Source: a virus
Virus record (IMG/VR): IMGVR_UViG_3300009158_000097
Coordinates: 1-39,126 of that record
DNA: 39,126 bases
Direction: 5' to 3' (one strand)
In this document: positions 1 through 39,126 of the stretch, one piece after another
How the letters are laid out: the number at the start of each line of letters is the position of its first letter
How positions within the stretch are numbered: position 1 is the first letter of the stretch
Made by a program: the position numbers and the translations under genes
Notes under the pieces: generated by a model
Database searches by the model: none
What the model was told of the DNA's origin: nothing
What the model saw: the letters and a program-made list of their open reading frames with translations, nothing else

Positions 1-17
1 CTAACAAATCAAGGTTT

Positions 18-209
18 ATGAAAGAAATTAATTCACAGCTCGACTGGCAGCTCGACTCACAGCTCCGCTCACAGCTCTACTCACAGCTCGCCTCACAGCT
101 CAGCTCACAGCTCAGCTCACAGCTTTGGCGTCCACTCGACTCACAGCTCGGCTCACAGCTCTACTTACCGCTCTACTCACCGCTCTACTCACAGCTCAGA
201 TTACTCTAA
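18..209 (+). CDS. xSQL tetrapeptide-repeat protein, copy A
   Basis: 63 residues: the leader MKEINSQLDWQL, then about 13 four-residue units of the form x-S-Q-L, ending in variant units (WRPL, YLPL, YSPL). The variable residue x is D, R, Y, A, S or G and its codon always ends in C, while S-Q-L is read from nearly fixed codons (tca cag ctc). No signal peptide or known domain. The first 53 bases of the window, including the leader, match 4535-4587 before copy D, so the two are recent duplicates. The promoter presumably lies just before the window. Function unknown; a short repeat fold is possible. Confidence 0.7.
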   Translation: MKEINSQLDWQLDSQLRSQLYSQLASQLSSQLSSQLWRPLDSQLGSQLYLPLYSPLYSQLRLL

Positions 210-240
210 ACAAAAATTTTTATTCTTCAAAAAAATCGTT

Positions 241-250
241 TATTTTTATA
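241..250 (+). promoter_or_regulatory. promoter box TATTTTTATA
   Basis: A/T-rich box of the recurring TACTTTTATA family, 34 bases before the HTH gene start at 285. Confidence 0.45.
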
Positions 251-284
251 TTGTATCTATTGTTAACTAAATAAAATCTCAAAA

Positions 285-518
285 ATGAGAAACACAAGCA
301 ATCGTCCGACGAGCTATCAGACTCGTACGTACATTCAAAAGGCCGTCATAGCCAACCGTCGTATCCGTAAAGGCGATGTAACTCGAGTAGCAAATCGCAC
401 TGGGTATTCTTTGACACATTGTAGCGATGTAATCGCAGGCAAGGAGTTTAATGCTCGGATCATGAATGAAGTTTTTGACATGGTTCGTGGTCGTAAAGCC
501 AACTCTGAAATGATCTAG
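285..518 (+). CDS. small helix-turn-helix protein
   Basis: 77 residues, very basic N-terminus. The stretch KGDVTRVANRTGYSLTHCSD (residues ~29-48), followed by VIAGKEFNARIMNEVFDMVRGRK, has the spacing of an XRE-like helix-turn-helix: a helix, a tight turn at TGYS, then a recognition helix. It probably binds DNA and may regulate nearby promoters. It is a monocistronic unit with its own promoter box and a strong terminator directly after it. The family assignment is from pattern only. Confidence 0.75.
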   Translation: MRNTSNRPTSYQTRTYIQKAVIANRRIRKGDVTRVANRTGYSLTHCSDVIAGKEFNARIMNEVFDMVRGRKANSEMI

Positions 519-536
519 TTAAAGATCTAATTATTA

Positions 537-571
537 AGACTCACTGGGCCTAAGAATCCAGTGAGTCTTTT
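537..571 (+). terminator. intrinsic terminator
   Basis: Perfect 11-bp stem (AGACTCACTGG with CCAGTGAGTCT), 10-base loop, then a T run. It closes the HTH transcription unit. Confidence 0.9.
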
Positions 572-606
572 ATTAAAACGATAGATATTTATTACTTAGA
601 AGATAG

Positions 607-641
607 ACTATAAAATCTCAAAAAATTTCATTACATTTATA
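607..641 (+). promoter_or_regulatory. promoter, ATAAAATCTCA plus TACATTTATA
   Basis: ACTATAAAATCTCA at 607-620 and a TACATTTATA box at 632-641. The same two elements with similar spacing precede the 1202 gene, so this is a second promoter subtype serving the 667/1202 pair. Confidence 0.6.
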
Positions 642-666
642 ACATACCAAATAAAATATTAAAATT

Positions 667-1035
667 ATGAAAAAGTTAGTATTCCACCAAGGAGACGTTC
701 AAGGTCGTCAAATATCAGAGCTTCCAAAGAATCTGAAGAAAGTTAAGAATCAACCAGTCGCTTATGGTGAGCATTCAGGACATCAACACTGCTTGACAGG
801 AGATGTTGAACTATTTATGGCAGAAGATGGAACATTCTTCGCAGCTGTTGGTAGCGATGGTGCGACCATGCAACACGTCCACGAGAATTACTTCAAAGAG
901 AGTGACTGGGTGTCCACAAAAGAATTACCTATAGCGGATCATAAGCCGTTGCATCTTCCATCGGGTATTTATGAAATCTATATTCAAAATTCGTATAACC
1001 CATATAGCCGTTTAATGGAACGCGTACTTGATTAA
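667..1035 (+). CDS. conserved small protein with GEHSGHQH motif
   Basis: 122 residues. It starts MKKLVFHQGDVQ and carries GEHSGHQH (residues ~34-41), a second His segment MQHVHENYF, and a C-terminal LPSGIYEIYIQNSYNPYS stretch. This layout (HQGDV start, GE.tGH.H, then LP.G.Y.v..Q..Y.P) recurs in a small bacterial and phage family of unknown function, often next to larger DUF6745-like proteins. That recollection could not be checked here. The clustered His residues suggest metal binding or a catalytic site (inference). The next gene, 1202-2224, has a matching promoter subtype and is the likely partner. Confidence 0.75.
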   Translation: MKKLVFHQGDVQGRQISELPKNLKKVKNQPVAYGEHSGHQHCLTGDVELFMAEDGTFFAAVGSDGATMQHVHENYFKESDWVSTKELPIADHKPLHLPSGIYEIYIQNSYNPYSRLMERVLD

Positions 1036-1144
1036 TAAGTAAATCACTAAATGTAAAAAAGATGCAGCAATACATTTTAAAAAATCTATATCCACTATCT
1101 GGTATCAAGTAAAACAAGGGAAATTCGTCTTACTTTAAACTTTA

Positions 1145-1179
1145 ACTATAAAATCTCAATAAATTTTATTATTTTTATA
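1145..1179 (+). promoter_or_regulatory. promoter, ATAAAATCTCA plus TATTTTTATA
   Basis: ACTATAAAATCTCA at 1145-1158 and a TATTTTTATA box at 1170-1179. It repeats the architecture found upstream of 667. Confidence 0.6.
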
Positions 1180-1201
1180 ACATACTAAAAAACAAATAGT
1201 T

Positions 1202-2224
1202 ATGATTACTTTAGATCAATTTACAGACGAGATCAAAGCAAAGATCCCAGATTATATAGACCACGCCTTAGATGGTGTATTTGATGGCAAGAACCACAAA
1301 AACTTCGATAAAGAAGCTGCACTTGGAATCATTAATAAGCTATATGATATGGCAGAAAAGCCTCGTCCAAAGCACCTTATCGTTGTAGAGAATCCTCTCG
1401 AAGCCAAGATAATGTACCACTACTTAGTAGAGAATGAGAATATGATAGAGACCGCTGCTAGTGGAATATCAAATATCCCAGAAAAAGATCTAGCTAAATT
1501 CATCAAAGACAATAAAGGCAAGATGAAGTTTGTAGAATCTTCTCTATTCGCCATAGGTATTTATGCTCGCTATTATTACACGTGGTATAAATTTATCCAA
1601 GATGAATTTAAGATTGAAACCACAGGAGCTGCCAAGGAATTGAATGAGCTTGAGTCTCTCAATTGGAAGGCGAATATCTACTCTACTATATTCTGCGAGG
1701 AAGTTTGCATCGTAAGCAAATACCCTACAAAGATTGTGCGTAATGCTGCTAATCTCTTGCATAACCCAGCATATCAAGCAGTTACTTGGGATAGCACATA
1801 CCCTTGTACAAGTTGGGACGATTGTTATTATATCAATGGTCGTCATATTCCAGCAGAGATTTTTAATAAAGCCAAATCACTTACACGTGAGGAATTCATT
1901 AAAGAACGCAACTCTGACCACAAGGGTGCGTGGTATGAGATTCTTGGACAAAAAGGCATAATGAATCTTCTCGGAGCTAAAGAGTTTGATAAACAGACTA
2001 TTGTCCATTCAAATGGAGATCTCGAGGAAGTAACATTATTAAAGACAGAAGACAAATTTGAGGAGATAGACAATCAACCTTTTGCATGGGTCAAGATGGT
2101 TTGTCCTTCTACGGGTACTCAGTATCTTCAGGGAGTAGAACCTCACCATACAGATGCAATAGAGGCAATCGCTTCACTGAGTAGGTTGACAGCCGATGAG
2201 TATAGGTTTGATATGAGGTCTTAG
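1202..2224 (+). CDS. conserved protein, possibly DUF6745-like
   Basis: 340 residues, no signal peptide or membrane segment. The C-terminal part (WVKMVCPSTGTQYLQGVEPH, then a helix ending in LTADEYRFDMRS) resembles the end of DUF6745 proteins, where a P-x-H-x-x-A-x-E-A segment is followed by xxEYx. The middle region is rich in Tyr, Trp and Cys. It follows the His-rich 667 gene and shares its promoter subtype, so the two probably act together. The role is unknown. The family link is by memory of the pattern and is moderate at best. Confidence 0.7.
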   Translation: MITLDQFTDEIKAKIPDYIDHALDGVFDGKNHKNFDKEAALGIINKLYDMAEKPRPKHLIVVENPLEAKIMYHYLVENENMIETAASGISNIPEKDLAKFIKDNKGKMKFVESSLFAIGIYARYYYTWYKFIQDEFKIETTGAAKELNELESLNWKANIYSTIFCEEVCIVSKYPTKIVRNAANLLHNPAYQAVTWDSTYPCTSWDDCYYINGRHIPAEIFNKAKSLTREEFIKERNSDHKGAWYEILGQKGIMNLLGAKEFDKQTIVHSNGDLEEVTLLKTEDKFEEIDNQPFAWVKMVCPSTGTQYLQGVEPHHTDAIEAIASLSRLTADEYRFDMRS

Positions 2225-2402
2225 CATAATAATAATTAATACCATTCGAGCCTTCAACATTGGGTATGAAGATATAGGTAACTCTTCAAAATATTACAAT
2301 ACTAAACCAGCTTCCGTACTCGCCTGTCTCACGGAATAATTAAGGCAATGTAGACCCGCGTATCATTGATCTAACTGGAAGTATTGTTTACAAATTAAAA
2401 TT

Positions 2403-2627
2403 ATGAAGGAAATTAGTTTTAGTTCACAACGTCAGCGTCAATTCGTCTTACAGTCCTACTCACCTCTCTGGTCAACGCTCAGGTCACAGCTTTGGCGTCC
2501 ACTCGCCTCACAGCTCGACTCACAAATCCATTCACAAATCTATTCAAGACTTGATTTACAGCTTGATTTACAGCTTGATTTACAGCTTGATTTACAGCTT
2601 ATTTCACAATTAGAAATGACGTTTTAG
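2403..2627 (+). CDS. xSQL tetrapeptide-repeat protein, copy B
   Basis: 74 residues. A divergent leader (MKEISFSSQRQRQF) is followed by about 13 units. The last third decays into a nearly homogeneous DLQL run encoded by four exact copies of a 12-base unit (2557-2600), a sign of recent tandem expansion. It also holds WRPL, SQIH and SRL variants. About 180 bases of apparently gene-free DNA precede it. Function unknown. Confidence 0.65.
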   Translation: MKEISFSSQRQRQFVLQSYSPLWSTLRSQLWRPLASQLDSQIHSQIYSRLDLQLDLQLDLQLDLQLISQLEMTF

Positions 2628-2642
2628 ATTTTAATAATAAAA

Positions 2643-2843
2643 ATGAAAGTTATGAGTACAATAAAGCACATTATATTTGGCATCTCTGCAAAAGGAGATA
2701 ATATCGTAAATACGCAACCAGGTTTTAGAACATATTATCCAGAGTCAGAGATAGAGTTCAATACGTGGTCATATCTTAATAAGGTTGGATCAAGAGTCCA
2801 GAAGAATAATAGTATTAATCCGTGGTATAAAGATCGTAAGTAA
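2643..2843 (+). CDS. hypothetical protein
   Basis: 66 residues (MKVMSTIKHIIFGISAKGD...). Start codons occur at residues 1 and 4. No motif recognised. It sits 15 bases after repeat copy B and one base before repeat copy C, so it is probably cotranscribed with both. Confidence 0.55.
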   Translation: MKVMSTIKHIIFGISAKGDNIVNTQPGFRTYYPESEIEFNTWSYLNKVGSRVQKNNSINPWYKDRK

Positions 2844-2844
2844 A

Positions 2845-3006
2845 ATGAAACAAATTAACTCACAGCTCGACTCACAGCTCTACTCACAGCTCTACTCACA
2901 GCTCGTCTCACAGCTCTGGTCACAGCTCTACTCACAGCTCTTCTCACAGCTCTTCTCACAGCTCGACTTGCAGCTCGACTGGCAGCTAAAAAATTCCAAA
3001 ATATGA
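2845..3006 (+). CDS. xSQL tetrapeptide-repeat protein, copy C
   Basis: 53 residues starting MKQINSQL. An in-frame start 60 bases upstream lies inside the previous gene and lacks the family leader, so the ATG at 2845 is chosen. It has eleven units with x = D, Y, Y, V, W, Y, F, F, then DLQL and DWQL, ending KNSKI. The stop overlaps the next start (ATGA). Confidence 0.65.
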   Translation: MKQINSQLDSQLYSQLYSQLVSQLWSQLYSQLFSQLFSQLDLQLDWQLKNSKI

Positions 3007-3152
3007 AAAACATTAATAAATTAAATACCGTTAGGATAATATCGTTTCTCCTATTTACTTTTTATCTTACATTTAATGGAGTAGATATAAAATTAGGAAG
3101 TTTGAAAATTTATACAAAAGGATTGATAGAACGATATAGATCTGATAAATAA
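3003..3152 (+). CDS. small membrane peptide
   Basis: 49 residues with one hydrophobic segment (IISFLLFTFYLTF, residues ~12-24) and a basic C-terminus (YTKGLIERYRSDK). It overlaps repeat copy C by four bases (ATGA), suggesting coupled translation. Function unknown. Confidence 0.55.
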   Translation: MKNINKLNTVRIISFLLFTFYLTFNGVDIKLGSLKIYTKGLIERYRSDK

Positions 3153-3185
3153 TCTGATATTTATTGATAATAAATCCTACATAAA

Positions 3186-3491
3186 ATGATAGCACTTTTA
3201 CTTCAAGTCACAAACGCTATGGTGCCAGAAGGTGCACAGAATTATGTTCTCCAATATGGAATTCTAGGAGTAATTACGGTCGTCTTAGCATATGTAGCAT
3301 TCCAGCAATATCAAAAGCTAGTAGAAAGAAATGATATGCTAGAAGAGAAAATAGACAGAGTGCAGAAAGAGATGAATGATTTGCTTATAGAAGAGAGAGA
3401 TCGGATGTCAAAGCTAATACAAGACAATACGCAAGCGCTCAATGATTTACAGAAGACTATATTGAATTTCATGATTTCAGAAAGAAAATAA
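3186..3491 (+). CDS. membrane-anchored coiled-coil protein, holin-like
   Basis: 101 residues. One membrane segment (YGILGVITVVLAYVAF, residues ~24-39) is followed by a long charged coiled coil to the C-terminus. This topology resembles BhlA/UviB-type small holin-like proteins, but no specific motif confirms it. It could equally be a membrane tether. Neighbours are other tiny membrane proteins. Confidence 0.65.
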   Translation: MIALLLQVTNAMVPEGAQNYVLQYGILGVITVVLAYVAFQQYQKLVERNDMLEEKIDRVQKEMNDLLIEERDRMSKLIQDNTQALNDLQKTILNFMISERK

Positions 3492-3495
3492 GCCT

Positions 3496-3609
3496 ATGTT
3501 ACTTGATTACTACGTTTTCATAATGTTTTTTATTACTGTTATTATTCTCTCATTAAAGAAGAAGAGTAATAAAATGACTAGATATTATAAAGAAGAGCAC
3601 AAGAAATAG
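3496..3609 (+). CDS. small membrane peptide
   Basis: 37 residues. An N-terminal hydrophobic helix (YVFIMFFITVIILSL) is followed by a basic tail (KKKSNKMTRYYKEEHKK), giving a predicted N-out or N-in single-pass peptide. It starts four bases after the preceding stop. Function unknown. Confidence 0.5.
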   Translation: MLLDYYVFIMFFITVIILSLKKKSNKMTRYYKEEHKK

Positions 3610-3664
3610 TTTTTACCCTATCACAAATAAAGTATACATTCATTAAATAAACAGTTATAGACTA

Positions 3665-3901
3665 ATGGAAGAACCAAGACATTATTGCAAAATATGTGAT
3701 ACTCAGATACACCCAAAGAGAGTACAACTAGGGTACAAAGATACGTGTGTTATTCACTCTGAAACCAAAAAATTTGTAGGACTAATAGTTACAGAAGGAA
3801 AAGAGAGCGAAGAAGTATCATCAATCCAAGTTATTAGAGATCCTAAACTAGCTTATGAGATAAATAGACTTAAGTCTTCGCAAACTTCAGATACTTATTA
3901 G
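3665..3901 (+). CDS. zinc-finger-like small protein
   Basis: 78 residues. The N-terminus YCKICDTQIHPKRVQLGY followed by DTCVIHS gives C-x2-C ... C-x2-H spacing, fit for one zinc ion. The rest is polar. Phages often carry such short zinc-ribbon proteins; targets are unknown. It is first in a tightly spaced group of three short soluble proteins. Confidence 0.65.
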   Translation: MEEPRHYCKICDTQIHPKRVQLGYKDTCVIHSETKKFVGLIVTEGKESEEVSSIQVIRDPKLAYEINRLKSSQTSDTY

Positions 3902-3913
3902 AAATACAACTCA

Positions 3914-4099
3914 ATGTCATACGTTAAAGAAAGCATTAAAGGACTTAGTCCAGATGAGCAAGATCAACTTAAGCAATACGGAACTTCTATAAAGGAGATC
4001 AAGAAGAAGATAATGGAGTTGATCAAAAAAGGACACTCGAATTTAAAAGAACAGGGTGGTAATATGTCGTCTGGACTTGTATTACACGACGAAGAATAA
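3914..4099 (+). CDS. hypothetical helical protein
   Basis: 61 residues, lysine- and glutamate-rich and predicted mostly helical (LSPDEQDQLKQYGTSIKEIK). It starts 12 bases after the previous stop. No family recognised. Confidence 0.6.
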   Translation: MSYVKESIKGLSPDEQDQLKQYGTSIKEIKKKIMELIKKGHSNLKEQGGNMSSGLVLHDEE

Positions 4100-4110
4100 A
4101 ATCAAATAAT

Positions 4111-4302
4111 ATGGAAGAAATAGCAATAATGCTTGAAGATGTCCTTGATGAAGTAAGGGACGCATTGGAATATGGTAGATCACTGGGGTATACTGAGTGT
4201 CTGAATCAGACTATAGGCAAGAAACCGCCAACATCTAGTGCAGATCAAGCTATAGATTTCTATGTCAATTCTATAAAAGAGGCGTACGAAGCAGAAGACT
4301 AA
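4111..4302 (+). CDS. hypothetical acidic protein
   Basis: 63 residues, acidic and helical (LEDVLDEVRDALEYGRSLGY, then an NSIKEAYEAED tail). It starts 11 bases after the preceding gene. The pattern is common in short phage proteins of unknown role. Confidence 0.6.
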   Translation: MEEIAIMLEDVLDEVRDALEYGRSLGYTECLNQTIGKKPPTSSADQAIDFYVNSIKEAYEAED

Positions 4303-4318
4303 AAAAGAAGTAAATCCC

Positions 4319-4459
4319 ATGCCAATGTTAGTAATAATTCTAGTGTGTTGTGTAGCTTTAGTTTCAAGTTCACGACGTAAGATGTTGAAGATCGACCCAA
4401 ATCATTTTAAAGAAGAAGATCTGGCGCCAGAAACCAATATTTATCATGAAGACAAGTAA
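4319..4459 (+). CDS. small membrane peptide
   Basis: 46 residues. An N-terminal hydrophobic helix (MPMLVIILVCCVALVSSS), then basic and acidic segments; single-pass topology. It is last in its operon, with a terminator stem starting six bases after the stop. Confidence 0.5.
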   Translation: MPMLVIILVCCVALVSSSRRKMLKIDPNHFKEEDLAPETNIYHEDK

Positions 4460-4464
4460 AAATG

Positions 4465-4503
4465 AGAGTGCAATTTCCTAATAGACTTTGCACTCTTTCT
4501 TTT
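4465..4503 (+). terminator. intrinsic terminator
   Basis: A 9-bp stem AGAGTGCAA/TTGCACTCT followed by TTCTTTT. It ends the 3.2-4.5 kb operon just before the next promoter box. Confidence 0.85.
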
Positions 4504-4522
4504 CTAGATCAGGTTATTTTTG

Positions 4523-4532
4523 TACTTTTATA
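4523..4532 (+). promoter_or_regulatory. promoter box TACTTTTATA
   Basis: Canonical box 19 bases before xSQL copy D, directly after a terminator, so it starts a new transcript. Confidence 0.65.
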
Positions 4533-4551
4533 TTCTAACAAATCAAGGTTT

Positions 4552-4749
4552 ATGAAAGAAATTAATTCACAGCTCGACTGGCAGCTCAGCTCACAGCTCG
4601 CCTCACAGCTCTACTGGCAGCTCAGCTCACAGCTCGCCTCACAGCTCGCCTCACAGCTTTGGCATCCACTCGACTCACAGCCCGCCTCACAGCCCGCCTC
4701 ACAGCTCGCCTCACAGCTCTGGTCACAGCTAGAAAATTCCAAGATATGA
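4552..4749 (+). CDS. xSQL tetrapeptide-repeat protein, copy D
   Basis: 65 residues. The start at 4552 is chosen because the leader MKEINSQLDWQL matches copy A exactly and the promoter box lies 19 bases upstream; the longer upstream frame crosses the terminator and promoter. Units use x = S, A, Y, D and W, with DWQL, YWQL, WHPL and two SQP variants. It ends ENSKI like copy C. Its stop overlaps the start of copy E. Confidence 0.7.
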   Translation: MKEINSQLDWQLSSQLASQLYWQLSSQLASQLASQLWHPLDSQPASQPASQLASQLWSQLENSKI

Positions 4750-4805
4750 AAGAAATTAATTCACAGCTCGACTCACAGCTCGACTCACAGCTCGACTTTT
4801 TCTAA
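4746..4805 (+). CDS. minimal xSQL repeat peptide, copy E
   Basis: 19 residues: the family leader MKEINSQL, then two DSQL units and DFF. It overlaps copy D by four bases (ATGA) and is followed three bases later by another gene. As the smallest member it shows that unit number varies from about three to fourteen within one genome. It may be translated or be a deletion remnant. Confidence 0.5.
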   Translation: MKEINSQLDSQLDSQLDFF

Positions 4806-4808
4806 GAC

Positions 4809-5012
4809 ATGAAAGAAATTAAATTCGAATATAATCAAGGATACGTGCACGATATATATAAAGCTTTTCAATCCCATCCTATTATCGGATCTCTATATCC
4901 AGCAAATCCAGCTGCGGGCGTTTTCTTTCAATGGATGGGTGTGTTTAATCGAGCAATAGCAATGTCTGTATTCCCAATAAAAGAACAACTAAAAATCGCA
5001 TTGCATGAATAA
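4809..5012 (+). CDS. hypothetical protein
   Basis: 67 residues starting MKEIKFEYNQGYVHDIYKAF. The first four residues echo the xSQL leader, but no repeats follow. It contains aromatic and Gly/Pro-rich segments (SLYPANPAAGVFFQWMGVF). It overlaps the next gene by eight bases. No family recognised. Confidence 0.55.
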   Translation: MKEIKFEYNQGYVHDIYKAFQSHPIIGSLYPANPAAGVFFQWMGVFNRAIAMSVFPIKEQLKIALHE

Positions 5013-5379
5013 TATCATAAAGACAGACATAAAGATCATTATACAAACAGAGCTCAATGGCAAGCATTTAGCATTGGGGAAATCAGTATTATACCCTAAA
5101 GAGATTCATAGCATGGGAACTACTACAAGAAAATGGGTATATGGCACTAGAGGTAAAAGATCCAATAAACTCAAAGTGCACTATTACTTACTTTGGGGAA
5201 CTATTGCTGATATAGCTGACATGGGGATTACCTGGTTGTGTACTGAGTCAAGTAAACAGATGTCCCAAAGCGCTGCCCATAAGATCTTTTTTAAAGCAGT
5301 AGAAGCATCTAAGCATATGATCATATCCAGGAAGCGCACAGAGACTAATCTAGACATAGAAAAGCAAAAGACGATATAA
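5005..5379 (+). CDS. hypothetical basic protein
   Basis: 124 residues, basic (TTRKWVYGTRGKRSNKLKVH), with a central hydrophobic stretch (YYLLWGTIADIADMGITWL) that is not clearly membrane-spanning. Overlaps the upstream gene by eight bases, implying coupling. No family recognised. Confidence 0.6.
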   Translation: MNNIIKTDIKIIIQTELNGKHLALGKSVLYPKEIHSMGTTTRKWVYGTRGKRSNKLKVHYYLLWGTIADIADMGITWLCTESSKQMSQSAAHKIFFKAVEASKHMIISRKRTETNLDIEKQKTI

Positions 5380-5409
5380 TATGCGCCTAATAGAAAGCAG
5401 ACTAGACTC

Positions 5410-5571
5410 ATGAAACTAATAACCGAAGACATAATAGAATCATATCATAAATCTATCATCACCAGACAAGATAGTCTAAGCTGCATCCACTACTTGGCAC
5501 CAAGACTCTATGGTATAATACAAACACGGCAAGTAATGCTAATATTCAATGATTGTCAAGATAACCACTAA
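5410..5571 (+). CDS. hypothetical protein
   Basis: 53 residues (MKLITEDIIESYHKSIITRQ...). It fills the gap between two genes and overlaps the next by 23 bases. Plausible but without family support. Confidence 0.4.
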   Translation: MKLITEDIIESYHKSIITRQDSLSCIHYLAPRLYGIIQTRQVMLIFNDCQDNH

Positions 5572-5779
5572 TTTTTATTCACTGACGATAACCATAGATG
5601 GATATACTCATCTGAAAGTAAAGATGAAAGACGTCTTTGGTTACCAGGCATGGAGTGATAGAAAAGATAACAGCAGTATACAATATTACTGTAAAGGAGG
5701 TAACATCATCTGTGAGTATCAAGATAAAGAATTATGGAAAGAGATACTAAAACAATTAGAACCAGTTGAATTCAATTAA
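5549..5779 (+). CDS. hypothetical protein
   Basis: 76 residues with alternating beta-type segments (TTNFYSLTITIDGYTHLKVK, IQYYCKGGNIICEY) and a C-terminal helix. Probably a small beta-rich domain. Function unknown. Confidence 0.55.
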   Translation: MIVKITTNFYSLTITIDGYTHLKVKMKDVFGYQAWSDRKDNSSIQYYCKGGNIICEYQDKELWKEILKQLEPVEFN

Positions 5780-5813
5780 ACCACGACAAGAATCAAAAAT
5801 AAAGATAGTAGAT

Positions 5814-6104
5814 ATGAACATCATAGAAATACAAGAATTATTACAAGCAGTCGAGAACATCAATACCCACCTATACAAACAATTAGGAGATGACACAGCA
5901 TATATACTCTGGGTAACACTAGAACCTACAGCAGGATATCAATGCATAGAATGGATGGGAGATACTATATGGCACAGTGAAGATGACAGCAGAGAATATA
6001 TAGATGACTATGATGAGTTCAAAGGAGATTATGAAGAACTAGAACCATATCTCAGAAAACAGATAATGACAGTAATAAGTAAGTTCCAACAGATACAACT
6101 ATGA
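5814..6104 (+). CDS. hypothetical acidic protein
   Basis: 96 residues from the ATG at 5814; an upstream in-frame ATG at 5766 would add 16 residues and overlap the previous gene. Very acidic middle (SEDDSREYIDDYDEFKGDYE). The N-terminal helix is IIEIQELLQAVENIN. No family recognised. It overlaps the next, broken frame by four bases. Confidence 0.55.
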   Translation: MNIIEIQELLQAVENINTHLYKQLGDDTAYILWVTLEPTAGYQCIEWMGDTIWHSEDDSREYIDDYDEFKGDYEELEPYLRKQIMTVISKFQQIQL

Positions 6105-6370
6105 TAGACAGGCAAACAATAGAAGCATGGGGAGCAGAAAAAGTACTTAATGAATGACAAGAAGCAATACGTAATAAAGTCTGGGGATATAATAGTATAT
6201 GGACAGATGACACGGATGAGTGGTTGGATAATTGGATAGAAACATTTCTGGTCCAAAGGCAGTTCGAGAGGTATCTGACAAATGGAGATTCTCCTATATC
6301 AGTGGAAATAACAGCAAAGAGTGGTAAAGACAAGATAACTAGAGGAGCTAAAGAGAATAACTTAAAATAA
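6101..6370 (+). pseudogene. small gene interrupted by in-frame UGA
   Basis: The ATG at 6101 overlaps the previous stop (ATGA). The frame runs 18 codons to a TGA at 6155-6157, then stays open for 70 more codons to a TAA at 6368. The downstream part reads like real protein (YNSIWTDDTDEWLDNWIETF). Replacing TGA by TGG (Trp) would restore an 89-residue protein. The simplest reading is a nonsense mutation; readthrough is possible but unsupported. Confidence 0.5.
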
Positions 6371-6437
6371 CTAGTAGAGACTGGTAATAAGAATGGAAGA
6401 AGAGGAGGAATCCTGAAAAGAGGGAGAATCTCCATTT
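6280..6437. repeat. 15-bp perfect inverted repeat
   Basis: AAATGGAGATTCTCC at 6280-6294 and its exact reverse complement at 6423-6437, 128 bases apart. They bracket the 3' end of the broken gene and the following noncoding bases. They could be a long-range RNA stem or the ends of a lost element. Confidence 0.55.
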
Positions 6438-6529
6438 AGAGACAAACGCCTTCGGGGAAAAATCTATCTTTCGAGTGACCAGGCATATACAACTCAATAC
6501 AAAAAAGGTATTTATTAACCTATTTTCAT

Positions 6530-6539
6530 TACATTTATA
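6530..6539 (+). promoter_or_regulatory. promoter box TACATTTATA
   Basis: The box ends only two bases before the ATG at 6542, so the transcript would be leaderless or nearly so. Confidence 0.5.
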
Positions 6540-6541
6540 CT

Positions 6542-6739
6542 ATGGTAAATGCAAACAGGGTAATATTAGTTATAATCACGGCAGCATTGGCTGTCACATG
6601 TACAACAGTCGTAGCAACATTCTTGTGGATGACAAATCACATACCGGATGGAATTGATAATGATCACAAGAGGGCTGTCTCTCTTCTATTAGTCATAACA
6701 ACATATCTTTGGTGGACGTTGATAACAATTATGAATTGA
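6542..6739 (+). CDS. two-span membrane protein
   Basis: 65 residues with two hydrophobic helices: ILVIITAALAVTCTTVVATF (residues ~8-27) and VSLLLVITTYLWWTLITI (~46-63), joined by a polar loop (NHIPDGIDNDHKR). A holin-like size and topology, but not diagnostic. The start lies directly behind a promoter box; an overlapping frame at 6475 is rejected because it crosses that box. Confidence 0.55.
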   Translation: MVNANRVILVIITAALAVTCTTVVATFLWMTNHIPDGIDNDHKRAVSLLLVITTYLWWTLITIMN

Positions 6740-7054
6740 TTATTAACATCGTAACAAAAAAATTACTTCAGGTCTTACGGATGAATGTCGAACCTGCAAA
6801 ATCAAAAAAGGTATTGGGTGTTACGTGTAGCGTTCGTGCTTCTTTCAATCGATCCGTTTCAGATGAGACCAGCTCCGTTTACTAAGGACTACGCTATCGC
6901 CGATTGAAATACTTACAGTACTAGTTGAACAGTGGCAACAGTTATAAATATACACGTTTTGAAACAAAAGAGGTATTTGAAACAAAAAAGGTAATAAAAA
7001 TCAAAAAAAGTATCTAAAACGAAAAAGGTATCCTGGTCTTATGATGTCTATTCT
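6740..7054. other. noncoding stretch with hairpin and repeats
   Basis: No credible gene. TTTCAATCG at 6843-6851 pairs with CGATTGAAA at 6901-6909 around about 50 bases, suggesting a folded RNA or DNA element. Near 6778-6790 there is a degraded copy of the GACG-AATGAA-CGTC leader hairpin found before other genes. Downstream lies the iteron-like tandem repeat. Confidence 0.5.
6961..7032 (+). repeat. four 17-bp iteron-like repeats
   Basis: Four copies of GAAACAAAARAGGTATT-like units start at 6961, 6979, 6998 and 7016 (spacing 18-19 bp). Related single copies occur near 6497 and 6798. Such ordered short repeats are typical of protein-binding arrays at origins or operators; no initiator gene is recognised nearby. 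Confidence 0.6.
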
Positions 7055-7174
7055 ATGCAAGGACTAAATAAGTCTGAATTATTCTCACTATGTCTTGATA
7101 TGCTTTTACTTCTGCAAATGATTATTTTATTAGTCTTAGAGTTACTCTCTGCTAAACAACAGCTAAGTATATAA
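7055..7174 (+). CDS. possible hydrophobic peptide
   Basis: 39 residues, leucine-rich (LCLDMLLLLQMIILLVLELL), likely a single membrane helix. It directly follows the iteron-like repeats. No promoter box of its own; coding is uncertain. Confidence 0.3.
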   Translation: MQGLNKSELFSLCLDMLLLLQMIILLVLELLSAKQQLSI

Positions 7175-7223
7175 GATACTTACATTAAGAAAACAAATAT
7201 TTTTCCATGTCGTAAAAATCACG

Positions 7224-7233
7224 TACATTTATA
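7224..7233 (+). promoter_or_regulatory. promoter box TACATTTATA
   Basis: Box 14 bases before the gene at 7248, preceded by ACG as in the xSQL promoters. Confidence 0.55.
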
Positions 7234-7247
7234 GAAACAATATAACA

Positions 7248-7487
7248 ATGACAAAAACGATCGAGATGGACTGCATTCCATTCACAGGCAATCAAAAGGA
7301 AGATCAGAATTTCTGGGATCTTTTGGAAAAGAGAAACATATTATTAAACGTTTTAAATTGGCACGGACCAGGTGGGGGAAATCCGGTGGTTCAATTTACA
7401 GGCACAGATGAAGATCTCCGTTATATGTTGGCCGAGATATTCTATGCCGATGAGGACGATATGGCAATGTATATGGAAGAAAAGTAA
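7248..7487 (+). CDS. hypothetical protein
   Basis: 79 residues. A glycine-rich turn HGPGGGNPVVQF (residues ~39-50) and an acidic C-terminus (FYADEDDMAMYMEEK). Compact single domain of unknown role. Own promoter upstream and a hairpin downstream make it monocistronic. Confidence 0.65.
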   Translation: MTKTIEMDCIPFTGNQKEDQNFWDLLEKRNILLNVLNWHGPGGGNPVVQFTGTDEDLRYMLAEIFYADEDDMAMYMEEK

Positions 7488-7512
7488 TATATAAGAAGTT
7501 TCATATATGTGA

Positions 7513-7540
7513 AATCCTGCATGCTTCGGTATGTGGGATT
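7513..7540 (+). terminator. hairpin with GCUUCGGU loop
   Basis: A 10-bp stem AATCCTGCAT/ATGTGGGATT (two G-U pairs) with a stable UUCG-containing loop. No clear T run follows, so it may be a stabiliser or a weak terminator. The next 160 bases up to the promoter hold no credible gene. Confidence 0.5.
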
Positions 7541-7704
7541 CCTTATGGATCGAGGTGTCCGAGGGTTACCCGTAGGTCGGAGTACACCCTCTTAGAAGCT
7601 TGTGACTTCTGACCCTTTGAGCTTGCGGCTTCAACATTATAAAAGTACATGAAATACTCGACACGAGAAAGTCTTTGAATGTATATTTGTTTTCTGACAT
7701 TATG

Positions 7705-7760
7705 GAAACAAATACTTGAGAAATAATGCTCAAGTGTCAACTTAATTCATTACTTTTATC
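7705..7760 (+). promoter_or_regulatory. cassette promoter block, TTGAG...CTCAA subtype
   Basis: Conserved block GAAACAAATACTTGAG...AAGTGTCAA ending in TACTTTTATC (7751-7760). In this subtype CTTGAG and CTCAAG form an inverted repeat. It serves the gene at 7776. Confidence 0.7.
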
Positions 7761-7775
7761 TAAACAAACAACAAC

Positions 7776-8006
7776 ATGACAACAAAGACACTTACCAACA
7801 AACAGGCGCTTACGAAAATGATCAACTCACTCGACGCCATTCAATTGGGCATACTAAGGGAGAGGATACTCGCAATGACAGAGAATATACTCGAGAATGA
7901 ACAGGAAATACGCAAAGTGATGGAAGCAGACGGCCGGAGATCAATGGTCCACCCAGACTATTATTTCCAGACGATAGAAGCAATCAGGATTACGGCAGAA
8001 TATTAA
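7776..8006 (+). CDS. hypothetical helical protein
   Basis: 76 residues, helical throughout (KQALTKMINSLDAIQLGILR, then MTENILENEQEIRKVMEADG). Its TAA stop is the first triplet of the next promoter block. First member of the single-gene cassette array running to 17.2 kb. No family recognised. Confidence 0.65.
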   Translation: MTTKTLTNKQALTKMINSLDAIQLGILRERILAMTENILENEQEIRKVMEADGRRSMVHPDYYFQTIEAIRITAEY

Positions 8007-8063
8007 GAAAACAAATACCTGAAAATAAACTTTTAATTGTCAATTTAATTCATTACTTTTATA
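8007..8063 (+). promoter_or_regulatory. cassette promoter block
   Basis: GAAAACAAATACCTG...ATTGTCAA, box TACTTTTATA at 8054-8063; begins directly at the preceding stop and serves 8087. Confidence 0.7.
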
Positions 8064-8086
8064 AAAACAAACAACAACATAACAAT

Positions 8087-8446
8087 ATGAAACAGGTAAC
8101 ATTCAGCGCATCAGCAAAGACAAAGAAGAATTACACCGCAGAGGACCTCAGGGAAGAGGTTATCACATTCTTAACCGCACATGGAATGAGTAAGCATTAT
8201 GCTTCAGAGATCACATCAGTAAAAGATGATACGTATGTATATGCCAACCCAGATTGTGCAAACAGTGACTTTACGCGAGCGCTGGCATTATTTCAGCTAA
8301 TCTTCTCTGGTGAATCACTTTCCACAGTAGGCTACATAGCATATCGTCCAAAGGAGGGTGGAATGAGATTGACAGTATCGTCAGGTTGTACATACGGAGA
8401 CGTGATCAATTATATCAAAGAGCATATGGAGATTACTATAGCATAA
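8087..8446 (+). CDS. hypothetical protein
   Basis: 119 residues. N-terminal beta strand (KQVTFSASAKTKKNYTAEDL), a helix, then YIAYRPKEGGMRLTVSSGC and a C-terminal helix ending KEHMEITIA. Looks like a folded alpha/beta domain. No family recognised. Confidence 0.65.
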   Translation: MKQVTFSASAKTKKNYTAEDLREEVITFLTAHGMSKHYASEITSVKDDTYVYANPDCANSDFTRALALFQLIFSGESLSTVGYIAYRPKEGGMRLTVSSGCTYGDVINYIKEHMEITIA

Positions 8447-8451
8447 AGAAT

Positions 8452-8556
8452 ATGTCATACTCTATGGTTGTGAGTGACTTGTCTGTGGAACTCTCAAATT
8501 GGTCAGGTGGCGAAAGCTATGGTAGAGTGATGATTAATTGGAAGACATTAAATTGA
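8452..8556 (+). CDS. doubtful short ORF
   Basis: 34 residues (MSYSMVVSDLSVELSNWSGG...). It follows the previous stop by five bases but overlaps a tRNA-like sequence beginning at 8501, so only one of the two is likely real. Confidence 0.25.
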   Translation: MSYSMVVSDLSVELSNWSGGESYGRVMINWKTLN

Positions 8557-8605
8557 CACCCAAATAATATGTAACTTAATACAGGTTCGAATCCTGTTCT
8601 GACTA
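8501..8605 (+). tRNA. tRNA-like element, isotype unresolved
   Basis: GGTCAGG (8501-8507) can pair with TCTGACT (8598-8604), followed by A. A perfect T arm (ACAGG-TTCGAAT-CCTGT) sits at 8581-8597, and the 5' part (TGGCGAAAGC...GGTAGAG) resembles a Leu-type D arm. At 105 bases it is too long, and no canonical anticodon arm is visible. It may be degenerate, contain an insertion, or be a tRNA mimic. Confidence 0.35.
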
Positions 8606-8681
8606 CGACAAAAGAAGTATACGTACAAAATGAAGTCCAAAGCGAGCGATTCCCGCCTGCTGCGTCTTTGGCAAATATTAC

Positions 8682-8711
8682 AGACCTGCTCTATATGAGT
8701 GGGTCTTTTTT
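8682..8711 (+). terminator. intrinsic terminator
   Basis: Stem GACCTGCTC/GAGTGGGTC (two G-U pairs), loop TATAT, then six T. It ends the transcript before the next cassette promoter. Confidence 0.8.
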
Positions 8712-8743
8712 CTGCGACTCATATATTTCTTTCCATACATTAA

Positions 8744-8800
8744 GAAAACAAATACCTGAGAAATAACTTTAAAGTGTCAACTTTTTTACTTACTTTTATA
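8744..8800 (+). promoter_or_regulatory. cassette promoter block
   Basis: Full block GAAAACAAATACCTGAG...AAAGTGTCAA with box TACTTTTATA at 8791-8800; serves 8823. Confidence 0.75.
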
Positions 8801-8822
8801 ACATACCAAACAACTTAGAACA

Positions 8823-9005
8823 ATGATAAAGACCAAGTTTAAAATAGGAGATCATGTACACATTATCCAATCTCACAAAGATGGATTCCGTCAAGGCTGC
8901 TGGGGAGAGATAGTAGACATCAGTCCTCGTGGAGGTACTTTGCTGATAAAGGGCAACCATGTTACATTACCCCATCCAGCGAGAAAAGTAGAGATTATCT
9001 CATAG
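8823..9005 (+). CDS. KOW/SH3-like small protein
   Basis: 60 residues. FKIGDHVHIIQSHKDGFRQG followed by CWGEIVDISPRGGTLLIKG has the strand and glycine pattern of a KOW or SH3-like barrel (residues ~5-45). Such domains bind RNA or protein. Single-gene cassette. Confidence 0.65.
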   Translation: MIKTKFKIGDHVHIIQSHKDGFRQGCWGEIVDISPRGGTLLIKGNHVTLPHPARKVEIIS

Positions 9006-9008
9006 TAA

Positions 9009-9065
9009 GAAAACAAATACCCGAGAAATAACTTTAAAGTGTCAACTTTTTTACTTACTTTTATC
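9009..9065 (+). promoter_or_regulatory. cassette promoter block
   Basis: GAAAACAAATACCCGAG...AAAGTGTCAA, box TACTTTTATC at 9056-9065; serves 9111. Confidence 0.75.
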
Positions 9066-9067
9066 AA

Positions 9068-9091
9068 GAGGTAATCAATAACGATTATCTC
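9068..9091 (+). promoter_or_regulatory. 5' leader hairpin, class 2
   Basis: GAGGTAATC pairs with GATTATCTC (one G-U) at the very 5' end of the predicted transcript. A variant stem lies at the same place at 16474-16497. Confidence 0.55.
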
Positions 9092-9110
9092 CTAAAAACA
9101 ATAACATAAT

Positions 9111-9506
9111 ATGGGATTTTTCAGCTGGAATACACAGGACACGCACGAGTCAATAGCGAATAGCGCGTCATCTCGACCTACCTTTACAGTGTACATGTTT
9201 GATGATAAGGGAAACAAGTGGAGAGAGGATAATTATGCAGGATATGGCGAATTTGGCGGAAAGGACTACTACGAACTTCTTGCAGAAATGAATGGACTTG
9301 ATTCTGATCGTCAATTTGGTATCGATCTCGCTTATAAAGATTCTCCTCGTGGTGAGAATCCAGAATGTAAATTCCCCAATCTTGCTGAGGATCCTAATTG
9401 GGTATGGAGATCAGGTCCTGTGGATTCTTGTTCAGCTCAGGGATTTTTCTATTGTGACGATGAAGATGAAGAAGACGAATATGACCAAGATGAAGATATG
9501 GAATAA
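9111..9506 (+). CDS. conserved MGFFSW-type phage protein
   Basis: 131 residues. It starts MGFFSWNTQDTHESIAN, continues with TFTVYMFDDKGNKWREDNY, GYGEFGGKDYYELLAEMNG and NLAEDPNWVW, and ends in a strongly acidic tail. This ordered set of motifs marks a widespread bacterial and phage protein family of unknown function. The extra acidic tail (from about residue 117) may be specific to this copy. Cassette gene with a leader hairpin; its stop lies inside the next promoter block. Confidence 0.8.
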   Translation: MGFFSWNTQDTHESIANSASSRPTFTVYMFDDKGNKWREDNYAGYGEFGGKDYYELLAEMNGLDSDRQFGIDLAYKDSPRGENPECKFPNLAEDPNWVWRSGPVDSCSAQGFFYCDDEDEEDEYDQDEDME

Positions 9507-9559
9507 ACAAATACCTGAGTTTTTTCTTTAAAGTGTCAACTTTTTTACTTACTTTTATA
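9504..9559 (+). promoter_or_regulatory. cassette promoter block
   Basis: TAAACAAATACCTGAG...AAAGTGTCAAC, box TACTTTTATA at 9550-9559, two bases before the ATG at 9562. The preceding gene's stop codon is part of the block. Confidence 0.7.
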
Positions 9560-9561
9560 AC

Positions 9562-9675
9562 ATGACAAACAAACTAATAGTATCGATATTACAATGGACA
9601 TTAATTGCTGGCATAATAGCTTTAGGCACTACGTTGCTTTGGGGCATGATGTTTTTAATAGCATATGTCTCATAG
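9562..9675 (+). CDS. small membrane peptide
   Basis: 37 residues with a hydrophobic core (LIAGIIALGTTLLWGMMFLI). Leaderless layout: box, two bases, ATG. Ends ...YVS with TAG followed at once by the next promoter block. Function unknown. Confidence 0.55.
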   Translation: MTNKLIVSILQWTLIAGIIALGTTLLWGMMFLIAYVS

Positions 9676-9677
9676 TA

Positions 9678-9735
9678 GAAAAACAAATACCTGAAAAAAT
9701 ACTTTCAAGTATCAACTATTTTACGTACTTTTATA
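9678..9735 (+). promoter_or_regulatory. cassette promoter block
   Basis: GAAAAACAAATACCTG...CAAGTATCAAC, box TACTTTTATA at 9726-9735; serves the RadA-like gene. Confidence 0.75.
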
Positions 9736-9757
9736 ACATACCAAACAACAACAAGAT

Positions 9758-10720
9758 ATGACAAAGCAACTAACTTACGCACAGAAATATTACCAAAAAA
9801 TGAAGGCAAAGGAACTCGGTATCACAGTCGAGGAATACCAGGCAATGAAAGGTGGCTCAGTAGGAGATATGAAGATCGTCGAGAAGAAGACGATATCATT
9901 CGAGAAAGTACAGAATTTATCAAATTTAGGAATAAATGAGGACATGCTTAAGTCATATAAAACTGGACTTATTCTCGATAAATTTGTTTCTTACGATGAG
10001 GGATTTCCAGTAGGCACTTCCATGATGATAAGCGGAATTCCTGGTAGCGGGAAAACTACAATAGCACTTCATACTCTAGCTCATCTCCAGAAAAACAACA
10101 AGAATCTTAAGTGTCTTTTCCTATCGTTTGAAATGTCGCGCATACAATTATTTAAGTATACTCAACGATTCCCTATATTCGGTTGTGTAAAAACATTAGT
10201 TGGCACTGACTATATAAATGATAATACAAAAGATGTAGTAGAGCAAATACTTGCTGAAGGATATGATTATATAGTTATCGATAGTATAGCGGAATTATTA
10301 GAATCAGTAAGAGAATCAACTGATATGTCTCAGAAAGAGAGTGAAAAGTGGCTGATCGATGTAGTGCTTAAACACAATGAGGGTAAGAATGATCGATCAG
10401 TATATTCATCTTTTCTTCTTGTTCAACAGGTAACAAAGGGTGGAGTACAAGTGGGCTCTCAAAAAGTTAAACATATGCTTGATCAACACCTTGAATTAAA
10501 GAGAGATTCGATGAAAGATGGTGGGGGTTTATTTATGATTTTTTCAAAAAACAGAGGGGGAAAATCTGGAGAACGATGGTCATATTCTCTCGAAAATGAT
10601 AATATCAATTACGGGTATATCATTGATGATCTAGATGAAAGCACGACATCTGATCCTAAACAGTTTGAAGTTATTGTCAATCGTTCTGGAGCTGATCTAG
10701 ATTTGAGTGTGTTAAATTAG
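9758..10720 (+). CDS. RadA-like RecA-fold ATPase
   Basis: 320 residues. Walker A GIPGSGKTT (residues 93-101), a LFLSFEMS segment after strand 2 (120-127), Walker B YIVIDSIAE (171-179), and FSKNRGGKSGERWSY (262-276), which matches the position and form of the KNRFG motif of RadA/Sms. The usual N-terminal zinc finger and C-terminal Lon-like domain of bacterial RadA are absent; instead there is a basic helical N-terminus. RadA enzymes drive branch migration in recombination, so a role in phage recombination or replication is likely. A DnaB/KaiC-type relative is the alternative. The 3' end overlaps the converging homing endonuclease by 44 bases. Confidence 0.85.
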   Translation: MTKQLTYAQKYYQKMKAKELGITVEEYQAMKGGSVGDMKIVEKKTISFEKVQNLSNLGINEDMLKSYKTGLILDKFVSYDEGFPVGTSMMISGIPGSGKTTIALHTLAHLQKNNKNLKCLFLSFEMSRIQLFKYTQRFPIFGCVKTLVGTDYINDNTKDVVEQILAEGYDYIVIDSIAELLESVRESTDMSQKESEKWLIDVVLKHNEGKNDRSVYSSFLLVQQVTKGGVQVGSQKVKHMLDQHLELKRDSMKDGGGLFMIFSKNRGGKSGERWSYSLENDNINYGYIIDDLDESTTSDPKQFEVIVNRSGADLDLSVLN

Positions 10721-11390
10721 TATTTCCTATAGACCCTATCATTTTACAATTACTAAAGTGGTATCTAGTCATAAGAGGTTTTCCTCCTATTTTATTACAA
10801 TGTGGGCACTTAATTAAACTTTGTTTTTTACCCGCAGTACATTGAGATATCTTCTCTTTAGTCTCTTTTGTGTGTTTATATCCCAAAGTAATTTTATTTC
10901 CTGTCATAAGTTGTCTCATTTTTTCTATATTTTCAGGAGAAGACATTCTATTTTTACTAGAATTTCTATGTTTCTCTTTAGTTTCTTGAGATGCCATTTT
11001 ACCTAGATTAATATTTCTTAATTTATCTTTTGTTTCTTCTGATAATTTTTTACCTAACTGAGCATTACTCACTGCGTTTTTATGTTCTTCAGATAATTTA
11101 CAACCCACTGTACCATCTCCTCCATTAGTCATATTAACTAAGCAACCTTCTTTAAGATCTTTACGACCATAGAATTTAATAAGCTCTATCTCTTTATCAC
11201 AGGCTTCTTGCCAAGTAAGATTATCAAGTAATATTTCTACTTGATATCCAGCTTTATCAACTATCTTATGCCAATATTGATTTCTACCTTTAGAATATGC
11301 TCGACTATATTTACCTTTATTATCTGATCCTATTCCTATGTAAAATACTTCGTTAGTATCTAATCGTATATGTTTATAAATGTATGCCAT
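10677..11390 (-). CDS. GIY-YIG homing endonuclease with NUMOD3
   Basis: 237 residues from the ATG at 11390; a further in-frame ATG at 11450 adds 20 hydrophobic residues and is less likely. The N-terminus (AYIYKHIRLDTNEVFYIGIG) is a GIY-YIG nuclease core with conserved R30 and E69 candidates. Repeated LSEEHKNAVSNAQLGKK-type segments are NUMOD3 DNA-binding motifs. The C-terminus has CPHCNKIGG...HFSNC, a zinc-finger pattern. It is the only convincing minus-strand gene, inserted tail-to-tail with the RadA-like gene, as expected of a free-standing mobile endonuclease. Its target is likely the intron-less allele in related phages (inference). Confidence 0.9.
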   Translation of the reverse strand: MAYIYKHIRLDTNEVFYIGIGSDNKGKYSRAYSKGRNQYWHKIVDKAGYQVEILLDNLTWQEACDKEIELIKFYGRKDLKEGCLVNMTNGGDGTVGCKLSEEHKNAVSNAQLGKKLSEETKDKLRNINLGKMASQETKEKHRNSSKNRMSSPENIEKMRQLMTGNKITLGYKHTKETKEKISQCTAGKKQSLIKCPHCNKIGGKPLMTRYHFSNCKMIGSIGNTNLTHSNLDQLQND

Positions 11391-11532
11391 AAAAAAGAAG
11401 AGCCAAGATAAAATAAAGTCCTCGTACGACTTAATCCTATAATGGCTCAATAAGTTCAGTGATAGTGGGCTAGTACGAGTAGCATATTATTCTATAATAA
11501 ATATCGACATTCCAAGTTTAAATATACATTAA

Positions 11533-11589
11533 GAAAACAAATACTTAACTTTTTTCTTTCAAGTATCAACTATTTTACTTACTTTTATC
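11533..11589 (+). promoter_or_regulatory. cassette promoter block
   Basis: GAAAACAAATACTTAAC...CAAGTATCAAC, box TACTTTTATC at 11580-11589; serves 11653. Confidence 0.75.
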
Positions 11590-11618
11590 AAGAAGCAATA
11601 GAATATTGATTCACTTAA

Positions 11619-11632
11619 GACGAATGAACGTC
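11619..11632 (+). promoter_or_regulatory. 5' leader hairpin, class 1
   Basis: GACG-AATGAA-CGTC followed by GAACCAAACAACAA; the same leader recurs at 11933, 14672 and 16786. Confidence 0.6.
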
Positions 11633-11652
11633 GAACCAAACAACAAAAAGAT

Positions 11653-11889
11653 ATGGCATTCAAAGTATTATTTCCAGACACAGAATATAGTCGCTTAGAG
11701 ATTAGAAGTGGCAAATGGAATATGATAGATTTCAGTCACACATATATTATACCAGGTACTGGAGAGATAGGCGAGATGGAGATATCTGCTACTGATGGTA
11801 ACGAATGTATTACGTATTATCTTAATCAAGAAGAGATTATAGCACTTATTGCTCATCTACAAAAACAAATTAAGAAAACAAATACCTGA
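11653..11889 (+). CDS. hypothetical beta-rich protein
   Basis: 78 residues. Beta-type segments (FKVLFPDTEYSRLEIRSGKW, GEIGEMEISATDG) and a C-terminal helix (QEEIIALIAHLQKQ). The last five residues, KKTNT, and the TGA stop are encoded inside the downstream promoter block, showing how tightly cassettes are packed. Confidence 0.65.
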   Translation: MAFKVLFPDTEYSRLEIRSGKWNMIDFSHTYIIPGTGEIGEMEISATDGNECITYYLNQEEIIALIAHLQKQIKKTNT

Positions 11890-11930
11890 GAAATAACTTT
11901 CAAGTGTCAATTCTTTTTAGTACTTTTATC
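11874..11930 (+). promoter_or_regulatory. cassette promoter block
   Basis: GAAAACAAATACCTGAG...CAAGTGTCAA, box TACTTTTATC at 11921-11930. Its first 16 bases are also coding sequence of the previous gene. Confidence 0.75.
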
Positions 11931-11932
11931 TA

Positions 11933-11946
11933 GACGAATGAACGTC
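11933..11946 (+). promoter_or_regulatory. 5' leader hairpin, class 1
   Basis: GACG-AATGAA-CGTC three bases after the promoter box. Confidence 0.6.
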
Positions 11947-11966
11947 GAACCAAACAACAAAGCAAC

Positions 11967-12149
11967 ATGGCAAAATTATCAGGACGCACAAGGGCAATAG
12001 ATCTTCTGGACACTCTCAGGGACGATTGGAATCTTTCAGATAAGGAGATATTGGAGTATATCATATATAACAATCTTGATGGCAACAGAGCTGAAGAGAT
12101 CATGCTGGATGTATGTGAAGAATTCGATATAGCTCCAGTAGGACATTAA
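11967..12149 (+). CDS. hypothetical helical protein
   Basis: 60 residues (RTRAIDLLDTLRDDWNLSDK, then EILEYIIYNNLDGNRAEEIM). All-helical; possibly a small bundle or HTH-like fold, without a diagnostic motif. Single-gene cassette. Confidence 0.6.
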   Translation: MAKLSGRTRAIDLLDTLRDDWNLSDKEILEYIIYNNLDGNRAEEIMLDVCEEFDIAPVGH

Positions 12150-12150
12150 T

Positions 12151-12206
12151 AAAACAAATATACATCCAAAAGCTTTTTACTTTCGACTTTTTTACTTACT
12201 TTTATA
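12151..12206 (+). promoter_or_regulatory. cassette promoter block, TATAC subtype
   Basis: AAAACAAATATACATCC...AAAGC...TTCGAC, box TACTTTTATA at 12197-12206; a more divergent block serving the DUF932 gene. Confidence 0.65.
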
Positions 12207-12228
12207 TCATACCAAAACAATCAAAGTT

Positions 12229-13077
12229 ATGAAAAATCAAACAGTTTTATCTACGAGTACCGGCAACCAGAACAACCAGATCGCAGTAATGTCAATGGAA
12301 ACTGCAAAAGAGAAAGCACCAGCTATCTTCGCCCCTGGACCTCACTCCCGCCTCAGTAAGAATTATAAATTCATCAGCTCTCTTGAACTGATCGACCACT
12401 TGGACAAACAGGGCTGGGGACTTGTAAATGCTAAGCAATCCTCAAGTAAGAACGCCAATCCTCTTTACACTCTGTACGGTACCCACATCATGCACTTTGC
12501 TCACAATGATCTGTATATGAAAGACAACCGCGGAGGTATTGAAGGTCGCCCTCAGATAGTGGTAATCAATAATGCGAATGGAGATCGGCCTTTGCAACTC
12601 GAAGCAGGAATTTTTCGCTTGGTGTGTTCTAACGGGTTGGTTATCAAGACTACTGATTTTGGCTCGATGAAAGAACGCCATATAAAGCACAACCAGGACG
12701 AGATCAACGCGATAATCGATCAAAAGGTTGTCGATATTGAGAAGGCGGTAATAAATATCAATCGCTGGATATCCCGTCCTATGACATCAAAAGAGCAATT
12801 TGCCTTTGCAACTGAAGCGCTCGCTTTGCGTCTCTCAGGCGATCGTCAGCCAGAACAGTATGAGTTGATGGGTATACTTGAACCAAAGCGTAAAGAAGAC
12901 GCTCCTAATGATCTCTGGCATATCTTCAATCGTGTCCAGGAGAATCTTACCAAGGGTGGTTTTGAATTAAATGGACGTACTGCAAGGGAGATCAAAAATC
13001 CTATGGCTGATTTTGATATGAATCAGTCACTTTGGAGCATAGCGCAGAAATATGAAGACGCGATAGTAGTAGCATAA
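12229..13077 (+). CDS. DUF932 protein
   Basis: 282 residues. The central RPQIVVINNANGDRPLQLEA, GIFRLVCSNGLVI and IKHNQDEINAII segments are the signature of DUF932, a family found on plasmids and phages and often expressed early. N-terminal ~30 residues are a polar tail. The molecular role of the family is not established; an association with DNA transactions is assumed. Own promoter and a terminator directly downstream. Confidence 0.85.
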   Translation: MKNQTVLSTSTGNQNNQIAVMSMETAKEKAPAIFAPGPHSRLSKNYKFISSLELIDHLDKQGWGLVNAKQSSSKNANPLYTLYGTHIMHFAHNDLYMKDNRGGIEGRPQIVVINNANGDRPLQLEAGIFRLVCSNGLVIKTTDFGSMKERHIKHNQDEINAIIDQKVVDIEKAVININRWISRPMTSKEQFAFATEALALRLSGDRQPEQYELMGILEPKRKEDAPNDLWHIFNRVQENLTKGGFELNGRTAREIKNPMADFDMNQSLWSIAQKYEDAIVVA

Positions 13078-13098
13078 AGATGTTGTTGTTTGAAGAGA

Positions 13099-13128
13099 AA
13101 AGGCTGGCCATCGTGTCAGCCTTTTTTA
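13099..13128 (+). terminator. intrinsic terminator
   Basis: Stem AAGGCTG/CAGCCTT plus T run after the DUF932 gene. Confidence 0.85.
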
Positions 13129-13147
13129 TTATATGAGGTCGTATTAT

Positions 13148-13204
13148 AAAAACAAATACCTGAGAAATAACTTTCAAGTGTCAATTATTTTACGTACTTT
13201 TATC
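13148..13204 (+). promoter_or_regulatory. cassette promoter block
   Basis: AAAAACAAATACCTGAG...CAAGTGTCAA, box TACTTTTATC at 13195-13204; serves 13228. Confidence 0.75.
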
Positions 13205-13227
13205 TAGTACTAAAAACAACAAGCAAT

Positions 13228-13386
13228 ATGACAACAGCAAATAATGAAGCTCAGAAAGCAAACATCCAGGACCAGATAAAGAAAATCTTTAATGAGTATG
13301 CGACTGGCAGATATTGGTTAGAAATATCAGCAGACGACTTAGATGAATTTGCTAAAAGAGTTGTGGACGAGATAATCACCCAGTAA
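13228..13386 (+). CDS. hypothetical helical protein
   Basis: 52 residues (NIQDQIKKIFNEYATGRYWL, then a helix DLDEFAKRVVDEIITQ). Too short for a family call. Same leader (CTAGTACTAAAAACAACAAG) as the next gene. The TAA stop is the first triplet of the next promoter block. Confidence 0.55.
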   Translation: MTTANNEAQKANIQDQIKKIFNEYATGRYWLEISADDLDEFAKRVVDEIITQ

Positions 13387-13443
13387 GAAAACAAATATAC
13401 GACTAAAAGCTTTTAATTGTCAATTATTTTACGTACTTTTATC
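13387..13443 (+). promoter_or_regulatory. cassette promoter block, TATACGAC subtype
   Basis: GAAAACAAATATACGAC...ATTGTCAA, box TACTTTTATC at 13434-13443; serves 13465. Confidence 0.75.
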
Positions 13444-13464
13444 TAGTACTAAAAACAACAAGCA

Positions 13465-13710
13465 ATGAATATATATAGAATGTCACAGGACCTACACAAT
13501 AGTTATGATACATACGATAGTGTTATAGTAGCAGCAGAGTCAGTAGATGATGCTCGTACAATACATCCATCAGGTGGTGAGTATGAAATGGATGATGATA
13601 GTACATGGGTCAGTTATAGCCAAATAGACCAGATACAAATAGAACTCATAGGCATAGCTGCTGATGGAGTAGAACGTGGTGTGTTATTGGCATCATTCAA
13701 TGCAGGTTAG
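13465..13710 (+). CDS. conserved small phage protein
   Basis: 81 residues. MNIYRMSQDLHNSYDTYDSV, then VAAESVDDARTIHPSGGE and a C-terminal GVERGVLLASFNAG. This ordered pattern (YDTYDSavV.AE...AR.IHP ... ASFNAG) recurs in many phage proteins of unknown function. Single-gene cassette. Confidence 0.7.
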   Translation: MNIYRMSQDLHNSYDTYDSVIVAAESVDDARTIHPSGGEYEMDDDSTWVSYSQIDQIQIELIGIAADGVERGVLLASFNAG

Positions 13711-13729
13711 TTATTGTTCATTCATCTGT

Positions 13730-13868
13730 AGTAGAGGATAGTAGTATAGGTAGGTGATGTGGGTGGCATAAGGCCAGTTCGAGTCTGGTGGGAGTCATGG
13801 TGATGGAGATATCCTGTATCGGAGTTTGACTCTTCGAGCATCATCTACCTGTAGTACTACTCTCTGCT
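13730..13868 (+). ncRNA. 30-bp hairpin with tRNA-like inner arms
   Basis: Bases 13730-13759 pair with 13839-13868 (about 24 Watson-Crick and 4 G-U pairs, 2 mismatches). Inside lies GCCAG-TTCGAGT-CTGGT (13773-13789), a T-arm-like hairpin, and further short stems. No gene fits here. It may be a structured RNA, a degraded tRNA pair, or a mobile-element relic. Confidence 0.5.
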
Positions 13869-13937
13869 ATATAGGGTAGTAGAAGTAGACAACACATAAT
13901 AGTTCATTCAGTTCATCAATACAAAATAGATACAGAT

Positions 13938-14207
13938 ATGAAAGTATCAGAAGTGGTCACCGGTAGTACATATCTGGTCAAGTGTACAGATGTAGAACAC
14001 AGGAAGGACCTCATAGGTCAGCAGGTCACTATCACTGGTAGAAAGAGAAGAGGCAAAGGAAGGGCTACTATAGGCCACAATGGGATACTGAATATTAATG
14101 GTGGCTGGATAGTATTCAAGACCAGTATAGGTAGGAATGTCAGTGCCTGTGAATTATCACCACTACCTGTAGTCAATCCATCACACAGTCATTCAGTTCA
14201 TCAGTAG
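13938..14207 (+). CDS. hypothetical basic protein
   Basis: 89 residues. TGSTYLVKCTDVEHRKDLIG, QQVTITGRKRRGKGRATIGH and GWIVFKTSIGRNVSACELSP suggest a small beta-barrel, possibly nucleic-acid binding given the RKRRGKGR patch. No promoter block directly upstream; it follows the hairpin element. The His/Ser tail is low-complexity. Confidence 0.6.
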   Translation: MKVSEVVTGSTYLVKCTDVEHRKDLIGQQVTITGRKRRGKGRATIGHNGILNINGGWIVFKTSIGRNVSACELSPLPVVNPSHSHSVHQ

Positions 14208-14222
14208 ATAAATACCCAGTAA

Positions 14223-14279
14223 GAAAACAAATATACGACTAAAAGCTTTCAAGTGTCAATTATTTTACGTACTTTTATC
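14223..14279 (+). promoter_or_regulatory. cassette promoter block, TATACGAC subtype
   Basis: GAAAACAAATATACGAC...CAAGTGTCAA, box TACTTTTATC at 14270-14279; serves 14295. Confidence 0.75.
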
Positions 14280-14294
14280 TAAACAAACAACAAC

Positions 14295-14609
14295 ATGACA
14301 AAACATAGTCTACTTTCCCACAAGAACCACAATCCACAGTGTGATATCATTGAAAGTCGCATTGATAAAGATTCATTTATAACATATGGAGTATATGTCA
14401 ATGGTCCTAATACAGGTGATGAATTCTTTGAATATTACCGCGGTTCTAACTACAACGTAGGCTCAAATCTGCCGTCTTATAGTCTTCATAAGGCTGGGGA
14501 AGATAACGTCCCTAAAGCGCATAAGATTCGCTGGAATGCAGCACGTGAATACTATCAAGACCTAATGGCAGAAATTACGGCACTCGAAGCTCAAGAATTG
14601 ATATCATAG
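14295..14609 (+). CDS. hypothetical protein
   Basis: 104 residues. Beta-rich N-terminal half (DSFITYGVYVNGPNTGDEFF) and a C-terminal helix (WNAAREYYQDLMAEITALEA). No family recognised. Single-gene cassette. Confidence 0.6.
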   Translation: MTKHSLLSHKNHNPQCDIIESRIDKDSFITYGVYVNGPNTGDEFFEYYRGSNYNVGSNLPSYSLHKAGEDNVPKAHKIRWNAAREYYQDLMAEITALEAQELIS

Positions 14610-14612
14610 TAT

Positions 14613-14669
14613 GAAAACAAATACTTGAGAAATAATGCTCAAGTGTCAAAATTATCCGTTACTTTTATC
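14613..14669 (+). promoter_or_regulatory. cassette promoter block, TTGAG...CTCAA subtype
   Basis: GAAAACAAATACTTGAG...CTCAAGTGTCAA, box TACTTTTATC at 14660-14669; starts the repeat-protein trio at 14706. Confidence 0.75.
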
Positions 14670-14671
14670 TA

Positions 14672-14685
14672 GACGAATGAACGTC
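14672..14685 (+). promoter_or_regulatory. 5' leader hairpin, class 1
   Basis: GACG-AATGAA-CGTC just after the box, before the hexad-repeat gene. Confidence 0.6.
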
Positions 14686-14705
14686 GAACCAAACAACAAT
14701 AGAAT

Positions 14706-15353
14706 ATGAACACATTCCTGATTAAAAAAGAACATTTAGACACAGATAACTTCTACGTAGGCATGGAAGATCTGAGTAACTACCAAGGACATATAGAGGC
14801 GGAGGAGAATCTAGGTACAATAAGGTTCAAGACTGAGTTAATAGCTTCTGGTAATATATACTTTAGGTCTGGTAGTGGTATTAAAGCTGGTTGGGGTATT
14901 AAAGCTAGTAGTGGTATTAAAGCTGGTTTGGGTATTGAAGCTGGTTTGGGTATTGAAGCTGGTTTGGGTATTGAAGCTGGTAGTGGTATTGAAGCTGGTA
15001 GTGGTATTGAAGCTGGTCACGGTATTGAAGCTGGTCACGGTATTGAAGCTGGTAGTGGTATTGAAGCTGGTTTGGGTATTGAAGCTGGTTTGGGTATTGA
15101 AGCTGGTAGTGGTATTGTAGCTGGTTACGGTATTATTTGTAAGGGGGAACTTTCGAGTAAATTGAGAATATTTGCCGGATTAGCTACTTGGAAAATACCT
15201 ACTAAAGAAGAGATGCAAATAAAAGTAGGTAAATTAGTACAGGGTCAGGTATGTTACGGAGAGTTAATTGAGACCGGATTGCCAAAGGAAGATTGCTGTG
15301 ATGGTAAAGTGGTTGAGATCGAAGGTAAGAAGTATCAACTAAAGACTATATAA
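14706..15353 (+). CDS. GxGIEA hexad-repeat solenoid protein
   Basis: 215 residues in three parts. N-terminal ~55 residues lead into a beta segment (HIEAEENLGTIRFKTELIAS). About 16 six-residue repeats follow (residues ~57-145), consensus G-x-G-I-E/K-A, where x is W, S, L, H or Y, from codons TGG, AGT, TTG, CAC and TAC. A ~65-residue C-terminal cap has two cysteines (DCCDG). The hexad period with a regular I suggests a left-handed or bactofilin-like beta-helix with x exposed on one face. Similar repeat tracts occur in other phage proteins of unknown role. First gene of a trio with 15379 and 15654. Confidence 0.75.
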   Translation: MNTFLIKKEHLDTDNFYVGMEDLSNYQGHIEAEENLGTIRFKTELIASGNIYFRSGSGIKAGWGIKASSGIKAGLGIEAGLGIEAGLGIEAGSGIEAGSGIEAGHGIEAGHGIEAGSGIEAGLGIEAGLGIEAGSGIVAGYGIICKGELSSKLRIFAGLATWKIPTKEEMQIKVGKLVQGQVCYGELIETGLPKEDCCDGKVVEIEGKKYQLKTI

Positions 15354-15378
15354 ATAAATAATTAAACAACTAAAAAAT

Positions 15379-15651
15379 ATGAAAATGCAACCAATTAAAG
15401 TAGTAGAAGTAGAGAATGAAGGTCTTTTGTCATTACTCGGAGAAGAGGTATTAGTAATGTGTTCTAACTACTTCTACGGGGGAAAGCTGGTAGGAATTAA
15501 CGACACTTGTATTAAACTGGAGAATGCTCATGTAGTGTACGAAACAGGTCCATTTACAGGTGAGAAATATAAAGATGCACAAAAAGTAGGAGACGAGTAT
15601 TATATCCAACTTGCAGCTATAGAGTCTTTTGGTAAATCTTCTAAACTTTAA
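15379..15651 (+). CDS. conserved VxETG...DAQ protein
   Basis: 90 residues. VVEVENEGLLSLLGEEVLVM, CSNYFYGGKLVGIND, VVYETGPFTGEKYKDAQKVG and a C-terminal IESFGK. This ordered pattern recurs in phages; the first two-thirds look like an Sm-like or small beta-barrel fold. In my recollection such genes are often followed by dipeptide-repeat ORFs, as here, but I cannot verify this. It follows the hexad-repeat gene by 25 bases. Confidence 0.7.
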   Translation: MKMQPIKVVEVENEGLLSLLGEEVLVMCSNYFYGGKLVGINDTCIKLENAHVVYETGPFTGEKYKDAQKVGDEYYIQLAAIESFGKSSKL

Positions 15652-15653
15652 TT

Positions 15654-15815
15654 ATGAGCTATATTAAATTTAAAAAGAGGTCTGGGTCTGGGTCTAGGGC
15701 TGGGTCTTGGTCTTGGTCTTGGTCTAGGTCTGGGTCTGGGTCTAGGGCTGGGTCTAGGTCTTGGTCTGGGTCTAGGTCTAGGTCTGGGTCTAGGTCTTGG
15801 TCTGGGTCTATATAA
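15654..15815 (+). CDS. S-x dipeptide-repeat protein
   Basis: 53 residues. The start MSYIKFKKR is followed by about 22 dipeptides S-x with x = G, R or W (occasionally A-G), ending SI. The variable codon is GGG, AGG or TGG, so only its first base changes; Ser is always TCT. It starts two bases after the previous stop, so it is probably cotranslated. A highly charged, aromatic low-complexity protein; function unknown. Confidence 0.65.
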   Translation: MSYIKFKKRSGSGSRAGSWSWSWSRSGSGSRAGSRSWSGSRSRSGSRSWSGSI

Positions 15816-16414
15816 TAATCACAGAAAGATTTGGATATTTTTCTAAACTTTTATACATCAAAGTTCTATTTTAGAAAAAGTGTGTATATTTATTACAGTA
15901 AGCAGAGAACATAATTACATAGTCCTTAAGAAGACCTAAGAATTACACACTCATTACGAAGATTTCATTCTTTCGCAATAATACATTACTTTAAAATATT
16001 CCGGGTCTTCTTAACTTGATGCTTAGCATCTTGGGGTAATATACCCGGACCGGACACTGAAGCATCTCTCAAAAGGAGGTGCTTTTTTTATGTCTCTACC
16101 TATAAGGTCTTAATCGGGTTCATACCTTGTGTTATTACAGAGATATCACTAATGAAATATCCGCTCAGTTACAATAGAGCTTAGTGGTTGATTTGAACTT
16201 TCCACCAAGAAAATATCAGACGTCTAAAAGAGGTAGCGATGTCCTAACCTGACAACTATCGACAGTGAAGCTAATAGCAACAGACAGACTGCCCGCAGGA
16301 TAGGGATTTGTATTATGGGACAGTGAGCTTGATCTGTCATATATTAAAAAGCTCTCAACTTTGGATAATTGGCACTCCAGCTATTCACTGGATATAGTGG
16401 TTATATCATATACA
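15816..16414 (+). ncRNA. gene-free region, likely structured RNA
   Basis: About 600 bases without a credible gene in an otherwise packed genome. TAAGAAGACC near 15928 can pair with GGTCTTCTTA near 16004, enclosing about 75 bases, and a terminator follows at 16060. The next 320 bases contain many short complementary stretches and G/C-rich patches. It could hold one or two noncoding RNAs. Comparison with large phage RNAs (GOLLD, ROOL) or group I introns is the obvious test; I could not assign it. Confidence 0.45.
16060..16090 (+). terminator. intrinsic terminator
   Basis: Stem AAGCATCTC/GAGGTGCTT (one G-U), loop TCAAAAG, then seven T. It ends either the repeat-protein trio transcript or a noncoding RNA. 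Confidence 0.85.
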
Positions 16415-16471
16415 ATAAACAAATACTTGAGAAATAATGCTCAAGTGTCAAAATTATCCGTTACTTTTATC
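16415..16471 (+). promoter_or_regulatory. cassette promoter block, TTGAG...CTCAA subtype
   Basis: AATAAACAAATACTTGAG...CTCAAGTGTCAA, box TACTTTTATC at 16462-16471; serves 16517. Confidence 0.75.
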
Positions 16472-16473
16472 AA

Positions 16474-16497
16474 GAGACAATCAATAAAGATTGACTC
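16474..16497 (+). promoter_or_regulatory. 5' leader hairpin, class 2
   Basis: GAGACAATC/GATTGACTC stem. It differs in sequence from the 9068 hairpin yet keeps most pairs, suggesting selection on structure. Confidence 0.55.
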
Positions 16498-16516
16498 CTA
16501 AAAACAATAACAGAAT

Positions 16517-16723
16517 ATGACTACAATGACACAAAAAGAAGCACTTGATAATATTAAAAAAATGGGAATCTTTGACAAACTTTCAACAAATGAGATGTTT
16601 GAATTATCTTATATTATTTCAGCTGTGAACTTATCAGGTTGGCATGAAGGCAAGAAAACTACTCTAAAAACATTTGCTATAGATGTTGCAAAAATCTTAT
16701 ATCCTGAAGATTATGTCTCATAG
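16517..16723 (+). CDS. hypothetical helical protein
   Basis: 68 residues, helical (QKEALDNIKKMGIFDKLSTN, FELSYIISAVNLSGWHEGKK). No family recognised. Ends DYVS with the same TCATAG-TA junction into the next promoter block as the 9562 gene. Confidence 0.6.
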   Translation: MTTMTQKEALDNIKKMGIFDKLSTNEMFELSYIISAVNLSGWHEGKKTTLKTFAIDVAKILYPEDYVS

Positions 16724-16725
16724 TA

Positions 16726-16783
16726 TAAAAACAAATACCTGAGAAATAACTTTCAAGTGTCAAAAGTTTTAAGTACTTTTATC
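16726..16783 (+). promoter_or_regulatory. cassette promoter block
   Basis: AAAAACAAATACCTGAG...CAAGTGTCAA, box TACTTTTATC at 16774-16783; serves 16820. Confidence 0.75.
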
Positions 16784-16785
16784 TA

Positions 16786-16799
16786 GACGAATGAACGTC
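16786..16799 (+). promoter_or_regulatory. 5' leader hairpin, class 1
   Basis: GACG-AATGAA-CGTC just after the box. Confidence 0.6.
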
Positions 16800-16819
16800 A
16801 AACCAAACAACAACAGAAT

Positions 16820-17053
16820 ATGACAACAAATCTTAAGACACCATTTGCCGAGAGCCTCAAGGGACTGGCCAAAACCGCCTACTCAACAGGATATTCCTTC
16901 CACATGGATTGCAACCCAGATTCCACAGACGCCGAAGCTCACGAGGCAGGTCTCAAGGAAATGGCACGTATTGCTGATCTTCGCGAAGAGGCCAGAAAGC
17001 CACAGACTTGGGTGAACCTATCAACTGGTAAAAAGTTTAAGGCGGTAATTTAA
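16820..17053 (+). CDS. hypothetical protein
   Basis: 77 residues. Residues 8-30 (AESLKGLAKTAYSTGYSFHM) and a helix rich in Glu/Ala (DAEAHEAGLKEMARIADLRE) precede a short beta end (TWVNLSTGKKFKAVI). More GC-rich third positions than its neighbours by eye. Unknown function. Confidence 0.6.
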   Translation: MTTNLKTPFAESLKGLAKTAYSTGYSFHMDCNPDSTDAEAHEAGLKEMARIADLREEARKPQTWVNLSTGKKFKAVI

Positions 17054-17083
17054 TCCGCCCTTCCCTAACCGGGTATCATAGTA

Positions 17084-17141
17084 TAAAAACAAATACCTGA
17101 CAAAAAGCTTTTTAATCTCAATTTTTTTACTTACTTTTATA
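17084..17141 (+). promoter_or_regulatory. cassette promoter block
   Basis: AAAAACAAATACCTGAC...TCTCAA, box TACTTTTATA at 17132-17141; serves the 438-residue gene. Confidence 0.7.
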
Positions 17142-17165
17142 ACATATCAAACAACAATCAAGAAT

Positions 17166-18482
17166 ATGAAACAGAATACACTTTACTCAGCCGTAGTTAA
17201 TTTTATCAACTCTTACAAACTTGGAGAAAATTTTACTACTTCTGAATTTAAAGATGCACTCTATGATATGACTCGAAAAAAGAATCAACATAAAAAGTGG
17301 AATGGACAATTTTATAGAATATTGTATTATAGAACTTATATCAAGAGCGCTGGGTTCATCACCAATGTCAAGAGGGGAGTTTGGCGTATCAATTATCATG
17401 TACCCGATTGGATGTCCCTATATGCGCTAGAAACGCTAAGAGGATATAAAGATGGGTATTGGAATGGTAGAGAATATGTGAAGAGACCTGACACTTTCCG
17501 CAATGAACTGACAGCGCGTCTCAAAGCATATAAGCAGAGAATAGACAAGGACGGAGTAGACGAGCAGGTATCAGAATCGCAGGATACTAATTTATACGCA
17601 ATATGTACAAGGACAAATCTTTACAGTCATTATATTAAAGGTAAAGAATATGAAGTACTATCAGTAGACGAAAACGGGACAGTGACAAAGATAATCAATG
17701 AGGAGGGAATCCCGTGGGTCTTATTCGGTGATTCATTTGCGGGTGGACCATATAGAGGAAAAGCAGCAGACAAGATTATGCCCACACCAATTGGCTGGAA
17801 GGTAGGAGACGAGTTCTATGTATTAGTACGTCATCCAAAGTTTCATTATATTATCACTGAAATCTCCAGCAGTAACGTAGTAACAATAGTTCCCAGCAAT
17901 GATATGAAGAGGTGGGGCAAATGGACAATAGAAGAAGTCAATGAGTTCTTTAAGAATGGGAAATGGACTAATTTATCTCAAGAAGAAAAAGCGCCAGAGC
18001 AGAGCAAGACTATGGTGTGTACCAATAACATATCTTATAACGAACTGACAATTGGTAAGGAATATAAGATCATAGGAGAAGAGGATAAGTACTACAATAT
18101 TATCAATGATGATGGTGATGAAGCGTTAATGTTTAAATGGAGGTTTGCAGAGATCAAGACGCTTCAGCAAGACACAAAGAAAACCTGGAAAATAGGAGAC
18201 ACGTTATCAGAAGATCTACTCGACAATCATCCTCACAATTTCCATGGGTATAATGAATATTGGGAGACTAGATCCAAGAATAGCTTTAAGTTCGATAGGA
18301 AGATAGAGAAGATAGATATAGTAGAAGGTAGACTGGCAGCATTAATATCTCGTACGAGTAATATCTGGATAGAAATTGCAACAATAGATGGCATGGGTAA
18401 CTACATTATAGATAAGGTGCCTCAAGAGCGACTGTCTGAGTTCTTAACAGAGCTGGAGGCGCTAATAGCCAAATATAAATAA
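17166..18482 (+). CDS. large protein with wHTH-like N-terminus and SH3-like repeats
   Basis: 438 residues. Residues ~1-75 (LYSAVVNFINSYKLGENFTT ... YIKSAGFITNVKRGVWRINY) have the layout of a winged helix: helix, helix, then a hairpin wing ending in a GVWRI strand. Residues ~145-190 (YIKGKEYEVLSVDENGTVTK) and ~280-330 (NELTIGKEYKIIGEEDKYYN IINDDG) are two copies of the small SH3-like 'IGKEYKII' domain common in phages. The C-terminal part is a further beta-rich unit ending in a helix. A DNA- or RNA-associated role is plausible. Own promoter, strong terminator after it. Confidence 0.7.
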   Translation: MKQNTLYSAVVNFINSYKLGENFTTSEFKDALYDMTRKKNQHKKWNGQFYRILYYRTYIKSAGFITNVKRGVWRINYHVPDWMSLYALETLRGYKDGYWNGREYVKRPDTFRNELTARLKAYKQRIDKDGVDEQVSESQDTNLYAICTRTNLYSHYIKGKEYEVLSVDENGTVTKIINEEGIPWVLFGDSFAGGPYRGKAADKIMPTPIGWKVGDEFYVLVRHPKFHYIITEISSSNVVTIVPSNDMKRWGKWTIEEVNEFFKNGKWTNLSQEEKAPEQSKTMVCTNNISYNELTIGKEYKIIGEEDKYYNIINDDGDEALMFKWRFAEIKTLQQDTKKTWKIGDTLSEDLLDNHPHNFHGYNEYWETRSKNSFKFDRKIEKIDIVEGRLAALISRTSNIWIEIATIDGMGNYIIDKVPQERLSEFLTELEALIAKYK

Positions 18483-18506
18483 GAAGTTGTTGTTTGATAT
18501 AGAGGG

Positions 18507-18541
18507 CGGCTGCTAGCGTAAGTTAGTGGCCGTTTTCTTTT
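18507..18541 (+). terminator. intrinsic terminator
   Basis: Stem CGGCTGCTAG/TTAGTGGCCG (three G-U pairs) followed by TTTTCTTTTT. Confidence 0.85.
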
Positions 18542-18571
18542 TGATTTGGAAATAATTTTTGAAAGCGAGTT

Positions 18572-18639
18572 GCAAGCATCCCATTAGCACTGTGCTGGCA
18601 AATTGCTAGGGGTGCACATTAATGGTGCTGGGAGCTTGC
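18572..18639 (+). ncRNA. GC-rich nested stem-loop element
   Basis: GCAAGC, TCCC and AGCAC (18572-18590) pair in register with GTGCT, GGGA and GCTTGC (18625-18639), leaving small bulges. Inside, GTGC/GCAC forms another stem. Unusually G/C-rich for this genome. No gene overlaps. Candidate small structured RNA or recombination site. Confidence 0.45.
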
Positions 18640-18710
18640 TGGCAGGGGGGCCTGGTTGCTATGGTAATCTTACACACCCCAGGTTTTTCAATTCCCTCCA
18701 ATAAATATAT

Positions 18711-18734
18711 ACAAAGCTAGGAAAGAAATATACA
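18711..18734 (+). repeat. 24-bp direct repeat, copy 1
   Basis: ACAAAGCTAGGAAAGAAATA plus TACA, identical to 20766-20789, where it encodes the C-terminus of the GIY-YIG protein. Here it is noncoding. In both places it precedes the same xSQL promoter, so this is the scar of a duplication. Confidence 0.75.
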
Positions 18735-18775
18735 CCAACCCATAACGAAGACTATATAAATTCACAAAAAAGGAG

Positions 18776-18785
18776 TACATTTAGA
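18776..18785 (+). promoter_or_regulatory. promoter box TACATTTAGA before xSQL copy F
   Basis: Preceded by CACAAAAAAGGAG and followed one base later by the ATG. The same box and spacing precede copies G, H and I. Confidence 0.55.
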
Positions 18786-18786
18786 T

Positions 18787-18900
18787 ATGAAAGAAATTAT
18801 TTCACGGCTTTGGCGTCCACTCGACTGGCAGCTCGCCTCACAGCTCCACTCACAGCTCTACTCACAAATTGAGTCTAAGATTTCCTCGAATATAATATAA
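18787..18900 (+). CDS. xSQL tetrapeptide-repeat protein, copy F
   Basis: 37 residues: the leader MKEIISRLWRPLDWQL, then units with x = A, H, Y, and a distinct tail (SQIESKISSNII) shared in form with copy G. Box, one base, ATG: apparently leaderless. A short frame, but its family membership is unmistakable. Confidence 0.6.
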   Translation: MKEIISRLWRPLDWQLASQLHSQLYSQIESKISSNII

Positions 18901-18915
18901 ATTCGCAAAAAGACG

Positions 18916-18925
18916 TACATTTAGA
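18916..18925 (+). promoter_or_regulatory. promoter box TACATTTAGA before xSQL copy G
   Basis: AAAAAGACG then the box, one base before the ATG at 18927. Confidence 0.55.
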
Positions 18926-18926
18926 T

Positions 18927-19022
18927 ATGAAAGAAATTAACTCACAGCTCTACTCACAGCTCGCCTCACAGCTCTACTTGCAGCTTAGCTCACAAATTGA
19001 GACTAAGATTTCCAGTAACTAG
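18927..19022 (+). CDS. xSQL tetrapeptide-repeat protein, copy G
   Basis: 31 residues: MKEINSQL, units with x = Y, A, then YLQL and SSQI, and the tail ETKISSN. A tandem paralogue of copy F, 26 bases downstream, differing in unit number and variable residues. Confidence 0.6.
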   Translation: MKEINSQLYSQLASQLYLQLSSQIETKISSN

Positions 19023-19094
19023 TTTTTAGAACCAAAATCAAAAATGTCAATCTCTAACCCTGGGAAAATTTGATATTCTCAGAAAAATATATAT

Positions 19095-19268
19095 ATGAAG
19101 AATATAAATCGATATATAGATTCAGTGCCCACAAGGATGAACGGGTCATTTACAGCAGATTATGGAGAAGAGACGATTGATTTTCTCTGGCATGATATGG
19201 ATAGCCAAATGAATTCAGCTAGAGACTGTCTTTGGGAGATAGCAACAGCCTTAGATCCAAATTTATGA
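19095..19268 (+). CDS. hypothetical protein
   Basis: 57 residues (MKNINRYIDSVPTRMNGSFT ... DFLWHDMDSQMNSARDCLWE), probably one or two helices. No family recognised. Ends in TTATGA, near the lipoprotein start. Confidence 0.45.
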   Translation: MKNINRYIDSVPTRMNGSFTADYGEETIDFLWHDMDSQMNSARDCLWEIATALDPNL

Positions 19269-19284
19269 AGAAAATAAAAATAAC

Positions 19285-19419
19285 ATGATGAAAAAAATTA
19301 TCTTAGCGCTAGTAATTATCGGGCTATACTCTAGTTGTGCTACACGCAAAGCTCATATTAAATATGCGCACCAACATCTCCTACGCCCAATTCCAAGAAT
19401 AAGTAAACTCAAGACATAA
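19285..19419 (+). CDS. small lipoprotein
   Basis: 44 residues. Basic N-terminus, hydrophobic core IILALVIIGLYSS then Cys (residue 18) in a lipobox-like LYSSC context, followed by a basic mature tail. Adjacent ATGs at 19285 and 19288. Expected to be exported and lipid-anchored; a role at the envelope (lysis or exclusion) is possible but unproven. Confidence 0.55.
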   Translation: MMKKIILALVIIGLYSSCATRKAHIKYAHQHLLRPIPRISKLKT

Positions 19420-19512
19420 ATACATGTTGGCGATACAATTATTATATCCATATTATATAGACAGCTTGGGCTGGACTTAGGAAGATGACTTTAAAAGACC
19501 ACAAAAAAGACG

Positions 19513-19522
19513 TACATTTAGA
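19513..19522 (+). promoter_or_regulatory. promoter box TACATTTAGA before xSQL copy H
   Basis: CACAAAAAAGACG-type lead-in and box, one base before the ATG at 19524. Confidence 0.55.
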
Positions 19523-19523
19523 T

Positions 19524-19688
19524 ATGAAACAAATTAACCCACAGCTCGACTCACAGCTAAGCTCACCGCTCCGCTCACAGCTCTACTTGCAGCTCGACTC
19601 ACAGCTCGCCTCACAGCTTTGGCGTCCACTCGTCTCACAGCTCCGCTCACAGCTCTACTCACAGCTCTACTGGCCGCTCAAAAACTAA
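19524..19688 (+). CDS. xSQL tetrapeptide-repeat protein, copy H
   Basis: 54 residues. The start at 19524 is chosen over an upstream in-frame ATG because of the promoter box and the leader MKQINPQL. Twelve units with x = D, S, R, Y, D, A, W, V, R, Y, Y; variants SSPL, YLQL, WRPL and YWPL. Confidence 0.65.
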   Translation: MKQINPQLDSQLSSPLRSQLYLQLDSQLASQLWRPLVSQLRSQLYSQLYWPLKN

Positions 19689-19693
19689 AAAAT

Positions 19694-19909
19694 ATGATAC
19701 GCAAAAAGACACATGATAGGGAGATAATCATCGATCTTACAGGACCAGATGGTAATGCATACTCTCTAATGGGGTACGCTACAAATTTAGCTATGCAGCT
19801 TGGCATAGATCCAAAGCCTATTATTGAAGATATGAAAAGTGGAGACTATGAGAATTTAGTCTCTGTATTTGATAAGCATTTCGGTTCATTTGTAACACTA
19901 GAAAGGTAA
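19694..19909 (+). CDS. conserved small phage protein
   Basis: 71 residues (MIRKKTHDREIIIDLTGPDG ... NAYSLMGYATNLAMQLGIDP). An IIDLTGPDGNAYSLMG motif followed by an amphipathic helix recurs in phages; function unknown. A longer frame starting at 19619 overlaps copy H out of frame and is rejected. Confidence 0.65.
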   Translation: MIRKKTHDREIIIDLTGPDGNAYSLMGYATNLAMQLGIDPKPIIEDMKSGDYENLVSVFDKHFGSFVTLER

Positions 19910-19915
19910 TATGAT

Positions 19916-20131
19916 ATGAGAAAATTAGTCAGGGTCTTATTTGCATTGCTTTTGCTATTTGGTTTTCCTCTATTATGTGCATTTGTTGGATCAGACTTTA
20001 ATACCACAGCTCTCCATGCTTTTAAATGTGGATTGCTTATCGAGTGTCTGATCATTATATGCATGCCATGGTGGGGAATTCCTTTAATTTTTCTATGTAT
20101 TATGCTTATAGGAGGAGGAGACAAGCGATGA
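19916..20131 (+). CDS. two-span membrane protein
   Basis: 71 residues. Two hydrophobic helices (LVRVLFALLLLFGFPLLCAF; LIECLIIICMPWWGIPLIFL) and a basic end GGGDKR. Overlaps the next start by four bases (ATGA). Possible holin-type protein; not diagnostic. Confidence 0.6.
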   Translation: MRKLVRVLFALLLLFGFPLLCAFVGSDFNTTALHAFKCGLLIECLIIICMPWWGIPLIFLCIMLIGGGDKR

Positions 20132-20316
20132 AAATACTCTTAGATTTTAGTGGTAAATTAATAGATCTGATTGGAAATAATAGAATGGCTGAAGGCTTGA
20201 ATGTATCTTATAAGATCTGTAGGTTCTATATTATGCCCGCTGCTGAGTTTTTTGATCATACAGATAAAATTGCCCGTCCATTAAACGATCATAATAAACT
20301 ACAACTACCAATATGA
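20128..20316 (+). CDS. hypothetical protein
   Basis: 62 residues (MKILLDFSGKLIDLIGNNRM ...). Start set by the ATGA overlap with the upstream gene; the frame also opens earlier inside that gene. Stop overlaps the next start by four bases, so three genes are translationally coupled. No family recognised. Confidence 0.55.
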   Translation: MKILLDFSGKLIDLIGNNRMAEGLNVSYKICRFYIMPAAEFFDHTDKIARPLNDHNKLQLPI

Positions 20317-20804
20317 TAAAAATACAACGCATATCATCAGAAGACGCAGAGACTTATATCTCAAAGGAAGACGATCTGCTAGGATATCCAATTGAATATT
20401 ATACTATGATCCCACTTCCAGTAGGAGAAGACGGCAGAGAATGGGAGGAGGTTAGATATTACACCTCTAGAAAAAAGGCATTCCAAGGACCAGGCCGCGA
20501 GGGAAAATACTGGATCTATGTGCTTTCAAATCCATCAATGCCAGGTCTGCTCAAGATAGGGTACACAAAGAAAACACCAGAGGAGAGAGCGTATCAGATA
20601 TCAAATGCGACTGGAGTAGCCACTCCTTTTCAGGTAGAATATAGTTTTAAATGTCACGAAGGTCAATTTCTAGAAGAAGAGATACATTCATATTTAGATT
20701 CATATAGGGTCGCCAATAATAGAGAATTCTTTAGAGTTGAATTGCATGATGTTGTGGAGGCCATAACAAAGCTAGGAAAGAAATATACAATTACTTTGGA
20801 CTAG
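20313..20804 (+). CDS. T5orf172/MUG113-type GIY-YIG protein
   Basis: 163 residues. YWIYVLSNPSMPGLLKIGYT (residues 66-85), then the conserved Arg region TPEERAYQISNATGVATPF and a C-terminal EFFRVELHDVVEAI match the T5orf172/MUG113 subset of the GIY-YIG nuclease superfamily. The ~60-residue N-terminus is separate. Such proteins occur alone in phages and in defence loci; a nuclease role is inferred. Its final codons overlap the 24-bp direct repeat. Confidence 0.8.
   Translation: MIKIQRISSEDAETYISKEDDLLGYPIEYYTMIPLPVGEDGREWEEVRYYTSRKKAFQGPGREGKYWIYVLSNPSMPGLLKIGYTKKTPEERAYQISNATGVATPFQVEYSFKCHEGQFLEEEIHSYLDSYRVANNREFFRVELHDVVEAITKLGKKYTITLD
20766..20789 (+). repeat. 24-bp direct repeat, copy 2
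   Basis: Exact match to 18711-18734, here encoding residues near the C-terminus of the GIY-YIG protein and followed by the same xSQL promoter segment at 20818. Confidence 0.75.
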
Positions 20805-20830
20805 GGGTTTTTATTATCACAAAAAAGGAG

Positions 20831-20840
20831 TACATTTAGA
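20831..20840 (+). promoter_or_regulatory. promoter box TACATTTAGA before xSQL copy I
   Basis: CACAAAAAAGGAG lead-in identical to copy F; one base before the ATG at 20842. Confidence 0.55.
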
Positions 20841-20841
20841 T

Positions 20842-21003
20842 ATGAAACAAATTAACTCACAGCTCGACTCACAGCTTAGGCGTCCATTCGCCTCACAGCT
20901 TTGGCGTCCACTCGACTCACAGCTCGCCTCACAGCTCTACTCACAGCTTTGGCGTCCACTCGCCTCACAGCTCTACTCACAGCTTCAGCGTCCACTCACC
21001 TGA
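20842..21003 (+). CDS. xSQL tetrapeptide-repeat protein, copy I
   Basis: 53 residues: MKQINSQL, then xSQL units alternating with five R-P-L/F variants (RRPF, WRPL, WRPL, QRPL...), so about every third unit is of the xRPL kind. Ends LT with TGA; the repeat-like DNA continues a little past the stop, suggesting a 3' end moved by mutation. Confidence 0.6.
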   Translation: MKQINSQLDSQLRRPFASQLWRPLDSQLASQLYSQLWRPLASQLYSQLQRPLT

Positions 21004-21055
21004 TAGCTCTATTCACAGCTCGAGATTTAAATTTCTCAAGATCACAATAAAGACG

Positions 21056-21065
21056 TACAATTATA
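21056..21065 (+). promoter_or_regulatory. promoter box TACAATTATA
   Basis: AAAGACG then the box, 21 bases before the DUF4494 gene at 21087. Confidence 0.5.
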
Positions 21066-21086
21066 ACATAACAAAACCAAACGCAT

Positions 21087-21302
21087 ATGTTTTTTGAAGT
21101 AAAAGTAGAATTTAGGACTATCGATCCTAATAAAGACAAGCCAAAGAAAGAGACAGTGAAATACCTAGTCGAGGCAGAATCAGTAACAGAGAGCGAAGCT
21201 CGAGTATATGAACATTTTGAAGCACTGCACATAGGAGACTTCGAGGTTAAGTCAAGTGGAAACAGTAAAATCATCGATGTGATATACCCACTCAAAAAAT
21301 AA
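21087..21302 (+). CDS. DUF4494-like protein
   Basis: 71 residues. MFFEVKVEFRTIDPNKDKPK, then KYLVEAESVTESEARVYEHF and GDFEVKSSG: the order W/F-F-E-V-K-V ... YLVEA.S.TEAEAR ... FEV is that of DUF4494, a family typical of Bacteroidota and their phages. Function unknown. This supports the proposed host group. Confidence 0.75.
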   Translation: MFFEVKVEFRTIDPNKDKPKKETVKYLVEAESVTESEARVYEHFEALHIGDFEVKSSGNSKIIDVIYPLKK

Positions 21303-21516
21303 ACTTTTTTATCTCAAGAATTCGATTTACATTAATAGTAAGATATTTATAGAAAATGCAACACAGTAATATACATACAAATCTTTGGCAAGCAGGCCGC
21401 TCACAAGCGACTTCTATAGGCTATTGTTTTAGTACGATTAATAACGTGCAGGACAAACCTAGATTCAAACCAGGGGGAATATGATACTGAATAATATCTA
21501 AAACATCATACTTCGA

Positions 21517-21552
21517 AAGCCCTGGGAATTACAAACTCTCGGGGCTTTTTTA
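21517..21552 (+). terminator. intrinsic terminator
   Basis: Stem AAGCCCTG/CGGGGCTT plus six T just before the tRNA cluster. The ~200 bases upstream (21303-21516) show no gene; a segment near 21440-21460 looks weakly T-arm-like. Confidence 0.8.
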
Positions 21553-21558
21553 ATTTAT

Positions 21559-21631
21559 GGTACTAAAGCTAACTAGGTAGAAGCGCCAGACTGAAAATCT
21601 GGAGGAATTGGGTCGATACCAATTAGTACCA
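21559..21631 (+). tRNA. tRNA-Phe(GAA)
   Basis: Acceptor GGTACTA/TAGTACC, anticodon arm CCAGA-CTGAAAA-TCTGG, discriminator A. CCA is not fully encoded. Confidence 0.9.
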
Positions 21632-21701
21632 CACAAAAACATAAAAATGAAACGAAAATGATAGCGCCACTTTGAAATACGAGTGGCAAACTTTAAAGAA
21701 T

Positions 21702-21773
21702 GCGCTTGTAACTCAGAGGCAGAGTACTCGGCTTTTAACCGAGGTGTCGAGATTTCGAAATTCTCCGGGCGCA
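21702..21773 (+). tRNA. tRNA-Lys(TTT)
   Basis: Acceptor GCGCTTG/CGGGCGC, anticodon arm CTCGG-CTTTTAA-CCGAG, T loop TTCGAAA, A73. Confidence 0.9.
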
Positions 21774-21779
21774 CAGTAA

Positions 21780-21836
21780 GAAAACAAATATACGTCAAAA
21801 AGCTTTAAAATGTCGATTATTTTGTTTACTTTTATA
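21780..21836 (+). promoter_or_regulatory. cassette promoter block, TATACGTC subtype
   Basis: GAAAACAAATATACGTC...AAAATGTCGA, box TACTTTTATA at 21827-21836; serves 21863. Confidence 0.7.
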
Positions 21837-21862
21837 ATATAGCAAACAACAAACAGCAAGAC

Positions 21863-22108
21863 ATGAAGCAGAGAGACATATTGATGGTATTCATAGACAG
21901 GATGAAACGACTTGGGATAGAAGTAAAGCTCACGGGTAATTTTCCTTGGATATATGTTGATAGTGTGAATGGGAGGAGAATAAAAAAGGAAGATTACTTT
22001 TGCGGCAACCATGGATTTACTATAGCATTTATGCCAATAAAGCCAGGACAAGAATTGAAATTCACAGACATAAGAGAACTTTTTAAACTCATAAGAAAAT
22101 ATAGATAA
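21863..22108 (+). CDS. conserved small phage protein
   Basis: 81 residues (RDILMVFIDRMKRLGIEVKL, GNFPWIYVDSVNGRRIKKED, FCGNHGFTIAFMPI). The order 'G N x P W I Y ... V N G ... E x F ... H G F T' recurs in phage proteins of unknown function. The next gene starts one base after the stop. Confidence 0.65.
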   Translation: MKQRDILMVFIDRMKRLGIEVKLTGNFPWIYVDSVNGRRIKKEDYFCGNHGFTIAFMPIKPGQELKFTDIRELFKLIRKYR

Positions 22109-22109
22109 T

Positions 22110-22493
22110 ATGACAAGCGTACTAACTTTAGAAGATCTGCAAGAAAAGACAGAAGCTGAGATCATTAGACATTTGACTCAAGAGTATGGAGATGGTGATG
22201 GATCTGCTCTTGATAATAAAGAGGTTCTGATAGCATACGAGTCTGTTGGTTCGTGGGGATGCGATTCAAGCTCATTCTTCCTTCTGAGAGATAAGACATC
22301 AGGAGAGTTATTTGAGATCCATGGGTCACACTGTTCTTGCTATGGATTCGAGGGACAGTTGAATTTAGAATCTTCTTCAATATCGTCTCTTAAGTATAGA
22401 AATCGTGAAGGGTGCGTATTTAGCACTGGTGGATATGACGGAGATGAGACAGAAAATAAAAGAGCTGTAGATGAGTTTATAAAAAGTTTATAA
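22110..22493 (+). CDS. conserved GSWGCDSSSFFLL protein
   Basis: 127 residues. YESVGSWGCDSSSFFLLRDK (residues ~43-62) and EIHGSHCSCYGFEGQL (~68-83) are the core of a widespread phage protein of unknown function; the invariant Cys residues suggest metal binding or structure. The C-terminus is a helix after a gapped acidic loop. Confidence 0.75.
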   Translation: MTSVLTLEDLQEKTEAEIIRHLTQEYGDGDGSALDNKEVLIAYESVGSWGCDSSSFFLLRDKTSGELFEIHGSHCSCYGFEGQLNLESSSISSLKYRNREGCVFSTGGYDGDETENKRAVDEFIKSL

Positions 22494-22497
22494 AAAG

Positions 22498-22569
22498 CGT
22501 GCGTAGCTCAAATGGCAAGAGTATCGGCTTCCAAACCCGAGGATGAAGGTTCGAATCCTTACGTGCGCG
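22498..22569 (+). tRNA. tRNA-Trp(CCA)
   Basis: Acceptor GCGTGCG/CGTGCGC, G73 as typical for Trp. Anticodon arm TCGGC-TTCCAAA-CCCGA with a C-C mismatch next to the loop, so the anticodon read is CCA. Confidence 0.8.
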
Positions 22570-22575
22570 CATAAT

Positions 22576-22648
22576 ACCCACATAGTTCAACGGATCAGAA
22601 CACTTGGCTACGGACCAAGAGATAGGAGTTCGAATCTCTTTGAGGGTA
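22576..22648 (+). tRNA. tRNA-Arg(ACG)
   Basis: Acceptor ACCCACA/TGAGGGT (one mismatch), anticodon arm CTTGG-CTACGGA-CCAAG, A73. A34 would need host deamination to inosine. Confidence 0.85.
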
Positions 22649-22654
22649 CAATAA

Positions 22655-22726
22655 GGTTGATTGGCCGAGTGACTTAGGCGCAAGTCTGCAAAACTTGCTA
22701 CATAGGTTTGAATCCTATATCGACCT
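22655..22726 (+). tRNA. tRNA-Cys(GCA)
   Basis: Acceptor GGTTGAT/ATCGACC, anticodon arm CAAGT-CTGCAAA-ACTTG, T73 as usual for Cys. Confidence 0.9.
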
Positions 22727-22760
22727 CAGCGTGATCTTTGACATATTGGAAAGTAAATAT

Positions 22761-22835
22761 CTAGACGTAGTTTTAATACGCGCAAAACTCTCGGTTTGGG
22801 ACCGAGGATTACCAGTTCGAATCTGGTCGTTTAGA
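22761..22835 (+). tRNA. tRNA-Pro(TGG)
   Basis: Acceptor CTAGACG/CGTTTAG, D arm AGTTT/AAACT, anticodon arm CTCGG-TTTGGGA-CCGAG, A73. Confidence 0.88.
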
Positions 22836-22877
22836 CAGTGGTTTGGTGCCATTAGACTTCAGGGAAACGGCACAAAT

Positions 22878-22949
22878 AGTCCCTTAGCTCAACGGGAGAG
22901 CACTTGGCTTACATCCAAGAGGTTGTGATATCGTAATTCACAGGGACTA
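22878..22949 (+). tRNA. tRNA-Val(TAC)
   Basis: Acceptor AGTCCCT/AGGGACT, anticodon arm CTTGG-CTTACAT-CCAAG, A73. The T loop (ATCGTAA) departs from the TTCRANY norm. Confidence 0.85.
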
Positions 22950-22994
22950 CATAAAGATGAACTCGCGGCGCACTTTTCAAAAGCCTCGCGCCCT

Positions 22995-23068
22995 GCAAAA
23001 TTAGTATAGCGGTAGTACACTAGCCTTCCAAGCCTGTGGCGTCAGTTCGATTCTGACATTTTGCTCCA
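22995..23068 (+). tRNA. tRNA-Gly(TCC)
   Basis: Acceptor GCAAAAT/ATTTTGC, loop CTTCCAA as in bacterial Gly(TCC), T73 and an encoded CCA. The anticodon stem has two mismatches. Confidence 0.85.
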
Positions 23069-23123
23069 GTTCACATTTTCAATTCGTTCAGGTTTCTTGA
23101 ACATGTAGAAAAAATGAACACAT

Positions 23124-23195
23124 AGTCGCTTAGTATAAAGGCTAACACGTCAGGTTTTGGTCCTGAAGATAGTGGTTCGATACCATTAGCGACTA
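23124..23195 (+). tRNA. tRNA-Gln(TTG)
   Basis: Acceptor AGTCGCT/AGCGACT, anticodon arm TCAGG-TTTTGGT-CCTGA, T loop TTCGATA, A73. Confidence 0.88.
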
Positions 23196-23262
23196 CGAAA
23201 AATCAAACATATAAGTGACGACCTCGTATGCTCTTGTTGACACTCTGGAAAGACAGAGACTG

Positions 23263-23345
23263 GGTAGTGTAATGCGTAATGGGAAAGCGGTTTATCTCAT
23301 CCATATTTGGTTGCATCGTCATAGGTTCGAATCCTATCGCTATCA
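23263..23345 (+). tRNA. tRNA, isotype uncertain, perhaps CAT
   Basis: Acceptor GGTAGTG/CGCTATC and T arm ATAGG-TTCGAAT-CCTAT are good, A73. At 83 nt it has class II length. The best anticodon loop is CTCATCC (CAT), closed by only three pairs, and C37 is unusual. It is either degenerate or unusually folded. Confidence 0.55.
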
Positions 23346-23351
23346 CTATAC

Positions 23352-23423
23352 GGGTCTTGAAGCTTTAAGGTGAAGCGCATGTTTGTGGAGCATGATAACT
23401 CGGTTCGATACCATGCTAGACCC
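23352..23423 (+). tRNA. tRNA-His(GTG)
   Basis: Anticodon arm CATGT-TTGTGGA-GCATG. It has C73 opposite an extra 5' G, the His identity pair. Acceptor GGTCTTG/CTAGACC with one mismatch. Confidence 0.88.
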
Positions 23424-23431
23424 CAAAAAAA

Positions 23432-23518
23432 GGAAGATAGGCGAATGTTGGTTTGTCGTACATGTCTGCTAAACATGATGGTGTAAAAGCTACGAGAGTT
23501 CGATCCTCTCATCTTCCG
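23432..23518 (+). tRNA. tRNA-Ser(GCT)
   Basis: Acceptor GGAAGAT/ATCTTCC, anticodon arm CATGT-CTGCTAA-ACATG, long variable arm, T arm GAGAG-TTCGATC-CTCTC, G73 as for Ser. Confidence 0.9.
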
Positions 23519-23523
23519 CACAT

Positions 23524-23595
23524 GGAACTATAGTAGAATGGTTAGCACACCTGCCTGATAAGTAGGTAATTCAAGTTCAAATCTTGATAGTTCCA
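23524..23595 (+). tRNA. tRNA-Ile(GAT)
   Basis: Acceptor GGAACTA/TAGTTCC, anticodon arm CCTGC-CTGATAA-GTAGG, A73. Confidence 0.9.
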
Positions 23596-23603
23596 CATAA
23601 ATT

Positions 23604-23679
23604 GGTTATATGGCGCAGATGTTAGCGCAACATACTTTTAATCTTTTGGTCGTAGGTTCGATCCCTACTATACCCGCCA
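23604..23679 (+). tRNA. tRNA, probably Lys(TTT), degenerate
   Basis: Acceptor GGTTATA/TATACCC with one mismatch, T arm GTAGG-TTCGATC-CCTAC, G73 plus encoded CCA. The loop CTTTTAA gives TTT, but the anticodon stem pairs at only three of five positions, and G73 is unusual for Lys. The isotype is uncertain. Confidence 0.6.
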
Positions 23680-23696
23680 CTAAAAAGATAGTTTGA

Positions 23697-23726
23697 TAAT
23701 TGTCAAGATCTTTTAGTACTTTTATA
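23697..23726 (+). promoter_or_regulatory. promoter inside tRNA cluster
   Basis: TAATTGTCAAG and box TACTTTTATA (23717-23726), 15 bases before tRNA-Tyr. The long upstream block of the cassette type is missing. Confidence 0.6.
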
Positions 23727-23741
23727 ATACAGTAAAACAAT

Positions 23742-23825
23742 GGGGGTAATGCTCGAGTTGGTTAGGCGTGGGACTGTAAATCTCATAATCCGCATGGATG
23801 GTAGGTTCGATTCCTTCTACTCCCA
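23742..23825 (+). tRNA. tRNA-Tyr(GTA)
   Basis: Acceptor GGGGGTA/TACTCCC, anticodon arm TGGGA-CTGTAAA-TCTCA, class II variable arm, A73. Confidence 0.9.
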
Positions 23826-23829
23826 CATT

Positions 23830-23901
23830 GGTCTTTTAGTGAAATGGCTATCATACTGCACTGTCGATGCAGAGTAGACGGATCGAAACCGTCATGGACC
23901 G
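23830..23901 (+). tRNA. tRNA-Asp(GTC)
   Basis: Acceptor GGTCTTT/ATGGACC, anticodon arm CTGCA-CTGTCGA-TGCAG, G73 as for Asp. Confidence 0.9.
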
Positions 23902-23908
23902 CATTTTT

Positions 23909-23982
23909 GTACCTTTAGCTCAGTTGGTTAGAGCGCCGGCCTCATAAGCCGTAGGTCACAGGTTCAAACCCTGTATGGTACA
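23909..23982 (+). tRNA. tRNA-Met(CAT), elongator-like
   Basis: Acceptor GTACCTT/ATGGTAC, anticodon arm CCGGC-CTCATAA-GCCGT. It lacks the three G-C pairs of initiators. It could instead be an Ile2 tRNA whose C34 is modified. Confidence 0.85.
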
Positions 23983-23984
23983 CA

Positions 23985-24117
23985 TTAGCCCGAAGGCCAA
24001 GGGATCGAAGATAGGAAAGTCTGGTTAAGGTGGATAGTATCCACTACCAGCCACTAAACCTCTGGATCGTATGCCAGCACAGTTAGCAACTCTGGGGATA
24101 ATCTAAAAGTTGCAATT
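23985..24117 (+). other. spacer with hairpins between tRNAs
   Basis: 133 bases without gene or clear tRNA. GTGGATAGTATCCAC is a tight hairpin nested within CTGG...CCAG, and GCAACT near 24089 pairs with AGTTGC near 24109. It is longer than other spacers in the cluster and may be a small RNA or a decayed tRNA pair. Confidence 0.4.
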
Positions 24118-24192
24118 GGACGCGTAGTTTAATCGGAAAAATACTTGCCTTGTAAGCATGAGTCCCCGGGTCGGTTCCGGGTGTGTCCTCCA
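24118..24192 (+). tRNA. tRNA-Thr(TGT)
   Basis: Acceptor GGACGCG/TGTGTCC, loop CTTGTAA, T arm CCCGG-GTCGGTT-CCGGG, T73 with encoded CCA. Confidence 0.88.
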
Positions 24193-24204
24193 AAAATTAA
24201 AGTC

Positions 24205-24435
24205 ATGAAACAACCAAAGACAATAAAGATCAAACCGGGCTCAGAGAAAACTTTATACAAACTTCCAGATACTCCTATTGCTTGTAAATTACAGGAGAGG
24301 GAGATCGGAGATGAATCAAAGATAGTATACATAGTCAATCCAAAGTATCTAAAAGATTCAAAAGATCCAATAACAGCTTCACCATATCTCGCATTTACGC
24401 ATAATGAGTATGAGGTGGTTGATTGGACAGAATAA
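24205..24435 (+). CDS. hypothetical protein
   Basis: 76 residues from the ATG at 24205; the frame opens earlier within tRNA-Thr, which cannot be coding. KTIKIKPGSEKTLYKLPDTP, ESKIVYIVNPKYLKDSKD: beta-rich, basic. Sits between tRNA-Thr and tRNA-Arg. No family recognised. Confidence 0.6.
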   Translation: MKQPKTIKIKPGSEKTLYKLPDTPIACKLQEREIGDESKIVYIVNPKYLKDSKDPITASPYLAFTHNEYEVVDWTE

Positions 24436-24441
24436 TATTTT

Positions 24442-24514
24442 GGCTTTGTAGTATAATGGACCAGTACGGGGAGCTTCTACCTCCCAAGTTCAAGTTCGAT
24501 CCTTGACAAAGCTA
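24442..24514 (+). tRNA. tRNA-Arg(TCT)
   Basis: Acceptor GGCTTTG/CAAAGCT, anticodon arm GGGAG-CTTCTAC-CTCCC, A73. Confidence 0.9.
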
Positions 24515-24536
24515 CACTTTTAAAACATACAACATA

Positions 24537-25151
24537 ATGAAGATCACGCTAAAAGAAGGTCAGGGTATATTCTTTACCTCAGATACGCACATAAATCACA
24601 AGAATATTTGTCGAGGAGTAACTTCTTGGACTGGGGATTTAAATAGGACTCGGGATTTTGATAGTCTGGAAAGGATGAACTCTACTATAATCGACAACAT
24701 AAACAGTCGAGTTGGTCAAGACGATATCTTGATTCACCTTGGAGACTTCTCTTTCGGTGGTCACCAGCATATCCCAGAGTTTCGTCAGCGCATTATTTGT
24801 CAGAATATAGTATTTATATTGGGAAACCATGATGAGCATATCCAGAAGAACACAGATAATTATCAGTCATTATTCTCCTCAGTACAACATTACTTAGAAC
24901 TTGAGGTCAATGGTAGCAAATTTGTCCTAAGTCACTTTCCTATAGCATCTTGGAATAATATGAGCAAGGGGTCTATGCATCTTCACGGTCATGTTCACTT
25001 TGATAAGACAATGAAACTTGGACCAGGAAAGATGCTCGATATTGGAGTGGACGGTAATAATTTTATTCCGTATTCTTTACGAGAAGTGATTGGATTACTA
25101 AAAGATAGACCTATTAAATCTCTATTTAAAGTTGATCACCACGAACATTGA
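24537..25151 (+). CDS. calcineurin-like metallophosphoesterase
   Basis: 204 residues. All five metal-binding blocks are present: SDTH (15-18), GDFS (69-72), GNHDE (96-100), SHFP (132-135) and HGHVH (150-154). This is the YfcE/phage-type single-domain phosphoesterase layout, expected to cleave phosphodiesters or phosphomonoesters with two metal ions. Lying among tRNAs and followed by a P-loop kinase, it may take part in RNA end processing (inference). The substrate is unknown. Confidence 0.9.
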   Translation: MKITLKEGQGIFFTSDTHINHKNICRGVTSWTGDLNRTRDFDSLERMNSTIIDNINSRVGQDDILIHLGDFSFGGHQHIPEFRQRIICQNIVFILGNHDEHIQKNTDNYQSLFSSVQHYLELEVNGSKFVLSHFPIASWNNMSKGSMHLHGHVHFDKTMKLGPGKMLDIGVDGNNFIPYSLREVIGLLKDRPIKSLFKVDHHEH

Positions 25152-25175
25152 TTTTTCTTTTTGAGAATAAACCGT

Positions 25176-25185
25176 TACTTTTATA
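25176..25185 (+). promoter_or_regulatory. promoter box TACTTTTATA
   Basis: Two bases before the ATG at 25188, which fixes the start of the kinase gene. Confidence 0.6.
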
Positions 25186-25187
25186 AC

Positions 25188-25592
25188 ATGGAAAAGGTAT
25201 TAATAATTTTACGAGGACTTCCAGGATGCGGTAAAAGTTCATTTGCAAAGATGATTTGGTCAGAGCATGCGATATGTGAGGCTGATCAGTATTGGTATGA
25301 TAAGGATGGTAACTATAACTTTGATGCTTCCAAGTTGAGACAGGCGCATGAATGGTGTCAAGCCAAAGTAAGACAATTCATGGAAGATCATCAAATCAAT
25401 GGAGAGATAGTAGTCTCAAATACAAGCACGACTGAGAAGGAACTCCAACCATATCTTGATCTCGCAAATGAATATGGGTATAAAGTAGTCTCTTTGATAG
25501 TAGAAAACAGACATGGAAACTCAAATGTACACAGTGTACCCCAGGAGACTCTACAGAAGATGAAAGACAGATTTCAAATAAAGCTGATATGA
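25188..25592 (+). CDS. AAA_33-type P-loop kinase
   Basis: 134 residues. Walker A GLPGCGKS (10-17), an acidic site EADQYW (31-36), RQAHEWC (51-57), and NTSTTEKELQPYLDLA, followed by a C-terminal VHSVPQETLQKMKDRFQ lid. This is the layout of small phage AAA_33/polynucleotide-kinase-like proteins that phosphorylate nucleic-acid ends or nucleosides. The start at 25188 is preferred to 25161, which lies inside the promoter. Neighbouring phosphoesterase, cREC and distant RNA ligase suggest an RNA-repair role. Confidence 0.85.
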   Translation: MEKVLIILRGLPGCGKSSFAKMIWSEHAICEADQYWYDKDGNYNFDASKLRQAHEWCQAKVRQFMEDHQINGEIVVSNTSTTEKELQPYLDLANEYGYKVVSLIVENRHGNSNVHSVPQETLQKMKDRFQIKLI

Positions 25593-25708
25593 TAAGCAGA
25601 CTAATAAAGATATTCAATCACGAAGTTTGGATGATATGCGGGAAATGTGGATTAGAGTATGATGCTCGAAGATCAGAATATTGCGACTCATGCAGACATA
25701 AAAACTAA
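25589..25708 (+). CDS. zinc-ribbon peptide
   Basis: 39 residues. ICGKCGLEYDARRSEYCDSC gives two C-x2-C knuckles (Cys 17, 20, 32, 35) of a zinc ribbon. Overlaps the kinase stop by four bases (ATGA) and ends two bases before the helicase start, so it is embedded in this operon. Probably a nucleic-acid or protein adaptor. Confidence 0.65.
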   Translation: MISRLIKIFNHEVWMICGKCGLEYDARRSEYCDSCRHKN

Positions 25709-25710
25709 AA

Positions 25711-27438
25711 ATGACTTTATCATATAGAGAGTTCGACAATTTCGTTAAGTTAAAATTCCCAGGTTTCAAGTACAGAAAAGGTCAGAGAGATGCGATCGAG
25801 GATATCATTAAGAGCTATAACCTCAATAAAAATGGAGTGTATCTTTTGGACGCCCCTACTGGTTCTGGTAAGTCACTGATAGGTATTTTATTTTCAGCCT
25901 TTATGGCAAGCAGAGGTAAAAAAGGCTACATTCTGACTTCGGACATTAGTCTACATGATCAATATACGAGAGACTTTTCGAAGTACGGTCTTATAAATTG
26001 GGGACAGATCAAGGGAGTAGATAATTACAATTGCACGCTCAATAACGAAAAGTTTTCAATAGGTGAATGTAAAAATAAAGGACTAAATTATCAAGAATCC
26101 GAAAAGCTTAATTGCTATAATGCATGTGGGTATTTCCAATCAAGGAAAAAAGCCATAAGCGCAGATGTATCACTCTTGACTTACTCATATGGTTTGATAC
26201 AAAGAAACTTCGTAGAGGACAAATCACAAAATGGATCAGCATTCGAGCAGAGAGACTTTGTAGTATGTGATGAGGCTCATAAGGTAGTTGAATTAGTTCA
26301 AAGTCACTTTAGTCCAAAGTTAAGCAAAAAAACTGCAGAGAATGTACTTAAATTGACTTTAGGTTTAGCAGATATAGGCTTTCCTAATGTTCTGATACCA
26401 GTAGATCAGCTCAAAGAGACAATAGATGATATTGTACATGAAGAGGATAAAAACGTCCTCTTGAAGCACCTGAAGCGCTCTATGATTATCCTAGGTAAAG
26501 CTCAGTCTTATAGAGACGAAGTTCAAAAGGACGCTAAAGACCGGTTTGGCAGCGAAAATGTGCCAAGTAACTGGAAAGCTGTATTTAAGAATTTTGACTA
26601 TGTGAAAGATGTGCTTTGTAAGGTTGAAGATTATATAGAGATAATCGAGAAGAGTGGACTACATTTCATGATAAAGGCGATGAAAGACGATGAGGCAACA
26701 TTCAACTGTCTTGATGAGAGATATTTGATGGAGAAGCACTTCCTGAATAGATTTGGTTTCAAGTTACTAATGACTGCGACTATGGGATCAAAGACCGAAT
26801 TCGAGAGTAGCATAGGAGCAAAGAAGACATTTTATAGAAAGATGGATTCTATCTTTGATTTCTCAAGATCTCCAATATATTTTTATCCAAAAAGAAGGAT
26901 GGGATTGAAAGATATCGAAAAGAATATGCCCTGGTTAGTGAAGACAGTATCAGATATTATGGACGCGCATCCTACAGAGTCTGGAGTTATACATTCTGGG
27001 TCATATGATCTTGGCAATAAGCTTCTCTATCGACTATCAAAAGCAAAGCAAAAGAGGATCCATGTTTATAAAGGTACTGAGGAGAAGATGGATAGTCTTA
27101 AGAAGTTCATTGATACCCCAGGTAATATTCTTATAGGTCCATCGCTCTTAGAAGGTTTGGATCTCAAGGATGATAAAAGTCGCTTACAGATATTCTTAAA
27201 AGTGCCTTATCCTAATTTGGGCGATAAGTATGTTTCTGAGAAGATGAAATATTCCAAGGGTTGGTATAGTTGGAAGACATGCACTTCGATACTTCAAGGA
27301 ATAGGAAGATCAGTAAGGTCAGAGGAAGATTGGGCCGTTACTTATTTCCTTGATGGATGTTTAACAGATTTGATAACTAGATCAGCAGATAATTTTCCAG
27401 ATGAATTCTTGGAGAGGATAATTATAAAAGAAGATTAA
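25711..27438 (+). CDS. DinG/XPD-like Fe-S helicase
   Basis: 575 residues. Walker A DAPTGSGKS (47-55), DEAH box (187-190), and in the C-terminal half GVIHSGSYDLGNKL, LEGLDLKDDKSR and the arginine-finger motif QGIGRSVRSEEDW. Four cysteines between motifs I and II (108, 120, 135, 139) fit the Fe-S cluster of superfamily 2 XPD/DinG helicases, which move 5'-3' and resolve structured DNA or R-loops. The start two bases after the zinc-ribbon gene implies an operon. Confidence 0.9.
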   Translation: MTLSYREFDNFVKLKFPGFKYRKGQRDAIEDIIKSYNLNKNGVYLLDAPTGSGKSLIGILFSAFMASRGKKGYILTSDISLHDQYTRDFSKYGLINWGQIKGVDNYNCTLNNEKFSIGECKNKGLNYQESEKLNCYNACGYFQSRKKAISADVSLLTYSYGLIQRNFVEDKSQNGSAFEQRDFVVCDEAHKVVELVQSHFSPKLSKKTAENVLKLTLGLADIGFPNVLIPVDQLKETIDDIVHEEDKNVLLKHLKRSMIILGKAQSYRDEVQKDAKDRFGSENVPSNWKAVFKNFDYVKDVLCKVEDYIEIIEKSGLHFMIKAMKDDEATFNCLDERYLMEKHFLNRFGFKLLMTATMGSKTEFESSIGAKKTFYRKMDSIFDFSRSPIYFYPKRRMGLKDIEKNMPWLVKTVSDIMDAHPTESGVIHSGSYDLGNKLLYRLSKAKQKRIHVYKGTEEKMDSLKKFIDTPGNILIGPSLLEGLDLKDDKSRLQIFLKVPYPNLGDKYVSEKMKYSKGWYSWKTCTSILQGIGRSVRSEEDWAVTYFLDGCLTDLITRSADNFPDEFLERIIIKED

Positions 27439-27491
27439 TTATATCTTATAGTAGTCTGGTTACGTCAAACATAACTATGGTGATATGAAAT

Positions 27492-27576
27492 GCTCCGATG
27501 ATGAAATTGGTAGACAGCGCAGACTTAGGATCTGCGGTCGTAAGACGTGCGGGTTCGAATCCCGCTTGGAGCACCA
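27492..27576 (+). tRNA. tRNA-Leu(TAG)
   Basis: Acceptor GCTCCGA/TTGGAGC, anticodon arm GCAGA-CTTAGGA-TCTGC, class II variable arm, T arm GCGGG-TTCGAAT-CCCGC, A73, encoded CCA. Confidence 0.93.
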
Positions 27577-27589
27577 AAAATATAAAAAT

Positions 27590-28018
27590 ATGGAAAAGAC
27601 TTGGATATATCTAGATGATGTAAGAACTCCAGTAGCGAGTAATTTAGATAAAATGTGGACTATTGTAAGAAATTACGATGAGTTTATTTCAAAGGTTTCT
27701 GAAATTGGTCTTGATAATATTGAGGTCATATCGTTAGATCATGATCTTGGAGACTCGGCGATGGCAGAATTCTATACAAACGTATCTCCAAATTACAAGC
27801 TTGACTATATTAATATAACCGAGAAGACTGGGATGGATTGCGCAAAGTGGTTAGTAAATCTAAGTATAGAAACACAAGTTCCGTTACCGCAAATATATAC
27901 ACATAGCGCGAATCCAATAGGTAGTGCCAATATCATGGGTTACGTAAATAATTATCTAATGAGAAGTAGACTACCTCAGAGTTGCATTAGAGTACAAATA
28001 AATCACACAGTATCATGA
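27590..28018 (+). CDS. cyclic-phosphate processing receiver (cREC) protein
   Basis: 142 residues from the ATG at 27590; the frame opens within tRNA-Leu, which is not coding. YLDDVRTP (7-14), SLDHDLG (48-54) and TGMDCAKWLV near 79-88 are the hallmarks of the cREC domain, a receiver-like fold predicted to act in RNA repair with kinases, ligases and phosphoesterases. In this window all those partners are present. Stop overlaps the next gene by four bases. Confidence 0.85.
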   Translation: MEKTWIYLDDVRTPVASNLDKMWTIVRNYDEFISKVSEIGLDNIEVISLDHDLGDSAMAEFYTNVSPNYKLDYINITEKTGMDCAKWLVNLSIETQVPLPQIYTHSANPIGSANIMGYVNNYLMRSRLPQSCIRVQINHTVS

Positions 28019-28473
28019 AAGATTTTAAGACGCTATATGACAAGAAAAGTGTAGATATCATAAATTATATCAAGGGTTACTTAAGTTCTCACAAAGACAT
28101 AGAGATATTGATAGGGTGTGATTCTCAGGTAAAAGGTAGAGAGACTGTGTATGCACTAGTTTTGGCTATGTATACTCCAGGTAAGGGCGCTCATGTTTTA
28201 TATGATAGGTTTACTACTCCAAAAGATAGAGAGATATCAACTAGACTTATGAATGAAGTATGGCACTCTATAAATCTCGCTGATGAATTGATGAATGCTG
28301 GACTTCCAAGAGCAAAGTACATCGATATAGATCTAAATCCAGATCCGAGATATAAATCAAATGAAGTTTTAAGAGCTGCGGTTGGTTGGGCAGAAGGACT
28401 CGGGTATTCAGTAAGACATAAGGGAGATTCTCCCATGATGACATATTGCGCCGATCTTCTGGTTAAGTCTTGA
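28015..28473 (+). CDS. YkuK/DUF458-type RNase H-like protein
   Basis: 152 residues. IEILIGCDSQVKGRETVYAL (residues 29-48) carries the first catalytic Asp. It is followed by RLMNEVWHSINLADEL, YIDIDLNPD and a final AVGWAEGLGYSVRHKGDS: the YkuK-like RNase H fold. A nuclease or nucleic-acid-binding role is inferred from the fold. Coupled to the cREC gene by ATGA overlap. Confidence 0.8.
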   Translation: MKDFKTLYDKKSVDIINYIKGYLSSHKDIEILIGCDSQVKGRETVYALVLAMYTPGKGAHVLYDRFTTPKDREISTRLMNEVWHSINLADELMNAGLPRAKYIDIDLNPDPRYKSNEVLRAAVGWAEGLGYSVRHKGDSPMMTYCADLLVKS

Positions 28474-28486
28474 TATTTATATTCGC

Positions 28487-28834
28487 ATGGCATCACACGT
28501 ACTTTCTTTTAAAAATCAAGAGGAGTTCTTCCAAAAGATAAAGGATAAAGATAGAGACCTTATAGTTAAGATGGTCAAGACAGTGTTATATGCAATCAAA
28601 CATAAGAAGTCTAAGGTGGATGTATTCGAGGTTATATTCACTGATATCAAATATTATAGGGATCGGAAAGAGTTGATATTTACAAAGGATAAGAAAGATT
28701 ATATTCCTACTTTAAAAGCGGCAATGGATGAATTAATTAAATTTGAGGAATATGAATTGTGCGCAGAGATCAAGGAATTACTTGATAAAAAGAAAAAAAG
28801 AAACTCGAAAGAAAAACTACCTTTTTTAAATTAA
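28487..28834 (+). CDS. hypothetical protein with UVR-like tail
   Basis: 115 residues, lysine-rich. The C-terminal EEYELCAEIKELLDKKKKRN resembles the UVR motif of UvrB/UvrC and ClpC (YE.AA.IRD.I..L). The N-terminal part is helical and unassigned. It is the last protein gene before the tmRNA. Confidence 0.6.
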   Translation: MASHVLSFKNQEEFFQKIKDKDRDLIVKMVKTVLYAIKHKKSKVDVFEVIFTDIKYYRDRKELIFTKDKKDYIPTLKAAMDELIKFEEYELCAEIKELLDKKKKRNSKEKLPFLN

Positions 28835-28840
28835 AAGACG

Positions 28841-28850
28841 TATATTTATA
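28841..28850 (+). promoter_or_regulatory. promoter box TATATTTATA for tmRNA
   Basis: AAAGACG lead-in and box, 19 bases before the mature tmRNA 5' end; the leader would be removed by RNase P. Confidence 0.55.
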
Positions 28851-28869
28851 GCATATAAAGCACAAAATT

Positions 28870-29261
28870 GGGGCATACTGGTTTTGACAGCAATAGAGCT
28901 CTTTGAGATGATGCAAGCAGTGCTAGATTGGACGCACTTTAATCTACCTATCAAAACACAAATGCAAACGTAGAACTTTCTACATGGACATTCGAAGATG
29001 CTATGGCATTCTGCGAAGGTGAGCTAGCAGTGGCTGCCTAAGTCCTTGGGCCGGTGCACATACGCCTAGAAACAGAAGTGCCTTCAGAGGGAGCTAAGAG
29101 ATTTACCCGCTGTAAAAAAAGAATACTCGGTAGGTTTTTGGTAACAATCGTACGAGAAGAGGAACCAATATTTTGTCTAGTTAGAAAACGAGAATAAGCT
29201 TGTGAATGAGTCTAATTGATAACATTGTTTGGACGAGGGTTCGAATCCCTCATGCTCCACC
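28870..29261 (+). ncRNA. ssrA: transfer-messenger RNA (tmRNA)
   Basis: The 5' end GGGGCAT pairs with ATGCTCC at the 3' end with a G3-U70 pair and A73, the alanyl-tRNA synthetase identity elements. The T arm GAGGG-TTCGAAT-CCCTC is intact and CC is encoded. A tag frame begins GCA-AAC at 28964 and stops with TAA at 29041: 25 residues starting ANVELSTWTF and ending ELAVAA. It rescues stalled ribosomes and tags products for proteolysis. The tag is much longer than the usual 8-15 residues and ends AVAA rather than ALAA. Pseudoknots were not resolved by eye. Confidence 0.93.
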
Positions 29262-29325
29262 GGGATCAGAAAATAAAATATCTGATTACACAAAACAAAG
29301 ATTGCAAAAATTAGAGAAGTTTTAG

Positions 29326-29335
29326 TACTTTTATA
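29326..29335 (+). promoter_or_regulatory. promoter box TACTTTTATA
   Basis: Box after the tmRNA; its transcript would start near 29342 and enter the small-RNA candidate. Confidence 0.6.
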
Positions 29336-29341
29336 ATATAG

Positions 29342-29417
29342 CAATCAAATAAAGATGATCGGCGAAAAAGGGGCTGATGACAACAATATAGATGTTGACA
29401 ACCTACGATCATTTTTT
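29342..29417 (+). ncRNA. candidate ~75-nt small RNA
   Basis: ATGATCG (29355-29361) pairs with CGATCAT (29406-29412), extendable by A-U pairs, followed by six T: a terminator-like closing stem around about 45 bases. A promoter box sits directly upstream. An ORF of 27 codons from 29355 runs into the next tRNA and is unlikely. Confidence 0.5.
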
Positions 29418-29428
29418 AAAAATTATAT

Positions 29429-29501
29429 TGCGCTGTAGAGCAGTGGTTAGCTTATCGGGCTCATAACCCGAGGGTCGTGGGTTCGAATCCCACTGGCGCA
29501 A
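29429..29501 (+). tRNA. initiator-like tRNA-Met(CAT)
   Basis: Anticodon arm TCGGG-CTCATAA-CCCGA has the three consecutive G-C pairs that mark initiator tRNAs. Acceptor TGCGCTG/TGGCGCA starts with a weak U1-A72 pair instead of the usual C1-A72 mismatch. A73, CC encoded. Confidence 0.9.
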
Positions 29502-29535
29502 CCGAATTAAATTAAAAGGTTTTAAATTAAAAAGT

Positions 29536-29715
29536 ATGAAAAAGATTGTAATTTTTAGAAAAGAAGAAGGCAATCCAGATAAGGTTGTTTTAAGAGCAAT
29601 AACCCCCTCAACTGCTTGGCAGGGTTATACAAAAGCTGGAGTTGTAATTGATGCAGAGGCTAAAAATCTCGCAAGAGCGTTAGAACCTAGCTTTACGGGG
29701 TACTATCTCGCATAA
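29536..29715 (+). CDS. hypothetical protein
   Basis: 59 residues (MKKIVIFRKEEGNPDKVVLR, then TPSTAWQGYTKAGVVIDAEA and SFTGYYLA). Small alpha/beta protein between two tRNAs. No family recognised. Confidence 0.6.
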   Translation: MKKIVIFRKEEGNPDKVVLRAITPSTAWQGYTKAGVVIDAEAKNLARALEPSFTGYYLA

Positions 29716-29721
29716 AACATT

Positions 29722-29793
29722 GCTCCCATCATCTAGCGGTTAGGATGACAGGTTTTCGACCTGTTTACACGAGTTCGAATCTCGTTGGGAGTA
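29722..29793 (+). tRNA. tRNA-Glu(TTC)
   Basis: Acceptor GCTCCCA/TGGGAGT, anticodon arm ACAGG-TTTTCGA-CCTGT, T arm ACGAG-TTCGAAT-CTCGT, A73. Confidence 0.9.
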
Positions 29794-29818
29794 CTAACCA
29801 AATAAAAACAAAAACAAA

Positions 29819-30004
29819 ATGAAAAATTTCACAACGCTTTGCATAATGGCAATTCTTGTATTATCATCATGCGGTAATGTATCAAATGCGCCAGCGGGTA
29901 CAGTAGATTCAACAAAGATGCATGTCGATAGTTCTGCAGTAATCACACACTCTACTATAGCGACAGATTCTATAAAACATGTAGATTCTACTAAACTTAA
30001 GTAA
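29819..30004 (+). CDS. small lipoprotein
   Basis: 61 residues. LCIMAILVLSSCGN is a lipobox (Cys 18). The mature part is Ser/Thr/Asp-rich with repeated V-D-S-T/S motifs (VDSTKMHVDSS, HVDSTK), an extended periplasmic linker. It is directly followed, with no gap, by the membrane coiled-coil gene. It could be an outer-membrane spanin component. Confidence 0.7.
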   Translation: MKNFTTLCIMAILVLSSCGNVSNAPAGTVDSTKMHVDSSAVITHSTIATDSIKHVDSTKLK

Positions 30005-30373
30005 ATGAAAAACATAACACGGCTAATTTTTGCTGTTATGTTAATAGTCTTATTGTACCTGGGATATTCTATGTTCCGGGGCAATTCTATTAAATTAACT
30101 AAAGAACAGCTAGTAATAGATAGTCTTAAGATAGAGGTAGTCAAATTAGATTCTCAGCACTCAAAGAAAGATAGTATTATTACAGTATACAAGGACAGCA
30201 TAGTCTATGTTGATAGAGCAATAGAGACAGAAAAGATCAAATACATTCATATAAAACACAAATACGATGAAATACGCACTCGTGTTACTCATTACACTCC
30301 TACTCAGCTTGACAGCTTTTTCTCAAACAGGTACGGATACCTCAAAGCTGATACTATCACACTCGATCGGTAA
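30005..30373 (+). CDS. membrane coiled-coil protein, i-spanin-like
   Basis: 122 residues. An N-terminal membrane helix (LIFAVMLIVLLYLGYSMF) is followed by a periplasmic coiled coil with heptad-like Leu/Val/Ile and charged residues. This is the layout of an Rz-type inner-membrane spanin subunit. Its 3' 107 bases overlap the next gene in another frame, as Rz/Rz1 genes often do. The function is inferred from architecture. Confidence 0.65.
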   Translation: MKNITRLIFAVMLIVLLYLGYSMFRGNSIKLTKEQLVIDSLKIEVVKLDSQHSKKDSIITVYKDSIVYVDRAIETEKIKYIHIKHKYDEIRTRVTHYTPTQLDSFFSNRYGYLKADTITLDR

Positions 30374-30683
30374 GCAAATTGCTCTAGATCTTATATCATA
30401 TGATAGTACTAAGTCTGCTTTGCAATTTACTGAGAATGTCCTAAAGATGACGGAGAATAAATGCAATTTGCAAGATACCGTGATTAAGACAGGCGACGCC
30501 AAGATCTCTATATATAAGCAGCAGATTATCTTATTTCAATCTAAAGAAGATGAATATCAGAAGATGATTTCCAAGCTTGAGACTTCTCTTAAATTAGAAA
30601 AGATTAGAGGTCGATCAATCTTATATACAGGAGTTGGTGTATTCATTGCTGGGTCTTTATACATAATTACACATCAACATTAA
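30267..30683 (+). CDS. signal-peptide coiled-coil protein with C-terminal anchor
   Basis: 138 residues. Signal peptide (YALVLLITLLLSLTAFSQ), coiled coil (residues ~60-110) and a C-terminal membrane helix (ILYTGVGVFIAGSLYIIT). Overlaps the upstream gene by 107 bases out of frame. Probably an envelope-spanning lysis partner, though a lipobox is absent. Confidence 0.65.
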   Translation: MKYALVLLITLLLSLTAFSQTGTDTSKLILSHSIGKQIALDLISYDSTKSALQFTENVLKMTENKCNLQDTVIKTGDAKISIYKQQIILFQSKEDEYQKMISKLETSLKLEKIRGRSILYTGVGVFIAGSLYIITHQH

Positions 30684-30696
30684 TAAAATAAGAGTT

Positions 30697-31392
30697 ATGA
30701 AATACAAAATAACGTTGATTTCAGATACCCATACTAAACATAAGCAAGTTACTGAAGATCTTCCAGGAGGCTCAATTCTAATCCACGCTGGAGATATTTC
30801 ATCGATGGGGTATGAGCATGAGATTCGTGAGTTTTGTGGATGGTACAATAAATTATCCACGTATGATCACAAAATATTTATTGCAGGTAATCATGATTGG
30901 GGGTTCCAAGATAATGCAGAAAAGACAAAAGAAATCTTAGACTTTTACAAGAATGTTACCTATCTACAAGATGAGTTCCTTTGCATAGGAGATGGTTATG
31001 AACAGACACTTAAAATATGGGGAAGTCCTTGGCAGCCTGAATTCTTTAATTGGGCGTTTAATCTTAAAAAGAATTCTCCTGAAATGTGGGAGAAGTGGTT
31101 AATGATACCAGAGAATACAGATATCCTAATTACTCATGGACCAGCTTATGGAATTTTAGATAGAGTAACTGGACTACATGATAATCTTGGATGTGAAATG
31201 CTAGCGCAGAGGATCAAGAGCGTTAAACCAAAGATACATGTTTGTGGTCATATTCATTCAGGACATGGTTATTATTTTGATGGAGATACTCATTATTTCA
31301 ACGCCTCAGTCTTAGGGGAAGACTATAATTATAGGAATAAGCCTATAAACTTAATTTGGGATAAGGAGACAAATGAGATTGAGTTTATATAG
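30697..31392 (+). CDS. MPPED-like metallophosphoesterase
   Basis: 231 residues. SDTH (9-12), GDIS (32-35), GNHDW (64-68), ITHGPAYGILD near 146-156 and CGHIHSGHG near 186-194: the complete class III phosphodiesterase (MPPED1/2-type) set, including the HGP motif. Different subfamily from the 24537 enzyme. Substrate unknown; cyclic nucleotides or RNA ends are possible. Confidence 0.88.
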   Translation: MKYKITLISDTHTKHKQVTEDLPGGSILIHAGDISSMGYEHEIREFCGWYNKLSTYDHKIFIAGNHDWGFQDNAEKTKEILDFYKNVTYLQDEFLCIGDGYEQTLKIWGSPWQPEFFNWAFNLKKNSPEMWEKWLMIPENTDILITHGPAYGILDRVTGLHDNLGCEMLAQRIKSVKPKIHVCGHIHSGHGYYFDGDTHYFNASVLGEDYNYRNKPINLIWDKETNEIEFI

Positions 31393-31419
31393 GTGATATT
31401 TATAATAAACCCAATCTCT

Positions 31420-31719
31420 ATGAAAACTTCCCAAAACGGATTCATTGCATTTTTACAAGATTTGTTCAAAGACGAACGAGGATCAACTTCTATTAAACCA
31501 GTAATTGCATTAATGGGGTCTTTATTTCTCTGTATTACAATGCTACTAAATAGCTACACACATGAGCAATTTAAACCTGCTGATAATTTAGTAAATGCGG
31601 TTGTAATTATTACCGCAATTGGAATGGGAGCTGATTCTTTGGATAAATTCTCTTTTAAGCCTAAGTCCACAGACGTAGTCTCATCTGAAATAGCTCCACA
31701 ATCTGAACTTAAAAATTAA
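31420..31719 (+). CDS. holin-like two-span protein
   Basis: 99 residues from the ATG at 31420; an upstream in-frame ATG at 31393, one base past the previous stop, adds nine residues. Two membrane helices (VIALMGSLFLCITMLLNSYT and VVIITAIGMGADSL), preceded by a charged N-terminus (DLFKDERGSTSIKP). The neighbours (spanin-like pair, lipoproteins) favour a holin role. Confidence 0.6.
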   Translation: MKTSQNGFIAFLQDLFKDERGSTSIKPVIALMGSLFLCITMLLNSYTHEQFKPADNLVNAVVIITAIGMGADSLDKFSFKPKSTDVVSSEIAPQSELKN

Positions 31720-31723
31720 AAAT

Positions 31724-31840
31724 ATGAAAAAAATACTTATATTACTTCTAATGATTTCATCTTTTTGCTCATGTAGTGCATTTAAATCACATTCTAAACA
31801 TAAGCATATGAAAAAAACATATGCGTGTCCGAGATTTTAA
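31724..31840 (+). CDS. small lipoprotein
   Basis: 38 residues. ILILLLMISSFCSCSAF lipobox, then a His/Lys-rich tail (KSHSKHKHMKK). Starts four bases after the holin-like gene. Likely envelope-anchored; role unknown. Confidence 0.6.
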   Translation: MKKILILLLMISSFCSCSAFKSHSKHKHMKKTYACPRF

Positions 31841-31864
31841 GTTTTTCATTTACCGAATATCAAT

Positions 31865-31900
31865 AAAGCCCAATTTCCTAACTAGATTTTGGGCTTTTTT
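31865..31900 (+). terminator. intrinsic terminator
   Basis: Stem AAAGCCCAA/TTGGGCTTT and T run, ending the lysis-type operon. Confidence 0.9.
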
Positions 31901-31904
31901 AATT

Positions 31905-31963
31905 AAAAAAACAAATATACGTCAAAAAGCTTTAAAATGTCAATTTTTTGTAGTACTTTTATA
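31905..31963 (+). promoter_or_regulatory. cassette promoter block, TATACGTC subtype
   Basis: AAAAAACAAATATACGTC...AAAATGTCAA, box TACTTTTATA at 31954-31963; serves 31996 onward. Confidence 0.75.
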
Positions 31964-31995
31964 ATATAGCAACCAAACAACTAAAACCAACAGTT

Positions 31996-32247
31996 ATGAA
32001 CAATAAAACAGCAATGCAAAGCCTAATTAAAATGCTGAAAATTGAATTAGAGGCATCAGAAAAATATCATTCACGTTCAAATGCGCTTGAAATGGCAATT
32101 AAGTTAGCAGAAGCGCAGTTATCTGTTGAAAAACATCAGATGATTGATGCATATACTCACAAAAGATTAACAATCCCAACTGTTGAAACGGTTGCGGAAT
32201 TAATGGACAATGCCAAGCAATATTACAATGACACTTTTAACCATTAA
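31996..32247 (+). CDS. conserved small phage protein
   Basis: 83 residues, helical, ending in QYYNDTFNH. The pattern (helix, then KHQMIDAYTHK... and a terminal .YYN.TF) is common among Bacteroidota phages. Function unknown. First gene of the 32-35.8 kb operon. Confidence 0.65.
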   Translation: MNNKTAMQSLIKMLKIELEASEKYHSRSNALEMAIKLAEAQLSVEKHQMIDAYTHKRLTIPTVETVAELMDNAKQYYNDTFNH

Positions 32248-32261
32248 CCAAACAACAACTT

Positions 32262-33215
32262 ATGAACGAGAACAAAGTACCACATACAGTAGTACCTCAG
32301 GAAGAGGTAGAGAAGATGGCAGATGCATTTGTAGATAGTTTTTTTGTGAAAGAAAGGGAATATGATAAACTGAAAAGAAATTCATGTACACCTCAAAAAG
32401 CATATGTAGCAGGATATAATGCAGCTATACAGTCTCAGTTTGTAGATAGTTCATCTATAGAAGCAAAGGAAGTAGTTGCATTTATGCATGAAGTAGAGCT
32501 ACAAGGGTACAAACCTTCATATACAGCAGGTAATTGGATGAATAGTTCAGGACAGGTCGTAGGATTAGATAAGTTATTCTTGCAGTGGAGAAAAACACAT
32601 CCACAATCTGTACAACCAACAGATAGTGCGAGAGAAATAGCAGGACTTGAAGGGGATATTGCAGCCTTTGAGAAATTTGAGAAAGAGTGCAAAGAACTAG
32701 CAGATACTACTGCATATGCATATTATGCTTTTAATGAGGGATTGAGTCATGCAAGAAGCCAGTCTCAGTCTATACAACCAACAGGTAGTGTGAGAGAAAT
32801 AGCACATGAAATATACATGAACTGCTTTCGCATACCTGATGAAATGAATTATCAAGAACAAACAGAGGATATTGCTGAAAGGATAGAAAAATGGTTGAGT
32901 AGTGCAGCAAAGAATCTACCTGTACAAAGCATACAACTATCCGATATGTTTGAAGCTATGGTACATGGTCTATTGGTATCTCCCGGATACTACAAATGTG
33001 AGAAGAAAGATATAGATATAGAGCATTGGCAGAAGAATTTCGATAAATGGGTTGCATGGTATATGGAAAATAAAGGACACTCTCCAGTAGCTGATAGTCG
33101 TATAGAGGAAATGCAGAAATGGCTAGATACTATGCCATGTTGGTATGATGAAGATGGTACTGCACAGATAGATGCAGAAATGGTACGGGATAGGTTCAAT
33201 CAGATATTTCAGTAA
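32262..33215 (+). CDS. hypothetical protein with short internal repeats
   Basis: 317 residues. Three linker-like repeats (SVQPTDSAREIA near 127, SIQPTGSVREIA near 173, SIQLSDMFEAM near 230) separate helical modules, so it looks modular. Trp/Tyr-rich (WMNSSGQVVGLDKLFLQWRK; EHWQKNFDKWVAWYME). This style is frequent in Bacteroidota phages. Function unknown. Confidence 0.65.
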   Translation: MNENKVPHTVVPQEEVEKMADAFVDSFFVKEREYDKLKRNSCTPQKAYVAGYNAAIQSQFVDSSSIEAKEVVAFMHEVELQGYKPSYTAGNWMNSSGQVVGLDKLFLQWRKTHPQSVQPTDSAREIAGLEGDIAAFEKFEKECKELADTTAYAYYAFNEGLSHARSQSQSIQPTGSVREIAHEIYMNCFRIPDEMNYQEQTEDIAERIEKWLSSAAKNLPVQSIQLSDMFEAMVHGLLVSPGYYKCEKKDIDIEHWQKNFDKWVAWYMENKGHSPVADSRIEEMQKWLDTMPCWYDEDGTAQIDAEMVRDRFNQIFQ

Positions 33216-33254
33216 TATTGCAATAAGTTCACACATCAAATCAATCAAACAATC

Positions 33255-34649
33255 ATGGAAAAAAGACAATACAAACACCGGAAAACTGGTCAGATAGCAG
33301 AGATGAAATCTGCAGGTGACTGGTATACAATAGAAGATCGATATGGTATGCCGAAAGAATACATCGAGGGTACACAAGACTGGGAACTTATTGCAGAAGA
33401 GAAAGAACCAGAGTATACAATACTGCAGTTCGAGAAAGTGAAAGGTGTAACCAAAAGTGATAGATGGTGGAATCTACAGGGAAATGGTGAATATGCATCA
33501 GCTGCTTATAGTTACACAGTACCACTAGATAGTATGATGAATATCGGATGTAGTGTGAAGGATGGTTCATTCCGTATATACCAAATTCGCAGGAATAGTG
33601 ACAAGAGTGTATGGACTGTAGGTGACAAGTATGTAAGTTTTCAGGTACCCTTACTAGGTATACGTACTATAGAGAAGTTTGTTATCGATGATGAAAGTAT
33701 AGGTATACGTGCTGTAGAAGCAATATCAGCTGATCCAATTACTACATCACTGAAGTATCTCACTGTACTAGTAAAACCTACATGGGTAATAGAATCGTTT
33801 AGTACGAATGAAACACCTACAGTTGCACAATTCTGGAGAGTCAATGATGAAAGATACTCGACAGAAAAAGACTGGGTAAAAGGAGGTGGTCAAGTTTCAC
33901 TTAGTGCTATGTTACATGATGGGAGTTGTGTAGATACAGGTGAGTGGGTTATACATAGTGTACGTGCAGACAAGAACTCACCAGTAATAGCTATCAATGA
34001 CTGGATTACTGCAGAGTATACACATATGGGTAATACGCCAATGCAGGTAGAAGGGTTTGCGATCAATGACAAGAACAACCTGTTGATCAAGACCAGGCAG
34101 TTCAGGACACATGGTGTAGGTATAGAGAACTGTAGGAAAGTAGATGCACCTGTAGAGAAGAGGCCACTATTTACCACCGAAGATGGAGTAGATATATACA
34201 ACAGACAACATCCAGTACTCTACTGGTTAGAGATCAATAGCGACTGTACAGGTACTGATGATGCCAATACCATATACAATCCAGATATAGTAGACTACAA
34301 GTACTGGGCATCTGCTGAAAAAAGAAAACAGTATATAGATACTCACAGAAAGAAATCTACAGAACAAATAGCCAAGGTAGGAGAGTATGGGATAGGTAAA
34401 GGAGGAGGCCATGTTGTGAAAGTGCTAGTAGTGAAACCTACTAAGTATCAGGTTGAGTTCTGTAACGGGGAAAGAGACTGGTACAATCATGATACAATCC
34501 GTCTAGCTACACAGGAAGAAATAAATAGGGACTGGGGCAAAAAGAATCCAGTAGAGTGTGATCCCGGTAGAAAGTATATAGTGAAACTGACAGAGGGACA
34601 AATAGAGAAACTCCAAACATTCCTACAAGATGGAGTGATATACTGGTAA
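33255..34649 (+). CDS. hypothetical beta-rich protein
   Basis: 464 residues. Short beta modules: KTGQIAEMKSAGDWYT at the N-terminus; PTWVIESF...FTTEDGVDIYNRQHPVLYWL (residues ~318-337), a pattern seen in other phage proteins; and a C-terminal unit ending in a helix. Many Trp/Tyr. No enzymatic motif recognised. Confidence 0.65.
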   Translation: MEKRQYKHRKTGQIAEMKSAGDWYTIEDRYGMPKEYIEGTQDWELIAEEKEPEYTILQFEKVKGVTKSDRWWNLQGNGEYASAAYSYTVPLDSMMNIGCSVKDGSFRIYQIRRNSDKSVWTVGDKYVSFQVPLLGIRTIEKFVIDDESIGIRAVEAISADPITTSLKYLTVLVKPTWVIESFSTNETPTVAQFWRVNDERYSTEKDWVKGGGQVSLSAMLHDGSCVDTGEWVIHSVRADKNSPVIAINDWITAEYTHMGNTPMQVEGFAINDKNNLLIKTRQFRTHGVGIENCRKVDAPVEKRPLFTTEDGVDIYNRQHPVLYWLEINSDCTGTDDANTIYNPDIVDYKYWASAEKRKQYIDTHRKKSTEQIAKVGEYGIGKGGGHVVKVLVVKPTKYQVEFCNGERDWYNHDTIRLATQEEINRDWGKKNPVECDPGRKYIVKLTEGQIEKLQTFLQDGVIYW

Positions 34650-34694
34650 TGATATTATCCAGGGTGATTGTTAGATAATGTAAAAGGACAAACA

Positions 34695-35585
34695 ATGAAA
34701 AATCAAATAGCAACACAAGAATTACCCATAAGAGGTTACAAAGTAGCCGATAGTACTGGAAGATGTAGAGGTCATCTATTCGAAGTAGGAAAAGAATATA
34801 CACATTCTGGAAATATAAAGATATGCAGTGAGGGTTATCACTTCTGTCTGAAAGCAAGCCACTGTTTCAGCTATTACTCATTCAATAGCAATAATACAGT
34901 ATTTGAAGTAGAAGCTATTGGAGAGTATCAGACGCATGAAGCGGATAGCAAGATATGTACAAGTCATATACGGATAGTACGTCAGTTAGATTGGAGTGAG
35001 GTATTGACAGTAGCCAATGAGGGAAAAGATAATACTGGTCATTCGAACAGTGGAAACAGTAACAGTGGAGACTGGAACAGTGGAAACAGGAACAGTGGAG
35101 ACAGGAACAGTGGAAACAGGAACAGTGGAAACAGTAACAGTGGAAACTGGAACAGTGGATACAGGAACAGTGGAAACTGGAACAGTGGAAACTGGAACAG
35201 TGGAGACAGGAACAGTGGATACAGTAACAGTGGAGACAGGAACTCAGGCGCATTCTGCACTATCAAACTACCATTCACTCTGTTCAACAAGAAATGCAAG
35301 ATGACAGAGGAAGAGTTCATCAATAGTAAAGCATATCAGTTGATGCAGAACAATGTAGATATATATATCTGGATACGAGAAAGTGTAATGACTGATCAGG
35401 AAAAGCTAGATAATCCGAAATACAAAACTACAGAAGGGTACCTAAAGACTATACCATTCAAAGAAGCGTTCAGAAATGCATGGGGAAACTGGACAATTGA
35501 CAACAAGAAAGCATTCACTACTCTGGAGAACTTCGACTGGAAATTGTTCACAGAAATCACAGGAATAGAAAAAGAAGCACTATGA
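34695..35585 (+). CDS. NSGxx pentad-repeat protein
   Basis: 296 residues from the ATG at 34695. The N-terminal domain (CRGHLFEVGKEYTHSGNIKI CSEGYHFC), about 100 residues, resembles a phage domain often found before such repeats (DUF7666-like, by recollection). Then about 15 pentads N-S-G-[N/D/Y]-[S/W/R] (residues ~113-184) encoded by AAC-AGT-GGA plus two variable codons. A ~110-residue C-terminal domain follows. The pentad period suggests a right-handed beta-helix. Overlaps the next gene by four bases. Confidence 0.75.
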   Translation: MKNQIATQELPIRGYKVADSTGRCRGHLFEVGKEYTHSGNIKICSEGYHFCLKASHCFSYYSFNSNNTVFEVEAIGEYQTHEADSKICTSHIRIVRQLDWSEVLTVANEGKDNTGHSNSGNSNSGDWNSGNRNSGDRNSGNRNSGNSNSGNWNSGYRNSGNWNSGNWNSGDRNSGYSNSGDRNSGAFCTIKLPFTLFNKKCKMTEEEFINSKAYQLMQNNVDIYIWIRESVMTDQEKLDNPKYKTTEGYLKTIPFKEAFRNAWGNWTIDNKKAFTTLENFDWKLFTEITGIEKEAL

Positions 35586-35809
35586 AGAAGTACAAGACAA
35601 TAGATGACCAGATATGGTCAGATGTAGACCATGCAGAGAGATCCAGGGAGAACAAGAAAGTGGTCAGAAATGATGTAGGAGCTGTAGATATCATCGGTAC
35701 ACATCACAGAAACGGAAAAGTACCACAACCAAGTTATGGAGCCCTCCATGTATCAGGAGCAGGTAGACAGACAAAGAAAGGAATGGATACTGACAAAATT
35801 AACTCCTAA
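35582..35809 (+). CDS. hypothetical basic protein
   Basis: 75 residues (YKTIDDQIWSDVDHAERSRE, then GTHHRNGKVPQPSYGALHVS). Basic, probably partly disordered. Coupled to the pentad-repeat gene by ATGA overlap. A competing frame starting at 35736 is treated as spurious up to 35823. Confidence 0.55.
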   Translation: MKKYKTIDDQIWSDVDHAERSRENKKVVRNDVGAVDIIGTHHRNGKVPQPSYGALHVSGAGRQTKKGMDTDKINS

Positions 35810-35822
35810 AACCAATTTAGGT

Positions 35823-35939
35823 ATGAGATTTATAGTATTTGATGACTGTTCTGGGTGTTTTACTGAAGATAGGTTTGATGATAATATCAGTTTTAATAAT
35901 TTAGAAGAGGGGGTTTTAAAAGCATTAACACTTATATAA
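35823..35939 (+). CDS. hypothetical short protein
   Basis: 38 residues (MRFIVFDDCSGCFTEDRFDD ...). Ends with TAA one base before the next ATG. A C-x2-C pair is present, but too short for a call. Confidence 0.45.
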   Translation: MRFIVFDDCSGCFTEDRFDDNISFNNLEEGVLKALTLI

Positions 35940-35940
35940 T

Positions 35941-36141
35941 ATGAAAAATATTTTAAAAAAAGTACAGACAGAGACTATGTATGAAGTCGAATTCATCGGC
36001 AAGATATATTCTGTTGTGCACTTAGAAGACGCAGATTCAGACAGCGGTTGCACATCTTGGGAAGTTTATGATGACTTCGGTGATGTAGTAAATACAAAAA
36101 TGGAATCGAAGATAATTGAGTTTGTAATAGAAAATATATGA
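35941..36141 (+). CDS. hypothetical protein
   Basis: 66 residues (QTETMYEVEFIGKIYSVVHL, SGCTSWEVYDDFGDVVNTKM). Small beta-rich domain. No family recognised. Confidence 0.6.
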   Translation: MKNILKKVQTETMYEVEFIGKIYSVVHLEDADSDSGCTSWEVYDDFGDVVNTKMESKIIEFVIENI

Positions 36142-36181
36142 TTGCTTTGAAGATAAGCTAATCATTCTCACAAGATTTCAT

Positions 36182-36191
36182 TACTTTTATA
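36182..36191 (+). promoter_or_regulatory. promoter box TACTTTTATA
   Basis: Box 17 bases before 36209; the long upstream block is absent. Confidence 0.6.
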
Positions 36192-36208
36192 ATATACTAA
36201 ATCAATCA

Positions 36209-36655
36209 ATGATTATAACACAAAAAAGATATGTAAAATGCATAGACACTGGCGATAGGATAGGTCTTACGTCAAGTAAAGAATACGAAATTATAAGAGA
36301 AGAAATTACACCTGATTTTAAATATTATCAGATAAAAAATGATCATGATGTGATTACTTCCATATTCCAACACAGATTCTCAGCGCCATACACAAAACCT
36401 GAAGTAGACCCAAAAGATCTTGAGATTGCACAACTAAAAAGTCAAATTATAAAATTAGAATCAGCTATGTTAGAAATTAAAAAATCAAAGACTCAAGTAG
36501 AGATTGAACAACGGTACGGAGTTCTATTATATCCAAATGTAGTAGGATTTCATCTTAGCGTGATCAACTGGTATGAAAAGACTGGTCGACTCTCTACTAA
36601 GCAAGTAGATCGTCTTAAGAACCCCATGTTTAAAATCCCAGGAGTTTCACTATAA
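36209..36655 (+). CDS. SH3-like small protein with helical tail
   Basis: 148 residues. The N-terminus (KRYVKCIDTGDRIGLTSSKE, YEIIREEITPDFKYYQIKND) matches the 'ltxGKeYeii...YyiinDdg' SH3-like phage domain also seen twice in the 17166 gene. A coiled coil follows (residues ~70-100), then a tail. Probably a binding adaptor. Confidence 0.65.
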   Translation: MIITQKRYVKCIDTGDRIGLTSSKEYEIIREEITPDFKYYQIKNDHDVITSIFQHRFSAPYTKPEVDPKDLEIAQLKSQIIKLESAMLEIKKSKTQVEIEQRYGVLLYPNVVGFHLSVINWYEKTGRLSTKQVDRLKNPMFKIPGVSL

Positions 36656-36665
36656 AACCAATAAT

Positions 36666-36869
36666 ATGAAGATCAAAATACTACCATATATGCACAAATG
36701 TTGGTCTTGGAATGGCTTTAAGCAGCTTTGTATAACTCCAGCGATATACTTCACACATTCCAGAAAAGGGAACTTTATAGAGACGGGGGTTTACACTGAT
36801 CTTTGGATTATCTCTATGAATTTTCTAGCGTGGGATTTTGGAATACAAATTTACAGGGATTTAAAATAA
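36666..36869 (+). CDS. hypothetical protein
   Basis: 67 residues, aromatic (YMHKCWSWNGFKQLCITPAI ... WIISMNFLAWDFGIQIYRDL). No membrane or enzyme signature is certain. Next gene begins five bases later. Confidence 0.55.
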   Translation: MKIKILPYMHKCWSWNGFKQLCITPAIYFTHSRKGNFIETGVYTDLWIISMNFLAWDFGIQIYRDLK

Positions 36870-36873
36870 TAAT

Positions 36874-37080
36874 ATGAATACAGCAAGACAGAGCATAGTA
36901 GAAAAAATAAATGCGCATACTCGATTTGAACTCACTCATGAAGAACTAGAATTTATAATAGAGAATTGGTGTACGACTCATTCTCAACATCTTTCGACTG
37001 CGACTCTTAGGTTCAATAGTGACAAGGGCATTTATGTAGATATAGTATTAAATAAAGATTCAATATTTAAACATTTTTAA
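36874..37080 (+). CDS. hypothetical protein
   Basis: 68 residues (ARQSIVEKINAHTRFELTHE, then a beta pair STATLRFNSDKGIYVDIVL). Compact alpha/beta domain just before the RNA ligase, so a linked function is possible. No family recognised. Confidence 0.55.
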   Translation: MNTARQSIVEKINAHTRFELTHEELEFIIENWCTTHSQHLSTATLRFNSDKGIYVDIVLNKDSIFKHF

Positions 37081-37083
37081 GAC

Positions 37084-38226
37084 ATGGAAAATCAAAACTC
37101 AGTAGCGTTTGTAGCAAAAATCTCAGAGATAAAAGAAATCCCAGGAGCTGATAATATAGAACAAGCATTTCTAGGAGGATGGTCTTGCATAGTAAAAAAA
37201 GGCGCACATAAGCTAAACGAACTTGTAATATGCGCTACGACAGATGCAGTAATACCAGATGATCTCGCTGAAAAGATGAATATCACAAGTTACCTTAGAA
37301 GTGGCAATCGTGTTCGTACTGTAAAGCTACGCGGTGTCTACTCAGAGTGTCTTATCATACCAAAAACTCTAATTAATATAGACTGGAATAGGTCTATATA
37401 TGTGGGAAAAGATATGATGGAAGCTCTTGGTATTTACAAATATGAAGCGCCAGTAAAGCAAATCCAAATCCAACTCGCATCAGGAAAGAAGGTACAATAT
37501 TATGAGAATCCAAACTTTCTGGTCTACTACAAGTTCCCAAATATTAAGAATGTCAAGGGTATGTTTAATGAAGAGGACTTGGTTCAGATTACAAGAAAGT
37601 TGCATGGTACAAACGCTAGGTATGGTATTGTCAAGAAGAAAAATATCTCGCTTTGGGATAAAATTAAACGGTTCCTTAAGATTACAGATGAGTGGTATGA
37701 GTATGAGTTTGTAGTGGGATCTCATAATGTAGAAAAGGGATCAGATTCTCAAGGCTTCTATGACTCAAACGTCTGGTATACAATCGCTGATAAGTATAAG
37801 ATCAAGGAAAAACTATGGAAATTTGCAAAGCAGTATTCAACTCCTAAAATCTTTGGTTCCGGATTTGTAATATACGGTGAGATCTACGGAGTGGGTATAC
37901 AGAAGAATTATGAGTACGGTCTTAAGGAGATTGAGTTTGCTGTATTTGATATCATGGAAAATGGTCACTACTATGGCACAGAAACAACTTTTGCAGCAAC
38001 AACAGCATTATTGGAACTTCCCCACGTTGATGTTTTATATAAAGGAAATTGGTCCCAAGAAATTCAAGATCGATATGTCCTAAATAATTTTATCCCAGGC
38101 ACAAAAGTTCCACATGAAGGTGTAGTTATCAAGTACTTATCAGGGAGACGAGACAAGATCGCAAAAGTAATAAATCCAGATTATTTGATTCACGGAGAAA
38201 AGCACGACATAGGAGATTCGCACTAA
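37084..38226 (+). CDS. Rnl5-type (DRB0094-like) RNA ligase
   Basis: 380 residues. An N-terminal OB-like domain (residues ~8-120, ending SECLIIPKTL), then the nucleotidyltransferase core: motif I TRKLHGTNAR (Lys172 as the adenylated residue), motif III VIYGEIYG, motif IV HEGVVIK and motif V AKVINP. This order, with an N-terminal OB domain, matches the DRB0094/Rnl5 RNA ligases. These ATP-dependent enzymes seal 3'-OH/5'-phosphate RNA ends. With the kinase, cREC and phosphoesterases it forms a possible tRNA-repair set. Confidence 0.92.
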   Translation: MENQNSVAFVAKISEIKEIPGADNIEQAFLGGWSCIVKKGAHKLNELVICATTDAVIPDDLAEKMNITSYLRSGNRVRTVKLRGVYSECLIIPKTLINIDWNRSIYVGKDMMEALGIYKYEAPVKQIQIQLASGKKVQYYENPNFLVYYKFPNIKNVKGMFNEEDLVQITRKLHGTNARYGIVKKKNISLWDKIKRFLKITDEWYEYEFVVGSHNVEKGSDSQGFYDSNVWYTIADKYKIKEKLWKFAKQYSTPKIFGSGFVIYGEIYGVGIQKNYEYGLKEIEFAVFDIMENGHYYGTETTFAATTALLELPHVDVLYKGNWSQEIQDRYVLNNFIPGTKVPHEGVVIKYLSGRRDKIAKVINPDYLIHGEKHDIGDSH

Positions 38227-38227
38227 G

Positions 38228-38539
38228 ATGAAAAATAAAGATACACTAGAATTATTAAACTCAGAAGGTCCTATTCTAATTGCGACTAAGATTTTTAGAA
38301 CAGAGCATAATGGTCATGAGTTTATATCCCAATATGTCTATAAAATAAATGATAGATATAATAAGATATTGGCTTTTTTTACTAAAGATGAGATCTATGA
38401 ATTTACAAGAGGAAAAAGAACGTTAACAGACTCAAAGGATAAAATTTGGGATTATGGAAAAGAACCAGGTAGCATGAAACCAGATCTAAAAGAGCTTGAT
38501 GAGTTTATTGGTATTGATACAACAGGAAAAACATATTAA
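38228..38539 (+). CDS. hypothetical protein
   Basis: 103 residues (PILIATKIFRTEHNGHEFIS, INDRYNKILAFFTKDEIYEF). Starts one base after the ligase stop, so it is probably cotranscribed. Lys/Asp/Glu-rich; no family recognised. Confidence 0.6.
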   Translation: MKNKDTLELLNSEGPILIATKIFRTEHNGHEFISQYVYKINDRYNKILAFFTKDEIYEFTRGKRTLTDSKDKIWDYGKEPGSMKPDLKELDEFIGIDTTGKTY

Positions 38540-38541
38540 TA

Positions 38542-38685
38542 ATGAAGATTACCAGAAGAACATTAATGAATTTAGCAGCTCTTGCGATAGGTTTATATGT
38601 CATATTGGCTTTGTCATATAGTATTCTGTATGGAGATTTTGATTTTAAAAATAAAAGTGGCGTGAATACTTATAATCATAAATAA
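38542..38685 (+). CDS. small membrane peptide
   Basis: 47 residues. Basic start (MKITRRTLMN), one hydrophobic helix (LAALAIGLYVILALSYSILY), then a polar tail. Starts two bases after the previous stop. Function unknown. Confidence 0.5.
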   Translation: MKITRRTLMNLAALAIGLYVILALSYSILYGDFDFKNKSGVNTYNHK

Positions 38686-38693
38686 AATCTATA

Positions 38694-39126
38694 ATGAAAA
38701 TTCAAGCGCTATTTATATCAGATGTACATCTTGGTAGTAGAGGCTCAAATGCTGATAAGGTATTAGAGGTACTCAAGTTATATAAACCGGATACTCTTTT
38801 CATAGTCGGAGATTTTATAGATGGTTGGCTTCTCAAAAAAAGACACTATTGGAAGCAAGACTATACAAATCTCATTAGAAAGATACTTAAACTTTCTAAG
38901 AATGGGACTAAGGTAGTCTATATTACAGGCAACCATGATGAATTTCTAAGACACTATGTACCTCTTGAATTTGACATAAATATCATAATCAGAGATGAAT
39001 ATATTTGGAATGGATATTATATCACACACGGGGATCTTTATGATGGAGTTATGAATCTTAAATGGCTTGCGCATCTTGGAACTTGGGGATACGAATGTGC
39101 GATCATTTTAGACAGGTTTATGAAAC
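38694..39126 (+). CDS. LpxH-like metallophosphoesterase (partial)
   Basis: 144 codons, open at the window end. FISDVHLGSRGSNADKVLEV (residues 7-26), VGDFIDGW (39-46), TGNHDEFLR (80-88) and ITHGDLYDG (111-119) match the UDP-2,3-diacylglucosamine hydrolase-like (LpxH/YbbF) subfamily, in which a D-V-H-L-G start is typical. The next blocks lie outside the window. It is the third phosphoesterase here and from a third subfamily. Substrate unknown. Confidence 0.85.
   Translation, partial: MKIQALFISDVHLGSRGSNADKVLEVLKLYKPDTLFIVGDFIDGWLLKKRHYWKQDYTNLIRKILKLSKNGTKVVYITGNHDEFLRHYVPLEFDINIIIRDEYIWNGYYITHGDLYDGVMNLKWLAHLGTWGYECAIILDRFMK

Follow-up and report, generated by a model that had tools for sequence, protein, structure and literature searches.

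Why should one stretch of viral DNA carry four repeat frameworks, each combining an invariant frame with one or two variable codons? The window analyzed here, from a lake phage, is the whole 39,126-nucleotide stretch of IMG/VR record IMGVR_UViG_3300009158_000097. A sequence-only reading had placed four such designs, with units of six (hexad, GxGIEA), two (dyad, Sx), five (pentad, NSGxx) and four residues (tetrad, xSQL), between positions 14706 and 35585. Tandem Repeats Finder confirmed the existence of all four, far above chance, with scores of 322 for the hexad, 307 for the pentad, 164 for the dyad and 55–182 for the xSQL arrays (Table 1). The hexad, dyad and pentad genes lie within that range, but the xSQL repeat is distributed over nine small ORFs separate from one another, and five of these lie outside it, at 18–4805. 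The codons reported for the dyad and the pentad were correct when read from the window DNA. The dyad unit is TCT NGG (N = G/A/T, with GCT replacing TCT in two units), the pentad unit is AAC AGT GGA NAC plus AGT/TGG/AGG, and nearly all hexad copies read GGT xxx GGT ATT (G/A)AA GCT, with x being TTG/AGT/CAC/TGG/TAC. The frames are invariant at silent sites too; this point was absent from the earlier reading and is the most informative feature of the arrays.

Table 1. Repeat genes and associated genes in the window
Feature	Position	Strand	Remarks
xSQL mini-ORF 1	18..209	+	starts MKEIN
DUF6745 homologue without internal array	1202..2224	+	340 aa; flanked by xSQL ORFs; orthologue 92% identical in sister phage
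xSQL mini-ORF 2, diverged	2403..2627	+	starts MKEIS; sister phage has two xSQL genes at equivalent position
xSQL mini-ORF 3	2845..3006	+	starts MKQIN, ends NSKI; positional orthologues in sister phage, probably L010, L012; x order differs
xSQL mini-ORF 4	4552..4749	+	stop overlaps ATG of mini-ORF 5 (ATGA)
xSQL mini-ORF 5	4746..4805	+	19 aa
Hexad gene	14706..15353	+	215 aa; 15 units GxGI(E/K)A (x = S,W,L,H,Y) between conserved N- and C-caps
Small conserved gene between hexad and dyad	15379..15651	+	90 aa, no family; 91% identical in sister phage
Dyad gene	15654..15815	+	53 aa; MSYIKFKK then (Ser-x)n, DNA (TCTNGG)n, x = G/R/W
xSQL mini-ORF 6	18787..18900	+	
xSQL mini-ORF 7	18927..19022	+	
xSQL mini-ORF 8	19524..19688	+	positional counterpart in sister phage
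xSQL mini-ORF 9	20842..21003	+	cut by in-frame stop; array DNA runs on to about 21027
Pentad gene	34695..35585	+	296 aa; about 16 NSGxx units between a DUF7666 N-domain and an alpha-rich C-domain

All four designs could be placed in protein groups that are known or can be aligned. The hexad protein matched no Pfam model; its caps are conserved in an alignment with 15 viral homologues, 121 related viral stretches were found for the gene, and it represents a phage family without a name whose ends are conserved. A hexad search of annotated phages gave three matches, all partial. In the AF2 model (pLDDT 84, pTM 0.73) each hexad contributes one short strand and x sits at the turn, and a beta-solenoid is predicted, of short period as in YdcK-type beta-solenoid (PF18836) and left-handed beta-helix proteins. 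The model superposed best on 4wa0, which is possibly the C-terminal domain of an adhesin (Z 13.7; 151 residues at rmsd 3.0), and on LpxA/GlmU only at an rmsd of about 12. In the stacking statistics, E/K identity was low at lag 3 (z -2.6), which was not significant after eight lags were considered. A signal of x at lag 7 (z 3.6) was also seen, for which we have no explanation. Separately, in L232 the hexad gene has in its vicinity a YdcK-type array with W/Q/R at the variable positions.

The pentad protein matched DUF7666 (PF24703; E 1.7e-27, 96 bits, cut-off 27), Pentapeptide_2 (PF01469; E 3.4e-14, 53 bits, cut-off 26) and phrog_14105 (E 3e-86). Having passed both curated Pfam cut-offs, it is assigned by sequence to the DUF7666 plus Pentapeptide_2 phage proteins, such as the “pentapeptide” of Rheinheimera Barbavirus. 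It shares their whole architecture as an ordinary member from which nothing essential differs, the composition of its array being its own. A Foldseek search with the DUF7666 protein gave no matches. AF2 predicted the end domains with pLDDT 85–95 and no fold for the array (residues 110–190, pLDDT about 25). Thus, the suggestion that these repeats form solenoids gained support for the hexad but not for the pentad array.

Within this phage lineage the dyad forms a small gene. Across three lineages its start (M..IKFKK), Ser-x frame and TCTATATAA end are retained, and the order of x differs. Its coding evidence is the weakest of the four because changes at N are silent in the +1 frame. For the product of 15379..15651, between hexad and dyad, nothing above threshold was found in Pfam or PHROG.

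The xSQL ORFs led to a different protein group. An xSQL search of annotated phages found none; outside this lineage xSQL occurs inside DUF6745 (PF20530) proteins, which phages and cyanobacteria encode, as an array placed just before the DUF6745 domain, and all 14 of the 14 carriers tested exceeded the Pfam cut-off. In this lineage, in contrast, array and domain are separate genes. The protein encoded at 1202..2224 is a diverged homologue that matches PF20530 in order over 96 profile positions, with E 1.2e-3 and 18.6 bits (19.4 in another run), below the Pfam cut-off of 27. It is presumably the former carrier of the array, and the free xSQL ORFs would be arrays released from a DUF6745 carrier. 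A scan of viral contigs with a single DUF6745 protein yielded seven loci, three of them without an array; cyanobacterial DUF6745 copies were mostly without a homogeneous array, with one clear array copy among them. The silent codes of the SQL frame differ among phages (AGCCAGCTC, TCGCAACTC, AGCCAGTTG and TCACAGCTA). In L331, for example, the frame TCACAGCTA is present in 50 of 50 units, with x being G in 16, R in 12, D in 11 and W in 11. Despite the different codons (AGG/CGG/CGC for R), x is G/R/W/D/E in 90% of units. Because x keeps to these amino acids while the silent codes of the frame and the codons at x differ, it is at the protein level that the SQL alphabet is determined.

We then compared the variable codons with the silent frame sites. 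The prediction that variable positions evolve faster than the frame was borne out in independent hexad, SQL and pentad arrays. Diversity at x versus 4-fold sites of the frame was 0.54 versus 0.045 for the hexad (x higher in 46/46 independent arrays), 0.56 versus 0.069 for SQL (27/28) and 0.36 versus 0.14 for the pentad (23/26), so that within independent arrays the variable codon was 3–12 times as diverse as the silent sites. Among one-step changes at x, silent ones numbered 2/69, 4/65 and 11/139 for the hexad, SQL and pentad, respectively (expected 16–19%; p = 3e-4, 4e-3 and 3e-3). Orthologous arrays of the sister phage differ from those of the window in length and in the order of x; arrays identical between the window and L011, and likewise among L217–L222, indicate stability over short times. 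In cultured Barbavirus isolates, array substitutions between the examined haplotypes all fell within variable codons, and single units had been gained or lost or, apparently, converted. This pattern of homogeneous silent sites and diversified codons is well supported, and we infer diversifying selection as the cause of the diversity at x.

Could the arrays instead be coding micro- or minisatellites that slip neutrally, their variable codons merely unconstrained and one mutational step from TGG or GGG? Many variable codons are indeed one-step neighbors (GGG/AGG/TGG/CGG). However, slippage predicts that x is at most as diverse as the silent frame sites. The neutral explanation fails because x is more diverse than those sites and silent changes at x are depleted; in addition, 92 of 205 minimum-spanning steps in the hexad need two or three base changes, and the same amino acids return with different codons. 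Neutral slippage is already contradicted for the hexad, pentad and tetrad, and as a general account it is improbable. The dyad is the exception: TCTNGG is present in at least 119 viral stretches with any base as N, N is silent in another frame, the depletion of silent changes is weaker (29/211), and its single-base variation does not require a protein-level explanation. Rewriting of the variable codons by a diversity-generating retroelement or a similar targeted mutagenesis would account for the mostly NNC variable codon of the window xSQL arrays, as expected from an AAC template under adenine mutagenesis. We regard it as extremely unlikely, since the sister phage has T as third base, with TGG/AGG common, near-identical contigs carry identical arrays, and the gene shows 99% identity or more in 110 of 115 Barbavirus isolates. 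Neither a reverse transcriptase nor a template repeat was recognized among the window proteins examined, which cover part of the ORFs of a fragment. It is also very unlikely that the 12-mer TCACAGCTC-NNY acts in DNA or RNA, either as a site for recombination or as a binding array, with the ORFs incidental to it. In this lineage TCA CAG CTC is retained in genomes with 33–57% divergence at other 4-fold sites, although CTC makes up only 12% of Leu codons in the window, and this is suggestive of constraint on TCACAGCTC at the DNA level, with an ascertainment bias because several lineage members were found through the motif itself. Against the ORFs being incidental, DUF6745 genes write the SQL peptide with six or more other silent codes, and ORF starts, frame and ends are retained.

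The explanation that we tentatively favor, at a little short of an even chance, is that recombination homogenizes the arrays while selection keeps their exposed residues diverse. Out-of-register recombination between units would homogenize the whole array, silent sites included, and would also shuffle, add and remove units; selection would maintain the diversity of one or two exposed residues per unit within a family-typical alphabet. The array would then be a quickly re-arrangeable interaction surface or spacer, which may bind or block components of host (or prophage) defence that are themselves changing. The closest precedent is the tetrapeptide-repeat protein gp54 of mycobacteriophage Tweety, which has relatives in Che8 gp57 and PMC gp51 and a repeat number that differs between phages (PMC2884959). 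The only such protein with a reported function, it is reported to be a counter-defence protein tuned by repeat number, in which escape mutants differ (PMC9262239, PMC8549241). In our recomputation, its GCC GCA frame was present in 49/49 units, with GGG/TGG/CAG and AGC/TAC at the variable codons. As in the arrays here, the frame is invariant including third bases, the variable codons (two per 12-base unit, G/W/Q and S/Y) are hypervariable and the array lies between unique end domains; the frame itself, AAxx, is unlike those of the window families. Blastp of its ends against the array proteins compared revealed no homology to hexad, pentad or DUF6745 proteins, and it belongs to phrog_3416, to which no match was obtained with the hexad, pentad or xSQL proteins. 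Because flank homology is lacking, function is transferred from Tweety gp54 by analogy only, and within the gp54 group function was tested for Tweety alone. As gp54 shares the DNA signature and has a reported counter-defence role, we infer that the arrays are interaction surfaces shuffled by recombination, with counter-defence as their probable purpose. The proposal of changeable binding surfaces or anti-defence scaffolds thereby gains an independent precedent. Several observations speak against this reading: known defence-system models gave only marginal matches, the arrays are stable over short times, no fold is predicted for the pentad array, the dyad varies in one base only, and outside the lineage the families do not occur together.

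Other readings of the diverse residues were weighed against this one. If the arrays were passive spacers or scaffolds, array length alone would matter and x would vary simply by being exposed, in keeping with the repeat-number changes of Tweety and with an order of x near random along the arrays. We consider this unlikely, because the depletion of silent changes at x and the restricted alphabets (P and I nearly absent, K rare) point to selection on the identity or mixture of residues. Receptor-binding or particle-surface proteins, such as decoys or fibres diversified by changes in the host surface, would fit the superposition on a possible adhesin domain; W/Y/S/D/N/R are frequent in binding sites. 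This is quite unlikely: no structural gene was recognized near the window arrays, annotated neighbors elsewhere are small early-type, replication or recombination genes, and a solenoid fold in common shows no function.

A common purpose had also been argued from one shared alphabet and from co-occurrence. Tryptophan does recur, at about 11–44% at four of five variable positions, the exception being the N/D/Y position of the pentad, but beyond that the sets are family-specific: G/R/W/D/E for SQL in DUF6745, N/D/Y and W/R/S for the pentads and W/E/S/T/L for the hexads. The amino-acid mass common to two alphabets ranged from 0.03 (pentad position 4 versus dyad) to 0.59 (pentad position 5 versus dyad). 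The expected co-occurrence across genomes was not found. Hexad, dyad and tetrads travel together by inheritance within this lineage (sister contig); DUF7666 was present in 0/50 hexad-bearing viral records and 1/43 relatives, and the hexad in 0/43 relatives and, as one weak match, among 35 pentad-bearing records, and co-occurrence was rejected outside the lineage as proof of a common purpose. DUF6745 was found in 5/50 hexad records, 0/35 pentad records and one other relative outside the lineage, which is suggestive only. A second, different array lay within 6 kb of about 9 of 73 non-lineage hexad loci versus 0 RNA-ligase loci outside the lineage, and was set aside as evidence because this control was not matched.

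Our literature search on such arrays gave useful sources only on Tweety and Borgs, and the literature searched made no mention of DUF6745 or DUF7666. Borg amino-acid tandem repeats, which reside in large extrachromosomal elements, are in-frame, fast-evolving repeats at the DNA level as here, but their units are nearly perfect and have no hypervariable codon (PMC9879509). VR2 (bbp36) of Bordetella phage BMP-1, which has been likened to Tweety gp54 (PMC2884959), varies in array copy number between isolates as the present arrays do; its element is 24 bases long.

A broader reading, possible though doubtful, is that the unrelated carriers (hexad, DUF6745, DUF7666, Tweety gp54 and others) make up a widespread, largely unnamed phage class of “shuffled-code” proteins, whose short-unit arrays, homogenized by recombination and restricted in alphabet, serve as surfaces that can evolve against bacterial defences. 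In this lineage one array would have left its DUF6745 carrier and given rise to several genes that stand alone and act in trans. The first account of Tweety gp54 presented it as an isolated curiosity; a tunable role in counter-defence was described later. Its DNA signature is present in several unrelated families and in many phages, cultured isolates among them, and one cyanobacterial copy shows it clearly. Because the signature recurs across unrelated families, comparing silent-frame with variable-codon diversity could list candidate counter-defence proteins at scale, and the same statistic makes the purpose of the phage pentapeptide, hexad and DUF6745 proteins directly testable.

All four repeat arrays of the window were present as a sequence-only reading had described them (see the table). 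Beyond that description, the silent sites of the frame, the invariant remainder of each unit, were identical inside each array. Nearly all hexad units read GGT xxx GGT ATT (G/A)AA GCT, where xxx is the variable codon, the pentad frame is AAC AGT GGA, and the frame of most tetrad units is TCA CAG CTC.

Features of the window and their coordinates
Feature	Position	Detail
Hexad gene	14706-15353	GxGI(E/K)A
Dyad gene	15654-15815	(Ser-x)n
Pentad gene	34695-35585	NSGxx
Tetrad arrays		xSQL, nine mini-ORFs
Last xSQL array	20842-21027	in-frame stop
xSQL variant unit (examples)	121-140, 2499-2511, 20876-20955	WRPL
Overlap of xSQL ORFs	4746-4749	ATGA, stop of one with start of next
DUF6745 homologue	1202-2224	probable, diverged, no array
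tRNA and tmRNA genes	21559-29794	21 tRNAs, one tmRNA
68-base element	587-31976	19 copies, e.g. 8746-8813, 14615-14682, 16417-16484
18-base A-rich repeat	6958-7031	about four copies, intergenic

After redundancy among arrays was removed through shared DNA words, mean diversity at bases 1 and 2 of x was compared with that at the 4-fold sites of the frame. The variable positions were the more diverse: 0.540 versus 0.045 in hexads (x higher in 46 of 46 arrays), 0.562 versus 0.069 in SQL tetrads (27 of 28), and 0.356 versus 0.138 in pentads (23 of 26). Silent changes made up 2/69, 4/65, and 11/139 of the one-step changes at x, respectively, against neutral expectations of 17%, 19%, and 16%. Homogenization alone would erase x diversity too, and a neutral x would resemble a silent site. 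Inter-unit recombination together with selection maintaining diversity at x is the most economical explanation. The xSQL loci found by DNA motif are biased toward silent-site identity, a bias from which the protein-level set is free; in the latter, silent codes differed from phage to phage and the x residues were the same, five amino acids (G, R, W, D, and E) accounting for 90% of 490 units. Repeats may be collapsed in metagenomic assemblies; nonetheless, the same signature occurs in cultured genomes of Barbavirus (Rheinheimera phages) and mycobacteriophage Tweety.

A targeted mutagenesis device that would rewrite the variable codons was considered as a rival explanation. Among 115 Barbavirus isolates from one host, the pentad gene was at least 99% identical in 110. 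In the six haplotypes read, all array substitutions fell in variable codons and none in the frame, single units had been gained or lost, and apparent unit conversions (GATTGG to AATCGG) were seen. Arrays were also identical between near-identical contigs. They turn over between related phages and are stable among close isolates, a pattern that argues against such a device.

The hexad protein is a member of a phage family whose N- and C-terminal caps are conserved; it has 121 related viral stretches and matches no Pfam model. In its AlphaFold2 model (pLDDT 84, pTM 0.73), each hexad forms one short strand with x at the turn. The best superposition was on 4wa0, a possible adhesin domain (Z 13.7, rmsd 3.0, 151 residues). 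Z was higher for LpxA/GlmU-type left-handed helices, but only at an rmsd of ∼12. The pentad gene combines DUF7666 with Pentapeptide_2, as also in cultured phages; its end domains were predicted confidently and its array was not, and a fold search with the protein gave no match. The dyad gene (53 amino acids) keeps its M..IKFKK start and its end across three lineages, with x order differing. Its DNA encodes (Leu-Gly)n in the +1 frame, and because the variable base is silent there, selection on Ser-x is only weakly indicated. Phage short-unit arrays of like appearance sit in other carriers at further loci (L226, L232, L266, L270, L293, L080, L128, and L166), including octad AWGNSSV, YdcK-like GNAWVSGDAQVS, AARDAAWD tetrads, and 11-mer WAEYQRVTALA.

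The idea of one common variable-residue alphabet proved too strong: tryptophan recurs (∼11–44% at four of five variable positions), and the remaining residues vary with the family. Tryptophan along with small and charged residues, and hardly any P, I, or K, describes the hexads, the tetrads, and the pentad's last position. Nor did the four families co-occur across genomes. DUF7666 was found in 0 of 50 hexad-bearing records and 1 of 43 relatives, and the hexad in 0 of those 43 and, by a weak match, 1 of 35 pentad-bearing records. Hexad, dyad, and tetrads stand together in the lineage of the window phage and its close relatives only.

The window is a viral record of 39,126 bases, a phage fragment whose tmRNA has its own tag peptide. 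Its RNA-ligase relatives are mostly metagenomic phage contigs of up to 304 kb; the nearest are L011, 99.95% identical across 7.4 kb, and the syntenic sister contig G001 (L309+L310; 25,959 bases). At the amino-acid level the sister is ∼75% identical, and at 4-fold sites it diverges by 52%. The 68-base element between genes (AAACAAATACCTGAG...TCAA...TACTTTTATAACATA) is probably a common promoter/leader with a hairpin.

A search at the protein level turned up xSQL arrays in further viruses and in a single cyanobacterium; outside the lineage, all 14 tested lay inside DUF6745 proteins, immediately ahead of the domain. Similar frames (SQV, GAV, AAT, DQL) occur in phage DUF6745 or DUF6745-like proteins, among them that of a Mycobacterium abscessus prophage. 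Most DUF6745 copies on cyanobacterial chromosomes have no array that is homogeneous in the way of the phage arrays. In both the window and the sister phage, xSQL ORFs flank a probable array-less DUF6745 homologue. We infer that the xSQL array may have departed from a DUF6745 carrier and then multiplied. The variant unit CTTTGGCGTCCACTC, WRPL instead of xSQL, recurs within many arrays and appears as WRSL at two other loci (L009 and L014). ATGA overlaps, found likewise across a run of xSQL ORFs at locus L012, suggest coupled translation. Variable codons of the five dispersed xSQL ORFs in L309/L310 nearly all end in T or GG (GGT, GAT, AAT, TAT, AGG, TGG), unlike the C of the window and mostly of L012, as if units were exchanged among dispersed arrays. 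The stop in the last array arises from TCACAG to TGATAG, and array DNA goes on beyond it.

Tweety gp54, a tetrapeptide-repeat protein, has the same signature by our recomputation: each of 48 AAxx units is encoded by GCC GCA, with x as GGG/TGG/CAG and AGC/TAC. A 2007 paper on gp54 pointed out that the third bases do not vary and proposed selection for variation (PMC2884959). Later reviews describe gp54 as a tunable counter-defence protein whose repeat number is raised or lowered in Tweety mutants escaping defence (PMC9262239, PMC8549241). The gp54 flanks showed no homology to the window's array families, so the claim is limited to "works like" rather than "is a". Adhesion or service as a passive spacer is possible; by analogy with gp54, a counter-defence role is our leading inference for the array proteins, at moderate confidence.

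What the first reader, a model, noticed from the sequence alone, without database searches (positions are those of the whole stretch)
28870..29261. Phage tmRNA with an unusually long tag of its own
The tRNA-like ends, G3-U70 pair and T arm are intact. The tag frame gives 25 residues (ANVELSTWTF ... ELAVAA), longer than typical host tags and ending AVAA. A phage could use it to rescue ribosomes after mRNA cleavage, to steer tagged products to different proteases, or to disturb host quality control.
Basis: partly seen in the sequence, partly recalled or inferred. Interest (0 to 1): 0.75.

Follow-up and report, generated by a model that had tools for sequence, protein, structure and literature searches.

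The report
Phage tmRNA family with long tags
This phage carries its own ribosome-rescue RNA whose protein tag is 25 residues long instead of the usual 10 or so, and the long tag is kept by natural selection across dozens of related phages but was not found in any bacterium searched, which suggests that phages add their own extra signal to rescued proteins.

Summary
Window 28870-29262 is a complete one-piece tmRNA (ARAGORN; Rfam RF00023, 81.5 bits) with tag ANVELSTWTFEDAMAFCEGELAVAA. The resume codon is not misplaced. Eighteen other IMG/VR phage records, found with a pattern that fixes residues 2-8, all give a 25-residue tag in the same frame. A second search blind to the tag found 39 distinct loci whose tags (23-26 residues) share the core S-[ST]-x-T-[FWYIV]-E-D-A-[ML]-[AS]-F, ending mostly A-[VIM]-A-A. 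The core changes mainly at third codon positions (pN/pS 0.30, against 2.0 and 4.4 in the other frames). The acceptor stem with G3-U70 and pseudoknot 1 covary. Two DNA patterns for the tag found no bacterial tmRNA among 84,980 genomes. Seven relatives also encode SmpB; synteny puts the window's copy about 260 bases past its end. Phage tmRNA and SmpB are already known, as are long tags (Mycoplasma, where the tag goes to Lon). The new part is a phage-specific, conserved tag extension. Most likely it is trans-translation run with a phage degron: a ClpX-type C-terminus plus a second recognition module. That last step is inferred.

The parts
28837..28851 (+). upstream element GACGTATATTTATAG, 19 bases before the tmRNA; possible promoter
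   Evidence: identical in the window and in L004, whose flanks are otherwise diverged; GTATATTTATA with up to 1 mismatch occurs 5 times in the window against 2.5 expected, so the motif is not a proven promoter
28870..29262 (+). one-piece tmRNA (ssrA)
   Evidence: ARAGORN; Rfam RF00023 81.5 bits, full length
28870..28876 (+). acceptor stem 5' strand GGGGCAU, pairs with 29252-29258 AUGCUCC, G3-U70
   Evidence: 14 distinct acceptor stems in the family, all fully paired, all with G3-U70; shuffled partners pair 74% on average, 87% at most
28919..28952 (+). pseudoknot 1: S1 28919-28923 AGUGC / 28934-28938 GCACU; S2 28926-28931 GAUUGG / 28947-28952 CCUAUC (one mismatch)
   Evidence: S1 in 10 sequence variants, 91.7% paired against 73% mean and 90% maximum in 2000 shuffles; the Rfam alignment places the S2 arms in the same region
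28964..29041 (+). tag reading frame: resume codon GCA 28964-28966, 25 codons ANVELSTWTFEDAMAFCEGELAVAA, stop UAA 29039-29041
28976..29011 (+). conserved tag core L-S-T-W-T-F-E-D-A-M-A-F (the 12-codon block analysed)
   Evidence: 24 distinct nucleotide versions, pN/pS 0.30 in frame against 1.99 and 4.36 in the other frames; 0 of 150 column shuffles as low
29046..29081 (+). PK2-like pseudoknot: S1 29046-29051 UUGGGC / 29064-29069 GCCUAG; S2 29056-29059 GCAC / 29078-29081 GUGC
   Evidence: knot at the same place in most members with different paired letters (for example UCACU/AGUGA, CACAU/AUGUG, GCAACU/AGUUGC); only 8 of 30 single sequences beat shuffles at 5%
29235..29251 (+). T arm GAGGG UUCGAAU CCCUC
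21559..29794 (+). array of 21 tRNA genes that includes the tmRNA gene
   Evidence: ARAGORN
37084..38226 (+). RNA ligase (PF09414, phrog_968), downstream gene
   Evidence: in L004 the homologous gene is followed 20 bases later by smpB
38694..39126 (+). metallophosphoesterase cut by the window end; in relative L080 the same gene is followed by smpB, so smpB would start near 39385, outside the window
   Evidence: 98% identical to L080 5822-6253, with smpB at L080 6513-6935

Best explanation
The gene makes a working phage tmRNA. Charged with alanine through G3-U70, it enters ribosomes stalled on cut or stopless mRNAs during infection. It probably works with a phage SmpB in the window's subgroup and with host SmpB in the other relatives. 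It adds a 25-residue tag and frees the ribosome at the UAA. Shown here: the gene is complete, the tRNA-like domain and PK1 are kept by compensatory changes, and the tag core is selected as protein. Inferred: the C-terminal ..AVAA is a ClpX-type degron, and the conserved extension (STWTFEDAMAF) is a second recognition module. That module would be bound by a host or phage adaptor or by another protease, so tagged proteins are handled in a phage-specified way. With the many tRNAs and the RNA ligase, it would be part of a kit that keeps translation going when RNA is cleaved in the infected cell.
For: Full RF00023 match. The window and all 18 other records found with a tag pattern have exactly 25 residues in the same frame, although the pattern fixed only residues 2-8. 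A tag-blind search gave 39 distinct core-tag loci of 69 not truncated. pN/pS 0.30 against 1.99 and 4.36 in the shifted frames; column-shuffle null mean 1.14, minimum 0.54, 0 of 150. Acceptor stem and PK1 covariation. SmpB in L004 and in six further records with this tag or with a tmRNA 3' end like it, 53-68% identical to that of L004, matching solved SmpB structures (1p6v, E = 8e-30). tRNA array and RNA ligase nearby. Long-tag precedent for re-targeting to another protease in Mesoplasma (PMC8138137).
Against: No experiment. No partner of the extension is known: no SspB (0 of 20 records) and no Lon (0 of 15). A ClpP-like gene occurs in only 5 of 33 records, and phage ClpP-like proteins are often head-maturation proteases (general knowledge). 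The tag's first residues and its length vary. smpB was not found in 26 other core-tag records, though most are fragments, and in the window it is inferred from synteny only. An amphipathic-helix test of the core was not significant.
Confidence: 0.6

Rival explanations
1. Ordinary trans-translation with a long spacer: the extension only gives the protease a longer unfolded handle, and its sequence is not recognised by anything.
For: The C-terminus keeps the usual [YFL]A[VMI]AA form; lengths drift between 23 and 26 and the first 4-7 residues vary. Template changes after the resume codon are tolerated in E. coli (PMC2481249).
Against: A spacer needs composition, not the fixed residues S-T-x-T-x-E-D-A-[ML]-[AS]-F kept while third codon positions change.
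Confidence: 0.2
2. The long tag marks proteins for a fate other than destruction, or hides them from host proteases, for example by binding a phage protein, so that the tag acts as a functional peptide.
For: The core is unusual, was found only in phages in the collections searched, and is more conserved than the residues just before the end (..GELAVAA..GELEMAA..AESMVHA).
Against: Nearly all members still end in AA with a ClpX-type C-terminus; no such partner was found.
Confidence: 0.12
3. The tmRNA and its tag were taken from a bacterial host lineage that uses the same long tag, so it is a host tag in a phage.
For: Some phages in the tag-blind set carry short tags of host type (GEYNYAIAA, GVNNYALAA), so exchange with hosts may happen. 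Many host lineages are poorly sampled.
Against: Two DNA patterns for the tag found no tmRNA in 84,980 species genomes; the single hit is a sulfatase-like protein.
Confidence: 0.07
4. An inactive relic or an inhibitor of host tmRNA, like the bare tRNA-like domain of phage DS6A.
For: An inhibitor of that kind is known in phage DS6A (PMC4131195).
Against: Frame under purifying selection, stop codon kept with UAA/UAG exchange, paired stems with compensatory changes.
Confidence: 0.03

Closest known systems
Phage-encoded tmRNAs (mycobacteriophage Bxz1 and relatives, Bacillus phage G, Methylophilales phage Melnitz, Crassvirales)
   Same: complete ssrA gene in a phage genome; reported in 402 of 18,146 phage genomes (PMC9004378) and in PMC4131195
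   Different: the other phage tags read here are shorter: 13-14 aa in Crassvirales and phage G (AKLNITNNELQVA), 10 aa in huge phage LR756500 (GNNAEMRMAA); the Crassvirales genes are permuted (RF04321). Mycobacteriophage tags could not be read here.
tmRNA plus SmpB in huge phages (Al-Shayeb et al. 2020, PMC7162821)
   Same: both components reported in huge phage genomes; SmpB of LR745206 is 52.5% identical to that of L004
   Different: the passages read there do not describe tag sequences; the tag family described here has no tblastn match in the phage records that include those genomes
Long ssrA tags of Mycoplasma/Mesoplasma (Gur and Sauer 2008, via PMC8138137 and PMC10873288)
   Same: tag differing in length and sequence from typical bacterial tags (a 27-residue derivative is in use); it is read by a different protease, Lon
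   Different: unrelated sequence; host genome, not phage; Mesoplasma has no ClpXP, whereas nothing is known of the proteases of this phage's host
Canonical bacterial tmRNA (Rfam RF00023)
   Same: one-piece form, tRNA-like domain, PK1, resume context, stop codon
   Different: tag 25 aa instead of the modal 10 (PMC11915505); weak match to the model in the PK2-PK4 part

Membership tests
tmRNA (RF00023) | covariance-model match over the whole model | tested here: met
   81.5 bits, positions 1-374, gathering score 47
tmRNA (RF00023) | alanine acceptor stem with G3-U70 and T arm | tested here: met
   present; 14 acceptor variants in the family, all paired with G3-U70; ARAGORN itself probably selects for paired acceptors
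tmRNA (RF00023) | pseudoknots flanking the tag frame | tested here: met
   PK1 with covariation; PK2-like knot by homologous position only; PK3 and PK4 not tested formally
tmRNA (RF00023) | tag frame with conserved A at -4 of the resume codon, stop codon, small C-terminal residues | tested here: met
   ..CAAAU|GCA, UAA stop..AVAA
tmRNA (RF00023) | RNA is expressed, charged and tags proteins | not testable with these tools
   needs RNA and protein from infected cells
phage tmRNA-SmpB pair | smpB in the same phage genome | tested here: inconclusive
   absent from the 39 kb window but present in 7 relatives; synteny places it about 260 bases past the window end
Mycoplasma-type long tag read by Lon | long tag with an extension conserved as protein | tested here: met
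   25 aa; pN/pS 0.30 in the core
Mycoplasma-type long tag read by Lon | extension recognised by Lon instead of ClpXP | not testable with these tools
   no phage Lon in 15 related records; host unknown

The most novel reading that the evidence does not exclude
A lineage of large phages has evolved its own trans-translation degron: an 11- to 15-residue module in front of a ClpX-type tail, recognised by a specific adaptor or protease and in one subgroup paired with a phage SmpB, so that proteins from stalled ribosomes are routed by the phage rather than by the host.
Probability: 0.4. Interest if true: 0.75.

Novelty: new variant of a known kind. Interest (0 to 1): 0.57.

Why it matters
Why phages carry tmRNA is an open question. 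Proposals include helping the host machinery and degrading host proteins. Here the tag itself has been under selection in phages, at residues that rescue alone does not need, so part of the answer must lie in what happens to the tagged proteins. That makes the question directly testable with a 25-residue peptide fused to a reporter. It may also yield a new degron-adaptor pair.

Tried and rejected
Resume codon elsewhere with a short tag: rejected, because the frame is conserved from codon 2 onward in all members. ARAGORN itself mis-starts the tag in L056, L102, L121, L124 and L163 (short calls such as AEYAVAA), which the family comparison corrects. Tag taken from bacteria: two genome scans, no tmRNA (the one hit, L190, is a sulfatase-like protein). 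The same motif elsewhere in phage proteins, as a mimic: none in the held loci. Amphipathic helix in the core: moment not above shuffles. Phage SspB or Lon as the partner: none found. ClpP-like protease as the partner: 5 of 33 records, not linked to the tmRNA, left open. The conserved TATATTTATA element as a phage promoter: only weakly enriched. Single-sequence pseudoknot scores against shuffles were mostly not significant, so the PK1 case rests on comparison between sequences. The mycobacteriophage tmRNAs could not be read: their records are not held under the accessions tried.

Full report
What is there. ARAGORN and Rfam agree on one complete, one-piece tmRNA at 28870-29262 on the + strand. 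The acceptor stem GGGGCAU/AUGCUCC has G3-U70; the T arm is intact; the discriminator is A and the 3' end reads ACCG, so CCA must be added after transcription. The tag frame runs from GCA at 28964 to UAA at 29039-29041 and gives ANVELSTWTFEDAMAFCEGELAVAA, 25 residues. The window is an IMG/VR virus record of 39,126 bases. It carries 21 tRNA genes, a phage helicase, an RNA ligase and several phosphoesterases. Its helicase is 85% identical to that of a 158 kb IMG/VR phage contig, L004.

Is the long tag real? L004 carries a tmRNA in the same place with tag AKVELSTWTVEDALAFVDGEYAVAA. A DNA pattern for residues 2-8 of the tag found 18 viral records (one of them the L004 contig). In every one the frame is exactly 25 codons, though the pattern did not fix the length or the remaining residues. 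To avoid that bias, a second pattern was taken from the 3' strand of helix H2, which says nothing about the tag. It found 103 stretches, 76 of them distinct. Seven are cut off at the contig end. Of the other 69, 39 have a tag with the core S-[ST]-x-T-[FWYIV]-E-D-A-[ML]-[AS]-F or a close variant of it, 23-26 residues in all; 12 have other tags and 18 were not called by ARAGORN. The first few residues vary in number and kind (ANVEL-, AVEL-, DVEL-, AEEL-, DEK-, GEEK-, GNT-, AKKVEL-) and the end is usually [DE]-[YFL]-A-[VIM]-A-A. Because the second pattern came from this tmRNA lineage, these numbers describe the lineage, not phages in general.

Selection on the tag. For 24 distinct versions of a 12-codon core block, third codon positions differ most (0.44 mean pairwise difference, against 0.21 and 0.13 at first and second positions). 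pN/pS is 0.30 in frame and 1.99 and 4.36 in the two other frames; shuffling the columns gives a mean of 1.14 and never a value as low as the observed one in 150 trials. Six of the twelve codons were used to recognise the core; the six that were not still give 0.54. The sequences share ancestry, so the pairs are not independent observations, but frame-specific conservation of this kind is not expected from RNA structure.

Structure. Fourteen distinct acceptor stems in the core-tag family are fully paired, against 74% on average and 87% at most with shuffled partners; all keep G3-U70. ARAGORN looks for paired acceptors, so this partly reflects how the loci were found. Stem 1 of PK1 occurs in ten versions (AGUGC/GCACU, AGGGUU/AACCCU, CGUGUU/AACACG and others) and is 91.7% paired, above all 2000 shuffles. 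A PK2-like knot lies at the same place after the stop codon in most members with different paired letters, but only 8 of 30 single sequences beat shuffles at 5%. PK3 and PK4 were not tested formally. The base at -4 of the resume codon is A, which is the main frame determinant in E. coli (PMC2481249).

SmpB. L004 encodes an SmpB (PF01668, E = 2e-47) 5.3 kb downstream of its tmRNA and 20 bases after an RNA ligase gene. Six more records of the same subgroup encode one. Its best PDB match is an SsrA-binding protein (1p6v, E = 8e-30). In the window the last gene is a metallophosphoesterase cut by the end of the record. It is 98% identical to its counterpart in L080, where smpB starts about 260 bases further on. 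The window's phage therefore most likely has smpB just outside the record. In 26 other core-tag records no SmpB was found; most are fragments, but some exceed 100 kb, so those phages probably use the host's SmpB.

Phage-specific? The tag pattern and the core pattern were each searched in genomes of 84,980 bacterial and archaeal species. The first found nothing; the second found one sulfatase-like protein and no tmRNA. tblastn of a consensus-like tag found nothing in 50,697 phage and 72,556 plasmid records. The patterns demand particular residues, so divergent host versions could be missed, and the host is unknown. Two tags in the tag-blind set (GEYNYAIAA, GVNNYALAA) look like Bacteroidota host tags from memory; this was not tested.

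Mechanism. Shown: the gene is complete, its tRNA-like domain and PK1 are kept by compensatory change, and the tag core is selected as protein. Established for the family: such a molecule with SmpB rescues stalled ribosomes and tags the protein. Inferred..AVAA acts as a ClpX-type degron, and the conserved extension is read by something else. The best precedent is the long tag of Mesoplasma, which is read by Lon (PMC8138137). No partner was found: no SspB, no Lon, and a ClpP-like gene in only 5 of 33 records. The tRNA array and the RNA ligase fit a phage kit against RNA cleavage, but that is context, not proof.

Known and new. Phage tmRNAs are known (402 of 18,146 phages in PMC9004378; PMC4131195), tmRNA with SmpB in huge phages is known (PMC7162821), and the modal tag length is 10 (PMC11915505). 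No description of this tag family was found, though the paper library is open-access only and the tmRNA database itself could not be searched. It is best called a new variant of a known kind.

Noticed in passing
L046:1957-2399, L047:1945-2394, L048:1948-2333, L049:1940-2386: Crassvirales genomes carry permuted tmRNA genes (Rfam RF04321 in two of them) with 13-14 residue tags such as GNFYVTDYTRIAA; RAGATH-9 and hatchet ribozyme matches lie within about 1.8 kb upstream.
   Followed up: partly
L105, L107, L116, L189 (tag-blind set): Other long tags without the core: GESFVNADGKVFYMDTTAVSYDEPVLMAA (29), GNTNFWSLVNAGVSTPVTEELLAA (24), GNTSFWSIVNESLVNESVEELALVA (25), AKALYVIENMHNISTSAKVEAVEYAYAA (28). 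Long tags may have arisen more than once in phages.
   Followed up: no
L130, L140, L125, L111, L152, L157: tmRNA-like loci with an odd T arm (for example GACACGUUGGGCAGUACAACGUCAUCUCCAC) that ARAGORN does not call; the T loop lacks UUCGA.
   Followed up: no
L053, L060, L062: tmRNAs with the conserved 25-residue tag but a rearranged tRNA-like domain (acceptor GGGCCCG/CGGGUCC in L062, altered T loop) not called by ARAGORN; L053 and L062 resume at GUA (Val) instead of GCA.
   Followed up: partly
L004:10869-11343, 3' end: The L004 tmRNA has discriminator U73 instead of A73, unusual for an alanine acceptor.
   Followed up: no
L197 and L194 (phage records G001 and G023): ClpP-like protease beside glycosyltransferase-like genes, similar gene order in two phages that carry the long-tag tmRNA; could be a head protease or a partner of the tag.
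   Followed up: partly
window 28837-28851: GACGTATATTTATAG upstream of the tmRNA is identical in L004; candidate phage promoter or processing element.
   Followed up: partly
L077:2165-2240 and L078:485-560: tRNA-like gene with a four-base anticodon call (ccta) at the place of a tRNA-Met in the window.
   Followed up: no
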